Assembly (NCBI GenBank): GCA_009617715.1
Contig: VTFK01000352.1
Coordinates: forward strand, 1 to 64,000
Reading direction: 5' to 3'
Length of the DNA: 64,000 nucleotides
Origin: Plectrocnemia conspersa
Taxonomy: Eukaryota; Arthropoda; Insecta; Trichoptera; Polycentropodidae
The translations under genes and the position numbers were made by a program. Shown here piece after piece: positions 1 through 64,000 of the stretch (positions are counted from its first letter, which is position 1; every line of letters begins with the position of its first letter). The notes below the pieces were generated by a model, which saw only the letters and a program-made list of their open reading frames with translations, was not told the origin of the DNA and searched no databases.

Positions 1-214
1 TATACTATTTATTAAATTGTGCTACTTACGCGCAAATATCTGCCGGTTTTCACCTCCAAAGGGGTTGGTTACCACAATCTTGGCTAATTGCACGGCAGAC
101 ACATGCACATACGATGAACACAAACACTAAAAACAAACTGTATATAATAATATAATGTAATAAAACTGCTACTAGGTTCGATCAAGCGTCTCACTGGCTA
201 CGAAGTAACACCCC

Positions 215-430
215 TAGGGTTGTATTATATTTCCCTACTTCAAAGAAAAGACAATGTTGCAAAAAATACAAAATAGGGCGATGAGAGTATCAGATGAGCA
301 TAGATTTAATACTAAAAATAGAGATAATTTAAAGATATATAGGTATAAGAAAATGAGTACGGCCAGGGGAATATTGTACGGAGGTGTGAATTTATATGAA
401 GTAGTTATGTTTATGTTATATGTTATATTT
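215..430 (+). pseudogene. LINE ORF2 C-terminal relic, internally deleted
   Basis: One open frame encodes LQKIQNRAMR and, shortly after, RFNTKNRDNLKIY followed by GILYGGVNLYE. Many Jockey/CR1-type LINE ORF2 proteins end with this pair of motifs: a KLQKIQNRAMR-type block, then an 'NTR...LF..G...YN.LP' block. In intact elements they are separated by tens of residues, so the join here implies an internal deletion. No reverse transcriptase lies upstream. The 65-residue open frame (254-451) is therefore a fragment and not a small gene. The family is inferred from motif memory and not from a search. Confidence 0.6.
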
Positions 431-1659
431 GTTTATTGTACAAATAAATAGCTGTATTAGTTAAATAAATTTTTGTAACCGTGACTACTGAACTATGAGG
501 TCTTGCATTATCATTAAAAAATATTTTCCTGGGTATGTTTACCAACATCGGATGTTTTATCGTTATTTGTTATATTCAGTTTATATTTTCCTTATTTGTA
601 ATGGCCGACGATCAACAATTAATTCCCAAAGAATACCTCCATACTGTCACCATATCATTTTCAAGTGCAGATTTAGTTTCTAAGCATATTTTCTCATTAT
701 TTTTCTGAAATCTATTTATCTTTGCAAGTTATGGTTCTTTTAAATAACGTTTTGCTATTTTTTTTAAGATTGCTGAAATGCTGTTTTTGTCTTACATTCA
801 GTTCGTGCGGTACCTATTTTATCATTTTTTTTAGATTTCACCTATACCATAAAGATGTAAAACGGTTGAATAAAAAAAACTTTTAATTCTGCTCTTTTAT
901 AGAAACAGCAGATCGAGGATTTCAAAATTTAATATCACAATTCTAAAAAAATTCAAACCAGTTCTCTGACTAACAGTACTCTCGTCAAATATAAAATTTG
1001 TTAGTTTGAACTCGTACAAAAAATAATATGTCAATCTTTTGTGACGTATTTATATCATAAGTAATTAGTACACTTAACTGCATAAGCCTAGATCTCCTAA
1101 AAACACAGATAAAAAATAATTTATTAAATCATATTTTTAATAAAAATTTACGTATGCGTTTCTGTGTTGTATTTTAATATCTTAAGATTTATTTGGCATT
1201 TTTATAACAGTTTAATATTCGTAAAAATGTTGCGTCTGTTATTTATTTTCTAAAACAACATACAGCATGTCGTCTACAAATCAGATCTGTCTTATCATGA
1301 GACGGTAAAATCATAATAATATTGTAATTAATATACGTATGTTATAACAATGGATTATTTGTATAATTGACGTATATGTAGAAAGCAGAAAATAGTGATA
1401 ATACATAATTAATAATATAATACCTGTATTTAAATACTGAATCTTCTATACCAATTAATATTAATAAAAAAAACACGTGTTTGTCAGTGTTATAAATTTA
1501 TAAATTACTGTATTTTTAATCTCAATATTAATATTCATTTGTTGATTGTTAATATTTTATTGCAACGTGACAAGCATTATCAGTGTGAAAACAATTTAAC
1601 AACTCCTAAATAATTAGTAAGACACTAGACTAAAATTAAGGTTTGTAAATCAATCACAT

Positions 1660-1830
1660 ATATACTATTACTATAGCTTAAAATCAATTTAATTTTAATT
1701 ACTTTTCATGAGGTTAAAAAATCTAGTTTTTTGATGATCAATCAGAATTATAATTAAATAATAAATTAAAAAACAATAGGGTTCAGATGAGATTCGAACC
1801 CAGATCTTTCAAATATTATTCACTGACTAA
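1660..1830 (-). repeat. Degraded tRNA-like SINE relic
   Basis: On the minus strand the sequence contains CTGGGTTCGAATCTCATC, a good match to the pol III B box (GGTTCGAATCC). It is followed by an A+T-rich tract resembling the one after the similar tRNA-like head at about 5440-5600. There is no paired acceptor stem, so it is not a functional tRNA. Confidence 0.4.
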
Positions 1831-2040
1831 TATAATACTTAAAAATATTTTGCAAAAATCTGTATGATTATAATTATTTTAAATACAATATTGTATTACT
1901 AGAAAAAATACTTTGAATAGAGTTATGATTTTAACTTTATGCTCTATTATTAACTATAGAAATTGCTCTATTTTTTATAGTAAAAGTCAAGTTTACTCAA
2001 GTGTAAATAATATATAATCTGTAATAGTTAATTTGTAGCT

Positions 2041-2280
2041 CCATTTATGTTTATGAAATACGCAAGTTTCGGGTTTTACTCGTTACACGTCCGACAGACA
2101 ATCACTCGAATAGTGAAATTCCATCTAAACGAAACGTTTTGTAGACTAGTCATGGTTAACCGCCGACTGCCGAACGACGGCTAACGATCAAACTTAACTT
2201 ACCTCAGTGACCTTTTCAATTCGGACCGACTGCGGGGTCATTATTGGCCCCGAGCGACTAACGAACGTACTTCCGTTTAA
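2041..2280. other. G+C-richer island before exon A
   Basis: About 240 bases of visibly higher G+C, with many CG dinucleotides, sit immediately upstream of the exon A acceptor. No long open frame and no repeat partner was found. It may be regulatory, but that is inference. Confidence 0.3.
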
Positions 2281-2343
2281 TACGATTTTCTCTTATTTTC
2301 ACTCCAGATTATATCTATAATCTTTTATTTTTTATTGTTACAG

Positions 2344-2551
2344 ACGATACCTCGACGCTGATTTATTTCTATGGACCAGTTGCAATTTTGCTGGCGAGCA
2401 ACTTTGTCTTTTTCGGCATGACATTCTGGATCATCAAGAAAAGCAACAACGTGGACGCTAACATGAACGGAAACACTACTTTTATCCCCAACTCATCTTC
2501 GACTGATTTGCGCACTGGCTATAGAGATAGAACGCTTAAGCTTAAAAGACT
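2344..2551 (+). CDS. Methuselah-like GPCR exon A: TM5 and third intracellular loop
   Basis: Internal exon of a Methuselah-family (class B, 7tm_2) G-protein-coupled receptor, a plasma-membrane receptor. It is bounded by acceptor TTACAG and donor GTAAGT. The exon holds AC + 68 codons + CT, so it enters from a phase-1 intron and leaves in phase 2. The translation contains a hydrophobic helix, YGPVAILLASNFVFFGMTF, typical of Mth transmembrane segment 5. A polar loop follows with several Asn residues (NVDANMNGNTTF) and the basic end DRTLKLKRL, the usual run-in to helix 6. The exon has no stops and codon use is balanced compared with the surrounding A+T-rich DNA. The N-terminal ectodomain and helices 1-4 must lie before the window. 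Family assignment rests on helix 5 here plus helices 6-7 in exon B. The exact paralogue and ligand cannot be told. Confidence 0.85.
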
Positions 2552-2559
2552 GTAAGTAT

Positions 2560-5439
2560 TGTTAAATTTATTATTAAAATAATTATAAAAAAATCTGTAA
2601 CAAAAAAATATTTTTTGATGACCTTGTCTATGTACTGTCTGTTGATGACTGAATTAACAATATCAAAAATGCACAATTTCTTATGATCTGAATTTTTTTG
2701 TTTTTTTTTTATCAAAATTTGTATTTGAAAGATTATTTTTTTTATAATTATAATATCATAATGTATATTTTTACATGTGTACTAATGATATTTTAGCTTG
2801 CTCAATTACGGCTTCAAATAATAAATATCACCATCATCGATTGCTTTAGTATTAACTATATAACTACTAGGCGTAACTCGACAATACTCTCGAAACCCTT
2901 CCAATCATCATTATTATAGTCAGAGACAATCTTGAGTATAACTTCGATCTTGTCCTTCGATGTAAAAAAAAACACATAAAGAAGATCTGATGGTAAAGCT
3001 TAAATGCATTCCACATATTATATTATTAGCATTAGCCTAAATTAATATATAAAACTGGCGGTATCATTCGGCTGGTAGTGCAAAGCGTTTGTGATTTCAA
3101 TAAATTTAAAATCATGTTTGTGACGTATAAATAGTTAAAAACTGTCATCCAAGATATATTTACACTGATACAATTCCAATGCATGTATCTAGGGTTGAGA
3201 TTTCAGGTATAAATTACCGTTTTCTAAGTCCATACATAGCTTCAAGATCGTAACGGGATAACTTACATCCATGGTTATTATACCCTGCGATGATTAGTAT
3301 CTATTTTTATGTTAAATTTGCTTTGTAACGGATTCTAGTGTTTTAGTGACTATGATTAATCAATTACTTCTTCAGTTTTTTATTGGATTCCATAAAAAAA
3401 ATATGGCAATGTAAGTTATCATCATGACGATTTCCTTTGATTCGAATCACCGCCTGCAAATGTCTGCAGTGGACATGGTATCTGAGGAAGGCTCTTCAGG
3501 CTATCTGTACTACATAATCCATTTTTCGAATCTTATTCCTATTAACATTATTTCTTCGAGAGCAATGTTGTGATCTTTTCTGGTAAGGTGTTTTTTTATG
3601 GTAGAAAATAGAAGCGGCAAAAAGCCATCTAACATATATAATACAAGTAAAACACACAAACGCACAATATAGCGTCTCATAAAAAATCGAGAGAGCAGAA
3701 TTTGCATTGATGCACTAATCCATACCTGAAAATACATTATTTAATAAATTTAAATCGAATATAAAGTATTAAAAATGCATGTTTTTATTACATAAAATAT
3801 AAATTAAGATAACGGATCAGTATTTCATCTGATCCTTTCAATGTATTTTTTTTGCTCGCATTATAACAAGTGCTATGGATATGTATTAATAAATTCTGTA
3901 TCACATTATATAGCATGAAATATATTATATAAGTAAAAGGGAGCTTACGTCTATTATTATACTAAGCTTAGATATAATAATAACATGTGATTTATTTTGC
4001 ATTATACATAGTATAAAAGCACATTTAATACGATTGCCTAAAATTACATTGAATATATTGTTTTAACTAACAAAAACAGATTAACCTCGATAGATCAACC
4101 CAAAAAGGGCATAGCAATTCATCATCAGAGATAAGTGCACAAACCATCGCGGTAATTCCAAACTTTTTCTTTGCCCCGAATCGATTTTATCAATCGGTAC
4201 AATTGCGTGATGTTATCTTATATCATGATGGTTTTCCATTAAAACTTCTCCCAAGTTCGCGGGACAGGACCCTAAGGGGAAAATCTACCCCAACCCCTCC
4301 GACAAAGGCCACCTGCCCTCGGACGACCCTTTCATGCATGACCTATATACATACAAAAAAGCGAAAAATGTCGAGCGTGTATGGGGCGCTTCATACACAT
4401 TAAAAAATGAGAGACAGCGTATGAGCGGTAAATATTTTATATTTGCACGGAAAATATTTCATTCTTTCGATTTTGAGAATTTAGTATTGTAACGTGTATG
4501 CAATATGAGGCACTGAATTTTTAATTTAATTTTAATACGCTGTGTTATGTATATGTATCATATGATATAAATTGCATTCCTTAATAAATATTTGTAAGAA
4601 AATATTAATTTTATTTGTTATATAAAATCGTAAAGTCTATTAAATTTAAGCTCGACATATTTAGAAAGTATATTGGGGGTATTTCATTGATGTGTGGGGG
4701 CCGATTTATTTGGCCACAAAATAGGCGGCAACTCTGACAACGTGGCGGTTGCGGGAGCAAATCATTTCTCTTGTGACCGCAACGAGAGTATGACGGCCGT
4801 AAGGGTTTTGTTCATGAGCTTTTATATTATTCGAGATAATAGTAATGTAACTATCACTTATATCATTCAATAAACAATTACTGCAGCTGCCCAAATGTGT
4901 CTAATCAACACTCGTCCATCAAAAATTAAAAGTTATAGTTAATGAAATATAAACCAATTAAAAAAATACAGATGCCTTGAAGTTTTACTCTACATCATTT
5001 TTATTAGGAACAAAATAACTAAAAAGTTTAATTGCCAAAGTTAATTATAAATTTTTGTATAGCAGCTATAAGTTTTATTTTATTAAAATATAGTGACCTA
5101 ATTATGAAAATGAGAACACTTTTACATTTATTATGGAAAGTTGCTTTGATATTGTTTTCGCTTGTAATTTAAATGTAATATAAACTTGTATAGTATAAAT
5201 TAAAATATATAATTAAAACAAACAAAGTTATTCCATAACATTATATTATTTTATTAAACAATATTTATTATACGAAAAGTTCAAAGTCTAATTCATAAAT
5301 AAAATTTGATAATCTAAATAATTGTGTTATAATATTTTTTAATTTATTAATATAAAGAAGTTTTGTTTTAAAATACACTTTTGTTGAATGAGTAAATTGG
5401 GAATAAAACAGTATTATTTATTATATTAAATTAATTATT
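2560..5439. other. A+T-rich intronic sequence
   Basis: Non-coding intron sequence with no recognised element. It contains a small G+C-richer block at about 4236-4400 and another at about 4680-4830. The short open frames here (for example minus strand 3510-3737 and 4706-4894) resemble no known protein. Confidence 0.4.
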
Positions 5440-5600
5440 TAGTCCGATAGACCGGTGATATAGTAGGTGACTTAAATCTGAAAGACCTGGGTTTAAATTG
5501 CATATGAAACTTTGTGTTTTTTAATTTTGATTACACCTGAGAGATCATAATTAGTGATGATAATTATAGTAATATATAATTTTAATTTCGATCAATTATT
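5440..5600 (+). repeat. tRNA-like SINE relic
   Basis: The stretch GACCTGGGTTTAAATTGC resembles a decayed pol III B box within a tRNA-like head. It is followed by an A+T-rich body with a TTTTGATTACACC segment. The layout resembles the minus-strand relic at 1660-1830. This is a weak call based only on the tRNA-like head. Confidence 0.3.
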
Positions 5601-7204
5601 ACAGATTACGTTTTCATAGATTTTGCTAATTTCATGTCGAACATCTTAGGTAAAAAAAACTGTATTTGTTCACAAAGATGCACAGAATTGTGATATTACA
5701 TTGTTTGACAAAATACTACAATATTTTTTAAATAAATTAAGCCCAGTCTTAATCTAACCCAATGCAACTTAAAAGGTTAAGGTTAGTACTACTTATTCTA
5801 TTTTCTGTTTAAAAATCCAAACGTAGTCAAAATAAATTAAGCAAAATTAATTTGTGTATTATGCAAACACCAATTTTAATGGTTATTGTAAACCGATGAA
5901 TTTACGGATTAATCTTATATAACACACGATCTATCATTTTTGACTTTAAGGAAATTATTTTCCGTAATTTTTAATTTAATAAGTAGCTACGTATATGCAT
6001 TATATATGTATGTATTCAGTCCTCAATTCTCATATGTACACATTAAGTGGACCTTATCTCACGGTGTATAATGTAGGATTAATTTTAATTGAACTGTCAA
6101 AGGACCATTTTGCCCCAGGACACGTACGCTACATTTTCAATCACGTTTTCAATTTTGAATCAATTTAATATTTTTATTATTATTCAATATTATACAGTAG
6201 CACTCTAATAACACAAAAACGTGTCGTGTACGCTTTATCTAAAGCTTCAATATATTTTTTTTCCAACCGTACTATGAACATCAATCAAACTATGACGAGG
6301 GTCGAACAGTAAGACAATGGAAAAATCGAGACCTACATCCAATCATACCATCACACAAAACCTTAAATTGGAAGACACTAAAAAAACGTTGATCAATCAA
6401 TAGTTAGCTTTCAAAATAAAGTAATATGCGGAAATGTGGCTTCTCCTCAAATGTAGCGTTAATAGGAAGGAAAACAGGAAGACAGGGAAAGGAAACGTAA
6501 TTGTCAGGAAGCATTAGCCTTAGAGCCACCGAGAGCCGGAATCTAGTGCTATTACAAGCCCACTTGCTGGATTTATAGTTTTCTCGGGATTTAACTATTA
6601 TTATATTTCTGCAAAAGGGACATGTGAAATATTAACATATTATCGTCAGATTATAATGTATGTAACGGTATTGCTATGATAAATTTACTATCATTATTAA
6701 TTAGTAGTTGAAAATCTATACCGTAATTATTGATTATTCATTGCACGGTCAGGACTACTCATGATCGTTGCAAATAAATTTGTCATAGGAATTTGCTAAA
6801 AATTTGTGATTTTTAAATTAAAAAAAACATTATTTAAATGATTTAAAAAAAATAATATTACTAAATACAATACAAAATAAGATAAAATACAACTGCAATC
6901 AATTTACTTTTATCCAAAACTTTTGCAAAAAAAATATCTTTTAGGAATTGAGACGCAAACTTTCGACTCAAAATTTGCATTGAGTATTGACCTAGAGTCT
7001 AAGTCAATACATTGTGCAAATTGTCTAAGTCCTAGACAATTGTTTCAAATTCGAGAAAGCAGCTGCTTCCCACTTTGCTTATCAGACCAAGTCCAGCTAA
7101 GAAGTCACCTGAACCCCAAGAGTTAAACTCGATCTTTTAGATGACTGAGACGCAAATTTTATTGCTAATATTAACTGTTGTGTATTTTAAAATAATTCAT
7201 AATT
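5601..7204. other. A+T-rich intronic sequence, nothing recognised
   Basis: No coding region or repeat with a partner in the window was found. A slightly G+C-richer stretch at about 6420-6600 and a small inverted repeat around 7020-7045 are the only local features. Confidence 0.4.
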
Positions 7205-7500
7205 AAAAAATCACATAGCTGGCGTAAGTTCAATGCGATACAGTGGGATAAATCTGCACTAATTGGGTTAGTGAGCCTACAAGTCAATATTAACCACCTG
7301 ATTCTTTAGTCTGAGAATCTGTGACGTCCATATAATTGATTTTTAATTATTATGTGTATCATAATTTCATATTCGATAAATACCACTTTGCAGCTTATGC
7401 CAGTTTTTATTAATAACGAAATTTTTTAAACACAAATTTAGGTCTGCTGATGTGGCTCGAACCCGCGGCTTCTGGATTACTAGTCTAGACCTGACGGACT
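7205..7500 (-). repeat. tRNA-derived SINE (family A), diverged copy
   Basis: Read on the minus strand, this begins with a tRNA-like head containing GACTAGTAATCC and the B box GCGGGTTCGAGCC. It aligns with the head of the + strand SINE at 20950-21283, which has GACTAGTAACTC and GCGGGTTCGAGCC. The body also aligns: GGACGTCACAGATTC here against AGATGTCACCGATTC there, then TTGACTTGTAGGCTCAC against TTGACTTACTGAGCTGG. The 3' end is eroded. It is a non-autonomous retroposon with no coding capacity. Confidence 0.7.
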
Positions 7501-9539
7501 TTAAATGTCAGAATAAAATCATGTCAATAAATTCTATAACTTCTGTTTGAAAATCATTGCTGCAATTATATTTAAACATTGTAGAAATAATAAATTCATG
7601 TACAATAAGTTTTTATGAAAAAAGTTCACATAAAATCCCAATTTTCATGAAAAAAAATTTCTTAGCTATTCATAATATTTTTCTAAAAGTACAAGAAAAA
7701 ATATTAGGAGTAAAAAATATAGGTGATTGTAATAAATAATTACATTTTAAAGGCTTAGCTCTCAGATTTTGATCATTAATAATTAAATTAAAACCATTGT
7801 ACCCCAATAAATTTGTCCCAACGTGTCTTTTTTGAATGGTACTGAATCAAATTTATTTCCTGGATAAATAAAATAAACTTATTAAGCCGAAATTGTTTAA
7901 TAAAATCCAGACATTTATAATTAATAAAATAAAAATTCCGCATACCCTTTTTTGCTATCGTCTAAGGAGCCAATTATAGAGTAGAGGGCGTCAATAAATA
8001 ATATTGTACATATCATTGTATTGTATTAAAACATTTTTTTGTGCTGCAAACGAATAATATAATAATATATAATAAATAATATTATTAATAATTAATGACT
8101 ATCATAAAAAAATTTAATAAGCAGTTTATAAAAAACAAAAAAAAATTGGTAAATGGCTTTATGCTAATAAACTGGTACATTAAATTTTGGTCACTTGATA
8201 CTTAAAACTTTAACAGCAGTAGTGATATTTTATTTGACTATTGTATTAATAGAAGAATTTTAGTTTTGGTATCCTTTTTTTTATGTTACCAACAAAATAA
8301 TATTTTTTGTGTGCAGCTGTGGCTTTGAAATTCTCTGTTTTTTATCTTTTGAATATTTTCGAAACCTTGGTGAATTTTTTTGCATATTGTTAAACAATTA
8401 CGACATATGTTGAAAACGTTTTTCATATATTGACAGCATTTCATTCTAAATTTGACGAAAAAATCATTTTACGACTAGTGTTTCTTCTCGAGAATTATTT
8501 TGCAAAAATTTCTCATAAAAATGACAAATCGAAAATTTAAAATTTTCGATAAATTTGCCGATTTCTCAAAAATGATCATAGAACTTTTTTGTTGAAAAAT
8601 AAGTATTTTTCCACATTTTTTAACCGCTAATTTTTTATATCACTGAATAAAAGGGGTGGATCTGTGCCAGATGTTCGAAAATATGCTTGTTATCTTGTTC
8701 AAGATATTCTCAACTACTCTAATCAGTCTTATCTGTGCTTTGGTAATGTAATAAATACAATAACCTTTTGTATTCCAAAGTTATTTAATAAGTGTTGCTC
8801 CAAGACAATTAAATAATTTCAAGACTAATTTAATTTTTTTTTTTTTATATAAAAATAATTTATTTATTTACTTCTAAATTTTTAATTGATTTTTTTTTTA
8901 TTAAATTAAAATTTAATTTTTATTATTTATTGGATATTAATTTAAGAAATGTTAAAAAAATTCTCATTAATTAATTTTTGAATTAAATTACATAATAATA
9001 TTTATTTAGTTCTTTTATTTATTTTATTTAAAATATTATTAATTTTGAGATATAATTTTAAACAACTTTAAAATATAAAACAAATGTCCAATACGTGTAA
9101 ATAAAGAACTCCAGATAAAAAACCGCTTCACATAGGAATCAGCAGATTGCAAAAATGTATGGGGGAGTCATGGCATAAAATTTGCTTATCGGGAATTTTT
9201 TAATATCTTTATCTCGTAATTATTAACAATTTTATTTATGATTTGGGTATAAACAAATCATTATCATATATTTATAAATAATATAAAAATATTTTATATT
9301 AACAATAAAATGAGAGTTGACATAATTACATTTTAACACTATCTGATCGACACGTAGAAATGTTGAGCGATAAATAATGCATTATAAAAAACCCAAACTT
9401 TTGATGAATCAATTCAAACTTTCGAGACTCCCCAGCGTATTTTGTGCGAGCTTTCAAAGGACCTCAAAAAAAACCCCAACGCTCTAGATTATATACCATA
9501 CAATATAGTACAACCGCTGAGCTTATAAAAGCGGCTCCT
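7501..9539. other. A+T-rich intronic sequence
   Basis: No gene seen. Around 8450-8780 are motifs (TTTCTTCTCGAGAA and repeated TTTCTCA/TTTTCG runs) that recur loosely at about 39540-39920 and 40350-40400. This suggests an old shared repeat too diverged to delimit. Confidence 0.35.
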
Positions 9540-10320
9540 TATCACAGGCATCTGGTCCCGTAAGACATAGGTGAGAATTTATCTATCCAGTGCGAAAGGA
9601 TGTCCGTGACGTCTAGGGTCGAGGAACACTTCCTTCATCGCCAAACATTCGAGCCAGGGGGGTTGTTTTTTATGGGCCATTATCATAATGGGGTCCCGAA
9701 AGGAACCCAGCGCGAGTTTTATCATCCAAGTTCGGCTCGAAATTGATTCCTTAAATAACAAACTTCCTATAATATTTTGCTGTGTATTTCACATGTACCA
9801 TTATCAAGTATGATGAACTTAAATCATTTTAAATATTGATAAAAGAAATGTTGAGGAATTAAAATTGACTATATTATCATTATATATTACACTCATCCAT
9901 ATTAAAATCGCATTAAATAAACCAGAATTTATAGAAAAGTCCATTTCGATATTAGCCACGCACGACACTGGGGCAATAATTGTCCCATTACCGAAATGCG
10001 TATTTACGAGATGGCTTCCAAAAATCACAATTCACACTTAATCGCGTCATAAACATTTTTCGTATTCCACAGTAAAAAAATAAGTACATCGCACCATACA
10101 GTACGCCCTTAACGAGATTTACCGCTCGACTGTCTCCACTCTGACCGCAATTTTCAGCGCGACCGCAAAATGATATATTTCCCGAAATAAAACCGTTAAC
10201 CGAAAGTTTCGCGGGAAAGTTAGCGGCAGATAAGGGCGTTTAAGCTACACAGAATAACATTTTCATATAATTTAATCGAGTAAAAGCGCGGCCGAGGCGT
10301 GAACGGTGTTTATTTTTTCA
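9540..10320. other. G+C-richer island left of the hAT element
   Basis: Two blocks, about 9590-9750 and 10090-10310, have clearly higher G+C than the surroundings and contain CG dinucleotides. No protein match was recognised in any frame. It may be conserved regulatory DNA or an old insertion; the sequence alone cannot tell. Confidence 0.3.
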
Positions 10321-10461
10321 ACCCTGTTAAAATTAGGTTCAAAGCTTAATCTGATGTAGAAATTAGATAAGACTTTTAAGATAGATCAATCAGAAGTAAT
10401 TTTATTTGTAAAATATAGTTTTTTTATTATAGAATTATCTACAAATAATTTTATATTCTTA

Positions 10462-10469
10462 TCCAACAC
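10462..10469. repeat. hAT target-site duplication, left (TCCAACAC)
   Basis: Perfect 8-bp direct repeat, matched by 13332-13339 on the other side of the element. Confidence 0.93.
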
Positions 10470-13331
10470 CAGGGGCGTATATTCAGGGTGTGCTAGGTGT
10501 GCGGCGCACACCCGCAAAACCATCTAAAATATAAATTTAGAAAATTTAGGGCATAAAGCGACATCATTTTGCATACAGTAGTATGCAAAATTATAAAATT
10601 TTAATATGCAGTGTATAGTATGCATTGGTATTTGTCATTCGCTCTAAAACGTTTTCGCGCGACCGATCGGTATGTGGAACAACTCATATGGCGCGCCGAC
10701 CTTGAGTGCGGCGGCTGACTAAAGTAAATTGTTCCGAGATTTAACGGCTGAAGTCGATCTGTCATTGGCAGCGCTCAGTAGTAAAATTGGTCTCGAATTT
10801 GGTGCACGTACTTCAAAAAACTCTTGCGTCCGTCGCTGCTTTTTTTATTACATTATATCACAATAACAGGTCACTCATTTTTTTATATTTTGGCGTAAAA
10901 TAGTTTATTATCTTATTTACATATGATCAATATTTAATTTTCTATTCTAGATTATATTTTTTTTATTTACCCCAATAATGATGAAGAATACTGTTGAAGA
11001 TATTTTGAATAATCCATTTTCAAAAAGAAGTTATGAAATTAAATTGAAGATCATCAAAATTGGCAAACCACGTCCACCTCTTCCCAATTTATTTATGAAG
11101 CATAAAGACAATAAATGTGAATATACAAGACATTTTTCATTTTCATCATATGAACGAACTGAGTGGTTAACAGGCTGCGAACTTCGATCTAGATTGTTCT
11201 GTTGGCCATGTTTATTGTTTTCCAAAGAAAGAAGCGTGTGGAATAAAAGTGGATTTGCTGACCTTAGTCATCTGATAACGGCACTGAAAAAACACAAAAG
11301 AGCGCAGTCACACGTTCAATCATTTTTTTCTCTCAAAATGTTTGGAAAACAACGAATTGAAGTCATGATTGACGCTCAACGTAAAAAGCTAATATAAGTC
11401 AACATAATGAACAAGTTCATAAAAATAGAGAAATATTAAAACGAATGATTGACGCAGTAGTATATCTAGGAAAACAAGAACAACCTTTTCGAGGCCACGA
11501 TAAGTCCTGTAATTCACTAAACAAAGGAAATTACCTTGAATTTTTTAAATGCACTTCGAGAATACGATTCTGTTTTGGATACTCATTTAAATACTGCAAC
11601 GGTGTTTCGTGGTACTTCCCCATCCATACAGAATGACATAATTGAAGCAATTGGTGATGTTATTAAAGATCATATTAAGGAAGAAGTAAATTCAGCAAAT
11701 TTTGTCGCTATTATTCTTGACGAAACTTCAGATATAATGACGAACTCACAGCTCTCGACAGTTTTGCGTTTTGTTTATGAAGGTAAAGTTTACGAGCGGT
11801 TTATTGGCTTTACAGACGTTAGCTCTGATAAAACAGCCGATGGCTTATTTTGCCACGTTGTAAATATAATTGAAGAATTTCAAATTCAAGAAAAAATTAG
11901 TTGGACAGACTTATGATGGGGCAAGTGTAATGAGTGGGCATATTAATGGTTTGCAAGCCAAAGTACTCGAATATTATCCATTGGCCATTTTTACACACTG
12001 CTATGCTCATATGTTGAATTTAACATTACAACAAGGTCTTTCCAATATAAAAGTGTGCAAATCATTCTTTCAAACTTTAAATGGATTGTCTGCATTCTTT
12101 TCGAAATCTTCCAAACGAATAAATGCTTTACAAGAGTTTGTAGGTAGAAGACTTCCTTCTGTTACACCTACAAGATGGAATTACACATCACGGTTAAGTA
12201 ACACAGTGCAAAAATACAGAAATGAATTTACGGACTTTTTTCGAGACGTCGTGAAAAATTGTGAACTATGGGACCCCGACACTGTAATAAAAGCACGAGG
12301 TTTTCTTAGCTTTTTGGAAGATTTTGAAACAAGAAAACTTCTCCACATATTTTCAAACCTTTTTGGAAAAACTGATGTGTTATACAACATTTTACAATCC
12401 AAATCTTTTGACATATTATATTGCTGTAAGAAAGTTACCGAAATTTTGCAACAACTCAGACATGAACAGGAAAATAATTATGAAACATTATGGGATTCTT
12501 ATGTAACGGAAGAAAATTATCCAAGACTGAGTAATGATTTGCTTGTTGAAGAAAAGCACGCGTTTAGCCAACTATTTAATACAATAGTTGATAATATATG
12601 TAAGCAAATTGAATACCGTTTTTTTCTTCAATGTCCAAATTGGAATATTTTCACCTTCTGGAGAAAAAAAAAAAATATGAGCAATATAAAGGAAAATTTC
12701 CAAATGAATTACTTACCAAACTGCAACAATTCTATGGAACATTATTTGATTATATAAGTTTAAAAAAATGAGCTTGCTGTTCTTTATCATTTACCTGAAT
12801 TTGCAGAGAAATCTGTTCATGAGCTTGTACAATTTATGAACACAAATAATCTTGAGTCAGGTTTTCAGGAAATAGATAAATTAGGCAAACTAATATTAAC
12901 TCTCTTCCAAGCAGTCTGCTTCAGCAGAACGTTCATTTTCTGCTCTGAAACGAATTAATAATTGTTATCGAAGTACCCAAGGCCAAGAAAGGCTATGTGG
13001 CCTTAGCTTGATTTCTATAGAAAAAGGGATCCTTATGGACATTAAAAAGAAGAGCACTTTTTATGACAGCGTGATAGAAAAATTTATGATTAAAGAAAGA
13101 AGATTAGATTTTATATATAAATAATTATAATTTTATGTTTATTGGAAATTTGATATTTTTATATAATTATATTTTAGATTAGGTTTGATGTTTATTTATT
13201 TATTTATATATGGGAAACAGCTGTAAGACAGTTTAGGCATGCCAAAACCTCGGCTAATAAAAATGAAAAAATGTACGTTTTTTTTTATTTTTTATAGCAC
13301 ACCCAATATTGACACCCACCGTACGCCACTG
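10470..13331 (+). mobile_element. hAT DNA transposon with intact ends and target duplication
   Basis: The element is delimited exactly. It starts CAGGGGCGTATATTC and ends GTACGCCACTG. The reverse complement of the right end, CAGTGGCGTACGGTG, matches the left end as an imperfect terminal inverted repeat. It is flanked by a perfect 8-bp duplication, TCCAACAC, at 10462-10469 and 13332-13339, the hallmark of hAT transposition. Both ends also carry a subterminal 'GGGTGTGCT' motif. The 2,862-bp length fits an autonomous hAT, but the transposase inside is frameshifted, so this copy is dead. The clean target duplication suggests a moderately young insertion. Confidence 0.93.
10978..13124 (+). pseudogene. 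hAT transposase (DUF4371 / ZMYM1-like), frameshifted
   Basis: Remnant of the hAT transposase, the enzyme that cuts and pastes the element. The N-terminal part (from ATG 10978) has IGKPRPPLPN, then the Cys-containing LFCWPCLLFSKE and WNKSGFADLSHL, typical of the TTF/BED-like zinc region of DUF4371 proteins. The next block has IILDETSDIMTNSQLS, which carries a catalytic-type Asp-Glu pair. The following block has YDGASVMSGHINGLQ and THCYAHMLNL, then TPTRWNYTSRL. The C-terminal dimerisation motif SASAERSFSALKRINN ends at stop 13122-13124. These blocks fall in different frames: a stop and shift near 11397-11540, a shift near 11870-11916 and another between about 12757 and 12900. The protein cannot be made as one chain. 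The order of domains matches the family. Confidence 0.88.
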
Positions 13332-13339
13332 TCCAACAC
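13332..13339. repeat. hAT target-site duplication, right (TCCAACAC)
   Basis: Identical to 10462-10469 and directly abutting the right terminal inverted repeat. Confidence 0.93.
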
Positions 13340-13989
13340 ATCTTTTTTTATTATTATATTATTTATTTACAATCTGTCTATACATAAACAATTTTTTTTT
13401 CGATTATGATATTGACATGTAAAGAAAACATCTCTCCATATTTATTATTACAAAATCTAATTTATTTTATATAATATTATTTATTTATTTATACTTATTT
13501 ACTATTTTACATTATGTCTGTCAGGTATGTCAGATGATCTAATTCATTTAAGTCGTCTGGTGTCGTCATATGAATAAAAAATATATGTTAAAAGCAAATA
13601 CTTGAAGCAATATTAAAAATAATAATTAACATGGCTTAATAAAAAAATGTTTTAAGTAATTTTAACCTTAAATATTTATGCAAAATTTATATGTCAAAAT
13701 AAATTATAAGTCTATCAAATTATATAAATTTGAAAACATAGGGTTGCGTAAAAAAAACAATTTTTCGATTAATTCAGACGCAAACCTTTAAACATCCCAA
13801 AAGGAAAGAAACATGACTTAGTCCACTTTCATAAATATGGGCTCAATTATACTTGGACTTTTATGTTTTTATTTGCTTAGACCAGTGCATTACATAATTA
13901 ATTACAGTTTTAAATTTTGCTGTGTAGCATAAATATAAAAATATTATTAATAACCTAATTTATACGCGACAAAAAAATCATAATTCTGA
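13340..13989. other. A+T-rich intronic sequence, nothing recognised
   Basis: Simple A+T-rich DNA with TTTATTTATTTA-type runs. No coding signal or repeat partner was seen. Confidence 0.4.
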
Positions 13990-14510
13990 CCTTATAACGC
14001 AAACATAAAAAAATATTGCATAAATAGTGTTTGTTTATCGCAGAAATATTTAGCATTTTTGCGTGTGTTTCTCGGGAGTTTCAAAGCGTACGCTTCGCGT
14101 TTAGCATTTTCAACGCTGCACAAAAAGAAGCGTCTCAAATAAGCGGCACAAAGGAAAGTTTGAAGCTCGAAGCTCCAGCTATAGAGTGTACCTACACATA
14201 TACGTAATGGGGTTAACAAGGGACTCAAAGGGCGACTGAGGTAATAATTTCCATTCATGCCTTTGGACGTTATTTAAAATTTAGGTCCGTCAATAGCCTG
14301 CCTATAAGTCGGAGACTGTCGAAACCGGCCTTGGCCGACCAAGGGCCGCAAAGTGACCTACTGTGGCCGCAAAGTGCTCATTCATCATTCGGCTCAAAGT
14401 GTAGGAAAAAGGTAAGGGCGGATTTGAATGTGACCGAGGAAAAAATGACTTAATGTGATTTTATTCACGCTGCCCTAATGTGTGGGTGACACGTAGTTAC
14501 ATCATTTTAT
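13990..14510. other. G+C-richer island
   Basis: A block of higher G+C around 14040-14500 includes repeated CCGCAAAGTG motifs (twice near 14340-14380). The minus-strand open frame at 13992-14258 resembles no known protein. Possibly regulatory. Confidence 0.3.
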
Positions 14511-14767
14511 GCTTGCTGTCTCATTAATATTCTCATTTTAACCAGAATACTACCACATAAAATAATATAATAATTTTGCAGGATTTTAACCCTTAACATG
14601 CGGTCCAGTAACGCGTGTTTAAGATCTACAGATTTTTTTTAAATTGCTAATGACAATCAGGGCCGCCAAGAGTAAACCCAGGCCTTGGAAAAACCATAAA
14701 TCCGGGCCTCATGTCTAAAAAGGCTTTATATGTATAATTTCTAGAATATATAATAATAGGTGTAGAA

Positions 14768-15340
14768 TATATAATAATAGTCAACCTTTGCTATGTTACA
14801 AATTAATATAAAAATAAGCCAACGTTGCTACATGTTTTCTAAAATCATATTTTAATTAGGCAATCAAAACATTGACCTGATAATTAGTCGTGTTTTTTTT
14901 GCTGCTCAGTGTTGCCATATAGTGAATTTCCAGTTCAGGTCAAAAGTAATAAAATCATGCCATCGCATTTAAAGCTCAATTATCATGCGTTTATAATAAG
15001 ACAATATTTCGAATGAGAATCGAATAAAGCACACTAAACCGAATTTCGCCCAATAGTAGAGCGCAAAAAAACAATTATCACTTCTCAGAAGGCAAAAATT
15101 CACGTCAAAAGCAATAAAATCGTGTCGGCGCCGTCGCAGTGGGAACGCTCGGTAACGAGCGTTCCCACTGCGATGGCGATAATTGTTTTTTGCGCTCTCC
15201 TATTGACCAAAATTCGGTTTAAAAATACTTTGATCCGCCTTTTTATGTTAGAAGTGCATATTAAAATCGGTAAGGATAGATCATATTTTAAAACACAGTG
15301 TAATTTTGAAATGCATACAAACTATCTTTCTTGGTTTGCC
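14768..15340 (+). repeat. Foldback-type element, copy 1
   Basis: A member of a family built around a long palindrome. The core pairs 15127-15151 (GTCGCAGTGGGAACGCTCG) with 15156-15178 in a near-perfect hairpin. The left part (about 14775-15120) is the inverted counterpart of about 33720-34068. The right part (about 15215-15330) is the inverted counterpart of about 33490-33600. The right arm lacks the stretch with 'ATTTTATTGCTTTTGACGT' present in other copies, so this copy has an internal deletion. No coding capacity was seen. Confidence 0.75.
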
Positions 15341-16179
15341 TCGAATCGTTTGCTCGTTTGCTGATGTGACAAAATGTCACATATTTAAAACGCATGATTT
15401 GAGACGTTCTTTGTCAAATCACAGATGCGGATTTTGGTGTGCCAATTCACCCAACGAAACATGTTAACGCTTTGAAGTGGAACTGCGAGGTGAAACTTCA
15501 GAAAATCGTTAACATAGTGGTTTGTATGCAGAATAGACGCATTGTCTATCGTCATGTTTACGCACAAAATGTAGTTTTTATGGCTCAATGGTCAATAGGA
15601 CGGATGTTCTAGCAGGTAGTCTCGTAAATTCCTCCAACTATTACGCGATTGTTTATCAGGCTTTTAATCTGGTGAGTTATTTTTTTTTCATTATATTAGA
15701 AACGCTCGTATGAATGTCATTGGAGTTATTGGTGCAGCTGTTTGGACCACATCTATATATTATTTGTTTTTTCTATGACTTTTTTAAGCAGAACTATGAT
15801 TTTCTGATTTTTATAGTAACTATTAATATGGCAGAATAAGCTAGCTGTCAAATTTGACTTAAATTTATATAATAACCACAAATTAATTAGCGTTTCATAG
15901 TCACTAAAAAATATATTTAATATTTTTTAAATATATAAATTATAGCAGCCCTATACATTTGCAATTGTAAATGCATAGACAAAATAACATGTAGGATGCG
16001 CCTTACCACTCAAAATTGCGTGACTTACTACCTACACTATTCCGTCAACTTTGAAAGTAACTTCGACCCGAGATTTATTATATATTAATTAATATTTTAA
16101 CAGTATTAAAAAAACAAATTTATTTTTTACAATATTTTTGTAAATGTAAATTTAAACTTTACTTAAAATTCATTCATTT
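15341..16179. other. A+T-rich intronic sequence
   Basis: Nothing recognisable. The minus-strand open frame at 15385-15588 has no familiar motifs. Confidence 0.4.
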
Positions 16180-16310
16180 AATATTATAATTAAACATAAT
16201 TCATATTATTTCTCTAATATCAATCGATTAATACAAATTATGTTGACTTAGATTTTCCTAATCTCACGGATGAATATCGTAATGATTAACTAAAATCAAA
16301 GTCGTACATA
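16180..16310 (+). repeat. SINE-like repeat (family B), partial
   Basis: The segment GACTTAGATTTTCCTAATC followed by TCACGGATGAATATCGTAATG and AACTAAAATCAA aligns with about 20870-20940, which has TTTACCTAAATTTTCCTAGTC, then CACAGATAAATATTGATATG and AATTAAAATCAA. The two are diverged copies of one short interspersed repeat. Confidence 0.55.
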
Positions 16311-17092
16311 TTAGATATTGAAAAGTTTTTAATAAATGTCTGCTTTAACTAATTGAGAATGTATTATATATTAAAATTAAAATTAAAAATGAACAAAAAT
16401 AATCCAATCATGCAGTTTATAAAATCAGTTATATTCATTCATTAGAACTAAATTCATCTGATCTTTGTGGTCAGAGTTAATTAAATTTAATTTAATTTTA
16501 AAACACACTTTAACATAAATATAATATATTGATTAGCACAACTTTAAAATTGTACATTGTAAGCAACTCAATTTAATGATAATTAATAATTATGCATGAT
16601 TTTGCCATAGAGATACGATAATTTACATATAAAATTATATAATTTTAGCTGTCGTTTGTTTTCCTTATTAGTACTGTTTTTATTCGTCAATTTCACAATT
16701 AAAAATACAGATTTTAAACACTTTTTCAGACAAAATATTTAAAAAATAACTTTATTACATTTATATTAATATGATTATTAAATACATATTTTTTTTAGTC
16801 TGAATTAAAATTTTCGTTTTTCATAAATTATAAAACGACGCTTTTTTTAATAAAAATATTGACAAAACTTTTTTTTTATATTTTAAATATTGATCCTTTA
16901 ATTTATTTTTGCAATGGCTTCGATTTATTTTTTACGTTATATTTTTTTTTTTACAGTTAAATAGATATTTAAAAGCTTCATTTCTCGTGATGAAGTAACG
17001 CAGTGCATTGAAAACAGTTTCTTTAAAATTTAAATTCCAGATAGAATATAATATACAAATTTCATGCTGTTAGAAACCATTTTGAAAAAAAT
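16311..17092. other. A+T-rich intronic sequence, nothing recognised
   Basis: Very A+T-rich, dominated by homopolymer and ATTTA-type runs. No gene or repeat partner was seen. Confidence 0.4.
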
Positions 17093-18260
17093 TTTATATA
17101 TTTTTTTTATACGAAACGTTAAGGGGGTGCATGGTAGTTCTATACGATACTAACAATTTTATTTTTAATCTTTAAAACCAAGCAGTTAAGAGCGTTAACT
17201 CTTCTGAAAGTCTCAAAATGGCTAGTATGGGGGTCCGATCGAACTGATACATCGCTTGTTTTGAAGCAAAAAACTATTTTTTTTATATTTTATTCGGATG
17301 TAGTTTAGGCTTCTAAACGTTTTATATTTAGCAAACTTTTTGTTAAAATTTAAACTTACTGAGTTATGAGTGATTGAATTTTAATACTTGTCGCCATTTT
17401 GCAAAAAATTGACAAAATGGATTTAGCTAACAAACATACACAGGATGCTTAAGAATTCTATACTGTCACAAAAATTGAAATTCAAATATGTATAAATAAG
17501 CTCACACTGACCTTAACTATATTGAAAATCTTATGAGCGTATGTATGGTGGGTCGATCGACTCATAACACTAAACGTGTTTTGAAAAAAAAATACTTATT
17601 TTTTTTAATTTTGAATAATTTTGAACGGTATCGTAAGTATATTCAAAAGCTCTATTTCGTATCAAAAATTCAAGTATATATCATTAATAGGAACCAAATA
17701 CGAGCGTTAACTATATGCCGAGTAGCATAAAAGCTCGTTCGGGGGCCCGGTCAATATACCGTAAGACTCGTGTTTTATTAAAAAAAAATTGTTTTTAAAT
17801 GAAAATTAAGTTTCTTAACACTTTTTGCATACGACATTTTTCAGTAGCATTTCATTTTGCAAAGTTATGACACTTTAAATTTTTACATTGGCCGCCATTT
17901 TCAAAAAAAAATTTATATATTTTTTTCATACGAAACGTATAGGGGGTGCACGGTAGTTCTTTACGATACTAAAAATTTAATTTTTAATTTTTAAAACCAA
18001 GCAGTTAAGAGCGTTAACTCTTCTGAAAGTCCCAAAATGGCCAGTATGGGGTCCGATCGAACTGATACATCGCTTGTTTTGAAGCAAAAAACTATTTTTT
18101 TTATATTTTATTTGGATGTAGTTTAGGCTACTAAACGTTTCATTTATAGCGATTTTTTTGTTAAAATATAAACCTACTGAGTTATGAGTGTTTGAATTTT
18201 TATACTTGTCACCATTTTGCAAAAAATTGACACATTGGATTTTGCTAACAAACATACACA
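17093..18260 (+). repeat. Degenerate tandem repeat with a duplicated unit of about 345 bp
   Basis: The unit at 17093-17442 recurs with high similarity at 17916-18260. Both contain ACGAAACG, GGGGGTGCAYGGTAGTTCT, AAGCAGTTAAGAGCGTTAAC, GGTCCGATCGAACTGATAC and ATCGCTTGTTTTGAAGC, and both end near AACAAACATACACAG. The interval 17443-17915 is not unrelated. It holds two more diverged units with the same order of landmarks: a TTAACT motif near 17510 and 17705, a GGTCGATCGA or GGCCCGGTCAA motif, then CGTGTTTT and an A+T-rich tract. The whole block is a four-unit array of unequal age with no coding capacity. Confidence 0.75.
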
Positions 18261-18889
18261 GTTTTTTTCTATCTAACCCGATTTTTTATTTATCTATCTA
18301 ATGAATTTTATTCATGTATTTAGTAATCACATTTTATTTAAACTGCTTTGGATATAAAATTACAAAAGAACTAAAAATTAAAAAAAGGCACGCTTGCTAT
18401 AATTTTCTTTTAAACTAAAACTATTTTGTACGCGATGTAAAATTCTGGCTTTAAAAAAATACCTTGCTTCCGATACTTATTCTTTCTTTCACATATTAAA
18501 TATATGCGATATTTTTTTTAGTTACGGAGATTCTTAATATATTCTTTCTTCATTGAATAAATGCTTTACTTGAGATTTATATATTTTATTATTCAATCTA
18601 AAATTTGAATTAATATAATTATTAAATCGTTGAATAATAAGTCCTACTCCCTTGTTTAATTAAAAAACATACGGTTTTATGAGCTTATTATATGATGTGC
18701 TTCGCACTGGTGATTCAGTTCGTCTGCTCGTCATATTATATGCATTGCGTGAAAAGGGTTAAATATTTCAGATATGAAATTAAATTTTAAATTCACTTTA
18801 TATATTTAAGCGTTATAATTAAAACATAATATGCAATTTCAAGAAGCATATGATGAGAAATTTCGCGTTAATATCTTTTATAAATCGTT
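18261..18889. other. A+T-rich intronic sequence, nothing recognised
   Basis: No gene, repeat partner or structured element seen. Confidence 0.4.
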
Positions 18890-20260
18890 TATTAGCACCG
18901 ATAAAACCGCAGTTATTCCTCCTTACCCGAACTAATTGAAAAAATAAAACCAAGGAAGAGATATCGCAATTGAAAGTTATTACGACTCGAATCGCTTTTC
19001 AAATATAGGTAACCGCTTTTATCGGCGTCGGTGGTATGTATAAAACGAGAGGTGCAATTCCGACTCGGGTTGGATGGGATTTTATCTACAGTCCTGTGCA
19101 CTTCATCTTTATGTGGTTCCATTTCGCTTCATGGCCCTCTAGACATTTTTAATCCGGGGAATCAAACAATCGGTTCGGCGTTAGACAGGCTCAAGTCGAG
19201 GATTTATCGAGAGGGAATCCTGGAAACCGGGAAATCGACGAAATCCACTAATGGGATTACTGATAGACTCTTCTTGCTCCTCTTCTTTTCCTTTCGAATT
19301 TTCTTTACTTTCGTTTCGTGGCGGACGAAATTGAGGCGGTCGAGAGCACTCGATTGTCGGTTTTTGTTACCGAGCATACGAACAAAAACGTTAATGGAGA
19401 ATGATCAATGCGACTTGCGTAATTGTGAGTAATCTTCGCTGATTCTAATTCTCTGGGAAATTGAAAAAAAAAAAACAATCTCACAGATATATTTTTTAAG
19501 CACTATAACTTCGAAGCGTCGTGTAACAGTATCTATGATTAAACTACATGTTATGAATAAAAATAAAATATAATAATTTTTCCACCACAGTATTATTACA
19601 TTATTTGTATTTTAGAGTACATATATATATATTTAGAAATCTCTTCATTTCTCTGTCAAACAAAGAAAGCAAAAATTCTTTAACAGAAACCCCAAACATC
19701 AGATCAATCGATTGAGTAGTAGAAAGCCACATATGGAATGTCGAGAGAGCATATCGGTGACTCCGCGACGCGGAAAAGATTCTTTGTGCTGCCAAAATTG
19801 GCTTTTCCAATCTGCATATCTGATTCGTTGCCGAATTAATCTGGCTTCGGAATAAATAAATAATAGCGAGGCAACAAACCGGGCAACGAGTCGAGCGTGA
19901 AGTGTTGTCTGATATTTATTACGCCCCATTAGCCTTCGTCTACCTCTTTCTCTCCGACCAACCAACCCCATTACGAGCCGCTTCAATCAAACAACCCCTG
20001 GAAAGACGAAGGGGATGCGCCGAGATTCGAACGATTTTATGGGGTATTGCATTAATGTGCGAGGCGGCGAAAATCAGTTCCCTTTGTAAAGGTAAGAAAT
20101 CGATGAGCGCATAACAATCGAAACCGAGGGTTATAACGACTTTGTGTATTATGGTAGATACCGGAAAGAAATCCTCTTTTGAATCGAGAGTACTTGTTAA
20201 GAGTATTATGGAAAATGTATAGTATAATCCACCGATTGGAATATCACGTTCAGGAAACTA
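18890..20260. other. Large G+C-richer island with a 133-codon open frame
   Basis: Two blocks, about 18890-19430 and 19690-20230, have a base composition unlike the flanks. The first contains a + strand open frame at 19031-19432. Its translation (MVCIKREVQFRLGLDG...) shows no domain I recognise and is low-complexity in its Phe-rich middle (LFLLLFFSFRIFFTF). Several short frames overlap on both strands, which usually reflects composition and not coding. This could be conserved non-coding DNA, an unknown exon, or an old insertion. I favour non-coding. Confidence 0.3.
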
Positions 20261-20589
20261 ATCCGAAACAGCGCCATTGTTGATTAAAAACGAATACAAG
20301 ATTATATGTATCATACGTATATTTTATTTGTATAAAAACATACCAAAATAATAATAAAGCATGAATAAAAAACAGTCGCTGGAAAGCTGAGCTGAAATAA
20401 AATATTCGGTATCATTTATACTCCATGATCAAAATCCCTTTTCATAGAATATGAAAATTTATTTGTAGTGTGTAATACATAGTTTTGAATTAAGCCTACA
20501 GATTTTGTAGAAGATCAATTGGGTAACTGCTTTAACTGGACTATATCAAAATCTGCTATTTTTATAAGGGTCGTTTCGGTTCTTCTTTT

Positions 20590-20700
20590 GTTATTATAAG
20601 TCAGAAGTGAAGTGGTGATACTAGATGAAATGACGAAAGTATGTTCGTAACTGAAGTATAGACAGAATGGCAATGTTCTGGCTCATATAATTACATAGTT
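20590..20700 (+). repeat. Isolated monomer related to the 46.1-46.8 kb tandem tract
   Basis: The segment GAAGTGAAGTGGTGATAC followed by CTGAAGTATAGACAGAATGG and CAATGTTCTGG resembles units of the array at 46130-46830, which have AAAGCGAAGTGGTGATTAAAG, then a CAGTATGGCAGTGTTTTGG-like block. Confidence 0.45.
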
Positions 20701-20759
20701 TTGGGTAGTAATTATTTATTTTTTACATTTTTTTAATACTGCCCTCAAACTACTACTTA

Positions 20760-20945
20760 TTTGATTAACCAGCACAATAACCAAGTAGTGTAAGTCTCTG
20801 ACTAATAACCTGGTGTCTGGGAGATTGGAATAAGTGAATACAATATTATTTTAATTCCGATTGATCATCCCAGATTAGATTTACCTAAATTTTCCTAGTC
20901 ACACAGATAAATATTGATATGATTAATTAAAATCAAGCTAAATCT
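20760..20945 (+). repeat. SINE-like repeat (family B)
   Basis: Begins with a tRNA-like region (GTCTCTGACTAATAACCTGG, then GTGTCTGGGAGATTGG) and continues into TTCCGATTGATCATCCCAG and the body shared with 16180-16310. It abuts the family A SINE that starts at about 20950, so one probably inserted beside the other. Confidence 0.5.
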
Positions 20946-20949
20946 TATA

Positions 20950-21283
20950 TAAGGACGGAATAGCGTATTCCGTAACGTCTCAGACTAGTAACTCTGAGGT
21001 TGCGGGTTCGAGCCCCGGCAGCGGCACTCGAATTTTTATTTATAAAAATGCGCCATTAATAAAAAAAACGGCCCTAGCTGCAGTGACATCTATTGATTAA
21101 AAATTGTATGGTACATAATAATTTATAATTAACAATATAGATGTCACCGATTCCTGGACTTATTTGTAGGTATTCCTCATGTCTGATTGACTTACTGAGC
21201 TGGTACAGATTTGCCCGTTGTAATACATTGGTCTTACTCCTGTCAGGCTACAACGGAAGTTTAATATAAATAAATAAATAAAT
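20950..21283 (+). repeat. tRNA-derived SINE (family A) with LINE-like tail hairpin
   Basis: The head has a tRNA-like anticodon arm (CTCAGA...TCTGAG) and a strong pol III B box, GCGGGTTCGAGCCCCGG. The body is shared with the minus-strand copy at 7205-7500. The tail contains a perfect 8-bp stem, CCGTTGTA (21215-21222) with TACAACGG (21249-21256), around a loop with ACATTGG and CCTGTCAGG. It ends in a TAAATAAATAAATAAA tract. The Jockey-like LINE in this window ends with the same architecture: a CCATCGTGG/CCACGATGG stem, GCATTGG and CCTGTTAGG in the loop, then AATAAATAAA. The SINE probably borrows the LINE's enzyme. It has no protein-coding capacity. Confidence 0.8.
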
Positions 21284-22199
21284 TTTATGTAATAAAAACT
21301 TCCTTTATTCATAGATAATATTTTATAATAATTAAATATTTTTCAAATACTTTTTCAGAAACATAACATTTATTTATAAAATAGTTATTTTAAAGTAAAC
21401 CCAAAAACCAATTTATGAAAAAAACATTTTAACGATATATTTGGCTTTTATAAAATCTTTTTTACTTGCTAGTTTTATGTATTATATTTTTTTTATGCAA
21501 TGTTTTTGCGCTTTAATTTCAAATATTAAGTCTAATGTAAAATATAACTATTTTGTGATAAATATGTAGGTCATCTCGAAGACCAGGCTAACTGATTAAG
21601 CGGTCGAAGTAAAGCTCCTGCTTCCTTGAAATTTTGTGTTTAAAATAAATTTATTTAGTACAATCGTATTTTATTTTATATCCTAAAAATTCTAAATTTT
21701 CTTCAAGTTCTTAATTTTGGCCAATAAATTTACTTAGGGGAAGAAACAGACTATTTGTTATTGTCTAATAAAAATCTTATTAGACTAACTTACATACCAG
21801 TGATTTTGAAATCTGTGATTCTGATTTCTGAAATCTGTCATTCTGTGGAATGTGAACCATATAATACTTTTTGTCTTATATTAAACTTGTTCTGTAAGAT
21901 ATGCACTTACTCTCAGATTTGCTTACAGTCTTTTAAAACTGTTAATGGATACCGTTCAATGTATATCCGCTCAGATACACCGAAGGAAAAAAATTGTGAC
22001 ACTCAGTTTATAGTAAGTCTTTGCGACTTATTTTATCACAACTTTTACAAAAGGTTTCAAAAAAAATTATTAAAAGTTTGGTTTTTTGTCACTTTTAATG
22101 TGAAATAATTATAAAAATACGTTTATTTAGAAGTATGTAATTTTAAATAATCAACTATGAGCTATGTAATTCCAAATAATAAATTATTATAAATCTGAC
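21284..22199. other. A+T-rich intronic sequence
   Basis: No gene seen. The open frame at 21755-22108 (117 codons) has no recognisable domain. A tRNA-like look around 21570-21650 lacks a B box. Confidence 0.35.
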
Positions 22200-22250
22200 C
22201 ATCATATTAGGTTGCCCCAATGCGTCATAATGAGCTAAAAGATGAAAATA
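22195..22250 (-). mobile_element. LINE 3' end remnant
   Basis: On the minus strand it reads GACGCATTGGGGCAACCTAATATGATGGTC, here described in parts: CGCATTGGGG, then AACCT, then GATGGTC. These are the landmarks of the terminal hairpin of the Jockey-like LINE at 58093-58136. The left stem arm is decayed. This is a very short 5'-truncated copy. Confidence 0.6.
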
Positions 22251-22784
22251 TTTATTTATATTTAGCTCATAATTTTACATATAAATCAGATTAATTTAAT
22301 AAAAGAGCAAAAGGTAAAAAACATATTAATTAGAACTAAACGTAGTTTTAAATATAAAAATTAAAATTTTTATGAAAGATATAAAAACTTCAATTTTAAC
22401 CAAAAATACAAAACTACAGCTTAATTATTTTGTATTGCTTATAATTAAATGGTAGCTAAAAAAATTTTTAAAAACACAAATAAATATCAAATACCAAATT
22501 TTATAGGTGAAATAGTTTTTAATGATAAATAATAATAATATAATAAATTTTATATATTTTATAATAAAATAATACACTAACTTTTAATGGATTTAAAATT
22601 ACTTTTAAATTTATATACTGCTAATTTTACTTATTTTTTGGTATAACATATCTGTATTTTTATAAACTAAAACAATATTTAGCAGTTCACAAATATTTAA
22701 GATAAGGGTAATCAATTTTAATATATATATAAAAAAAAGTAAATAGAACAAACCTGAATTTTGATTAATAGTAAAGGAAAAATA
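22251..22784. other. A+T-rich intronic sequence, nothing recognised
   Basis: Extremely A+T-rich with no landmarks. Confidence 0.4.
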
Positions 22785-22975
22785 ACAATATCACTTCTCA
22801 GAAGTCAAAACTTCACGTCAAAATCAATAAATTGTGCAGTCGCCGTCGCAGTGGGAATGCTCGTTGCCGATCGTTCCCACTACGACGTTGCCAGGCACTA
22901 TTTTATTGCTTTTAAAGCAAATTTTTAACTTCTGATAAGTAATAATTATTATTTTTCCCTCTTCCATTAATCAAA
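22785..22975. repeat. Foldback-type element, copy 2
   Basis: Palindromic member of the foldback family. CACTTCTCAGAAGTCAAAAC and GCCGTCGCAGTGGGAATGCTC on the left pair with GATCGTTCCCACTACGACG and CTTCTGATAAGTAATAATTA on the right. Diverged and without coding capacity. Confidence 0.7.
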
Positions 22976-23559
22976 TTTTTTTTAGCATATTTATAAATTG
23001 TCAGCTTTAAAACTCAATTTCATACACTTACTTATTTATGAAATTTCATCACTTACAAATTATGTTTATGCTTAATTTATTCTAACGATTTTGTTTATAT
23101 TTTTAAAATAACTAAAATTATATTTAATTCATATTCAAGACTCAAAACTCAAATAAGTTTAAAATGTACTTAATTCAATTACATGTAAAGCTAATACCTT
23201 TGATTTAAAATATATTATTAAAATTCTATGTATATATAATGAATCTTAATTATTTTTATATTCATATATTTAAACAAAAATAAAAAAAAAATAAAAAAAA
23301 AACTTTTTTTTTTTTTAAAAAAACTACAAAGCTAAATTTTACGTTTAATTAACTTCTTCTGTGAGAAAATTTATATTAAACTTTACACACAAAGAAATGA
23401 CAATTTTATTAATAGTGCATTTTTTTTATTTTAAATTTGAATTTTTTTTTTTTAGTTACATACTATGAAATTAAATTTTTTTTTTTTATAAAATGTAATT
23501 TGTATGATATATTCAAAAAATACAATTAAAAGTAAAAATTACATCAAAAACTACTTTTA
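22976..23559. other. A+T-rich intronic sequence, nothing recognised
   Basis: Dominated by A/T homopolymer runs (for example around 23280-23330). No gene. Confidence 0.4.
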
Positions 23560-24420
23560 TTGCTTGCGTCCCATAATGAGGTGTGACGATTGGCAAAGTT
23601 GAGCCAATCGACAATACCTGCAAAAGACCAGCAACATCAACGTATCTGCCAATATTCACTACAATATTACATGAACGTGCTTCTGAAGGCACATGACAAT
23701 AACAAACCCCGGAGCTGCGTGTAATTCCTATCCATGCCATTATGATATGACGTCAGTGGGTGCGTAGGAACCCGGCTAATGTTTCCGCCGCCCGGGGCGT
23801 AGTGCTTCGAAACGAATAGTTCGGCAAAAGCGTAATGTATACAGCAGAAACGATACGCGACACGTAACGCACGAGGGAACGTGACGCGAATGTGACAATC
23901 GTTACGCCAAAGTGTCATTAGAAATATTGGGCTAACGACTGTTGGGTTTGGCTAAGTGAGAAAAGTTTTGAAGTGCGAGTGCTAAACACGCTCGTCTACA
24001 GAACACTTTAAAATTGCGGATGGGAGCGCTTAACCTTTTGTACTTTTGGTGGTTGAAAAGAGAGATGCGTATTTTATTCGGTTTTCATGTTAGCAGGATT
24101 TAGGAGGCCAGCGACACGGTTTTCGTTCGCGTCATTTGAGCATCTTGAATACACTGACTTATAGGTACACAAAACCGCTATAAAAGCATGATTAATTTAT
24201 TAATTTTAATACTTTAAATTAAATAATACAAAGAGTGTTATTCTAAAGGCGCCTTCTTTAACTTTTCCAAGCCACAATCGCACTTGAGTCTTCCCTCGCT
24301 AAGAATTAATTAGTTCGATGGTCTTCGAGTGTGCAGGAGCGGCGCTTTGAACTGCGAATTGTTGTTTCATACCTGAAGTGTTCTTGAAATGTTATTTCAT
24401 TAAAGCAACCAACGGTTACA
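23560..24420. other. G+C-richer island
   Basis: A long block of higher G+C with frequent CG dinucleotides, strongest at 23690-24010. Two overlapping minus-strand open frames (23513-23918) have no recognisable domain. Candidate regulatory or otherwise constrained DNA. Confidence 0.3.
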
Positions 24421-25724
24421 ATTTTACAAATTAAAAACGAACTATAAGTTTCCAGACAAACAGAAGTGGCTGCCGTTATTTAGCTTGCCATAAATCGATC
24501 ATTTCAAGGGTGAAATAATTATTTCGACCCTCAATATAAAGATCTCAAAAGGACATTTATCAACTAAAAGCATCTAAATCGTAATAGTAATCTAGTGGCA
24601 TAGTTTTGCTGACAAAGGGTCCTTAAATCAATCCACAAAGGAATTTATTGACAAATTATGTAAAGCTTGGCTTTAACACAGATTATAGAATCGTAGTATA
24701 ATTAAGTGTTGAGACAATATTTTTGCAATCCATCGTGATAGTCTTAGAAATAAAAAGGTTATGAAATCAAAATATGTGTAATACGGTCTGTTCAACAATA
24801 AAATTAATCTCTACATTTTTAAAGTATAATATAATACAAGAAAATAATTTAAGATTGCGCCTTATTATATTTTATTTTGACTGATTTGTCATATAAAATT
24901 ACACGCTAAATGTATTTTTAGCTATATTTTATTTTTGTGGTATGTCTTAAAAAAAGGCTTATCTTCTCAATTAATCTCTCTTACTGTGAAAAATAATTTA
25001 AAATATATTTTTATTGCATCTCAATAGTAATTGTATAATATTTTAATTTAGCAAGTGCTGTACGTGTGTAATTATTATATAATATCAGCAGTACAGCAAT
25101 ATTTTCCACAATAGAAATAAAATTCATAGATTAATATTTTAATATCTTAAGGCAATGTATAAAATTATACACTGCCTTTACTCATAATATTATCAATAAT
25201 CGACACCTTTCTGGCAAAATATTCAATATATGCTTTCATTTCAATATATGTATTATATATTGCAATCTACATTTTGAGCTCAGCAAAATCTATGCTTTTT
25301 GAACTATAGTTTATAGTTATAAAATAATAAATTATAAAAAGTAAAAGTTTGATACTAATATAGTTTATTTGCTTTTATTACATGATTTTGTCGGATTTAA
25401 TCGGCAGATATAGAAACGGTCAAAACGCTTTTAGTTATATTGAATAAATAATAAATTAGTCAGTTGTTGTTGTTTAAATAAGACACCGCCGTGAGAACAT
25501 TTTTTGCATAGTAAATGAAAGTACCAACTATAAATCAAACATGTGTATTCGAAAATGTCCCAAATGGATGTTTGTAATTTTATTTTAGAACCATATGTAT
25601 AAAAAAACTACATACCACATTTTAATAATTAACCGTTCTACCGAAAGATGTGAAAAACAAAATTTTTCATGGAGGAGACCATACACAAACGCCGACAACA
25701 AACTACCACTTCTTCAGAGACTTT
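24421..25724. other. A+T-rich intronic sequence with one hairpin
   Basis: No gene seen. At about 25149-25178 there is a near-perfect palindrome (AAGGCAATGTATAA against its complement ending CACTGCCTT) that would fold into a stem of about 14 bp. Otherwise featureless. Confidence 0.4.
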
Positions 25725-26305
25725 CTACTTACATTCAAGCAATAAAATCGTGTCAGTGCCGTTGCAGTGTGAACACTTGTACCGAGCATTCCTACCGCAA
25801 CGGCGTCGAAACGATTCTTTTGCTTTTGACGTGAATTTTTGACTTCTAAGAAGTAATAATTGTTTTTGCGCCCTCCTATTGACCGAAATTCGGTTTGAAT
25901 ACACTTTGGTCAATACTATAATATAAAAAATGTGTAGTAATATCGGCAATGAAGCAATATGCAAAATGTGACGTCTGTCTGTAATTCTTCTTCTACGTAT
26001 TAGCTTTGTTTGTAATTTGGACTTGACCTAATGAAAGTTCTAAAACTTTAATTAGCTTTAGAACTTACAGTAGGTCAAGTTGATTTGATTAATTCGTGTT
26101 GGTTTAGTTTGGGTTTGAATAGCAAATATACGTTTCGAAACTATTAAATTGAGTTTTATGGATATTTTATAGCAGCATATAATTTCAGATAAATTATATT
26201 TTACTGGTAAAAATATATATCTACTGGTGAAAATGTATTCTGATATGATTTTACTGAAGTGACATATTTTTTAAATATTTTCGGGATAGATTCGAGACTG
26301 TTTTT
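25725..26305. repeat. Foldback-type element, copy 3, with adjoining palindromic-motif tract
   Basis: The core at about 25730-25900 pairs CGTGTCAGTGCCGTTGCAG with CTACCGCAACGGCGTCG and ends in ATTGACCGAAATTCGGTTT. The sequence at 25985-26140 (GACTTGACCTAATG..., GGTTTAGTTTGGGTTTGAA) is the inverted counterpart of 33308-33440. The tract at 26170-26305 (TTTTACTGGTAAAA, CTACTGGTGAAAATG, then GGATAGATTCGAGACTG) is the inverted counterpart of parts of 32500-33300. So one composite unit lies here inverted relative to about 32.5-33.8 kb. Confidence 0.65.
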
Positions 26306-26309
26306 TGCT

Positions 26310-26876
26310 GCGGTAACAATTGCTCTCGGGACAATTGGTTCTACGACAATTGCTCTCAGGACAGTTACTCTCACGGACAATTGCACTCAGGGACTATTGC
26401 TCTCACGGTCAATTTTTCTCATGTTTTTTTAATCTTTTGCATGTTCATCAGGAGTAAAATTGTTCGTTTCAATATTTTTTTAGTAAAGATAATTAATTTT
26501 AAAATCCAAAAATTAAGAAATGTTAAATTTGCGCATATTTGCGATTAAGTGCCACACAAACCATCCGCCAATAAAGTGTTTATGTTTATATCATATTGGT
26601 CTTTCACATGTCTATTCTGGTGAAATTTCAGTCGTCTATGTGGTAAACAAACATTTATTTGAAAATTTAAAAATATGTGTCCAGGTGTTTACGCGAAACA
26701 TCGATTTAAAATATTTGTTTTAAATCCATAGATCTTGGTTGTCGTTGTTTGAATTCCGACACGCTAATTTAGTTTGAAATTTATACTTCTGATGCAGCAA
26801 ATTAAGAAAACACGAGAGCAATTGTCCTGAGAGCAGTGTCCGTGAAAGCAATTGTCGTATGAGCAAAAGTCCATTT
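26310..26876. mobile_element. Element with iteron-type terminal inverted repeats
   Basis: The left end (about 26315-26425) has about seven tandem copies of a 15-17 bp motif with consensus near ACAATTGCTCTCAGG. The right end (about 26812-26876) has about four copies in inverted orientation (GAGAGCAATTGTCC and relatives). The interior of about 390 bp is A+T-rich and the 67-codon frame at 26520-26723 resembles nothing known. Inverted ends made of short tandem iterons suggest a non-autonomous DNA transposon or foldback element. The superfamily is not recognised. Confidence 0.6.
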
Positions 26877-27224
26877 ATTGTTTTTTTTTTTAGATTTTTT
26901 TGAGGGATTACCTGAAAATATTTGCTCTAGATTCAGGGATATCATCAAGAGTGGGGGGGGAAGTTGGCCAGTCGGTGATCGTTTTTTTTAAATATTACGA
27001 TTTCATTAATATTCCTAATAATTCAATATATGACATGAATTTTTCTGGACAAATTTAAGGGGGGGCAAATGCTCTCATCTCCCCATCAAATACTTCCCGG
27101 AAGACTAAGTGAGCAGCCGGTTTCTACTTCATGTCAATCATGTTTCAGCAACGAAGAATACTTGGACATCAAGTATCTATAGAAATTAGACAGTTTATAT
27201 GAAATTTATAAAAAGTAATAATAA
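26877..27224. other. Short intronic stretch, nothing recognised
   Basis: Contains two G-runs (near 26951 and 27060) but no gene or repeat partner. Confidence 0.35.
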
Positions 27225-28130
27225 TAATAAATTTGACCATCGTAATCTGACAGGTTACCCCAATGCGTAACGATGGTCGAAACAAAAATATTATTATTTC
27301 AATACACAAAAAATATATATAAATAAATCACAAAAAAATATACATAAAATATCGAAATTAAATGTTACAAACCGGACCAGCTCCTCGTAGCTGGCATTAA
27401 ACAGCGCAATGCTAGCGTAATAATGAGCCAGATGGCCACAGCCATAAACGAGTCGGTAAGTATGGACGTCCTAGCCCCAACGGACATCAAAAGAGGACGT
27501 GATCGTGTTTTTCGAAGACGTTCTAGAACCCAAAACTAGATTCCCTCGAGAATAGATGAATGACAGCACCATTCAGTAATTTAAAGGAATGCTTTGCGAT
27601 ATACAACTTTCTGCGAATCGTGTCCTAACGCTCCTAAAAGAAAGGCTCTAGGATATAAAACGGATAATAACCGTATGTTATTTTATAAAGGTATCTTTAA
27701 TAGCTTTTTTTAATCTTTTCTACTATATTTATTCGGGGATTCAAATTATCGATCCAGATTCAAGAATGCTACAAACTAATGTGTAATGGATCGGCAAATT
27801 GAAAGGCGTTCCTCATAACAAAGCCGAGCATCTTATTACAGAAGTCGTGTATGTATAGAGAGAACCTCCAGTTGCTCTGAAAAGTGATTCCGAGATATTT
27901 AGTGCAAAATGTTCCTACCGAGTTCGTGGGAATAAACTGGTGGTGGACGGGATTGATAAAATGACACACGTGTCACTTCCTGACACTAAAGGGCAGACGG
28001 GCAGACATCTCCATAAGAGTCCGCGACATTTATTAAATTTTAAATCATCTGCGTACAGAAGATAATTTGAATTTGTAACTGCCGTATTTATGTCATTAAT
28101 AAATAACATAAAAGCAGAGGGCCCAGGTTA
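27225..28130 (-). mobile_element. 5'-truncated Jockey-like LINE copy
   Basis: Minus-strand copy of the LINE family at 54.4-58.2 kb. It starts inside the reverse transcriptase at the block LCFLCYLLMT-equivalent before FINDINTA and keeps YLLYADDLKF with the catalytic YADD motif. It then has YLGITFQSNWRFSLYIHDFC and KMLGFVMRNAFQF, matching the longer copy. The C-terminal region (SYEELVR-like, near 27370-27400) and the 3' hairpin (GACCATCGT at both arms, 27234-27278) are also present. Frameshifts and a gap after YADDLKF make it inactive. Poly-(AAT) flanks the 3' end at 27219-27231. Confidence 0.8.
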
Positions 28131-28983
28131 GTTTGTTCTATATTTAAACCTAATCCTTTACCATTAACACACTCCAACTCTATGCAAATGTCAACAAACC
28201 CTTAACACACCGATTATCGCCCACTTTTCACGAATGTATCCCAAAGATCACGACCGAATTTAGGTATTCTACAATCGAGCGTCGCACAACACTCCAAATA
28301 AATTTCCAAATGGCAATCACGCTGAATTATGGCTGGCAATTAGGGTGTGTGCAGCTTGTGAATTGTGCGTCGGGAAATATGCAAATTCGTCGCCCGGGTA
28401 TCCGGATTACGCATTATTCTCATAATTTTTACGCGAAGCCATCGAAATTCGTGCGTTTATGGTTTCGGTTTGTACGTGCTCCGAATCCGGATTTCACACA
28501 ATACATATCTGGATTATATGGGATACTAATGAACTAAGATATATTGTAGTATGTGCGCTGTATAGCCATAGAGCGCGTGGCTTTTGTGCTCGGTTGATAC
28601 AGTGAAAATTAATTACGGGCGGAACATGATCGAACGGGTGTCTGATGGAGACGTGATGTTGTTTGTGGTCAGGACGTAAAAAACACACTGATAAAATAGG
28701 TAATGTCCTTCGAAAGTTTTCCAACACCTGATCTAGATATATTAGTATAAACTTGTATAGTATATACAAATATTATAAATTTAATAACATTTATGAATTT
28801 ACATTAAAAATTTTACACAAAACCATCACTTAATAAAATTCTCACCAGAAATGGTAAAAAAAAATATGTGCTGAAAATCATCATGAAGAAGGTATCAAAC
28901 CAAATAAAATTGAAATACTGCAAAATGACACATAAAGTAAAATAAAATAGCAAGAAAATAATTATGTAACATCAACATGAGTA
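28131..28983. other. G+C-richer island followed by A+T-rich DNA
   Basis: The block at about 28200-28700 has higher G+C. Open frames at 28310-28537 (+) and 28494-28769 (-) overlap and show no known domain. The rest is A+T-rich. Confidence 0.3.
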
Positions 28984-29940
28984 CAATAGGCCCTCGACTT
29001 TCGAACGTTCGACTTTCGCACAATTCGCTTTTTCGCACATTTAAAAAAAAACAATTTTTTTCAATTCATTTTTTTTTTAAAAAACGTTTTGATAGCGGTG
29101 AATCTTTTGCTTCAATCGGACGTTCGTATGATACAAACAGGTCTACGATATGTTCAATTTTGCAAAATAAAAATATAATTAAAGAATACATTCAAAATTG
29201 TTGAAAATAAAGATATACTTCCACACTCTTTAATTATATGTTTCCAAAAAACAATGACCAGCATCAAAAAGATGTCCCTCTGAGTATTTCAATTATTCAA
29301 GCAAAAGCTCTTAGTTTGCACAAAGATTGGAAGGACAGATTAAAAAAATATTTTAACATGGTTTTTCAAGCAAGTAACGGTTGGTTTTACAATTTTAAAA
29401 TGAGGTATTCTTTTCATAATATTAAATTTACTGGAGAATCGGCTGATGCGGATAAAGATGCTGCAAAAGAATTTATTTCATAATTATCCAAAATTATTAA
29501 AGCTGGAGAATATATTTCTAGACAAATATTTAATGTAGATGAGACAGGTTTATTTTGGAAAACTCTTTAACAATGAAAAATATGAATGAAGCTTTCACGC
29601 ACCTTGACAAATTTTTAAATATTATGGAAGATTGTGATCCCAATGGAGAACGCATATCTCAAGTGCGTAGGGCGATCAATAAAGACATAGCATGTTATAA
29701 AATACTATATGAAGAAAAGAAAAAGAATAGTGGAAAACAATTAATTCTTGATAACTTTTCAAAGGAAACACCCGCAAACCCCACTTAAACGTGTCTCTTA
29801 AACATCTTATATTTACTTGATAAATAAATATTTTAAAATACACACAATTTCAATTTTTTTTACTTCCCTCGACTTTCGTACATTAAACATTCGCACACAT
29901 TTTCAGGAACCAATTATGTGCGAAAGTCGAGGGCCACCTG
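28984..29940 (+). mobile_element. Tigger/pogo deletion derivative, copy 1
   Basis: The ends are inverted repeats: GGCCCTCGACTTTCG (28989-29003) and CGAAAGTCGAGGGCC (29921-29935). The outermost bases (CAATAGG... and ...CACCTG) match the CAGG start of copy 2 imperfectly. TA precedes the left end at 28982-28983. The interior holds the N- and C-terminal parts of a pogo/Tigger transposase, but most of the catalytic domain is missing. It could only have moved with an enzyme supplied in trans. Confidence 0.85.
29040..29788 (+). pseudogene. Tigger-type transposase remnant (CENP-B HTH + partial DDE)
   Basis: Remnant of a DNA-transposon transposase. First DNA-binding motif: RFDSGESFASIGRSYDTNRS then TICSILQNK (psq-like helix-turn-helix). 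Second: DVPLSISIIQAKALSLHKDW and FQASNGWFYNFKMRY with FTGESADADKDAA (CENP-B-type HTH). The start of the DDE domain is QIFNVDETGLFWK, which contains the first catalytic Asp. Immediately after it the sequence jumps to a C-terminal block, MNEAFTHLDKFLNIMEDCD and RAINKDIACYKILYEEKKK, ending NPT-stop (29788). The remaining catalytic residues are deleted. Stops also split the frame at about 29202 and 29481. Confidence 0.85.
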
Positions 29941-30869
29941 AAGTCATAAAAATAATATCTCATAATAATGTAAATAAAGCATCCAGATTTGACCCCATTA
30001 AAATTATGGCAAAAGTAGCTTCTAAAAAAAGGCAATAGTCAAACATACATAATAAACGCAGTATTTAAATTAAAACATGTGCTTTGCAGAAATAACACTG
30101 ATTCCCAATCCAAAAAAAAACATTACTACCCCTTACCGCTTCATATAACGAAGTTTACAGTGTGTTCAATCAATGTTTCCATAGGAAAATAATTTTCTTT
30201 ACAATAAAATATATAAACTATATATTATTTTTTTTCTTTAATGTCTAATTTTTCAAGACTATTGCTATTTATAAGCTATTTTAACTTTACCACCTGATAA
30301 CGGAAGATACATTTTCATATATATGTGCTATTTTATTTGCCTAATAAAATAAGATGCTTTTATGGCATCCATTTAGGCTGCAAAATCAAACCCTTCTGGT
30401 CTCAAAACAATATAATGCTAATAATAATATACAAATAAAGACCCACAACATTTTTTAATAATTAGGTATTACATAAATTAGTAAAAAATATTTAACAACG
30501 AGTGTTATAACAATAGCAAGAACTTTTTTTTGTTGTCTTGTAAATGAATCGAAATTAAGCAAATATATTTATATTATAAACAATGCAAACGATTAAATTA
30601 TAAGAAAAAAAATATACAGCCATTTAGCTTTCTTAAAATTTGAAGACGATATTACTATATTTTATTGACAGCTTTATTTAAATGTTTACTGTTTGGAATC
30701 GATAACTAATTTATTTTAATACTAACTTATACAATTGAAACACAATACTTGTATAGTATATATATACTGTGTAGTAGATGAACTTTTAATTTTGCTACAC
30801 CCTTTTTAAAACAAATTGTGTTAACCCTTTCGTGACAGGCAAATGATTAAACGCTTAAAAAAACGTATA

Positions 30870-30873
<4 letters not shown>
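29941..30873. other. A+T-rich intronic sequence, nothing recognised
   Basis: No gene or repeat partner seen. Contains short poly-A/T runs. Confidence 0.4.

Positions 30874-30956
<83 letters not shown>
30874..30956. repeat. (TA)n microsatellite
   Basis: About 80 bases of nearly uninterrupted TA dinucleotides, with a phase slip near 30934. Confidence 0.95.
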
Positions 30957-31856
30957 AATAAACATAGTATATATATATTTTTATCAAATACACATTACAT
31001 TAATTTGTAACGAGTGATATTGGCGTGTGTGTAATTCGCAAATCCATGCTGAAAATATTCTATTCGTGTAAATGTCTCACAACCCTAAACTTTATCAAAG
31101 TATTCTGATACTTTGAATGTTGTTCTAGCACATTTTGCAAAACTGCTATCGTAAATTTTGCATTAACTTGTATCGGGAAAATGTGTGAGGCCTTTATTAA
31201 ATTTTCGCTGTCAGAAATTTATTTACGAAAGGTTTGACTTTTTGCGTTATATGTATAATAACGTGCTGAAACGTTTGTTATAATATTACATGTAATATAA
31301 GCTATTATTATTGTATAATTTTATTTAATGTTTTTGATACGTTGAAAATTAACGCAACTCTCGTAGATTTTTATATGTGAAACATTTATTAAAATTCTAG
31401 AAATTCAATTTACATTATTATAAACACATATTTGCGTTAATTATTATTATTTTTCAACGTAATAAATTAAAATAGAAATATACTCATATTTAAAATAGTT
31501 ACATAATATATAACTAAATGTCGGTTTCTCGCTTTCATGAGGTACCGCAGCTAACGAAGTGTGTGTGAATACCGGACTTCGATTTTTTCGAATATATTTT
31601 TAATAACATAAGATATTTAAACTTATATGTAACTGTTCTCAATATGGTTTATCATCCATATGACATGTTTACATATTTTTATTAATATTCACCGTTTTGA
31701 TTAGCTGATATTTTGGATATAAAATTTACTGTCATTTTAATATCAAATATTCCACAAATAAAACAGGAATGTCCAAATTAGACGCTGTGATGCATTTTAT
31801 CACATTTGCTATTTAACAAGTACTTTAAATCAATATTTTAATAAATTGTAGCTAAG
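30957..31856. other. A+T-rich intronic sequence, nothing recognised
   Basis: No gene or repeat partner seen. Confidence 0.4.
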
Positions 31857-31943
31857 AGCGATCTGGCGATACTGGTGAATAATAAACCAATATATAACAT
31901 TAGGTTTGCGGATGATACAGTAATACTTGCAGACTTTTTTTAA
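31857..31943 (+). pseudogene. Reverse transcriptase fragment (FADD motif)
   Basis: One frame reads SDLAILVNNKPIYNIRFADD followed by TVILAD and then a stop. This is the catalytic palm motif of a non-LTR reverse transcriptase ([YF]ADD with the preceding beta-strand). The flanking sequence gives no further match, so only about 28 codons survive. It differs from the YADDLK motif of the Jockey-like family in this window, so it comes from a different LINE clade. Confidence 0.6.
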
Positions 31944-32158
31944 ACCAAAAAAACGCTGGAACTTACTTCCTGTAATGCTTTTTAATAAAGAAACTTTTAT
32001 TCAAATATGATTTAAATTAAATTTTAAGCTGTTTTTTTATGCCACGAAGCGCATAAAAAATTAAACAAACTTTATCATAACATAAGTTTAACAAACAAAT
32101 ACAACTGAATACTAAATGTAAAATAAAATTGTAAAACATCATATATTTGAATAAAAGT

Positions 32159-32345
32159 TTATAGTGATGTCCAAAGTTTTGTCCAATTCTCGTCTAATAA
32201 ATATTTTGAAAGATCTAAAAGTGGCAAAGGTGGTCCAATGATTTTGATGAACAAAAGTGTCGAAACTGTATTGATCTTAAAAGCTGCAGCATATTTAAAA
32301 TAGGGTCCAAAATAAAGGACGTGATTTGCTTCTCCTTGAATTTGG
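32159..32345 (-). CDS. Candidate terminal exon of an unknown protein
   Basis: On the minus strand a T-rich tract and AG (acceptor-like, TTTTTTTTAG) precede a stop-free stretch of one base plus 61 codons, ending in TAA (32159-32161). The translation starts QIQGEANHVLYFGPYFKYA, has a hydrophobic middle (FKINTVSTLLFIKIIGPPL) and ends ENWTKLWTSL. It is rich in aromatic and hydrophobic residues and looks protein-like, but I do not recognise the family. No partner exon was found at higher coordinates and no clear poly-A signal follows. It may be a nested gene's last exon, a captured fragment in a transposon, or chance. Confidence 0.25.
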
Positions 32346-32497
32346 CTAAAAAAAATGCATTAATTACTATGAATTTTAATAAAATCAAATAATTAAAAAA
32401 TTAACACTGACCGACTAGTGGTCGCTAGAAATATCAGGGATGACGTCCCTGATTCTAAACCAGAAATTCATGGGTTATCCCTTAAAGAAAATTTAAA

Positions 32498-33300
32498 AAA
32501 ACTGTCTCGAATCTATCAAAAAAAATTTTTTTTAAATATTTAATTTCAGTGAAATCATATAGGAATTTATTTTCACAGGTAAATATATATTTTACCAGTA
32601 AAAATATAATTTATCTTACAGGTGCTAGTAAAATTATATTATATGATTTCAACTTCTCCATACGTAATTACATACATATAATTATTTATTTACATGCAAT
32701 GTATAATATAAATAGTTGTATTTTTCAGTGAAAGTATATTTTCACTAATGAAGTTCAAATACATTTTCTCTAAGTAGTTATATATTTCTACTAAAGAAAA
32801 TATAATTTAATTAATAGGCACTAGTGAAACTATATGCTGTGATGTATCTATATACTGATGTATTTTATGTATAATTTCCTTGAGCTTTTTTTTACATATT
32901 ATACAAGAAATAAAAGGAGAGGAACATTGCCTTCAAAAGCACCTACTACAAAATCGAGAAAAAACAATATCGAATCTATCCCAAAAATATTTTTTTAAAT
33001 ATGTTATTTTAGTAAAATAAAATCGAAATACATTTTCACTAGTAGATATATATTTTTAGCAAAACAAACATAAATTATCTGGTAGGTGTATATAAAATTT
33101 AAAATGATATGATTTCAACTATGTACATATATTTATCATAATTTATGTACATCCGATATATAAATGTTACAGCGAATGTATTTCTTTTTGGTAAAGTTAT
33201 ATTTTCACTAGTCAAGTCCAAATACATTTTCACCAGTAGATATTTATTTATATTAGCGAAAATATCATTTAACTGATAGGTTCTAAAATGCTGCTCTCAA
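32498..33300 (+). repeat. Tandem duplication of a palindromic-motif tract
   Basis: Two units of about 450 bp (starting near 32498 and 32950) each begin with CGAATCTATC followed by AAAAATATTTTTTT. Each continues with many copies of a quasi-palindrome close to TTTTCACTAGTGAAAAT, spaced about 30-40 bases apart: for example TTTCAGTGAAATC, TTTTACCAGTAAAAAT, TTTTCACTAATGAAG, TTTTCACTAGTAGAT and GGCACTAGTGAAAC. An inverted partial copy is at 26170-26305. No coding capacity. Confidence 0.65.
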
Positions 33301-33307
33301 TTTGACA

Positions 33308-34190
33308 GTTGCGAAACGTAAATTTGCTGTTCAAACCCAAACCTAACCAACACGAATTAATCAAACTAAACTTGACCCAATGAGTTCTAAAACTTATTAC
33401 AAACTTTTATTAAGTCAAGTCTAAAAAACTAGGTCAACTCAACTCTCAGGGGGAAATAAACAGAAGAATAAGTACAGACAGATATTGCATCTCACATATT
33501 GCTCCATAGTTTGTCTGCATTTCGATATTACACTATGTTTTAAAATATTATTGCTATCCTTACCGATATTACTAAGGACTTCTAATATAAGATGACTGAT
33601 CAAAGTATTTTCAAACCGAATTTTGGTCAATAGGAGAGCGTAAAAAACAATTATCACTTCTCAGAAGGCAAAAATTCACGTCAAAAGTAATAAAATCGTG
33701 TCGGCGCCGTCGCAGTGGGAACGCGCCGACACGATTTTATTGCTTTTGACGTGGATTTTTGACTTCTGAGAAGTGATAATTGTTTTTTGCGCTCTACTAT
33801 TGGGCAAAATTCGGTTTAGTGTGCTTTATTCGATTCTCATTCGTAATATTGTCTTATTATAAACGCATGATAATTGAGCTTTAAACGCGATGGCATGATT
33901 TTATTACTTTTGACCTGAACTGGAAATTCACCATATGGCAACACTAAGCAGCAAAAAATTATCAGGTAAATATTTTGATTGCCTAATTAAAATATGATTT
34001 TAGAAAATATGTAGCAACGTTGGCTTATTTTTATATTAATTTGTAGCATAGCAAAGGTTGACTCACACGTTCCCACTGCGACGGTGACGGCACGATTTTA
34101 TTGCTTTTGACGTGAATTTTTGACTTCTGAGAAGTGAAAATTGTTTTTTATGCTCTCCTATTGGTCAAAATTTGGTTTAGTATGCTTCAT
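33308..34190 (-). repeat. Foldback-type element, copies 4 and 5
   Basis: Contains the most complete palindrome of the family. Arm 33613-33706 (AAACCGAATTTTGGTCAAT ... AATCGTGTCGGCG) pairs with arm 33724-33817 (CGCCGACACGATT ... AAATTCGGTTT) across a 17-bp spacer. Beyond it, 33820-34068 is the inverted counterpart of about 14770-15040. Another half-palindrome (GTTCCCACTGCGACGG ... GTCAAAATTTGGTTT) follows at 34068-34178. The left flank 33308-33440 is inverted relative to 25985-26140. Confidence 0.75.
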
Positions 34191-34364
34191 TTTATTTTCA
34201 CTTATTGTAAGTCATAATATTGCTACCAAAACGCTATATAACCTATCGTTGGCACTGCGACTGTATGTTTTCATTTATTTTGATGTGGATTCTAAGCAGG
34301 TGTATTATATATTTTTATACAAAACCGATTAAGGTTGCTTAAAATGTTTATTCTAAGCTTATTT

Positions 34365-35035
34365 TTTAAAATTTAGTAGGCCCACTCTTGACTCTATAAT
34401 TACATCTGCAACCCTTTTAGGCATACTGTCAACTAATAACTTGCAGATGGACTGAGACAATTTTTTACATTCCATCTGAAATTTTTCTCACAGCTCAATT
34501 TTGGATTTGAAAGTATGTTGGACCACTCTTTCTTTTAATTTTGACTTTAAATTTGGTGACTGTATAGGTCAGTCTAAAAGCATCAAATCCTTTGCCGCAA
34601 ACGGAGCGCTTTTTTCTGGAATCGTGGATTCTAAAATTGAAACATAAATGTCACTATTCATACTATATTCGCAAGTGTAAAGATTTCCTACCTTTGCTGT
34701 CATGTCCTAACCCTAAATTATAACGCTTCCGCCACTATATTTGACTTTGCGTGCTACGTAATCAGCATTATATTCTTCTCCGTATAAGACTACACACATA
34801 TACTACACCAAGGGTTTAAAAAACTTGAAAAAAATATTAAAAAGAGTATGATTCCTTAAAAAAATTTAATATTTTTTTATATTAACCGATTTTAGTTTAA
34901 ATTTAACTTAAAATTGAATTCATCGGACCAAATAACTTTCACCCAATCTCGGACCCATTCTAACCTTTGAGTTATATATATGCAATTTGAGAGTATAGTT
35001 TTGGTGTAATTCTAATTCCATTGAAATATTCCATG
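34365..35035 (-). pseudogene. Tc1/mariner transposase relic
   Basis: Minus-strand fragments in the order expected for a Tc1-type transposase, the DD34E enzyme that moves the element by cut-and-paste. QRLEWVRDWVKVIWSDEF (34918-34971) is the region of the first catalytic Asp. SGGSVII(stop)G(stop)DMTAKVG follows near 34690-34736 and corresponds to the usual GGGSVMVWG block. MNSDIYVSILES is next, then LMLLD(stop)PIQSPNLKSKLK near 34540-34580, equivalent to LDWPAQSPDLNPIE. Stops replace conserved Trp/Cys residues, the segment with the second catalytic Asp appears deleted and the final Glu region is lost. No terminal repeats were identified. Confidence 0.75.
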
Positions 35036-35109
35036 CAGCAGTGAACAAAATCAAAATCGCCAATATTTAAGTATACGATAAATTGTAATTAATTGTTAAA
35101 TTAAATCCA

Positions 35110-35560
35110 ATGATTAAAAGTTTCAAACTTAATCATCTACCAATACGGAGCATGTTTCTTAGTTCATATTGCAGTGGCATAATTGAGTTATCAAGCATAT
35201 CGTCTCGAACTGGTGGGTCCCCGCAATCAGATTTATCAAGTTACACGAAATCCCCAACAAAGTTCCATCGGTCCATGATCTCAAGTACCGGCACTAACTC
35301 GAGACGCAATCGTCGGAAACCGCCAAGTACCTTTATCCAAGGGCCCGCAGTGAGTAATCGAGCGTGGTTATGTCCGACTGGCTTGATGGAAGGGAATTGT
35401 GTCCTCTACCATCCATCTTCGAAGGGAATTTTCGAAACACTTGATTACTCTCTTCGCAATGTGGCATTTCAGGGGGAGACTTTATCATCGCTTTGAAAAA
35501 TGACGTGTGTTTAAGGGCTCGGCGCGAATTCGTATGATGTATCGAACGCAACGCGGGGGA
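35110..35560. other. G+C-richer island with a 128-codon open frame
   Basis: The + strand frame at 35110-35496 is Ser-rich (SSISSRTGGSPQSDLSSYTK) with no recognised domain. An overlapping minus-strand frame (35333-35551) is equally open. Base composition differs sharply from both flanks. I consider conserved non-coding DNA more likely than an exon, because no splice context fits clearly. Confidence 0.3.
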
Positions 35561-37222
35561 TAAATCACCAGTGGCATACGAGCGAATTTATCAGACAATA
35601 TAACAACAGAAAGAATAATATTCGAACACGTTTTATAGAGATATAGGTGTATGATAAAGATATCAATGAGGTGGTGGAGGATGTGTTGATTCATTGTGGG
35701 TAGAACTAATAGAATTATCTATACCTATCTGGTATCATCAGAATCATGATACATTAAAGCAACAAGTTGGTACAATAAAACCAGATTATAAATAAGTTAA
35801 TATATAGTTAATATGTATAATCCACTACAATGATAGTTGGCTGAAAAAAAATAATATTAAAATATAAATTATAAAATTAAATTATAAAAATAAGAATAGA
35901 TATTTTATTTTTTACATGAAAAATAAGAGACAATTTTTTTAATTTTCGAAATAAATATTAATAGCTTTCCGTTGATGTTGGCTAAATTTTGAAAAAATCT
36001 TCTGGTGTTTTGTTATTTGCTTGTTTAATTATTTTTTGATTGTCGTCGTTATATTAATTAGTATTTTTTGATTGTCGTCGATTTATATTCAAAAAGTTTT
36101 AAAACTAAGAAATTACGTTACTTTCAGTATTCTATATATCAATTATTTCAGTATCAGATTCAAAACTATCTAACTAAAAAAAATCAATGTAAGCCTCAAT
36201 TTTTTTTAGATGTACTACTAACAAATTACGTTACTTTTAAAATTTAATTTTATAATGTACTACATAGTCAATTAAATTACTATTTGTTTCTTTGTTTCCA
36301 AAAAATAAAATTGAATTTTATAATGTCTGGGATCTTATTCTTAAAACTCGCGCAGTAATTACCGTAACCAATGATAATCTTCCGTAATAATAAAAATGAA
36401 CTAGATAATATAATGTAAAGGATGAGAAAAAAGGGCTTCACATAAATAACACGCAGTTATTCTCTGATGCATTGAAAAAATATTTTTTACTGCGAAATGG
36501 ACACGAAAAACAATATATCAGTCACAATATTTCCCGTTGCACCATTCGTCCATTCAGCAAATGTCACTTTCTAGAGGCGTACATATTTCGTCGGTTGAAG
36601 AAATGAGCGGAACAATTGCCTAGATGGTCGCTGCATGGTTGTGATTAGAGCTTCAAACCAAATAAGAACCGGGTAATTTAACGGGTACCCGGTTCTTTAT
36701 AAAATGTCTAAAGAATATGAAAAAAATATGCAACAATCGTGAACCAAGATATTTAAATTGAATTAAAGACAATTACAAAATATAATAAAATCTTTCAATT
36801 TTAGATTATTATAAAATGTTAATCAAGACTTTTAATTATTTAATAAATAAAATTTAAACCGCTGCAAGTAAAAGTAGATATAAAACCTTGGCAAAAAGTT
36901 CAGATAATCAAAATATATGCAACGTTCCATGGTTTAATGAACATCTAAATATTTGTCATCACAAATAGAAACTAGAACTTAATATGTATTATATTTATAA
37001 TAATTTTAATGTATCAAATTGTAACCACAGAATGAGCTATTTCTCACTCATGCATAATTACGAAAATAAAATAAAAACATACAAACGCATGCCTTACTCT
37101 CACTTTATGCACTTCACCTATATATGGAACTTCTCCCACTGCCCATGCAGTGTGCTTTAGTTGCTTTTTTGGATGCCCGCGTGTCGTTTATGATTCTGAA
37201 TATTAATTCATAATTTAAAGTA
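35561..37222. other. A+T-rich intronic sequence
   Basis: No gene. A small palindrome, AAGAACCGGGTA ... TACCCGGTTCTT, lies at about 36664-36700. A direct repeat of ATTTTTTGATTGTCGTCG occurs twice at about 36030-36085. Confidence 0.4.
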
Positions 37223-38209
37223 CAGGCGACCCTCAACTTTCGCACAATTCGCTATTTCGCACATTAAAAAAAATATTTTTTTTAAATTTAATTTTTTTTT
37301 TAAACGTTTTGTTAGCGGTGAATCTTTTGCTTCAATCGGACGTTTGTATGATACAAACAGGTCTAAGATAGGTTCAATTTTGCAAAATAAAAATATAATT
37401 AAAGAATACGTTCAAAATTGTGGAAAATAAAAATATATTTCCAGAATCTTTAATGATATGTTTCCAAAAAAAAAACACAGTAAAAAAAACATGGATGAAA
37501 TGGAAAATCTTTGTCATAGTAGATCGATGACCAACATCAAAAAAAGATGTCCCTCTGAGTATTTCAATTATTCAAGAAAAAGCTCTTAGTTTGCACAAAG
37601 ATTGGAAGAATAGATTAAAAAAATATTTTAACACGGTTTTTCAAGCAAGTAACGGTTGGTTTTACAATTTTTAAATGAGATATTTTTTTATAATATTAAA
37701 TTTACTGGAGAATCGGCTGATGCGGATAAAGATGCTGCAAAAGAATTTATTTGCCTAATTATCCAAAATTATTAAAGATGGAGAATATTTTTCTAGCCAA
37801 ATATTTAATGTAGATGAGACAGGTTTATTTTGGAAAACTCTTTAACAATGAAAAATATTAATGAAGCCTTCACGCACCTTGACAATTTTTTAAATATTAT
37901 GGAAGATTGTGATCCTAATGGAGAACGCATATCTCAAGTGCGTGGGGCGATCAATAAAAACATAGCATGTTATAAAATACTATATGAAGAAAAGAAAAAG
38001 AATAGTGGAAAACAGTTAACTCTTGATAACTTTTCAAAGGAAACACCCGCAAACCCCACTTAAACATGTCTCTTAAACGCCTCTTAAACATCTTATATTT
38101 ACTTGATAAATAAATATTTTAAAAAACACACAATTTCAATTTTTTTACTTCCCTCGACTTTCGTACATTCAACATTTGCACACATTTTCAGGAACCAATT
38201 ATGTGCCTG
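37223..38209 (+). mobile_element. Tigger/pogo deletion derivative, copy 2
   Basis: The left end CAGGCGACCCTCAACTTTCG starts at 37223, directly after TA (37221-37222). The right end is CTG followed by TA (38210-38211), giving the TA target duplication typical of the superfamily. Compared with copy 1, about 18 bases of the right inverted repeat are missing just inside the terminal CTG. The interior matches copy 1 closely, including the same internal transposase deletion. Confidence 0.87.
37310..38063 (+). pseudogene. Tigger-type transposase remnant, copy 2
   Basis: Same arrangement as copy 1: GESFASIGRTFVTYKQV-like HTH start (decayed), CENP-B-type region around 37550-37680 (ASNGWFYNF then a stop) and FNVDETGLFWK. 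This is fused directly to MNEAFTHLDNFLNIMEDCD and AINKNIACYKILYEEKKKNS, ending at stop 38061-38063. The junction after the Asp-containing block is at the same place as in copy 1, so the deletion happened before both insertions. Extra frameshifts and stops make it non-functional. Confidence 0.85.
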
Positions 38210-39345
38210 TAACTTTAAAAAGTACACATGAAAACTATTCGATCGTTCTATGACTCGATTTCCTGGAACGTATGTACCACATAAATCGAAGGATGGTGAA
38301 GATCAGAACCTATAAAGTTCATACTCTGTAGTTTGAATCACACAAAAGCGGTTCTTGATCAATTTTTTTGTGAACATCCCTCGTAAGAAAAACTAATTTT
38401 ATTTCATTCACTATAAATGTATTGAATACTTTTTTTTTTCGAATATAATATCGAGTCGCAATGGGGTCGCATTAAACCCCCCCCTGCGGCGTGAAAATCT
38501 CTTCAGACTAAAACCTGGGCTTTTGCGGATAGATTACCCCAAAAAGACCACCCCCAGTCTTGCCACTTTGACAGGTTCTATTCGAACAGCGGATTCATTT
38601 CAACTATTAGCATCGTTGCGCGCGTAATCGTCCGGGCTTAGTCCGCGATTACGCAAATGAACCATTTTCAAAATGGCGGGCGTCGACGCCATACTGTGTG
38701 TGCTTAATCGTCGCTGAAAGGTGCGTGCGCAATATGGCCGTGACGGCTGTAATTTTTCGGTATTTAATTCTCAATGTTGGATATAGTTTAAAAAACACAT
38801 TTACACTTTATCGTATCTACACATTATGTCACACTACCTTCGCACAGCTTCCGTCTCATACATATTCCGAGGCCTAAGTTCTCTCTTAAGCCCAGGCGCG
38901 AAAGATTTAGTGAAATCTCTAGATAAGGGCCGCCAAATCCCGATTTCAATTACAGATTCACACAAACATGCGCGCCCTTTCTTCCGCAACGAGAAGAAAA
39001 AACCCTGCCATTATACGCACATACATATGTATAACTCTATGGGCTTCAGAGAAAATTACTCGGACCGAGTTACATCCAATCACAAGTCTGAAAATTAGAT
39101 CCGGAGCGATATTGCCGCTATAACCGGTGTCCACTATAAATCTCGTCGGCAATGTAAACGAGCCCGAATCGAAATTACTTTTTTTTTCTGCTACCCCCCA
39201 GTTCGCTTTGAGGTGGTCTATAATGTGATGCCATAACGAATGCTCACGAAAAGTTTAGAGCAATGCTTCGAGTGGGTGCGCAATGTAGACGTCGCAACGC
39301 TCTTTATTATTGTAAAAGTGTGTCGAGTTTGTGGTAGCAATTAAA
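38210..39345. other. G+C-richer island with a hairpin
   Basis: A block at 38460-39340 has high G+C and many CG dinucleotides. GCGTAATCG (near 38625) pairs with CGATTACGC (near 38648) in a perfect 9-bp stem with a G+C-rich loop. The + frame at 38826-39098 and the - frame at 38958-39152 overlap and resemble no known protein. Candidate conserved regulatory DNA. Confidence 0.35.
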
Positions 39346-41590
39346 ATATCAAGCATACATCATCTTTTATTGATTTAATCTAATTAGTCATTATTAAGTA
39401 AATATAAATTTTAAATTATTAAAAAAAAATATTATCTATACATTAACTATTTTACTTATTGGCTCAGTTTTGATAAAACACAAATTTAATATAAATATAT
39501 ACTACTAATAAAAATAAAATATTTATCTCATTATTTATTTTACAAAAACGTTTCTTCTCGAGAAATTTTCAAGAAAAGTGTCAAACCGAGAATTTTCATT
39601 TCTCGAAAAAATGTATAATTTCTCAAAAAAAATATAATTTAAAATTAAATTTGTACAAATATTTTTAAAAGGTTTATACACACTGCCATTTTTAAAACGC
39701 TGCTTAAGTAAAGGTGGATTTATGTCTAATATGCATATTTCTTGGAAGGTTTTAATAAGGGTTTAGAAATGACAAAAAAATTGTTTACAAATTTTTTGCT
39801 GAAGTAAAATATAAATAAGAAACCTTTCCGAAGATCTTTGTGCCTGATGTTTTGATATTTAAATAACCAACATTTGTTTTGCGATTTTCTATTACTCAAA
39901 CCGGCCGTCGGTTTTATCTTTGCTTTGGTGATCTAAAAACACGCTTCAATAAAAAGAAATTACGCATGGAAACCGGCAGATTGCATTTGGCTATTTATCG
40001 ATAGCTCAAAAATGTTATTTTTATATCGTTTTTGTAAAGTAGCTAACAGTTGTTATTGACAATTGTCTCATGATTGTTATTGACAGCCGAAGGGTCTTGA
40101 AATTTTTGTTAAAACAATTGGAAAATATCAATTTTGAGCAAAGTTCGAAATTTCATTTCAACGGGCAATCAAAGATAAATTATTTAATCGAGAAACCAAC
40201 AAAACATAAAACGATAAGAATTTTTCCATGGCCAAAATTTTTTTAACAAAAAAAATAAGGATGTATGAATCTGTTTTTTAAAGGATTATTTTAAGAATAA
40301 TATGTAATAATGTATCTGCAATACTTTACTGTATTACATACATTTTTTCTAGAATTCTCATTTCTCGAGAAATAAAAATCATCGAGAAATCAGAATGCAT
40401 AAAAACATACATATATATAAATACATTTTAAATATTTAAGTAAATAAGTCTTTAAATATTTAAAAAATCGAAAATCAGACTACAATTAAGGCTTTATATG
40501 AAAAAGTACTAATGTCCATTTTTTCGATATTTGTTTTATTTTCGAAATCGATTACAAGCTTCGTTAAAGAAAAAAATCGTAATACCACCATCAAACATTT
40601 TGTATGAAGAACTAATAATGTCCTTAGCATTGGTCGTTCTTCACATTAAACTGACCAAACAATGCATGTAAAAAAAATACTTATTTACGTATATATAAGG
40701 TTCTTTATCATTAATAGTACTTTTTCCTTCATTTAAAAAATATTCAAGCTAAATTCTATAGATTTAAATTAAAAAGTGAGTTAACAAATTGCAATACGGT
40801 TAACAAATTGCAATACGAGGCCCTTTAGCGCGCAAATTAATTATTTTTGAATTAAGGGTTGAAAAATTACTTTTTAAAACCCTTATTATAAATAAAAAGT
40901 AATTTTGATAAAAAAAAATTTTTTGGAAATTTCGAAATTTCTGTCGGTTAATATATCGACCATTGACCACTTATGGTCATATTTTAAGAATATATTTATT
41001 ATATAATAAATGATCAAATAGTGGCACAAGAATATAATTTATTTTTTGAAATGTATTACATATAAACATATAAAGAAATAATTATTTTTTCGTATTTGTA
41101 ATTTAATTATAACAGATGGCTAATTATATATTATTTATTTTTTTATCACAAATCTTAAAATTAAAGATCTTATATGAAAAAGTGAAAATGTCTACTGTTT
41201 TCAAAATATGTTTTAAAGCCGAAATAGATAGTGCTGGTATTATTTTATAATACAAGTTCTGCTAAATTAAAAAAAATCTTAAAAGCACCATTGTCACGAA
41301 AAAATATAAGTCATCTTAGAAAAACAACTGTGATTCTTCTCATTAAACTGACTAAACAATTCATTTATAAATTTAAGACGAAATGATAATTTACGTAAGT
41401 CTTATTTCTTAAAATTAAAAAAAAATTAAAATAATCGATAAAATATTTTTACTCATATTTCGTGTAAATATAAATAATTTTGTATAAAAAAATTATATTC
41501 CTCGTTTTTATTAAATGCGAGCTATTCACAGACACAATAGTGGAATTAAGAAAAAAATAAAATGTGATGATATATTGATGTATAGTTCTA
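39346..41590. other. A+T-rich intronic sequence
   Basis: No gene. It holds motifs loosely shared with about 8450-8780 (TTTCTTCTCGAGAAATTTTC near 39550 and CTTTGCTTTGGTGATCTAA near 39917). A perfect 19-bp tandem duplication (GTTAACAAATTGCAATACG, twice) lies at about 40781-40818. Confidence 0.35.
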
Positions 41591-41596
41591 GAAACT

Positions 41597-41665
41597 GTCG
41601 AGTTTAGCGAAAAATATTTTTACAAAGGAGCAACTCATATTACTAAAACGCCACAAAAACACAAG
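41597..41665 (+). repeat. Short repeat, partner at 42781-42855
   Basis: CTGTCGAGTTTAGCG followed by CAAAGGAGCAACTCATATTA, then CTAAAACGCC and AAAAACACAAGAG, is shared with 42781-42855. It directly abuts the larger repeat that begins at about 41672. Confidence 0.65.
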
Positions 41666-41671
41666 AGCAAA

Positions 41672-42466
41672 CAATTTTTTTTATTTTAAAAGAAAACAAA
41701 TGTTTATTTAACATACATACATCTGAGCTAAGTTGGAAATTTCAACGGACAATTAAAAATATATTATATAATCGAAGAAACCAGACATTGATGTCATTAA
41801 TTAAATATTTGCAAAATTCAAAATCTTTCACTATTAAAAAAATAATGAAGTCTTTAGCTATTCTTCAAAAGCAAAAAGATATAAAATGGGGAAAGAAATT
41901 ATTCGCAGATTGTTTAATGGCTCGACGACTCTATTAAATCATTAGAATCCATTGAATAAATTAAAAAATTATTATTGGCGCAACGATAAGAATAATAACT
42001 TTTTTAAGCCTTACAGAGAATAGTGTAAAAAAACCAACAGCGTACGGATTAATAGAAAAATAATTAAAATATTTTAATCCACGGGTAAGAGAACGAATAA
42101 CTTACAGTGTATATTTGAAGCCTTGATATTAATTAACCCAGAAATGCCCAAGAAATTTTGTTCTCTTAAAATTTCATTTATAAATAAAAAACAGTGGCAC
42201 GAGTTTAGTGACCTACCCATGGGACAGTGGGCATATCTGGGTTAAACCAATATCAACACAAAATTATTTAAAATAAATCACTAGAGAAGATCGAACTTCT
42301 GTGCCACACTGCACTTTAATGACGAATACCAGCGTTGACGAATCAGCGACTGTCCTTAAAAGAGAATGCGAGACAACGAAGTACACGCTACATCGCTTCT
42401 CCCTCTCATATACATGTACACGCACACAATAACAAACCAGCATCCTTATCCCGAGCGTACTCTACC
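41672..42466 (+). mobile_element. Interspersed repeat, copy 1 (partner at 53.2-54.0 kb)
   Basis: About 795 bp nearly identical to 53226-54022, from TTTTATTTTAAAAGAAAA to CCGAGCGTACTCTACC. It includes the blocks GAGCTAAGTTGGAAATTTCA, GGCTCGACGACTCTATTAA and CACTAGAGAAGATCGAACTT. It lacks the left inverted repeat seen in copy 2. A TTAA-flanked MITE sits inside it at the same position in both copies. Confidence 0.8.
42133..42245. mobile_element. TTAA-flanked MITE (piggyBac-like), copy 1
   Basis: A 113-bp unit that starts TTAACCCAGAAATGCCCA and ends GTGGGCATATCTGGGTTAA. The ends are inverted repeats and both carry TTAA, the target site of piggyBac-type elements. Too short to code for anything. 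Confidence 0.75.
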
Positions 42467-43079
42467 AAAGTTTTTAAAAAAAAATACTTTTACTTCCCAA
42501 AAATAGATTTTTATTAAATTTCAGATCAGGTAGCTGGTTATTGATACTTTATTAAACTATTTTTTAATAAGAAAAAAGTTTTTCTCAAAAATATTAAATA
42601 TTCATAAAATTTTAAACCATATAATATTCCTAAGAAGATTACCAAATATTGATATATTTTTTTAATTATTCAACAGTAAATTCTCCCAAAAATACTAAAT
42701 TGTTGCGTCAATTTAAAATATATCGCAATTAAAAATTTTATTACTGTTTATTTGTAAGATATAAATTATCCATTAAAAAAACTGTCGAGCTTTAGCGAAA
42801 CTTTTTTGCAAAGGAGCAACTCATATTACTAAAACGCCGCAAAAACACAAGAGATATATGTTCTAGTCTGTGTGTGCAGTTCCTATTTCTTTTACAGAGA
42901 AATTGTTGCGTCAATCTAGCTTAAAGAAAATACTAATAATTCGCAATTACAAATTATTTACTGTTTATTTGTAAGATATAAAATTATCCATTAAAAACAG
43001 TTTATATAGACTAACTCTTAATAAAATACAGAAATAATCTCAAATTAAAATTTTACTCAAATCTAAACGACATACACAC
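42467..43079. repeat. A+T-rich sequence with duplicated segments
   Basis: AAATTGTTGCGTCAATYTA ... ACTGTTTATTTGTAAGATAT ... TTATCCATTAAAAA occurs at about 42700-42780 and again at about 42898-42997. Between them is the second copy (42781-42855) of the segment at 41597-41665. No coding capacity. Confidence 0.55.
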
Positions 43080-43560
43080 ACGTTTATATGATACGAATTC
43101 TTATTACGTTTTGAGTGGTATCAGCTTTTCCAAGTCTATCATCCTTTTCGAATTTCCTGCCGGAGAACAGTGCCTTCCGCGCAATTCTTTCCATCCGATC
43201 GGCCACGTATCTCAGTACGTTGTTATATATTTCTCCGAAAATTTCCCTCGATTTTTTTGCCTCTCCACTTTTATTTCTCAACGTATGCTTCAAGCCTCAT
43301 ATTCGAACACGGCATAAACGGTACAAAGCGCATTGTCGCCAAATTGGTATCGATTCCGCACAGAGAGACGTGCTTCAAATCTGCCTCCAAAGTCCGTCCA
43401 AATGAAATATTCGCTGTCGTACATTTGCGAATAATATGACACGTTTTTCATTTTGCATTTATTTATCTGAGATGTCCTTGAGAATGTAATATACAATTCC
43501 GTGAAAAAGAAAAGAAACAAGATCCATATCTGCAAATAACACACGCGCTATAAAAAAGTT
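43080..43560. other. G+C-richer island with overlapping open frames
   Basis: Five open frames on both strands overlap here (43084-43544). None shows a domain I recognise. The minus-strand frame 43084-43293 (SGEAKKSREIFGEIYNNVL) looks the most protein-like. The multi-frame openness is probably a composition effect. Candidate constrained DNA. Confidence 0.3.
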
Positions 43561-44338
43561 CATTTGCGCCTATGCTCTGTTTTTTCATCTTCTTTTAATA
43601 TATTATAATAATAACGTCACATATCATAAAAACAGCATTTTCTATTGTCAAAGCTTTATGATATTCATGCGATATTATATCATAATATTTCTTACTAATT
43701 AATACATTCGTCTAAAGCGGTTCAGAATTAATTTGAAAATACAATAGAAATTACTATTGTATTTACGAATCTCCACACCTTCGTTTGTACAATAATATGT
43801 TAGCAAGAGAAGGAATGTGTGTGCATAATCCATTACCTAATTTGAAGCTCCCAGGTTCTATCTACGTTATACACGTAAAGTTTTCAGCTCGTTTACAATT
43901 TAAATTAAGCCGCGTTGTCGAGTTGTTTTAGCCCAAAGTGTCCAAAAAAGAGTGCCCAATTTGGGCACAACAACTATACAATCACACAGGGCCGCATTGG
44001 GCGTTGATTCGATTGAGTGCGCTTTTGTGGGTAAGAAACTGCGCCTTGACAAGTGACTTGGTATTAAGCTTTGTTTCTGACGCGATTCACTTAATCAAGG
44101 AACTGTCAGTATGCTCATAAAATCTAAAGATTATACACAATAGACGTATGGTACACTTGAGCTTTTAAGTGTGTCTATTATATTATATATGAAACCTGGC
44201 GAGGTTCGCTCCTTTTTTACTTTTGCATATGGCAACCCTACATTTGCCGCTAAAGCAGGTCAGAAACGGTCGCTTTGAGGATATACCCAAATGTTCTCAA
44301 TGTTACCGATAAATTAATCCTTTACGCTTTATGTTGCG
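43561..44338. other. Mixed sequence with a small G+C-richer block
   Basis: 43840-44060 is richer in G+C and contains a perfect palindrome, GTGCCCAATTTGGGCAC, at about 43952-43968. The 60-codon frame at 43938-44120 is unrecognised. Otherwise A+T-rich. Confidence 0.35.
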
Positions 44339-45740
44339 TACACATTGAATACCGGACATTATTCCTAAAAATGTGAAAATTAGGATATAAACTTATTTTT
44401 TTTAAAACATCGTAACTCTTTAATTAGTCAACGTTTTAACGTCAAATTTTAAAAACAGATTCATGATGATCATTTTTGTATTCGCAATGATAAAATCAGT
44501 GAACTTTAAACTGTGGATCGCGTACTAATAAAATAAAATATAATTTTTTGTATAGATAACCAAACATATTTATTTTTGAATAAAAACAATAAAGATGATA
44601 AAATACAGTTGTTTATAATAAAAATCAAAAATATCTAATTTTGTGACCTATACGATCAATTCCAAATTTTCAACACTTGACGGTCAAGTTACGCGGCGAT
44701 ATTTGCACGACACCCAACCGTCCAATTTCGAACAAACGTAACGTTTGCCTTTGGCTAAATGCAATCTTTTATTAATTATGTATTATTATTCTATATTGTA
44801 TATTTATTAAAATTAAAAAATATCAGTGATTCTGAACATTTTATTGCGTTAATATTATATATTTATCAATTTTTGTATTTTTAGCACACGGTACGCAATG
44901 TGCTAAAATAATGAAAAACGCAGACTTACTGTATACTTCGCATCCAATAAAGATGCACACTCAAACCACCAATGTGCTTGGATAGCTACACAAATTAATT
45001 AAAGTTTTAGGAATAATGCCCAGTATTCAATGTGTTGGCAATTGAAAACATGTTGAGAACAGCTTATTTACTTTGAACAGATCGGGATCATTTCAGGTCT
45101 AAATATTATAATACTATAAAACATCACATTAGGGATTGATGAATCTGCGTTTAAATTCCCACGATACCTCAACTACCGATTTATTAGAAAATTAAAATGT
45201 ACATACATATATAATAGAAAATAATAATAAAAAAAACATTATATTTAATATTATAAAATTTTGAATTTGATTTACTGTAATTTATTTCTTAGAAAATAGT
45301 ATCAATAAACGAAGGAGTACTAAATAAATAAACTTAACAAAAATTTATTGTAAATCTAACAAAATACAATAATGCAAAAAAGTTGTAAAATAAATTAACG
45401 CAATTAAACGTTGAGAATCACTGATTATTTTGTTATAAAGCTATGGGTTGATAATATGTACTAAGATATTAGGTCTGGGTCAACATTTCGTTTTTTTTAA
45501 TGCGGTTACCTTTGAATAATTTGTTTTTTTTTGTAATTTTGTAGATAGGAATTTCAAAAAACATATCTTTAAAAAAATTACCATCTTTACCTGAATCAAA
45601 CCGATAAGGTGGGGTTTTTCGGTGACTTTTTTTATAACAGCGTGCGCTTAGCCTAACGGAAACGTTACATTTGTTCGAAATTGGACTGTTGGGTGTCTTG
45701 TTAATATCGCCGCGTAAATCGACCGTTAAGTGTTAAAAAT
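44339..45740. repeat. Two interleaved inverted-repeat pairs (probable MITEs)
   Basis: Pair 1: ACATTGAATACCGGACATTA, continuing TTCCTAAAA, at about 44341-44370, against TTTTAGGAATAATGCCCAGT, continuing ATTCAATGTG, at about 45005-45036. Pair 2: about 44669-44762 (GGTCAAGTTACGCGGCGATA ... CAATTTCGAACAAACGTAAC) against about 45640-45740 (GTTACATTTGTTCGAAATTG ... ATATCGCCGCGTAAATCG). The pairs overlap in interleaved order, so at least one insertion or rearrangement broke the other. No open frame of note lies inside. Confidence 0.65.
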
Positions 45741-46129
45741 TAATTAAATACATTTATTGACTGATTTCACTATTTCTAATAAATAATATGTGAGATAATT
45801 CCATAGAAAAAAAATTGTATATATATATATGTAAACATACATCTTGAAACGAATTTTTTTTACCTGAGTTTTGAGCCTCTGTAATTTAGAATTTCTACTT
45901 TTTTGAACTATTTTTAGATAATATGATATAAGTAACGTCTGTAGGTAAATTCCAAAATAAATACGTTACAGTAAATACGTAGTCAACGTGGGGTTTTTTC
46001 GTATGAAGTTAAAATGACGAAACGCACAATTATGTGCACACGGACGCAACGCTGTTTTGCAACGTTAAGCCGCAAAAAAGCTTCCCACGGTGTTTCATTT
46101 TAACAAAAAATCTCATTTTATGTTAAACG
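45741..46129. other. A+T-rich intronic sequence, nothing recognised
   Basis: Contains a short TA run at about 45818-45830. No gene. Confidence 0.4.
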
Positions 46130-46835
46130 GTTAAATCTAACTAGGCTTTTTATGATTAATATAATAATATAAGTCAGTACTTTCAATTGTAAATAAAGAA
46201 GTAGATCAATTGATGAATCCGACAAAGGCAAAAGCGAAGTGATAGTTATATATGAAGTGGTAAAAAAAGGTCCTGATTGAAGTGTCTGAAAGAAGTGATT
46301 CAGAATGGAAGTGTTCTGTATTATATTCGTAGAAATTGTGTAGATTGATTGTCTATGTAGATTAGACGCAACAGTCAAAAATAAAGTGGAAGTAAGTTCC
46401 TGACTAAAGTGTTCAAAAAAAAGTTATTTATTACTGTAGCAGTTTTGGCATATATTCTTAAAATATTATTATTAATAAATGAATAGATAAATCGTCTTGT
46501 TAGAATAAGAGTATTTCCATTTGACTGATCTTTTATTTATTCCAAATCGAAAGCGAAGTGAGTTCAATAAGTAAGTTATTGAATAAATTGTATGATATAT
46601 AAGAAGTGTTTTAGTATGGCAATTTTCTGGTTTAGATTATTAATAGATTTGTTACAGTAAATTAAAATATATGTTATCTTGCTATAATTTCAGTAATTCG
46701 TTTATTCCAAATCAAAAGCGAAGTGGTGATTAAAGTGTCAAAAAAAAAATTCAGTACGACAGTGTTTTGGATGAAATTTATTTTGGAAATAAGTTTCTGC
46801 CTGAACTGTCTAAAAAAAGTGACTAGAGTAAACCA
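46130..46835 (+). repeat. Diverged satellite-like tandem tract
   Basis: Landmarks recur at irregular spacing: AAAGCGAAGTG near 46230, 46550 and 46716; CTGA(T/C)T(G/A)AAGTGT near 46272 and 46400; AAAAAAAGTKA; and a CAGTGTTTTGG-like block near 46310, 46600 and 46760. The open minus-strand frames here are by-products of the repeat. One similar monomer lies at 20590-20700. Confidence 0.5.
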
Positions 46836-48491
46836 ATATCGTTGATTCATTAAACTGTTCATATATCATTATACTGTTTAACTGCGTAACAGTATATTCG
46901 AAATTATTAATAATTGACACTTGCTCAGAAAAATATTCGGACAACGACCCTATTTTTTGTATTAATTTTGTATTAAAATTCCACGGATATTTATACAAGG
47001 GCTTTTGAAACTGTTAATGATACGCAATTTCGTTTATTTATGCCGACGAATTTTTTTTTTAGTAAAATATAGATTGTAGGTAGTTCTAACATATGCATTA
47101 AATATTTAAAACACAAAAGAATAAAAACCACAGATCTTTCCACATTCAATTTGAAAACCACGGATATTATATGTTTCCTGTTTTGTTAAGGGAAAATGTT
47201 TTTTTCTTGTCGTATGTGGTATTCGAATATGTATTCCTAAAAAGAGTCCCGAATTCCATGGTTGAATCTCTTTTATTGCGGAAGCGACGTTCAAAAGGTT
47301 TCAATAATAAATAGGCAATAACTAAAGATTAGTTTTTCAAGACGGAAAATCGTTTAAAATAGATAATTCCAAACAAATTTAAGTCTATGTGTGAATATTA
47401 TTCATATCTGTGTATTTATATAAGTAAGATTAAAAAAGAGCAGAAGAAACTTGTCTGAAATTACATTAAAACACAAGAAAGCGAATAAATAAAATTATAA
47501 TATTTTTCATGTACACTTTGCTATAAATATTATGGAATTAAAATGTTAAATATAATATATTTACTATAATATTAAATCAAATTCAGCTCTAAAAATACCT
47601 TATAATTTTCTAGATTATATTAAAATGTGTACCATAATTTATGCATAGAGTTGAATAAAAGTTTGGAATTTTTTTAATGTTGCCTATTTTCGAACCCTAG
47701 TTTAACGTTAATATACATATATTCAACGTATTTTCTATGTACATATATTTTGAATATATATACAATTTACTGAGGCATATTATAGAATAATATTATACAA
47801 GACTGAATATACACACGTCGATCAAATGTCAAATTCATGATGGTGATACAAGCGTATTATAAACAAACATACCTCATTAGACATTAGAATTATAATTTGA
47901 CATACCTAATTGTAAATAGATCAACTAAGTAATGTGATAATTGATATAACTGTGTAGTTACGTTTACGTTACACTGAACAGATTTATATTTTAAACAATA
48001 TATAGTATAAAACTGGACCAAAAATATTTATGTATATAAACAGTTTATTATTGTAATTAATAAATATGTTAATTGTTGTTAATTTTCTATATCTTATTTT
48101 TAATTTTATTTTGTAGGGTATTACCCTCAGTTAAAAGCCTAAGTTATATCTAAGAATAAGACTGAAAACTATTTTTTTATTGATATATTTTGCCATATTG
48201 TGTTTTATTAATAGTATAGGCAAATTTATGATTTAGTAAGAGATTAAGTTCCTCTATTATCAGTTTGTTTCTTTATAATTTTTCTAATTTTTTTACATAA
48301 AATCGGTCTGTATGAGACAATTTCGTCTGATTCTACAAAAGAAACATTTCATTTCAAGTTGAAAAGTAGCTTAATCAGAAAATATAATTTATATGTCTTG
48401 AATGACAATTTAGTGTTATCTAAAATGCCACTGCAAATATTTTTTATATTGTTAAAATTAATTATTATATAATAATTTTTCATTGTTTCAG
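46836..48491. other. A+T-rich intronic sequence before exon B
   Basis: No gene or repeat partner seen. It ends in a T-rich tract and the acceptor TTGTTTCAG. Confidence 0.45.
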
Positions 48492-48687
48492 ATTAAAAAA
48501 GAGCATCATCTTATCAGCCATGATGGGCCTCAACTGGTTTTTGGAAATAATAACATGGGCCATCAAAGGATCCGAATGGAAGTGGATCTTATTCGATCTG
48601 ATAAACGCTGGCCAGGGCTTCATAATATTTTCCCTGTTTATGAAGAAGGAGCAGAGGCAATATTTTTTCCGCTGGCTGAGAAATCGG
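48492..48687 (+). CDS. Methuselah-like GPCR exon B: TM6, TM7 and tail start
   Basis: Internal exon of the same class B receptor as 2344-2551. Acceptor TTGTTTCAG precedes A + 65 codons. The first base completes the Leu codon begun by CT of exon A. The translation has helix 6 (SIILSAMMGLNWFLEIITWA), a short extracellular loop (IKGSEWK) and helix 7 (WILFDLINAGQGFIIFSLF). The tail begins MKKEQRQYFFRWLRNR. MGLNW and the INAGQG-type helix 7, equivalent to N..QG in the family, are strong Methuselah/secretin-like signatures. The helix-7 core and the basic residues after it are typical of the G-protein-coupling end. The donor is probably CGG|GTAAAT (phase 0). If it is not used, translation would run 16 more codons to a stop at 48736-48738. 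Confidence 0.87.
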
Positions 48688-50136
48688 GTAAATAATAATT
48701 TTTATCTAATTCTCCTCGTAGAGCATTACGCTTTGTGATACTACATAAATTATAATGTATAAGTGCCTTGAGCTTGAAAATAACTCGATAATCCAATTTG
48801 GCGAAATTTCTTAACTTGATTCTTTATTTACATTTATTTTTTGGGCGCGTTTCTGAAATGGACGCCGAGGAAAAAAGATTCGACAAAAACACGCAAAAGA
48901 TTTTATGCCCATAGAATTTCTAACTTATTTTTGCGAAGAGGTAAGATGGAAGACGATTTACGATATACCTACCTACAAATCGTATCATATTAATGTGTTT
49001 TAATACATTTATAAGTACAAATATATATTTGAAACGTTTCATTAATTTGATGAAAAAGTTGTCGCATTTTTTTTGTAATATAATATAAAGAACCACAATT
49101 TTTAATTTATTAAATGCAAATCTTTCTGTACAACAATTCAATGCGTTACATCGAAGTAAATACAACAAACAACTACTAATTAAGAGAGACAGCAAACTGA
49201 ATCAGTGAACAGCAACGAATCACTCATTTTTTTTATATGCAGACGACTTGAAAATTGGATCTCAATTCCTTATGAAAGAGGGCTATCTATAACCAATTAC
49301 CTTCACACAATTTATTTTTTAAGATCTTTAATGCCGGCAAAGTACTTTTATTATCTTGTTAGATATATTCTAGATAAGCTTTCTTTACTAAGGATTTTAG
49401 TGTGACGTTTGAGATGTCATCAGAAGTAAGGCATACTTTACTGAGGATCTTTGTGTGATTTTTTGTATAGTACTAGAAATTGAACTTATACATTACAGAG
49501 ACTCACAGCAAATCGATAAATATTGAGAAATGCGCGTTTTTTCAAGCATATTTTGCGCACTCTTTATGATGCCCTAGACCGCAGAACAATTGCTATATTA
49601 TATAGATTCCTCGCTCTCTATTATATGTATTTTACCATAATTTAAAAATATTTTTTTAAGCTTTCGAAATCAATTTACAAAAAAAAAATTTTTTTTATAA
49701 CAGAAAGACCTACAGAAAATTAATATTTTTACTTAAAACACTTTTTATCAATATTGGGTTATGTTTTCAAGATTATGATGTTTTAAATACTAATTTTATA
49801 TGCTTATTTTTAATCTCGACTTGTGTGAAGTCATATTTTTAATCTCGAATGTATTTAAAATATATATAAACTACTAAACATCACTATATTTTTTCTGCAA
49901 ATTTACGTATTTTAATAAAATAATCTGGTACATACAAATAAAAATATAAAAACATACCATTATATCGACATGCATACATAATTATAAATGCTTAACTATA
50001 TAGACATAAAGACCTTTTCTAAAGATCTATAATAGATCAAGAAATGGAATCTTTTGTGTAAAAGAAGCACAGAATAAACTTCGTGAAGGCGATTTTTTAA
50101 TTCGTGCGGTACCCATTTTTTTCTAGTGTTAAACTG
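48688..50136. other. Downstream intron or 3' flank, A+T-rich
   Basis: Begins with a possible donor (GTAAAT). If exon B instead reads through, the stop is TGA at 48736-48738, with no obvious AATAAA close behind. Otherwise A+T-rich with no recognised gene. The motif TTCGTGCGGTACC at about 50102 also occurs near 801. Confidence 0.4.
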
Positions 50137-50139
50137 TTA

Positions 50140-51195
50140 TGCCTGCACTACACTCTCTGGAAGTTGTCCGAACCGAAGTTACAACTGAAATCGGCCGAGA
50201 CCTACGACTTCGAGTAAGCGACCCACTGCCGCAAATATCATATGCCGTCCGGACGGTGGCCGGGAATGACGTCCAGACGGCGGCTTCTGTCACGTACAGC
50301 TGGCATATTTGCGCGCGATCAAAAAATGTGCCAAATAATCGCAATTTTTAAATTGTCATATTATTAAAATTACACTACTGATATTATTAAAAGTTTGTGT
50401 GGGCACTCACCAATACAATATCAGTGAAAACTTTTCGGTCGTAAATATTCAATTTACGCAAAATCTTTGTCGGCTTTTGCAAAATGCCATAAGGCATAAA
50501 AATGATACTTTAGAATACGAACACCACATCTGTGACTATCCTAGAATTTGTCGCCATCGATTCTAAATAAGAATTCGTTATGGTGTGACATTTATATTAA
50601 CTAATCTAGGAAAATTCATAAGGATATTCGAAACGATTTTTTTTAACAAAATCAAGTACCACTAATTATTTTTTAATTATTTAATTGTATATGAAGAAAA
50701 AATAAAATAACGATATTTGTTATAAGAATATACTATCAAAAATATAATTAATCCCTTTTGGTGCCCTAAAATATTCAAAGATGTCAGTAAGAGTCTGTTG
50801 AAGTCCCCGATAAGCATGTGGTATTATAACTTTACAACGTGACATGCGTGTTAACCATAGGACGCCTACGCGCATACTGAAATTGCGCCGAGTTACTCGT
50901 TCTATCTCAGTTTGCGAAACACCATATCATTATCTCTCTCACTCTCGTCACTTAACACGCGAGAGAGCGAAAGGGAAGTATCTCACCGCTCGCGCTCGAA
51001 AGAGCAGCTCCTACTTCGGTCTCTGACTCTGGTTCGGAAGCGCTCGAAGCTGGCCAAGTCGACTGAATTACCCCCATTTTACCTCCTATTCTCGGTAACC
51101 TCGAACAACTTCCGAGAGATTATAGAACGGACAGAACCGCACTCGACCGAAGTAACCCTGAAGTAACCCAACTTCCAGAGAGTATAGTACAGGCA
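50140..51195. mobile_element. Harbinger-like non-autonomous DNA transposon
   Basis: Left end TGCCTGCACTACACTCTCTG, then GAAGTTG (50140-50166), is the inverted complement of the right end CAACTTCCAGAGAG ... GTACAGGCA (51169-51195). The outer 27 bases match with two differences. TTA flanks both sides (50137-50139 and 51196-51198), a 3-bp target duplication typical of PIF/Harbinger elements (TWA). The interior has no transposase. The central part is repeated at 62975-63787. The assignment to Harbinger rests on target-site length and sequence only. Confidence 0.75.
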
Positions 51196-51198
51196 TTA

Positions 51199-51949
51199 TA
51201 TTTTATGTTGTGGGTGATTTTGATTTAACTATCGCCTTTAGTAGTTCGTTATCAATTTAAGGCTTAATAACTGTCGCCTCCATCATTTTTAAGAAGCACC
51301 ATTACACTCCACGTTTATTAACAATCAAAACCATTGCTTAGTTTTTTTATTTTGGGTCCTTATTTTATATCAAAGCAAAAATAATATCTACGTGATTTTT
51401 ATCAAGTTGAAATTAAAATGGTAAAACTAGCAATTATTTACCTAGCAATCCAATAGATTATTTGTAATTTTTATTACATAAAAAAATAAATAATATCTTA
51501 ATTTATTAAACAGAATCATACACATATTTTTTTAGCGAAAAGATCCTTCTGAATATAATCTATAGTTATAAGAACAATATATGTTTTTTAACGTTACCTA
51601 AATAATTCATAATAATGAAAAGTTAATATTGACTATTTAATGAACTTCGGAGGTCCAGAATTAAATAGTAAATTATTGGAAAAATAATCTATGAATATAA
51701 TTTCACGATCAAACTTATTTAAATTGTAAAATGATATTCAGTGAATCAAAACTGTTTATTTAGCAAGACTAAAAATATTTTCATGATAATTTTCGTATCG
51801 ATATAAAATAAATTATTAATTTCTATAACCGTCGTCTTTGATGGAAGGTTAAAGCGTAGGTTGCGAGAATTTAAACAGCAATGATAATGTTTTTTCGTTG
51901 ATACTTATAACATAACAATTGTAAGCTGAAAATAACGTGAGCACACTTA
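51199..51949. other. A+T-rich sequence, nothing recognised
   Basis: No gene or repeat partner seen. Confidence 0.4.
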
Positions 51950-52660
51950 AAAAAATATCTCTCTGTTTAGATTCATAATACGCCCAGTGTCATTTCAGAC
52001 CAAAACTCAAGATATTCGAGTGGCTTCTAGTGGGTTTTGAAGACTCGCCACCGCAAAATTCAATAAAGACCTTTCGTCCTTGTTTGGGCAGGTCCTTCCC
52101 CACGCTCCCGTTTAAAATCGATTAACCGGATCATAAACGGAGAGATTACAATATGCGAAACAGCTTCTGTTTAAACCAATGATTAACGCTGAAACTTCAC
52201 GTTTTGATTCAAGCCATACCTTACGCAAAGTATAAAGTTTAATGAAAAGAAGCCCACACGCTTTCAAGAATAAATTTTCAATTGTGTGCAAACTTTGATA
52301 GTATAAGCCTCGTAACTTTCAAACTAAACGCCACAATAAGTTACCTAACCGACCGTACGTAACACAATATGTGCTTTATAATACACTGTATATGCTCGAA
52401 TTGCCAACAATCTCAATTATCCCCCGTATAGAATGGTCAAGTTTAATATTTCATTTATAAATTACATCCGCGGCCATATTTTATTAGATGTCGCGAAAGG
52501 TCGCTCTCGGACAGAGTCGTAACGAGACATCTTTTTACGACCGTCAAAATCCGTCGTAAAATGACGAAAAGCACTCGAAATGACACAAGTTTAGCCATCG
52601 TTGTGACATTGTTCCCAAAGGATTACAGGCAGTTGAAAAGTGTAGTTCTAAAGGAATATG
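51950..52660. other. G+C-richer island with duplicated hairpin segment
   Basis: Higher G+C than the flanks. The segment 52533-52650 has a counterpart at 61241-61355. Both contain TTTTACGAC, an 11-base loop and GTCGTAAAA (perfect 9-bp stem), then ATGAYGAAAAGC, CTCGAAA, GACACAAGTTT and ATTGT...GCATTGT-like blocks. No open frame of interest. Possibly regulatory, a small structured RNA, or an old MITE. Confidence 0.5.
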
Positions 52661-53150
52661 TTTGGTGTGACAAATACTTTCACAGTTAATTTATTTTACA
52701 TTTTGCATTACAAATCCCGAAACGAGTGTCGTTTTTTTCAATTAAAATTTTAACAGTCAATTTTGCTTTAGCCCATGATACCTGAGTACGTATTTTATAA
52801 TATCTATATTGGTGCACATCTGGAATCTACAATTTAATAATTTAAAAAAAATTGGTTCGCAAAATTTACGATGGCAGAATTTATTCGACAGACCTTGCTC
52901 CTTTCGACTACTTTTATTAAGATTAAAGTAAAAAGCTCCTGGTGATTCAAGGTGAAAATCGTCTAAAACAAATTAGACGATCAAAGTGAAAAGTTGCTAC
53001 AGACTTTTGTCTGAATTTCGATGGTGTCGGCTTACTGGTTCATCTGTATCAATTTAGCGTAAGCTTCACTGGTGACAAACTCAAGGCTAACAATGAAGAA
53101 GTCATATGTAAATTTAATTAAAAATATAAAGATAGGTTACCAATCTTAAT
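52661..53150. other. A+T-rich sequence, nothing recognised
   Basis: Short imperfect inverted repeats around AAATTAGACGAT (about 52950-52990). No gene. Confidence 0.4.
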
Positions 53151-54022
53151 GTACGCTCGGGATAAGGATTCCGGTTTGTTATTGTGTGCGTGAACTGTGT
53201 GGCTCAAAACAATTTCGCTCAGAATATTTATTTTTTTTATTTTAAAAGAAAATATATGTTTATTTAACATACATACATCTGAGCTAAGTTGGAAATTTCA
53301 ACGGACAATTAAAAATATATTATATAATCGAAGAAACCAGACATTGATGTCATTAATTAAATATTTGCAAAATTCAAAATCTTTCACTAGTCAAAAAAAT
53401 AATGAAGTCTTTAGCTATTCTTCAAAAGCAAAAAGATATAAAATGTGGAAAGAAATTATTCGCAGATTGTTTAATGGCTCGACGACTCTATTAAATCATT
53501 AGAATCCATTAAATAAATTAAAAAATTATCATTGGCGCAACGATAAGAATAATAACTTTTTTAAGCCTTACAGAGAATAGGGTAAAAAAACCAACAACGT
53601 ACGGATTACTGGAAAAATAATTAAAATATTTTAATCCACGGGTAAGAGAACGAATAACTTACAATGTATATTTGAAGCCTTGATATCAATTAACCCAGAT
53701 ATGCCCAAGAAATTTTGTTCTCTTAAAATTTCATTTATAAATAAAAAACAGTGGCACGAGTTTAGTTACCTACTTATGGGACAGTGGGCATATCTGGGTT
53801 AAACCAATATCAACACAAAATTATTTAAAATAAATCACTAGAGAAGATCGAACTTCTATGCCACACTGCACTTTAATGACAAATACAGCGTTGACGAATC
53901 AGCGACTGTCCTTAAAAGAAAAAGAGAGACAACGAAGTACACGCTACATCGCTTCTCCCTCTCATATACATGTACACGCACACAATAACCAACCGGCATC
54001 CTTATCCCGAGCGTACTCTACC
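53151..54022 (+). mobile_element. Interspersed repeat with terminal inverted repeats, copy 2
   Basis: The left arm 53151-53192 (GTACGCTCGGGATAAGGATT ... ATTGTGTGCGTG) is the inverted complement of the right arm 53975-54016 (CACGCACACAATAACC ... TCCCGAGCGTAC). The rest from about 53226 matches copy 1 at 41672-42466. An 88-codon stretch (53239-53502: FNIHTSELSWKFQRTIK, then WKEIIRRLFNGSTT) is shared with copy 1 but goes out of frame there, and I do not recognise it. It appears to be a non-autonomous DNA transposon of about 870 bp. The superfamily is unclear, as no target duplication was found. Confidence 0.7.
53690..53802. mobile_element. TTAA-flanked MITE (piggyBac-like), copy 2
   Basis: A 113-bp unit from TTAACCCAGATATGCCCA to TGGGCATATCTGGGTTAA. 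It has perfect 18-bp inverted ends including the TTAA target. It occupies the same position in the host repeat as copy 1, so it inserted before the host repeat was duplicated. Confidence 0.8.
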
Positions 54023-54407
54023 GGCTGGCATCTTTTTGTATACAAATAATTATTTGCATTTTAATTTTGATGTGGTCAGGTGTAGGGAGCCTTAAGAACG
54101 GTCCTCAAAAATCATGTCATAAATAAAAAAATTAGCACCTTGTACTATGTTATTAAACCGTAATTTGGGAAAATCGTAAAAAATATATTCAACATGATTT
54201 ACTAAAAATTAGTATTTAATAATTATTATGTATGTAATATTTATGCGGCTAAATTTAATTCATATATTTTCTACGAAGATAAAACGAAGTTTGATTATTT
54301 TTTTAATTAACAGATTAATTTCAATTGTACCCTTTTTTCAATTTTGTTTTTACGAAATCGTTGCTTTTCTTTTCACATATTTTTGTAAACGTTTGTTTTG
54401 ACAAAAT

Positions 54408-55171
54408 ATGATTTTTATCCACAGTTATGATTTCAAGTATCTATTTATTATGTTATCGCTCGTCATTATCGGACGTCTACTTACATTAGCTCCAGTAATG
54501 GACATAATTAATATTATTGTTGAAAAAATGGACGCAAAATTCGCTGCACAAGCGAAGTTGATTGCGGAACAGCAATCTCTAATTGCGCAACTAAAAAGTC
54601 TGCTAAAAATTCAAGCTGCAACCCAGCAGCAACAGCTCACAAAGAGAAGAAAAAATAAAAAAATAATCGCAAAATCCATGGACTCTAGGCCAAGCAATGA
54701 GATGGTGATAGGCTCAATTTCGTCGTCACCAATTCAACCCGCAGTCTCACCGACTCGTCGACGACACGCGTCAGCTCCTTCGGTTGCAGAGAAAACCCCA
54801 ACGCCTGTGCCCGATGTCTCGCCATTTGCCTGGACCGAAGTCAGGAAGAAGAATAAACAAGCGCGCAATCAGCTTCTTCGCGGGTCTGGACAGCAGGATG
54901 GGTTAATAAAAGCAGCTTTAAAAAATGAGACATCTACGTGCTCTACTTGCACCGGGATACAACCGCGGATGCAATTATGGTATATCTAAAAGAAAAACTA
55001 AAATCATGTGATGTGTCGGTCTCGAAAATCATTACAAAGGGCACAAGTTATGCATCATTCAAAATTGCAGTTCCTGATGCCAAACTAAATGAGGTTATGT
55101 GTCCAGAGTTATGGCCATCTGGATGCTCATTTAAAGAATGGAGATTTCGGAAAGGCGTTAAACCTTCCTAG
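54408..55171 (+). pseudogene. LINE ORF1 protein (frameshifted)
   Basis: ORF1 encodes the RNA-binding particle protein of the LINE. The first frame (54408-54989; a second good start is ATG at 54498) begins with a hydrophobic run. It continues into a likely coiled coil (IVEKMDAKFAAQAKLIAEQQ, SLIAQLKSLLKIQ), a Gln-rich and basic patch (QQQQLTKRRKNKK) and the motif SPFAWTEVRKKNKQ. The second frame (to 55171) continues with LYLHRDTTADAIMVYLKEKL, SYASFKIAVPDAKLNEV and PELWPSGCSFKEWRF, the RRM-like C-terminal block seen in many LINE ORF1 proteins. The two parts are joined by a frameshift near 54925-54940, so the protein is broken. Confidence 0.75.
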
Positions 55172-55182
55172 GAAGAGTTCGA

Positions 55183-58007
55183 TGGATCCCCTTTCGATTT
55201 TTTATCAAAACGTAAGGGGATTAAATTCAAGACCGTCGACTTTCTTTCCGCTATCTACGCACAGGAGCATGACATCATCGCTATAACGGAAACGTGGCTG
55301 ACTGATTCCGTGCTGAACGCTGAGCTCTTCGACGATCGTTACACCGTGTTTAGAAGAGATCGATGCAGCAGAGGCGGAGGTGTGCTCTTAGCTGTCCGCA
55401 GAGATTCAATTCATGCGCGAAGGCTTGCGCATCTCGAAGCTGACGGAGAACATCTCTGGATCCTCGTCGAGACGAAACGAGCTTCAATCGTTATATGCGT
55501 GTTATATTTTCCGCCAAATCAATTAAAAGACGTTACTGCTGCATTTTTTCGTAAGATTCAGTCGGAATCTGAATATTTTTTGAAGAAAAAAATGTATCAT
55601 CTTGGGTGATTTTAATTTACCTACGAACATTAGTGCCAATATTGACATAAGTTTAATAAGTAATATTTTTTAATTTAAATCAAATAAATTGTGTCAATAA
55701 TAATTTTGGTGACAAATTAGATCTAATTTATACAAATGTAAATAATTGCATAGTAATTAAGAGCGAATTCGTATTGGTGTCGGAAGATAATTATCACCCG
55801 GCGCTAATGATAAAATTAAATATAAACAAAAAATGGCATAACTACGAATGAGTTGGAATGTGTGAGCGATCGGAATGATCTCGGATGGTCGTTTGGAAAT
55901 TGTGTAGATTTTGGTTTATTAAATAATTTACTTTTAGGTATGGACTGGAGCCGAGTTGGCGGGTGCGTTGATGTTGAATCTTCCCTGGCGGCCTTCTATG
56001 AGGTTCTTTATCGTGCATTCGACCAGCTCTTTATTAGAAAGCGCCCTCGAGTGCTTAACGTGTCATATCCTAGATGGTTTTCTCATGAGATCATCTCATT
56101 GCTAAAAAGAAAGCACGCCTTTCATAAGTTATGGAAGAGATCGGGACATCCATCTGCTCTAGAGAATTTCGTTCATTAAGAGCACGCGTTAAGTGTTTGA
56201 TAATTTCCTGTCATCGCAATCATTACAAAAAATTGCCAAAACAAATAATTAATGATCCCAAAGCTTTCTGGAAATTCATTAGCACTAAACGCGCTACTCA
56301 GTCTACGTTGAAAGTGATGAACCTCGACGATAAAACATTGGACGGTTCACAAAATATTTGCTGACGGTTTTGCGCAATATTTTCGTTCTGTTTTCGAGGA
56401 ATATTTTTCGCCTTCTGCTCAGTCGCTTCCTTCTTCATGTTCTTGGTCTTCAGTACTGACCATCAGAGAAACTGAGCACTCAGATCTTAAATACGGATTT
56501 AATAAATTAAAGACAGGGCGTTCTTCTGGACCTGATTTAATTCCCGATTTTATTTTGAAGGGTTGCGAAGTAAGTCTCGCTGCTCCTCTAAAATGTATTT
56601 ATGATCTGATACTCAAAACATCATCATTTCCTGATTTATGGAAATGCACAAAAGTCACCCTATTCATAAAAGGGTGACAAATTATATATAAAGAATTATA
56701 GACCAGTAGCAGTGTTGTCAGCTCCTGCTAAATTATTTGAAATAATTATTCATAAATATCTTTACAATCACTTTCAGCAAGTTTTATTAGACCAACAGCA
56801 CGGGTTTCGTCCTGCCCGTTCCACTGTTACTAATCTTCTGTCGTTCACCAAAACGGTGACAACTTCTCTCGATGCCGGAATTCAAGTAGACGTCGTGTAT
56901 ACAGATTTTGAGAAAGCCTTTGACAAAGTTTGTCATACGTTATTATTAAAAAAATTGTCGAACCTCGGTTGCTCAGATAATTTAACTCGGTTATTTTCAA
57001 GTTATTTGAGCGATCGTAGACAGTTTGTAACGTATGGTGGCCGATTGTCAAAGGAATATTTTACCCCTTCGGGGGTTCCTCAAGGATCCAATCTGGGACC
57101 TCTGCTTTTTGTGTTATTTATTAATGACATAAATACTGCAATTAAACATTCAAGTTTTCTTCTGTACGCAGATGATTTAAAATTATATAAATGCATTCGA
57201 TCTGTTGCGGACTCCTTCTCTCTACAAAGTGATTTAGACTCTCTGTGGAGATGGGCTTCCGTTAACCGTCTGCCCTTTAGTGTCGGAAAGTGCCATACTG
57301 TGTCATTTTCTCGATCCCGTTCGCCATCAGCTTATTTCTACCATCTCGGTGGTAACATTTTGACTAGAGAAACTTCCATTAAAGATCTCGGAATCACTTT
57401 CGAGAGCAAATGGAGGTTCTCTCTACACATACACGACGTCTGTGATAAATCTTCCAAGATGCTCGGCTTTGTTATGAGGAATGCCTTTCACTTTGACGAT
57501 CCGTCAGTTATTCGCATCCTCTATGACACCTTAGTTCGTAGCATTCTTGAATCGGGATCTATAATTTGGAATCCCCGAATAGCCAAATATTCCCTTTTAG
57601 TGGAAAAAAATTCAAAAAAAGGTATTTAAGATACCTTTACAAAAGGACATTTGGTTATTATCCGTACTTATATCCCAGCGCCTTTCTTTTAGGAGCGTTG
57701 GGATATGATTCGCTGAGTTCTCGCAGAAAGCTGTATATCGCTAAGCATTTTTTTTAAATTACTAAAAGGTGCTGTCGACAATCCAGCTATTCTCGAGGAA
57801 TTCCAGTTTTGGGTTCCTGAACATTTTCGAGAATCACGATCGAGACCTCTTTTGATGACCGTTAGGGCTAGGACATCCGCACTTGCCGACTCGCCTATGG
57901 CTGTGGCCATCCGGCTCCTTAATACTCTGGCATTACATATTGACCTATTTAATGTCAGCTACGAGGAGCTGATCCGGTTTATTTCATTCAATTTTAATAT
58001 TTTATAA
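55183..58007 (+). pseudogene. LINE ORF2: endonuclease and reverse transcriptase (frameshifted)
   Basis: ORF2 nicks the target DNA and copies the RNA there (target-primed reverse transcription). The endonuclease starts MDPLSIFYQNVRGLNS and continues IIAITETWL, which holds the catalytic Glu. SRGGGVLLAV, YFPPNQ and ILGDFNLPT follow, then EDNYHPAL, a decayed form of the SDH motif. The RT domain has NYRPVAVLSAPAKLFE, QHGFRPARSTVTNL, VVYTDFEKAFDKV (first catalytic Asp), SGVPQGSNLGPLLF and LLYADDLKLY (YADD). The C-terminal part has MLGFVMRNAFHF, LGYDSLSSRRKL and VDNPAILEEFQFWVPEHFRE, ending at stop 58005-58007. Longest intact piece: 56712-57629. Frameshifts occur near 55240, 55600, 56170-56365, 56675 and 57625. 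Confidence 0.88.
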
Positions 58008-58092
58008 TTTTTTTGTTATGTTTAAGTATTTTTATATTTATGTATATATACTTTTTTTTTTTTATGTTTTATAAATTTAAAATTTTGTTTTC

Positions 58093-58136
58093 GACCATCG
58101 TGGCGCATTGGGGTAACCTGTTAGGCCACGATGGTC
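58093..58136 (+). promoter_or_regulatory. LINE 3' terminal hairpin
   Basis: A perfect 12-bp stem with a 20-base loop containing GCATTGGGG and AACCTGTTAG. The same hairpin with changed bases closes the LINE copy at 27234-27278 and the SINE at 21215-21256. Likely the reverse transcriptase recognition site, by analogy with stringent-type LINE/SINE pairs. Confidence 0.7.
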
Positions 58137-58170
58137 TTAATTTAATCTAAAATAAATAAATTATTAAAAC

Positions 58171-58398
<228 letters not shown>

Positions 58399-59612
58399 TT
58401 GAATGGGTATATATATATATACATACCATTAAGGAAATATAAGTTTGAAACTATTTTACACATATTTTTATTTAAAAACTACAAATATAAATAATTATTT
58501 TGTGTGTCTATACTTAATTAAATAAATTATTTTCCTAAATTTATAAATAAATAAATAAACAAACCTTTCAAGATCTCGTAAAGAAAAAAATTGTAAACAT
58601 ATGTTATAATAAATAAAAATTACATTAAATCAAAGTACAATCGAATAATGTATATGGTTATATAATAATAATTATAAGCAAATTAATTAAAATTAAAATA
58701 ATATATAAAAAGCATATCTATAGACTTTCTAAAGAAACAATTAAGGAAAATATGAATTTGACTGAATTTTTTGGCATAAAATAGCTTCAAAATCGCTTTT
58801 TAACTTTTGTGGTAATTTATAAATTATAAAATAAATTTAATGTATTTACGCACTGTTTTTAAAAAATTGTGCGCTTGACAGTAAATTTTGTATTTGTGTA
58901 AAAAAAATTTTCTATATTGTGTGATTTTATATTGTTATCAAAATTAACAAGAAACTATAAATATGCAGGTGTTATAAAAAAAAACATATTTTACAAAAAA
59001 AATAATCTAAAAACACAAACATATTTTCTCAGTTATATTTATATACTTTTTCTATACTATTTTTAATGAAATATCAATATAATTAACATATGCCTAATTA
59101 TTTTACTTTTCAGTCTCAAAAATAAAAAATCTCTAACAGTCAATACACAAAACTTTATAGCAATTTTAAAATAAAATATGCAACAAACTTATAACTTATA
59201 AATGCAATTTATGCAATGAAATATAATAAATATATCATATACAATTATTTTATAAAAACAAAACTTTTGATTGTTTTCAAAAAAAACCTTTTTAAATTAA
59301 TACATGGTGTATAAGAAATCTATATAATTCTTAATGCAAAATTTATATAATTATCTTGTCGAAACTACCCATAATCGTGGCCAAATAATTAGTTAGCAAA
59401 ACTTGTTAAAATAGTCATAAAACCATTTTATGTGTGTTTCTAGAATTTGCTAAGAATCTCAAATTTTGTCAGCAAACCAAAAAAGTAGTTAATGCATATA
59501 CAATATTTGTAAACAAATATAATTAAATCCATTAAATAGCATTAAAAACAGGGATTAAATGCAAATATTTTAAGTACAGCTTCCCCGAATTACAGAATTT
59601 AAATGTACCGAT
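58399..59612. other. A+T-rich sequence, nothing recognised
   Basis: No gene or repeat partner was seen in about 1.2 kb of very A+T-rich DNA. Confidence 0.4.
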
Positions 59613-61015
59613 TTCAAATCTACTGTCACTAATAATGCTTTAAAAATCTAATAAGATCTGACTTAGATAAAAAAAAGTCTGATTCTGCCTTGAATCATCT
59701 GTGTTGGTCAAAAGGTCTAGAACTGAAAAGGTCATTACATTTTATTATACTCAAGGATCAGAACAGAACTATTATTTCAGCCTCTAAACAGAGCTACGCT
59801 GAATTGATCGAAACGACCCTGAAAAACAGCATCTTATATTTTGATTGTCTGATCAGGTCCAACTAAGCAATTACACCAAATTTCGCAGAGGTTCATCTGA
59901 TCTTTGATACGACTTTGGGCATGACATACATGCCTCTGGATTTTCAAAAGTTAAAACCAATAAAGCTTAAAAAACTGGGATCAATAATAAATATTTTACC
60001 ATATAAGTAACGCGTCCCAGATTGCACAATGCAGATGCTGCTATCATTGCTAAATGTTGCGATTTTTAATCTACCGTCACGCGTGTTTAAAAATCTAAAA
60101 ATATCAGAATTAAATAATAAAAAAACATCTAGTTCTTCCTTGAATCATTGGTGTTAGTCAAAAAGTATAGAACTGGAATGGACGTTACTCAGAACACTTT
60201 CAGGACTAAAACTACTATTTCAGCTGAACTCGCATCAAATAGAGCTACGCTGAATCGACCGAAACGAACCTTATAAACTTGATAAAATTAGCGTATTTTA
60301 TTTTGATTGTCTGATCAGATCCCGCTAAGCAGTTACACAAAGTTTCTAAGAGACTTCGTGGCACAGTCATACAACAAGAAAATATACATTCAAAACATGT
60401 GAGTTCATCATTGCACAAACTGTATGGAAATATTTTACTATTGTGATTTAAAAATATTTTTTTAATATTCACTTTCGATTTTTATATTCCTTGTGTTCGC
60501 CACCAGTGAAGCTCGCTCAAAATCAACACAGACATTCATATGAGTATTGACTTATTTATATATTTAAATACAATATATTTCTACTAGTATTTATGAATAT
60601 AAATAATTGAAGAAGCTTTAAGGATTAATAGTCAGTGCACCCAAAAAAATATTCTATGAATAAATAAATACATAGTACATACTTAAAATCATATTTAAAT
60701 ATTAATTTACAGATAAAAACATATTTTTTAATAATAAAAATACATAAATAGAAATTTTTGGACCATTTACAAATTAAATTTTCGTGTTATTTTTAAAATA
60801 TAAAAAATAACTATAAATGCAATTTAATATTTATATTGTTTACAAATTACTAAAATAGTAAAATTAATTTTTGTAGTAATTTTTAACGCAAAAAACATTG
60901 TCGAAACAAAAATATGTGAAAAGAAAAGGACCGATATCATAAAAACAAGATTGAAGCTTGTGTTCGTCACCAGTGGAGCTCGCGCCAAATCGACACAGAC
61001 TTTACATTCATGTCA
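59613..61015 (+). repeat. Diverged tandem repeat, period about 450-470 bp
   Basis: Unit 1 (from about 59613) and unit 2 (from about 60063) share GATTTTTAATCTACYGTCAC-like starts, CCTTGAATCATYKGTGTTRG, AGAGCTACGCTGAATYGA, TTTTGATTGTCTGATCAG and CTAAGCARTTACAC. A second motif, TTGTGTTCGCCACCAGTGAA with GCTCGC and ATCRACACAGAC, occurs at about 60489 and again at about 60958, with a similar period. No coding capacity. Confidence 0.6.
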
Positions 61016-61215
61016 ACGCCATATTTTATTAACAGTTCATTCACCTCTGGGTCGTTCAAGTCGATTTAAAAATTTCACAACGTAGAGCCAGTGAGCCAGG
61101 CATTTGTATCGCGCAACGATAAAATTGTATTAATAATAATATGAAACATCCGAGCTTTTCAAAGTCATATAAATTCCACTGTAATTATTATTACGTTATT
61201 TAGTTAAGGTTATAC
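61016..61215. other. Short spacer
   Basis: Nothing recognised. Confidence 0.3.
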
Positions 61216-61740
61216 GCTACCAGAAGCAAATCAGACCATCATTTTACGACCTCCAAAATCCGTCGTAAAATGATGAAAAGCTCTCGAAACGACACAAGTT
61301 TCGCTCGGCATTGTTGTAGCATTGTCCCCGGCGGGGTTAGAGCCAGTCGAGCATAGTTGTCCGCAAGGACAATAATATGAATGTTTCGCATACGCGGAAT
61401 AAACCGGGGGTTGGTTATTGGCGAAAGTTGAACCGGGCCCGCTTTGTCTACGCGGGTATAATTTTGGTAGTCTGAGCGGGCCCGGACCCGGGGCGGCGAC
61501 GACACGGAAGGGGCGGATCGAAATTAATAAACTTTGACCCGGGATTTTCGACGGACAACTTTGGTGCGGAAGCGTCAGCCAGCACCACGTCCGGGCCCGG
61601 ACCGTGTATGATCCGGCTAATCGACTTTAATCGCGAGCGTGTTAGCAAATACGGCGAGCCGGGATGGGGTGAGTGGGGGCGAACGGTCCTTATATTGGAT
61701 TTTGCGGTGGATGTCCTTAAAAAGTAACTCAAGTTGTGTT
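61210..61740. other. Most G+C-rich island of the window
   Basis: A 500-bp block with runs such as GGGCCCGGACCCGGGGCGG, very unlike its flanks. Two overlapping minus-strand open frames (61239-61505 and 61448-61732) have no recognised domain. The left edge carries the hairpin segment (61241-61355) duplicated from 52533-52650. It could be a promoter-like CpG-dense region, conserved DNA, or an old insertion. Confidence 0.4.
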
Positions 61741-62082
61741 GGAAAATGTTCTAGGGTTAATATTAATATTTGATAATTTTCAAGAGAAAATATTTAATGA
61801 TTAACCACAATTTGAAACCAGGTTGTACATTACGTACAAATATATAATTGTATAAATTTGGTAAAAATAGTTAGATATAGGTTTGAACCTCTATTATAAC
61901 AAAGAGAAAAAGAAAAACTGTTGTTCGCTGATCTCATTGTAGTTGCTTTAGTTCTGTGCAGTTCGGCGGGTCAGGTCGGAGAAGGACTACATGCCGGCTG
62001 ACCCTTTGGGTCGATTAGACTCACATATTCACGAATCAAACTTTTTATTTAGATATATAAAAGAGCTTTTAAATATCATAGA
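61741..62082. other. A+T-rich sequence, nothing recognised
   Basis: No gene or repeat partner seen. Confidence 0.4.
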
Positions 62083-62083
62083 C

Positions 62084-62180
62084 CAGTGATGTCGAATCTT
62101 TTTACGTGCGCGTGTCAAAATTTCCCAAATATTTATCGACTGTCTGACGTGTCGAGCATTTTTAATGGGAAAATGAAAGA
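62084..62180 (+). mobile_element. Possible hAT left-end relic
   Basis: CAGTGATGTCGAATCTTTTT followed by ACGTGCGCGTGTCA and ATCGACTGTCTGACGTGTC resembles the left ends of hAT elements (CAGTG.TG..GAACCTTTTT). No matching right end or target duplication was found, so it is a solo end at best. Confidence 0.35.
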
Positions 62181-62974
62181 AAAGAGTTTTTCAGAATTGT
62201 AATAAAAAAGTTCAAAAATGAAACTAAAGTTATTTATTAAAGAGATCTTTGATTCCGTACGTTCGATGCCAAATGCTTTATATCTGGTTCATATTTATTT
62301 TTTTAGTTCATCCTTGCTTTTCTCAAGAAGTGATTTATGTATTATTTTACTGAGAAGATTATGCATACAACTTTCCAGAATATATTATTCAACTTTAGTT
62401 GACATTTGATTCGAAATTGGATGTAATTTTCAGTTTTAAAAAAAATATTTAAAGTGAAGACTAATTTTCGATTTTTTTTTTCGATACACGAAAATTCAAT
62501 TGAATATGAATCCAATAGGATTTATAAGCGAATGGAGCACAAAATATATAAAGTTAGAATGGTATATGTATTTTAAATAAAATAATGCTAAATGAACATG
62601 TTACATTTTTGAAGTAATTTTCAATAATGAGTCAACTCTCAATAAGTTATGGAAATTCCCATGTTTAAAATTAGCATATCGGGTTATGGAATTATAAAAA
62701 AAAACTGTAAAAATACTGAATTATAAGGAAAACTCTTCAATATAAACTTTGTTGAACAAGTCAAATTTAACATATTATTTCTGTATGTTTATTCTAGATT
62801 TCTTGCGTTTATCTCATAAATGCCCATGCATTTAATATATTTCAAATATTTTATTTTATTTATATTGATTCAATGCACTGTAAAATTTATTTTTACTATC
62901 ACAAGATGACAACATCGCAGCTCCGGAATACGCACACATAAATTAATTGATTAATTAAAGCGATAACTAATGCT
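62181..62974. other. A+T-rich sequence, nothing recognised
   Basis: The open frame at 62218-62409 has no familiar motif and may belong to the preceding relic. Confidence 0.35.
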
Positions 62975-63787
62975 TGCCGACTTCCAAGTAGCGGCCACAC
63001 TGCCACAAATTTCATATGCCGTCTGGGTGGTGGGCGTGAATGACGTGCGCACGGCGGCTGCTGTCATATTTGCGCGCGATCGAAAAATGTGCCAAATAAT
63101 CGCAATTTTTAAATTGACATAATATTAAAATTACACTACTGATAATTATAAAAGTTTGTGTGGGCACTCACCAATACAATATCAATGAAAACTTTTCAGT
63201 CGTAAATATTCAATTTACGCAAAATCTTTGTCGGCTTTTGCAAAATGCCATAAGGCATAAAAATGATACTTCAGAATACGAACACATCTGTGACTATCCT
63301 AGAATTTGTCGCCATCGATTCTAAATAAAAATTCGTTATAGTGTGACATTTATATAAACCGATCTAGGAAAATACATAAGGATATTCGAAACTACTTTTT
63401 TAACAAAATCAAGTACCACAAATTATTTTTTAATTATTTAATTTCATATGAAAAAAAATATAATAACGATATCTTTTAGAAGAATATACAATCAAAAATA
63501 TAAATAATTCCTTTTGGTGCCCTAAAATATTCAAAGATGTCAGTAAGAGTCTGTTGAAGTCCCCGATAAGCATGTGGTATTATAAATTTACCACGTGACC
63601 ACGATGCATCGCTCGACATGCGTGTTGACCATAGGACGCCTACGCGCATACTGAAATTGAACCGAGCTACTCGTTCTATCTCAGTTTGCGAAAAACCATA
63701 TCATTATCTCTCTCACTCTTGTCACTTAACACGCGAGAGAGCGAAAAGGGAAGTATCTCGCCGCTCGGGCTCGAAAGAGCAGCTCTG
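62975..63787 (+). repeat. Partial second copy of the Harbinger-like element
   Basis: Closely matches about 50203-51008. Shared landmarks are CATATGCCGTCYGG, GCGCGCGATC, GTGGGCACTCACCAATACAA, TTGTCGCCATCGATTCTAAA, CGATAAGCATGTGGTATTAT and ACACGCGAGAGAGCGAAA. It lacks both outer terminal repeats and the region after GCTCGAAAGAGCAGCTC. Confidence 0.8.
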
Positions 63788-64000
63788 ACTTATTAATTAA
63801 TTAAAAACCTTTTTTTATGACAGTGGTGGGTTTTTATAATATGTAATTATTTCAAACATTTTTGATTTTTGGAACTTTTTATAATTTTCCTATGTTTGGC
63901 TTAGCAATGAACCAATTAAATTATTCGTTTTATAATACAAATTTCTTAAAAGAAATTCAAGAACAAAAATTGTTTAAAGAACAGTTTTTTAAGTAAATTT
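63788..64000. other. A+T-rich window end
   Basis: Nothing recognised. Confidence 0.4.

What the first reader, a model, noticed from the sequence alone, without database searches (positions are those of the whole stretch)
20950..58136. SINE and LINE share a 3' hairpin with compensated stem changes
The LINE ends with stem GACCATCGTGGC/GCCACGATGGTC around a loop with GCATTGGGG and AACCTGTTAG (58093-58136). The tRNA-headed SINE at 20950-21283 ends with stem CCGTTGTA/TACAACGG around a loop with ACATTGG and CCTGTCAG (21215-21256). Both are followed by (TAAA)n. Stem bases differ between them but stay paired in each, while the loop landmarks persist. The truncated LINE copy at 27234-27278 keeps the fold too. 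This pattern fits a SINE whose tail mimics its partner LINE so that the LINE reverse transcriptase recognises it. The sequence similarity is seen directly; the partnership is inference.
Basis: partly seen in the sequence, partly recalled or inferred. Interest (0 to 1): 0.8.

Follow-up and report, generated by a model that had tools for sequence, protein, structure and literature searches.

The report
LINE and SINE sharing one tail hairpin
A short parasitic DNA repeat ends in the same small RNA hairpin as self-copying elements of its genome, with stem letters changed in matching pairs, as expected if it borrows their copying enzyme; such pairs are known from other organisms.

Summary
The hairpins are in the sequence. 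The window's own genome (392.9 Mb, unnamed) could be searched, so the claim was tested on families. The SINE consensus (41 rows) folds as a 10-bp stem, a 4x4 internal loop GCAU/UCAG and an inner hairpin; the LINE has the same plan (12-bp stem, GCAU/UUAG). Of 10 shared stem pairs, 6 are identical, 4 differ on both sides yet stay paired, none is broken. The loop motif occurs 2,307 times genome-wide, its reversed control 0 times. All 20 LINE copies taken through ORF2 similarity (from the best 48 of 82 matches) carry the hairpin; they form two lineages, 54% identical at the ORF2 C-terminus. Older copies (lineage C) show it in 14 of 15 loci, some weakly. So a LINE group and a SINE share a 3' tail by descent, with compensated stem changes: a SINE/LINE pair of the stringent-recognition kind, not found in print here. 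Corrections: the 58-kb LINE is not clearly the partner; the window's SINE copy folds poorly alone; the tRNA head was not confirmed; target-site duplications gave no signal. Recognition by the reverse transcriptase is inferred.

The parts
20953..21283 (+). SINE copy, from the conserved GGACGG start to the (TAAA)n tail
   Evidence: 41 matches listed genome-wide (itself included; 4,538 first-look candidates, 40 scored); consensus from 41 rows
20965..21030 (+). promoter-like head of the SINE; B-box-like GGTTCGAGCCC at 21005-21015
   Evidence: read by eye; not recognised as tRNA by ARAGORN or Rfam
21215..21256 (+). SINE 3' hairpin: outer stem 21215-21224/21247-21256, internal-loop strands 21225-21228 and 21243-21246
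   Evidence: 67.0 bits, but this copy was in the model's training set
21257..21283 (+). SINE tail AAGTTTAATATAAATAAATAAATAAAT, (TAAA)n
7230..7500 (-). second, decayed copy of the same SINE; hairpin largely lost
   Evidence: not found by model R1
54402..58160 (+). LINE copy, lineage A: ORF1-like frame 54402-54989 (no Pfam match, assigned by position), broken ORF2 pieces 55172-55609 (no Pfam match; endonuclease by position) and 56670-57629 (reverse transcriptase, PF00078); 5' end not located
58093..58136 (+). LINE 3' hairpin: outer stem 58093-58104/58125-58136, internal loop GCAT (58105-58108)/TTAG (58121-58124), inner stem TGGG/CCTG, GTAA loop
   Evidence: identical in 26 of 30 aligned copies, this one included
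58137..58160 (+). LINE tail TTAATTTAATCTAAAATAAATAAA
27228..28129 (-). truncated, older LINE copy (grouped here with lineage C)
   Evidence: 73.1% identity to 57090-58144
27233..27280 (-). its 3' hairpin, loop motif CATTGGGGTAACCTGTCAG, two mismatched pairs in the stem
   Evidence: in the model's training set

Best explanation
A group of non-LTR retrotransposons (called here LINE lineages A, B and the older C) ends in one RNA hairpin: an outer stem of 10-12 pairs whose letters vary but stay paired, a symmetric internal loop GCAU/UYAG, a short inner stem UGGG/CCUG and a variable tip, followed by a TTAATTTAAT-like spacer and (TAAA)n. A short non-autonomous element (SINE) carries the same module at its 3' end, by descent from a LINE of this group (likeness shown, direction inferred). 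Most likely the LINE ORF2 protein binds this module in its own RNA and in SINE RNA and starts target-primed reverse transcription at the (TAAA)n tail, so the SINE is copied in trans (inferred). Paired outer stem plus conserved internal loop suggests that the protein reads the stem as a shape and the internal loop by sequence (inferred).
For: SINE consensus and LINE fold to the same plan. Four of 10 shared outer pairs are changed on both sides, 0 on one side, 0 broken. 20 LINE copies were picked through ORF2 similarity from the best 48 of 82 matches: 20 of 20 carry the hairpin (motif exact in 17, one mismatch in 3; covariance model in 20 of 20). One lineage A copy has a single open 943-aa frame with endonuclease and RT domains and its hairpin about 80 bases after the stop codon (coordinates). 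B and A share 49 of 90 residues at the ORF2 C-terminus, so the hairpin outlasted much protein divergence. On 38 selected sequences: covariation score 0.273 vs shuffled 0.202 (0 of 500 as high), double-change cells 45 vs 17.1 (0 of 500). SINE and LINE share the spacer and (TAAA)n. In dead SINE copies stem changes are mostly uncompensated (46 single broken, 19 single G-U, 2 double kept of 410 cells), so pairing was kept in source elements. Precedent: ZfL2 ORF2 binds its tail stem-loop, loop specifically and stem generally (PMC4176376, abstract and passages).
Against: No assay of binding or retrotransposition. The window's SINE copy itself folds poorly. RNAalifold on the 38 rows gives only -1.44 kcal/mol with 10 of the 16 pairs; 'pairs with a change on both sides' did not exceed shuffles (8 vs 6.4; 96 of 500) and a structure slid by +1 has 9; poorly paired rows had been dropped beforehand. 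Best SINE copies are 96% identical to the consensus, while LINE-A copies reach 99% to the window copy, so SINE and young LINEs were not at their peak together. Target-site duplications gave no signal for SINE (205 of 1,000 permutations as high) or 15 truncated LINE-A copies (176 of 1,000). Two of 20 loop-motif loci lack the 3' arm (L240, L241). A more distant LINE (40% identity, on a mussel-symbiont record) has no match to the model. Only LINEs close to the query P0005 were sampled; other LINE groups of this genome were not tested as rival partners.
Confidence: 0.82

Rival explanations
1. The tails are shared by descent, but the enzyme recognises only the (TAAA)n end or takes the RNA unspecifically; the hairpin is kept for RNA stability or 3'-end formation.
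For: Both elements end in (TAAA)n. A hairpin at the end of a transcript could protect it. No binding data here.
Against: The internal loop GCAT..TYAG is kept in sequence in the LINE lineages and the SINE consensus, which protection alone would not require; in ZfL2 elements the stem-loop itself is required (PMC4176376, passages).
Confidence: 0.12
2. The direction is reversed: the hairpin arose in the SINE and a LINE acquired it.
For: Direction cannot be read from the hairpin alone.
Against: 20 of 20 ORF2-selected LINEs of two lineages and 14 of 15 loci of older copies have it; only one SINE family was seen with it, though other SINE families were not searched for.
Confidence: 0.04
3. Two unrelated palindromes that look alike by chance.
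For: Short palindromes are common in A+T-rich genomes (general knowledge).
Against: Loop motif 3 in the window vs mean 0.00 in shuffles, 2,307 vs 0 in the genome; colinear tails.
Confidence: 0.01

Closest known systems
UnaL2/UnaSINE and ZfL2 (L2-clade stringent LINEs and their SINEs)
   Same: 3' stem-loop followed by a short tandem repeat, shared by LINE and SINE; in ZfL2 specificity lies in the loop and the stem works as paired structure (PMC4176376, abstract and passages).
   Different: Different loop (GGAUA in UnaL2 and the carp pair, passages of PMC2653535), different repeat, vertebrate host; here a 4x4 internal loop with an inner stem.
Monocot L1 / ZmSINE2 tail hairpin (Ohshima)
   Same: LINE and SINE tails form the same hairpin, conserved loop letters, compensatory stem changes (PMC3747384, passages, figure legends and Table 1).
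   Different: Plant L1 clade, poly(T) tail, UCU loop and CGAG flank; here a LINE of a probable arthropod with a (TAAA)n tail.
PxSE5 / PxLINE1 of the diamondback moth
   Same: Insect SINE whose 43-bp 3' end is 84% identical to a LINE 3' end; LINE ends in a tetranucleotide repeat (PMC8010984, passages).
   Different: 5S-derived SINE, ATGT repeat, 13-bp target-site duplications of the LINE reported; the words 'hairpin' and 'stem' do not occur in its main text.

Membership tests
SINE with a LINE-derived tail (SINE/LINE pair) | Non-autonomous short repeat with many dispersed copies | tested here: met
   About 330 bp; 41 matches listed, 4,538 first-look candidates; 40 listed, 6,231 candidates with the consensus
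SINE with a LINE-derived tail (SINE/LINE pair) | 3' end homologous to the 3' end of a LINE of the same genome | tested here: met
   Tails 55 of 80 (A), 58 of 79 (B), 57 of 79 (C) columns identical, (TAAA)n included; same fold
SINE with a LINE-derived tail (SINE/LINE pair) | Pol III promoter head (tRNA, 5S or 7SL derived) | tested here: inconclusive
   B-box-like GGTTCGAGCCC seen; no tRNA by ARAGORN at default, no tRNA, 5S or 7SL match by Rfam in 20 copies at E up to 5
SINE with a LINE-derived tail (SINE/LINE pair) | Mobilised in trans by the LINE | not testable with these tools
   Needs a retrotransposition assay
Stringent-type LINE | Conserved 3' stem-loop plus short tandem repeat | tested here: met
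   20 of 20 ORF2-selected copies have the stem-loop
Stringent-type LINE | ORF2 requires the stem-loop for retrotransposition | not testable with these tools
   Needs an assay
UnaL2-like tail (L2 clade) | GGAUA loop as in UnaL2 and the carp pair | tested here: not met
   Tips are GUAA, UUUG or UUAC within the inner stem; this concerns the tail only, membership of the L2 clade was not tested by a tree
[quoted passage not shown]
   PF03372 and PF00078 in one 943-aa frame of L272; the clade was not placed

The most novel reading that the evidence does not exclude
The internal loop GCAU/UYAG is a shared recognition code of a whole LINE group, kept over deep ORF2 divergence, and the SINE exploits it to be copied by several LINE lineages in turn, so that it outlives any one partner; the outer stem evolves freely as long as it pairs.
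Probability: 0.35. Interest if true: 0.6.

Novelty: new member of a known kind. Interest (0 to 1): 0.42.

Why it matters
It adds a documented SINE/LINE pair from a probable arthropod, where few are described (PMC3747384 Table 1 lists one protostome pair, Gecko; the abstract of PMC8010984 counts 23 insect SINEs among 234). With several LINE lineages and one SINE sharing one fold but differing in stem letters, it gives a natural experiment on what a LINE protein reads in its RNA: stem shape, internal loop sequence, or tip. Lineage A is young (copies up to 99% identical to the window copy), and B looks so by eye, so the question can be tested.

Tried and rejected
Host name: named homologues of the RT (firefly, bean beetle) and of the hAT transposase (aphids, horseshoe crab, but also a coral and olive) suggest an arthropod and name no host.

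Target-site duplications: exact-match test 0 of 41 SINE copies with 8 bp or more (control mean 1.3), 1 of 15 truncated LINE-A copies (control fraction 0.033); alignment-based tests no better than permutation. Taken as uninformative (A+T-rich flanks, age). One hairpin-only lineage B insertion (L236) shows a 12-13 bp duplication by eye.

Chance palindromes, and the SINE as source of the LINE hairpin, were considered and rejected (see rivals). A form 'D' (GGGAAAACC tip) was followed: 3 places in the genome; the two fetched copies lack the 3' arm, so it was not used.

Rows dropped before the covariation count (A3): LINE loci L208, L212, L225 (indels or poor pairing), L223 (no model hit), L240, L241 (no 3' arm), near-identical lineage B copies L233, L234, L235, L237, L238, L239, and the further near-identical A copies. 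Of SINE hairpins, 10 of the 41 aligned rows and 2 of the 4 others found were used. Leaving out poor rows makes the percentage paired look better than it is.
Full report
What was checked. The three hairpins lie at the stated places. The LINE hairpin is a perfect 12-bp stem, far more stable than shuffled sequence (-28.9 kcal/mol, z -6.58, 0 of 200 shuffles). The truncated copy at 27.2 kb keeps the stem with two mismatches (z -3.20, 1 of 200). The SINE copy at 21.2 kb is weak alone (z -1.72, 12 of 200) and folds otherwise. So from the window alone the claim of a common fold was plausible, not shown. The loop motif is specific: 3 matches in the window, mean 0.00 in 100 shuffles. No Rfam family matches the window at gathering scores.

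Families, not copies. The window's genome is held (392,940,481 bases, 959 contigs). From 40 further SINE loci (one of them, L201, only 67% identical) plus the window copy a consensus was built (41 rows); median divergence from it is 9.2% (range 5.5-23%). Its tail is CCGTTGTAAC-GCAT-TGGGC-TTAC-GCCTG-TCAG-GTTACAACGG followed by AAGATTTAAT and (TAAA)n, and folds at -21.9 kcal/mol as outer stem (10 pairs), 4x4 internal loop, inner stem (5 pairs). The LINE gives the same plan with a 12-pair outer stem and a 4-pair inner stem. Aligned from the loop outward, 6 of 10 outer pairs are identical, 4 are changed on both sides, none on one side and none is broken. If four differing sites on each arm were placed at random, coinciding sites alone have a chance of 1 in 210 (a simple calculation, not a tree-aware test).

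The hairpin is a LINE feature. The 3' end of the 58-kb LINE has 40 listed matches, itself included, up to 99% identical to it; the hairpin is identical in 26 of the 30 aligned. A divergent relative next to one of them (in L151) led to older copies, grouped here as lineage C without a tree: of 15 loci matching the 3' part of that query, the query's own locus included, 14 have a hairpin match at E up to 1; three of these are weak (L212, L222, L225, E 0.14-0.26) and one locus (L223) has none. The loop pattern GCATTGGN{3,8}CCTGTYAG occurs 2,307 times in the genome (1,139 and 1,168 by strand), its reversed control 0 times. Of the 100 places listed, 42 have the 22-base SINE form, 57 the 20-base LINE form and 1 is 21 bases long (counted by hand). 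Twenty of the 57 LINE-form places, chosen for diverse tips, were fetched: 9 are lineage B (GGGTTT-type tip; most near-identical to each other), 3 lineage A, 6 lineage C, and 2 (L240, L241) have no 3' arm; the sorting is by eye.

A test that does not start from the hairpin. A related RT protein (P0005) was searched in the genome: 82 matches scored of 12,704 first-look candidates. The 3' flanks of 20 of the 82, all among the 48 best-scoring, were fetched. All 20 carry the hairpin: by eye 15 of lineage A and 5 of lineage B. One lineage A copy has a single 943-aa open frame with endonuclease (PF03372) and reverse transcriptase (PF00078) domains, its hairpin about 80 bases after the stop codon. The ORF2 C-termini of B and A are 54% identical over 90 residues. 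LINEs of other groups in this genome were not sampled. A LINE at 40% identity on a mussel-symbiont record has no match to the model, so the module is not universal among such LINEs.

Covariation. On 38 selected hairpins (26 LINE, 12 SINE; alignment A3) the structure has 84.9% paired cells (shuffled 80.3, 0 of 500 as high), 45 cells changed on both sides (shuffled 17.1, 0 of 500), covariation score 0.273 (shuffled 0.202, 0 of 500); every slid version is lower on these three measures. The number of pairs with any double change, 8, is not above shuffles (96 of 500), and the version slid by +1 has 9. RNAalifold recovers 10 pairs, at only -1.44 kcal/mol. Relatedness is not corrected for, and poorly paired rows had been dropped, so this supports but does not prove. 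The lineage C string has a G.U pair where lineages A and B have G-C and the SINE A-U, a plausible intermediate. Within dead SINE copies stem changes are mostly uncompensated: 328 cells unchanged, 19 single changes to G-U, 46 single broken, 2 double kept, 4 double broken, 11 with gaps, of 410. So pairing was maintained in the source elements, not in the copies.

Which LINE is the partner. SINE tail identity is 55 of 80 columns to A, 58 of 79 to B and 57 of 79 to C, (TAAA)n included: not decisive. The loop strand TCAG is shared with B, the 3' arm GTTAC with C. The SINE burst is older than the youngest LINE copies: best SINE copy 96% to consensus against 99% of LINE-A copies to the window copy. 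The likely donor was an older member of the B/C side (inference).

Mechanism. In zebrafish L2 elements the ORF2 protein binds the tail stem-loop through a region between endonuclease and RT, reading the loop specifically and the stem generally (PMC4176376, abstract and passages). The pattern here, free stem letters with pairing kept and a constant internal loop, is what that would leave behind. The step from pattern to recognition is inference.

Known or new. Compensatory changes in a hairpin shared by LINE and SINE tails are published for monocot L1/SINE (PMC3747384, passages and legends); shared stem-loops for vertebrate L2/SINE pairs (PMC4176376 and PMC2653535, passages); an insect pair with a shared 43-bp tail for the diamondback moth (PMC8010984, passages). 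Searches for this hairpin's letters and for insect or hairpin-bearing pairs listed no report of it in the held library, of which I looked into only the papers named; the library lacks most subscription papers, and Repbase could not be searched. It is therefore filed as a new member of a known kind.

Noticed in passing
SINE consensus body; window 21083-21147: The SINE body contains an 11-bp inverted repeat GTGACATCTAT...ATAGATGTCAC, a second strong hairpin present in the consensus.
   Followed up: no
L236 (C15:9258-9717): A LINE lineage B insertion reduced to the hairpin and tail, flanked by a 12-13 bp duplication seen by eye: an extreme 5' truncation that ends at the hairpin.
   Followed up: partly
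L235 and L245: LINE tails run straight into SINE body sequence by eye, so these LINE copies may sit in SINE copies, which could order the two in time.
   Followed up: no
L150 and L155, LINE-A tails: The tail restarts with a second AATCTAAAATAAA unit, as if reverse transcription had slipped or restarted in the spacer.
   Followed up: no
L240, L241: A rare LINE form with GGGAAAACC tip (3 places in the genome) that lacks the 3' arm in both copies read.
   Followed up: partly
window 10951-12757: Fragments of a hAT-like transposase (DUF4371 in one piece; named relatives in aphids and a horseshoe crab among others).
   Followed up: no
window 41674-42466 and 53230-54022; 29009-29921 and 37233-38206; 50205-51016 and 62978-63791: Three other pairs of long repeats in the window, 88-97% identical, not identified.
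   Followed up: no
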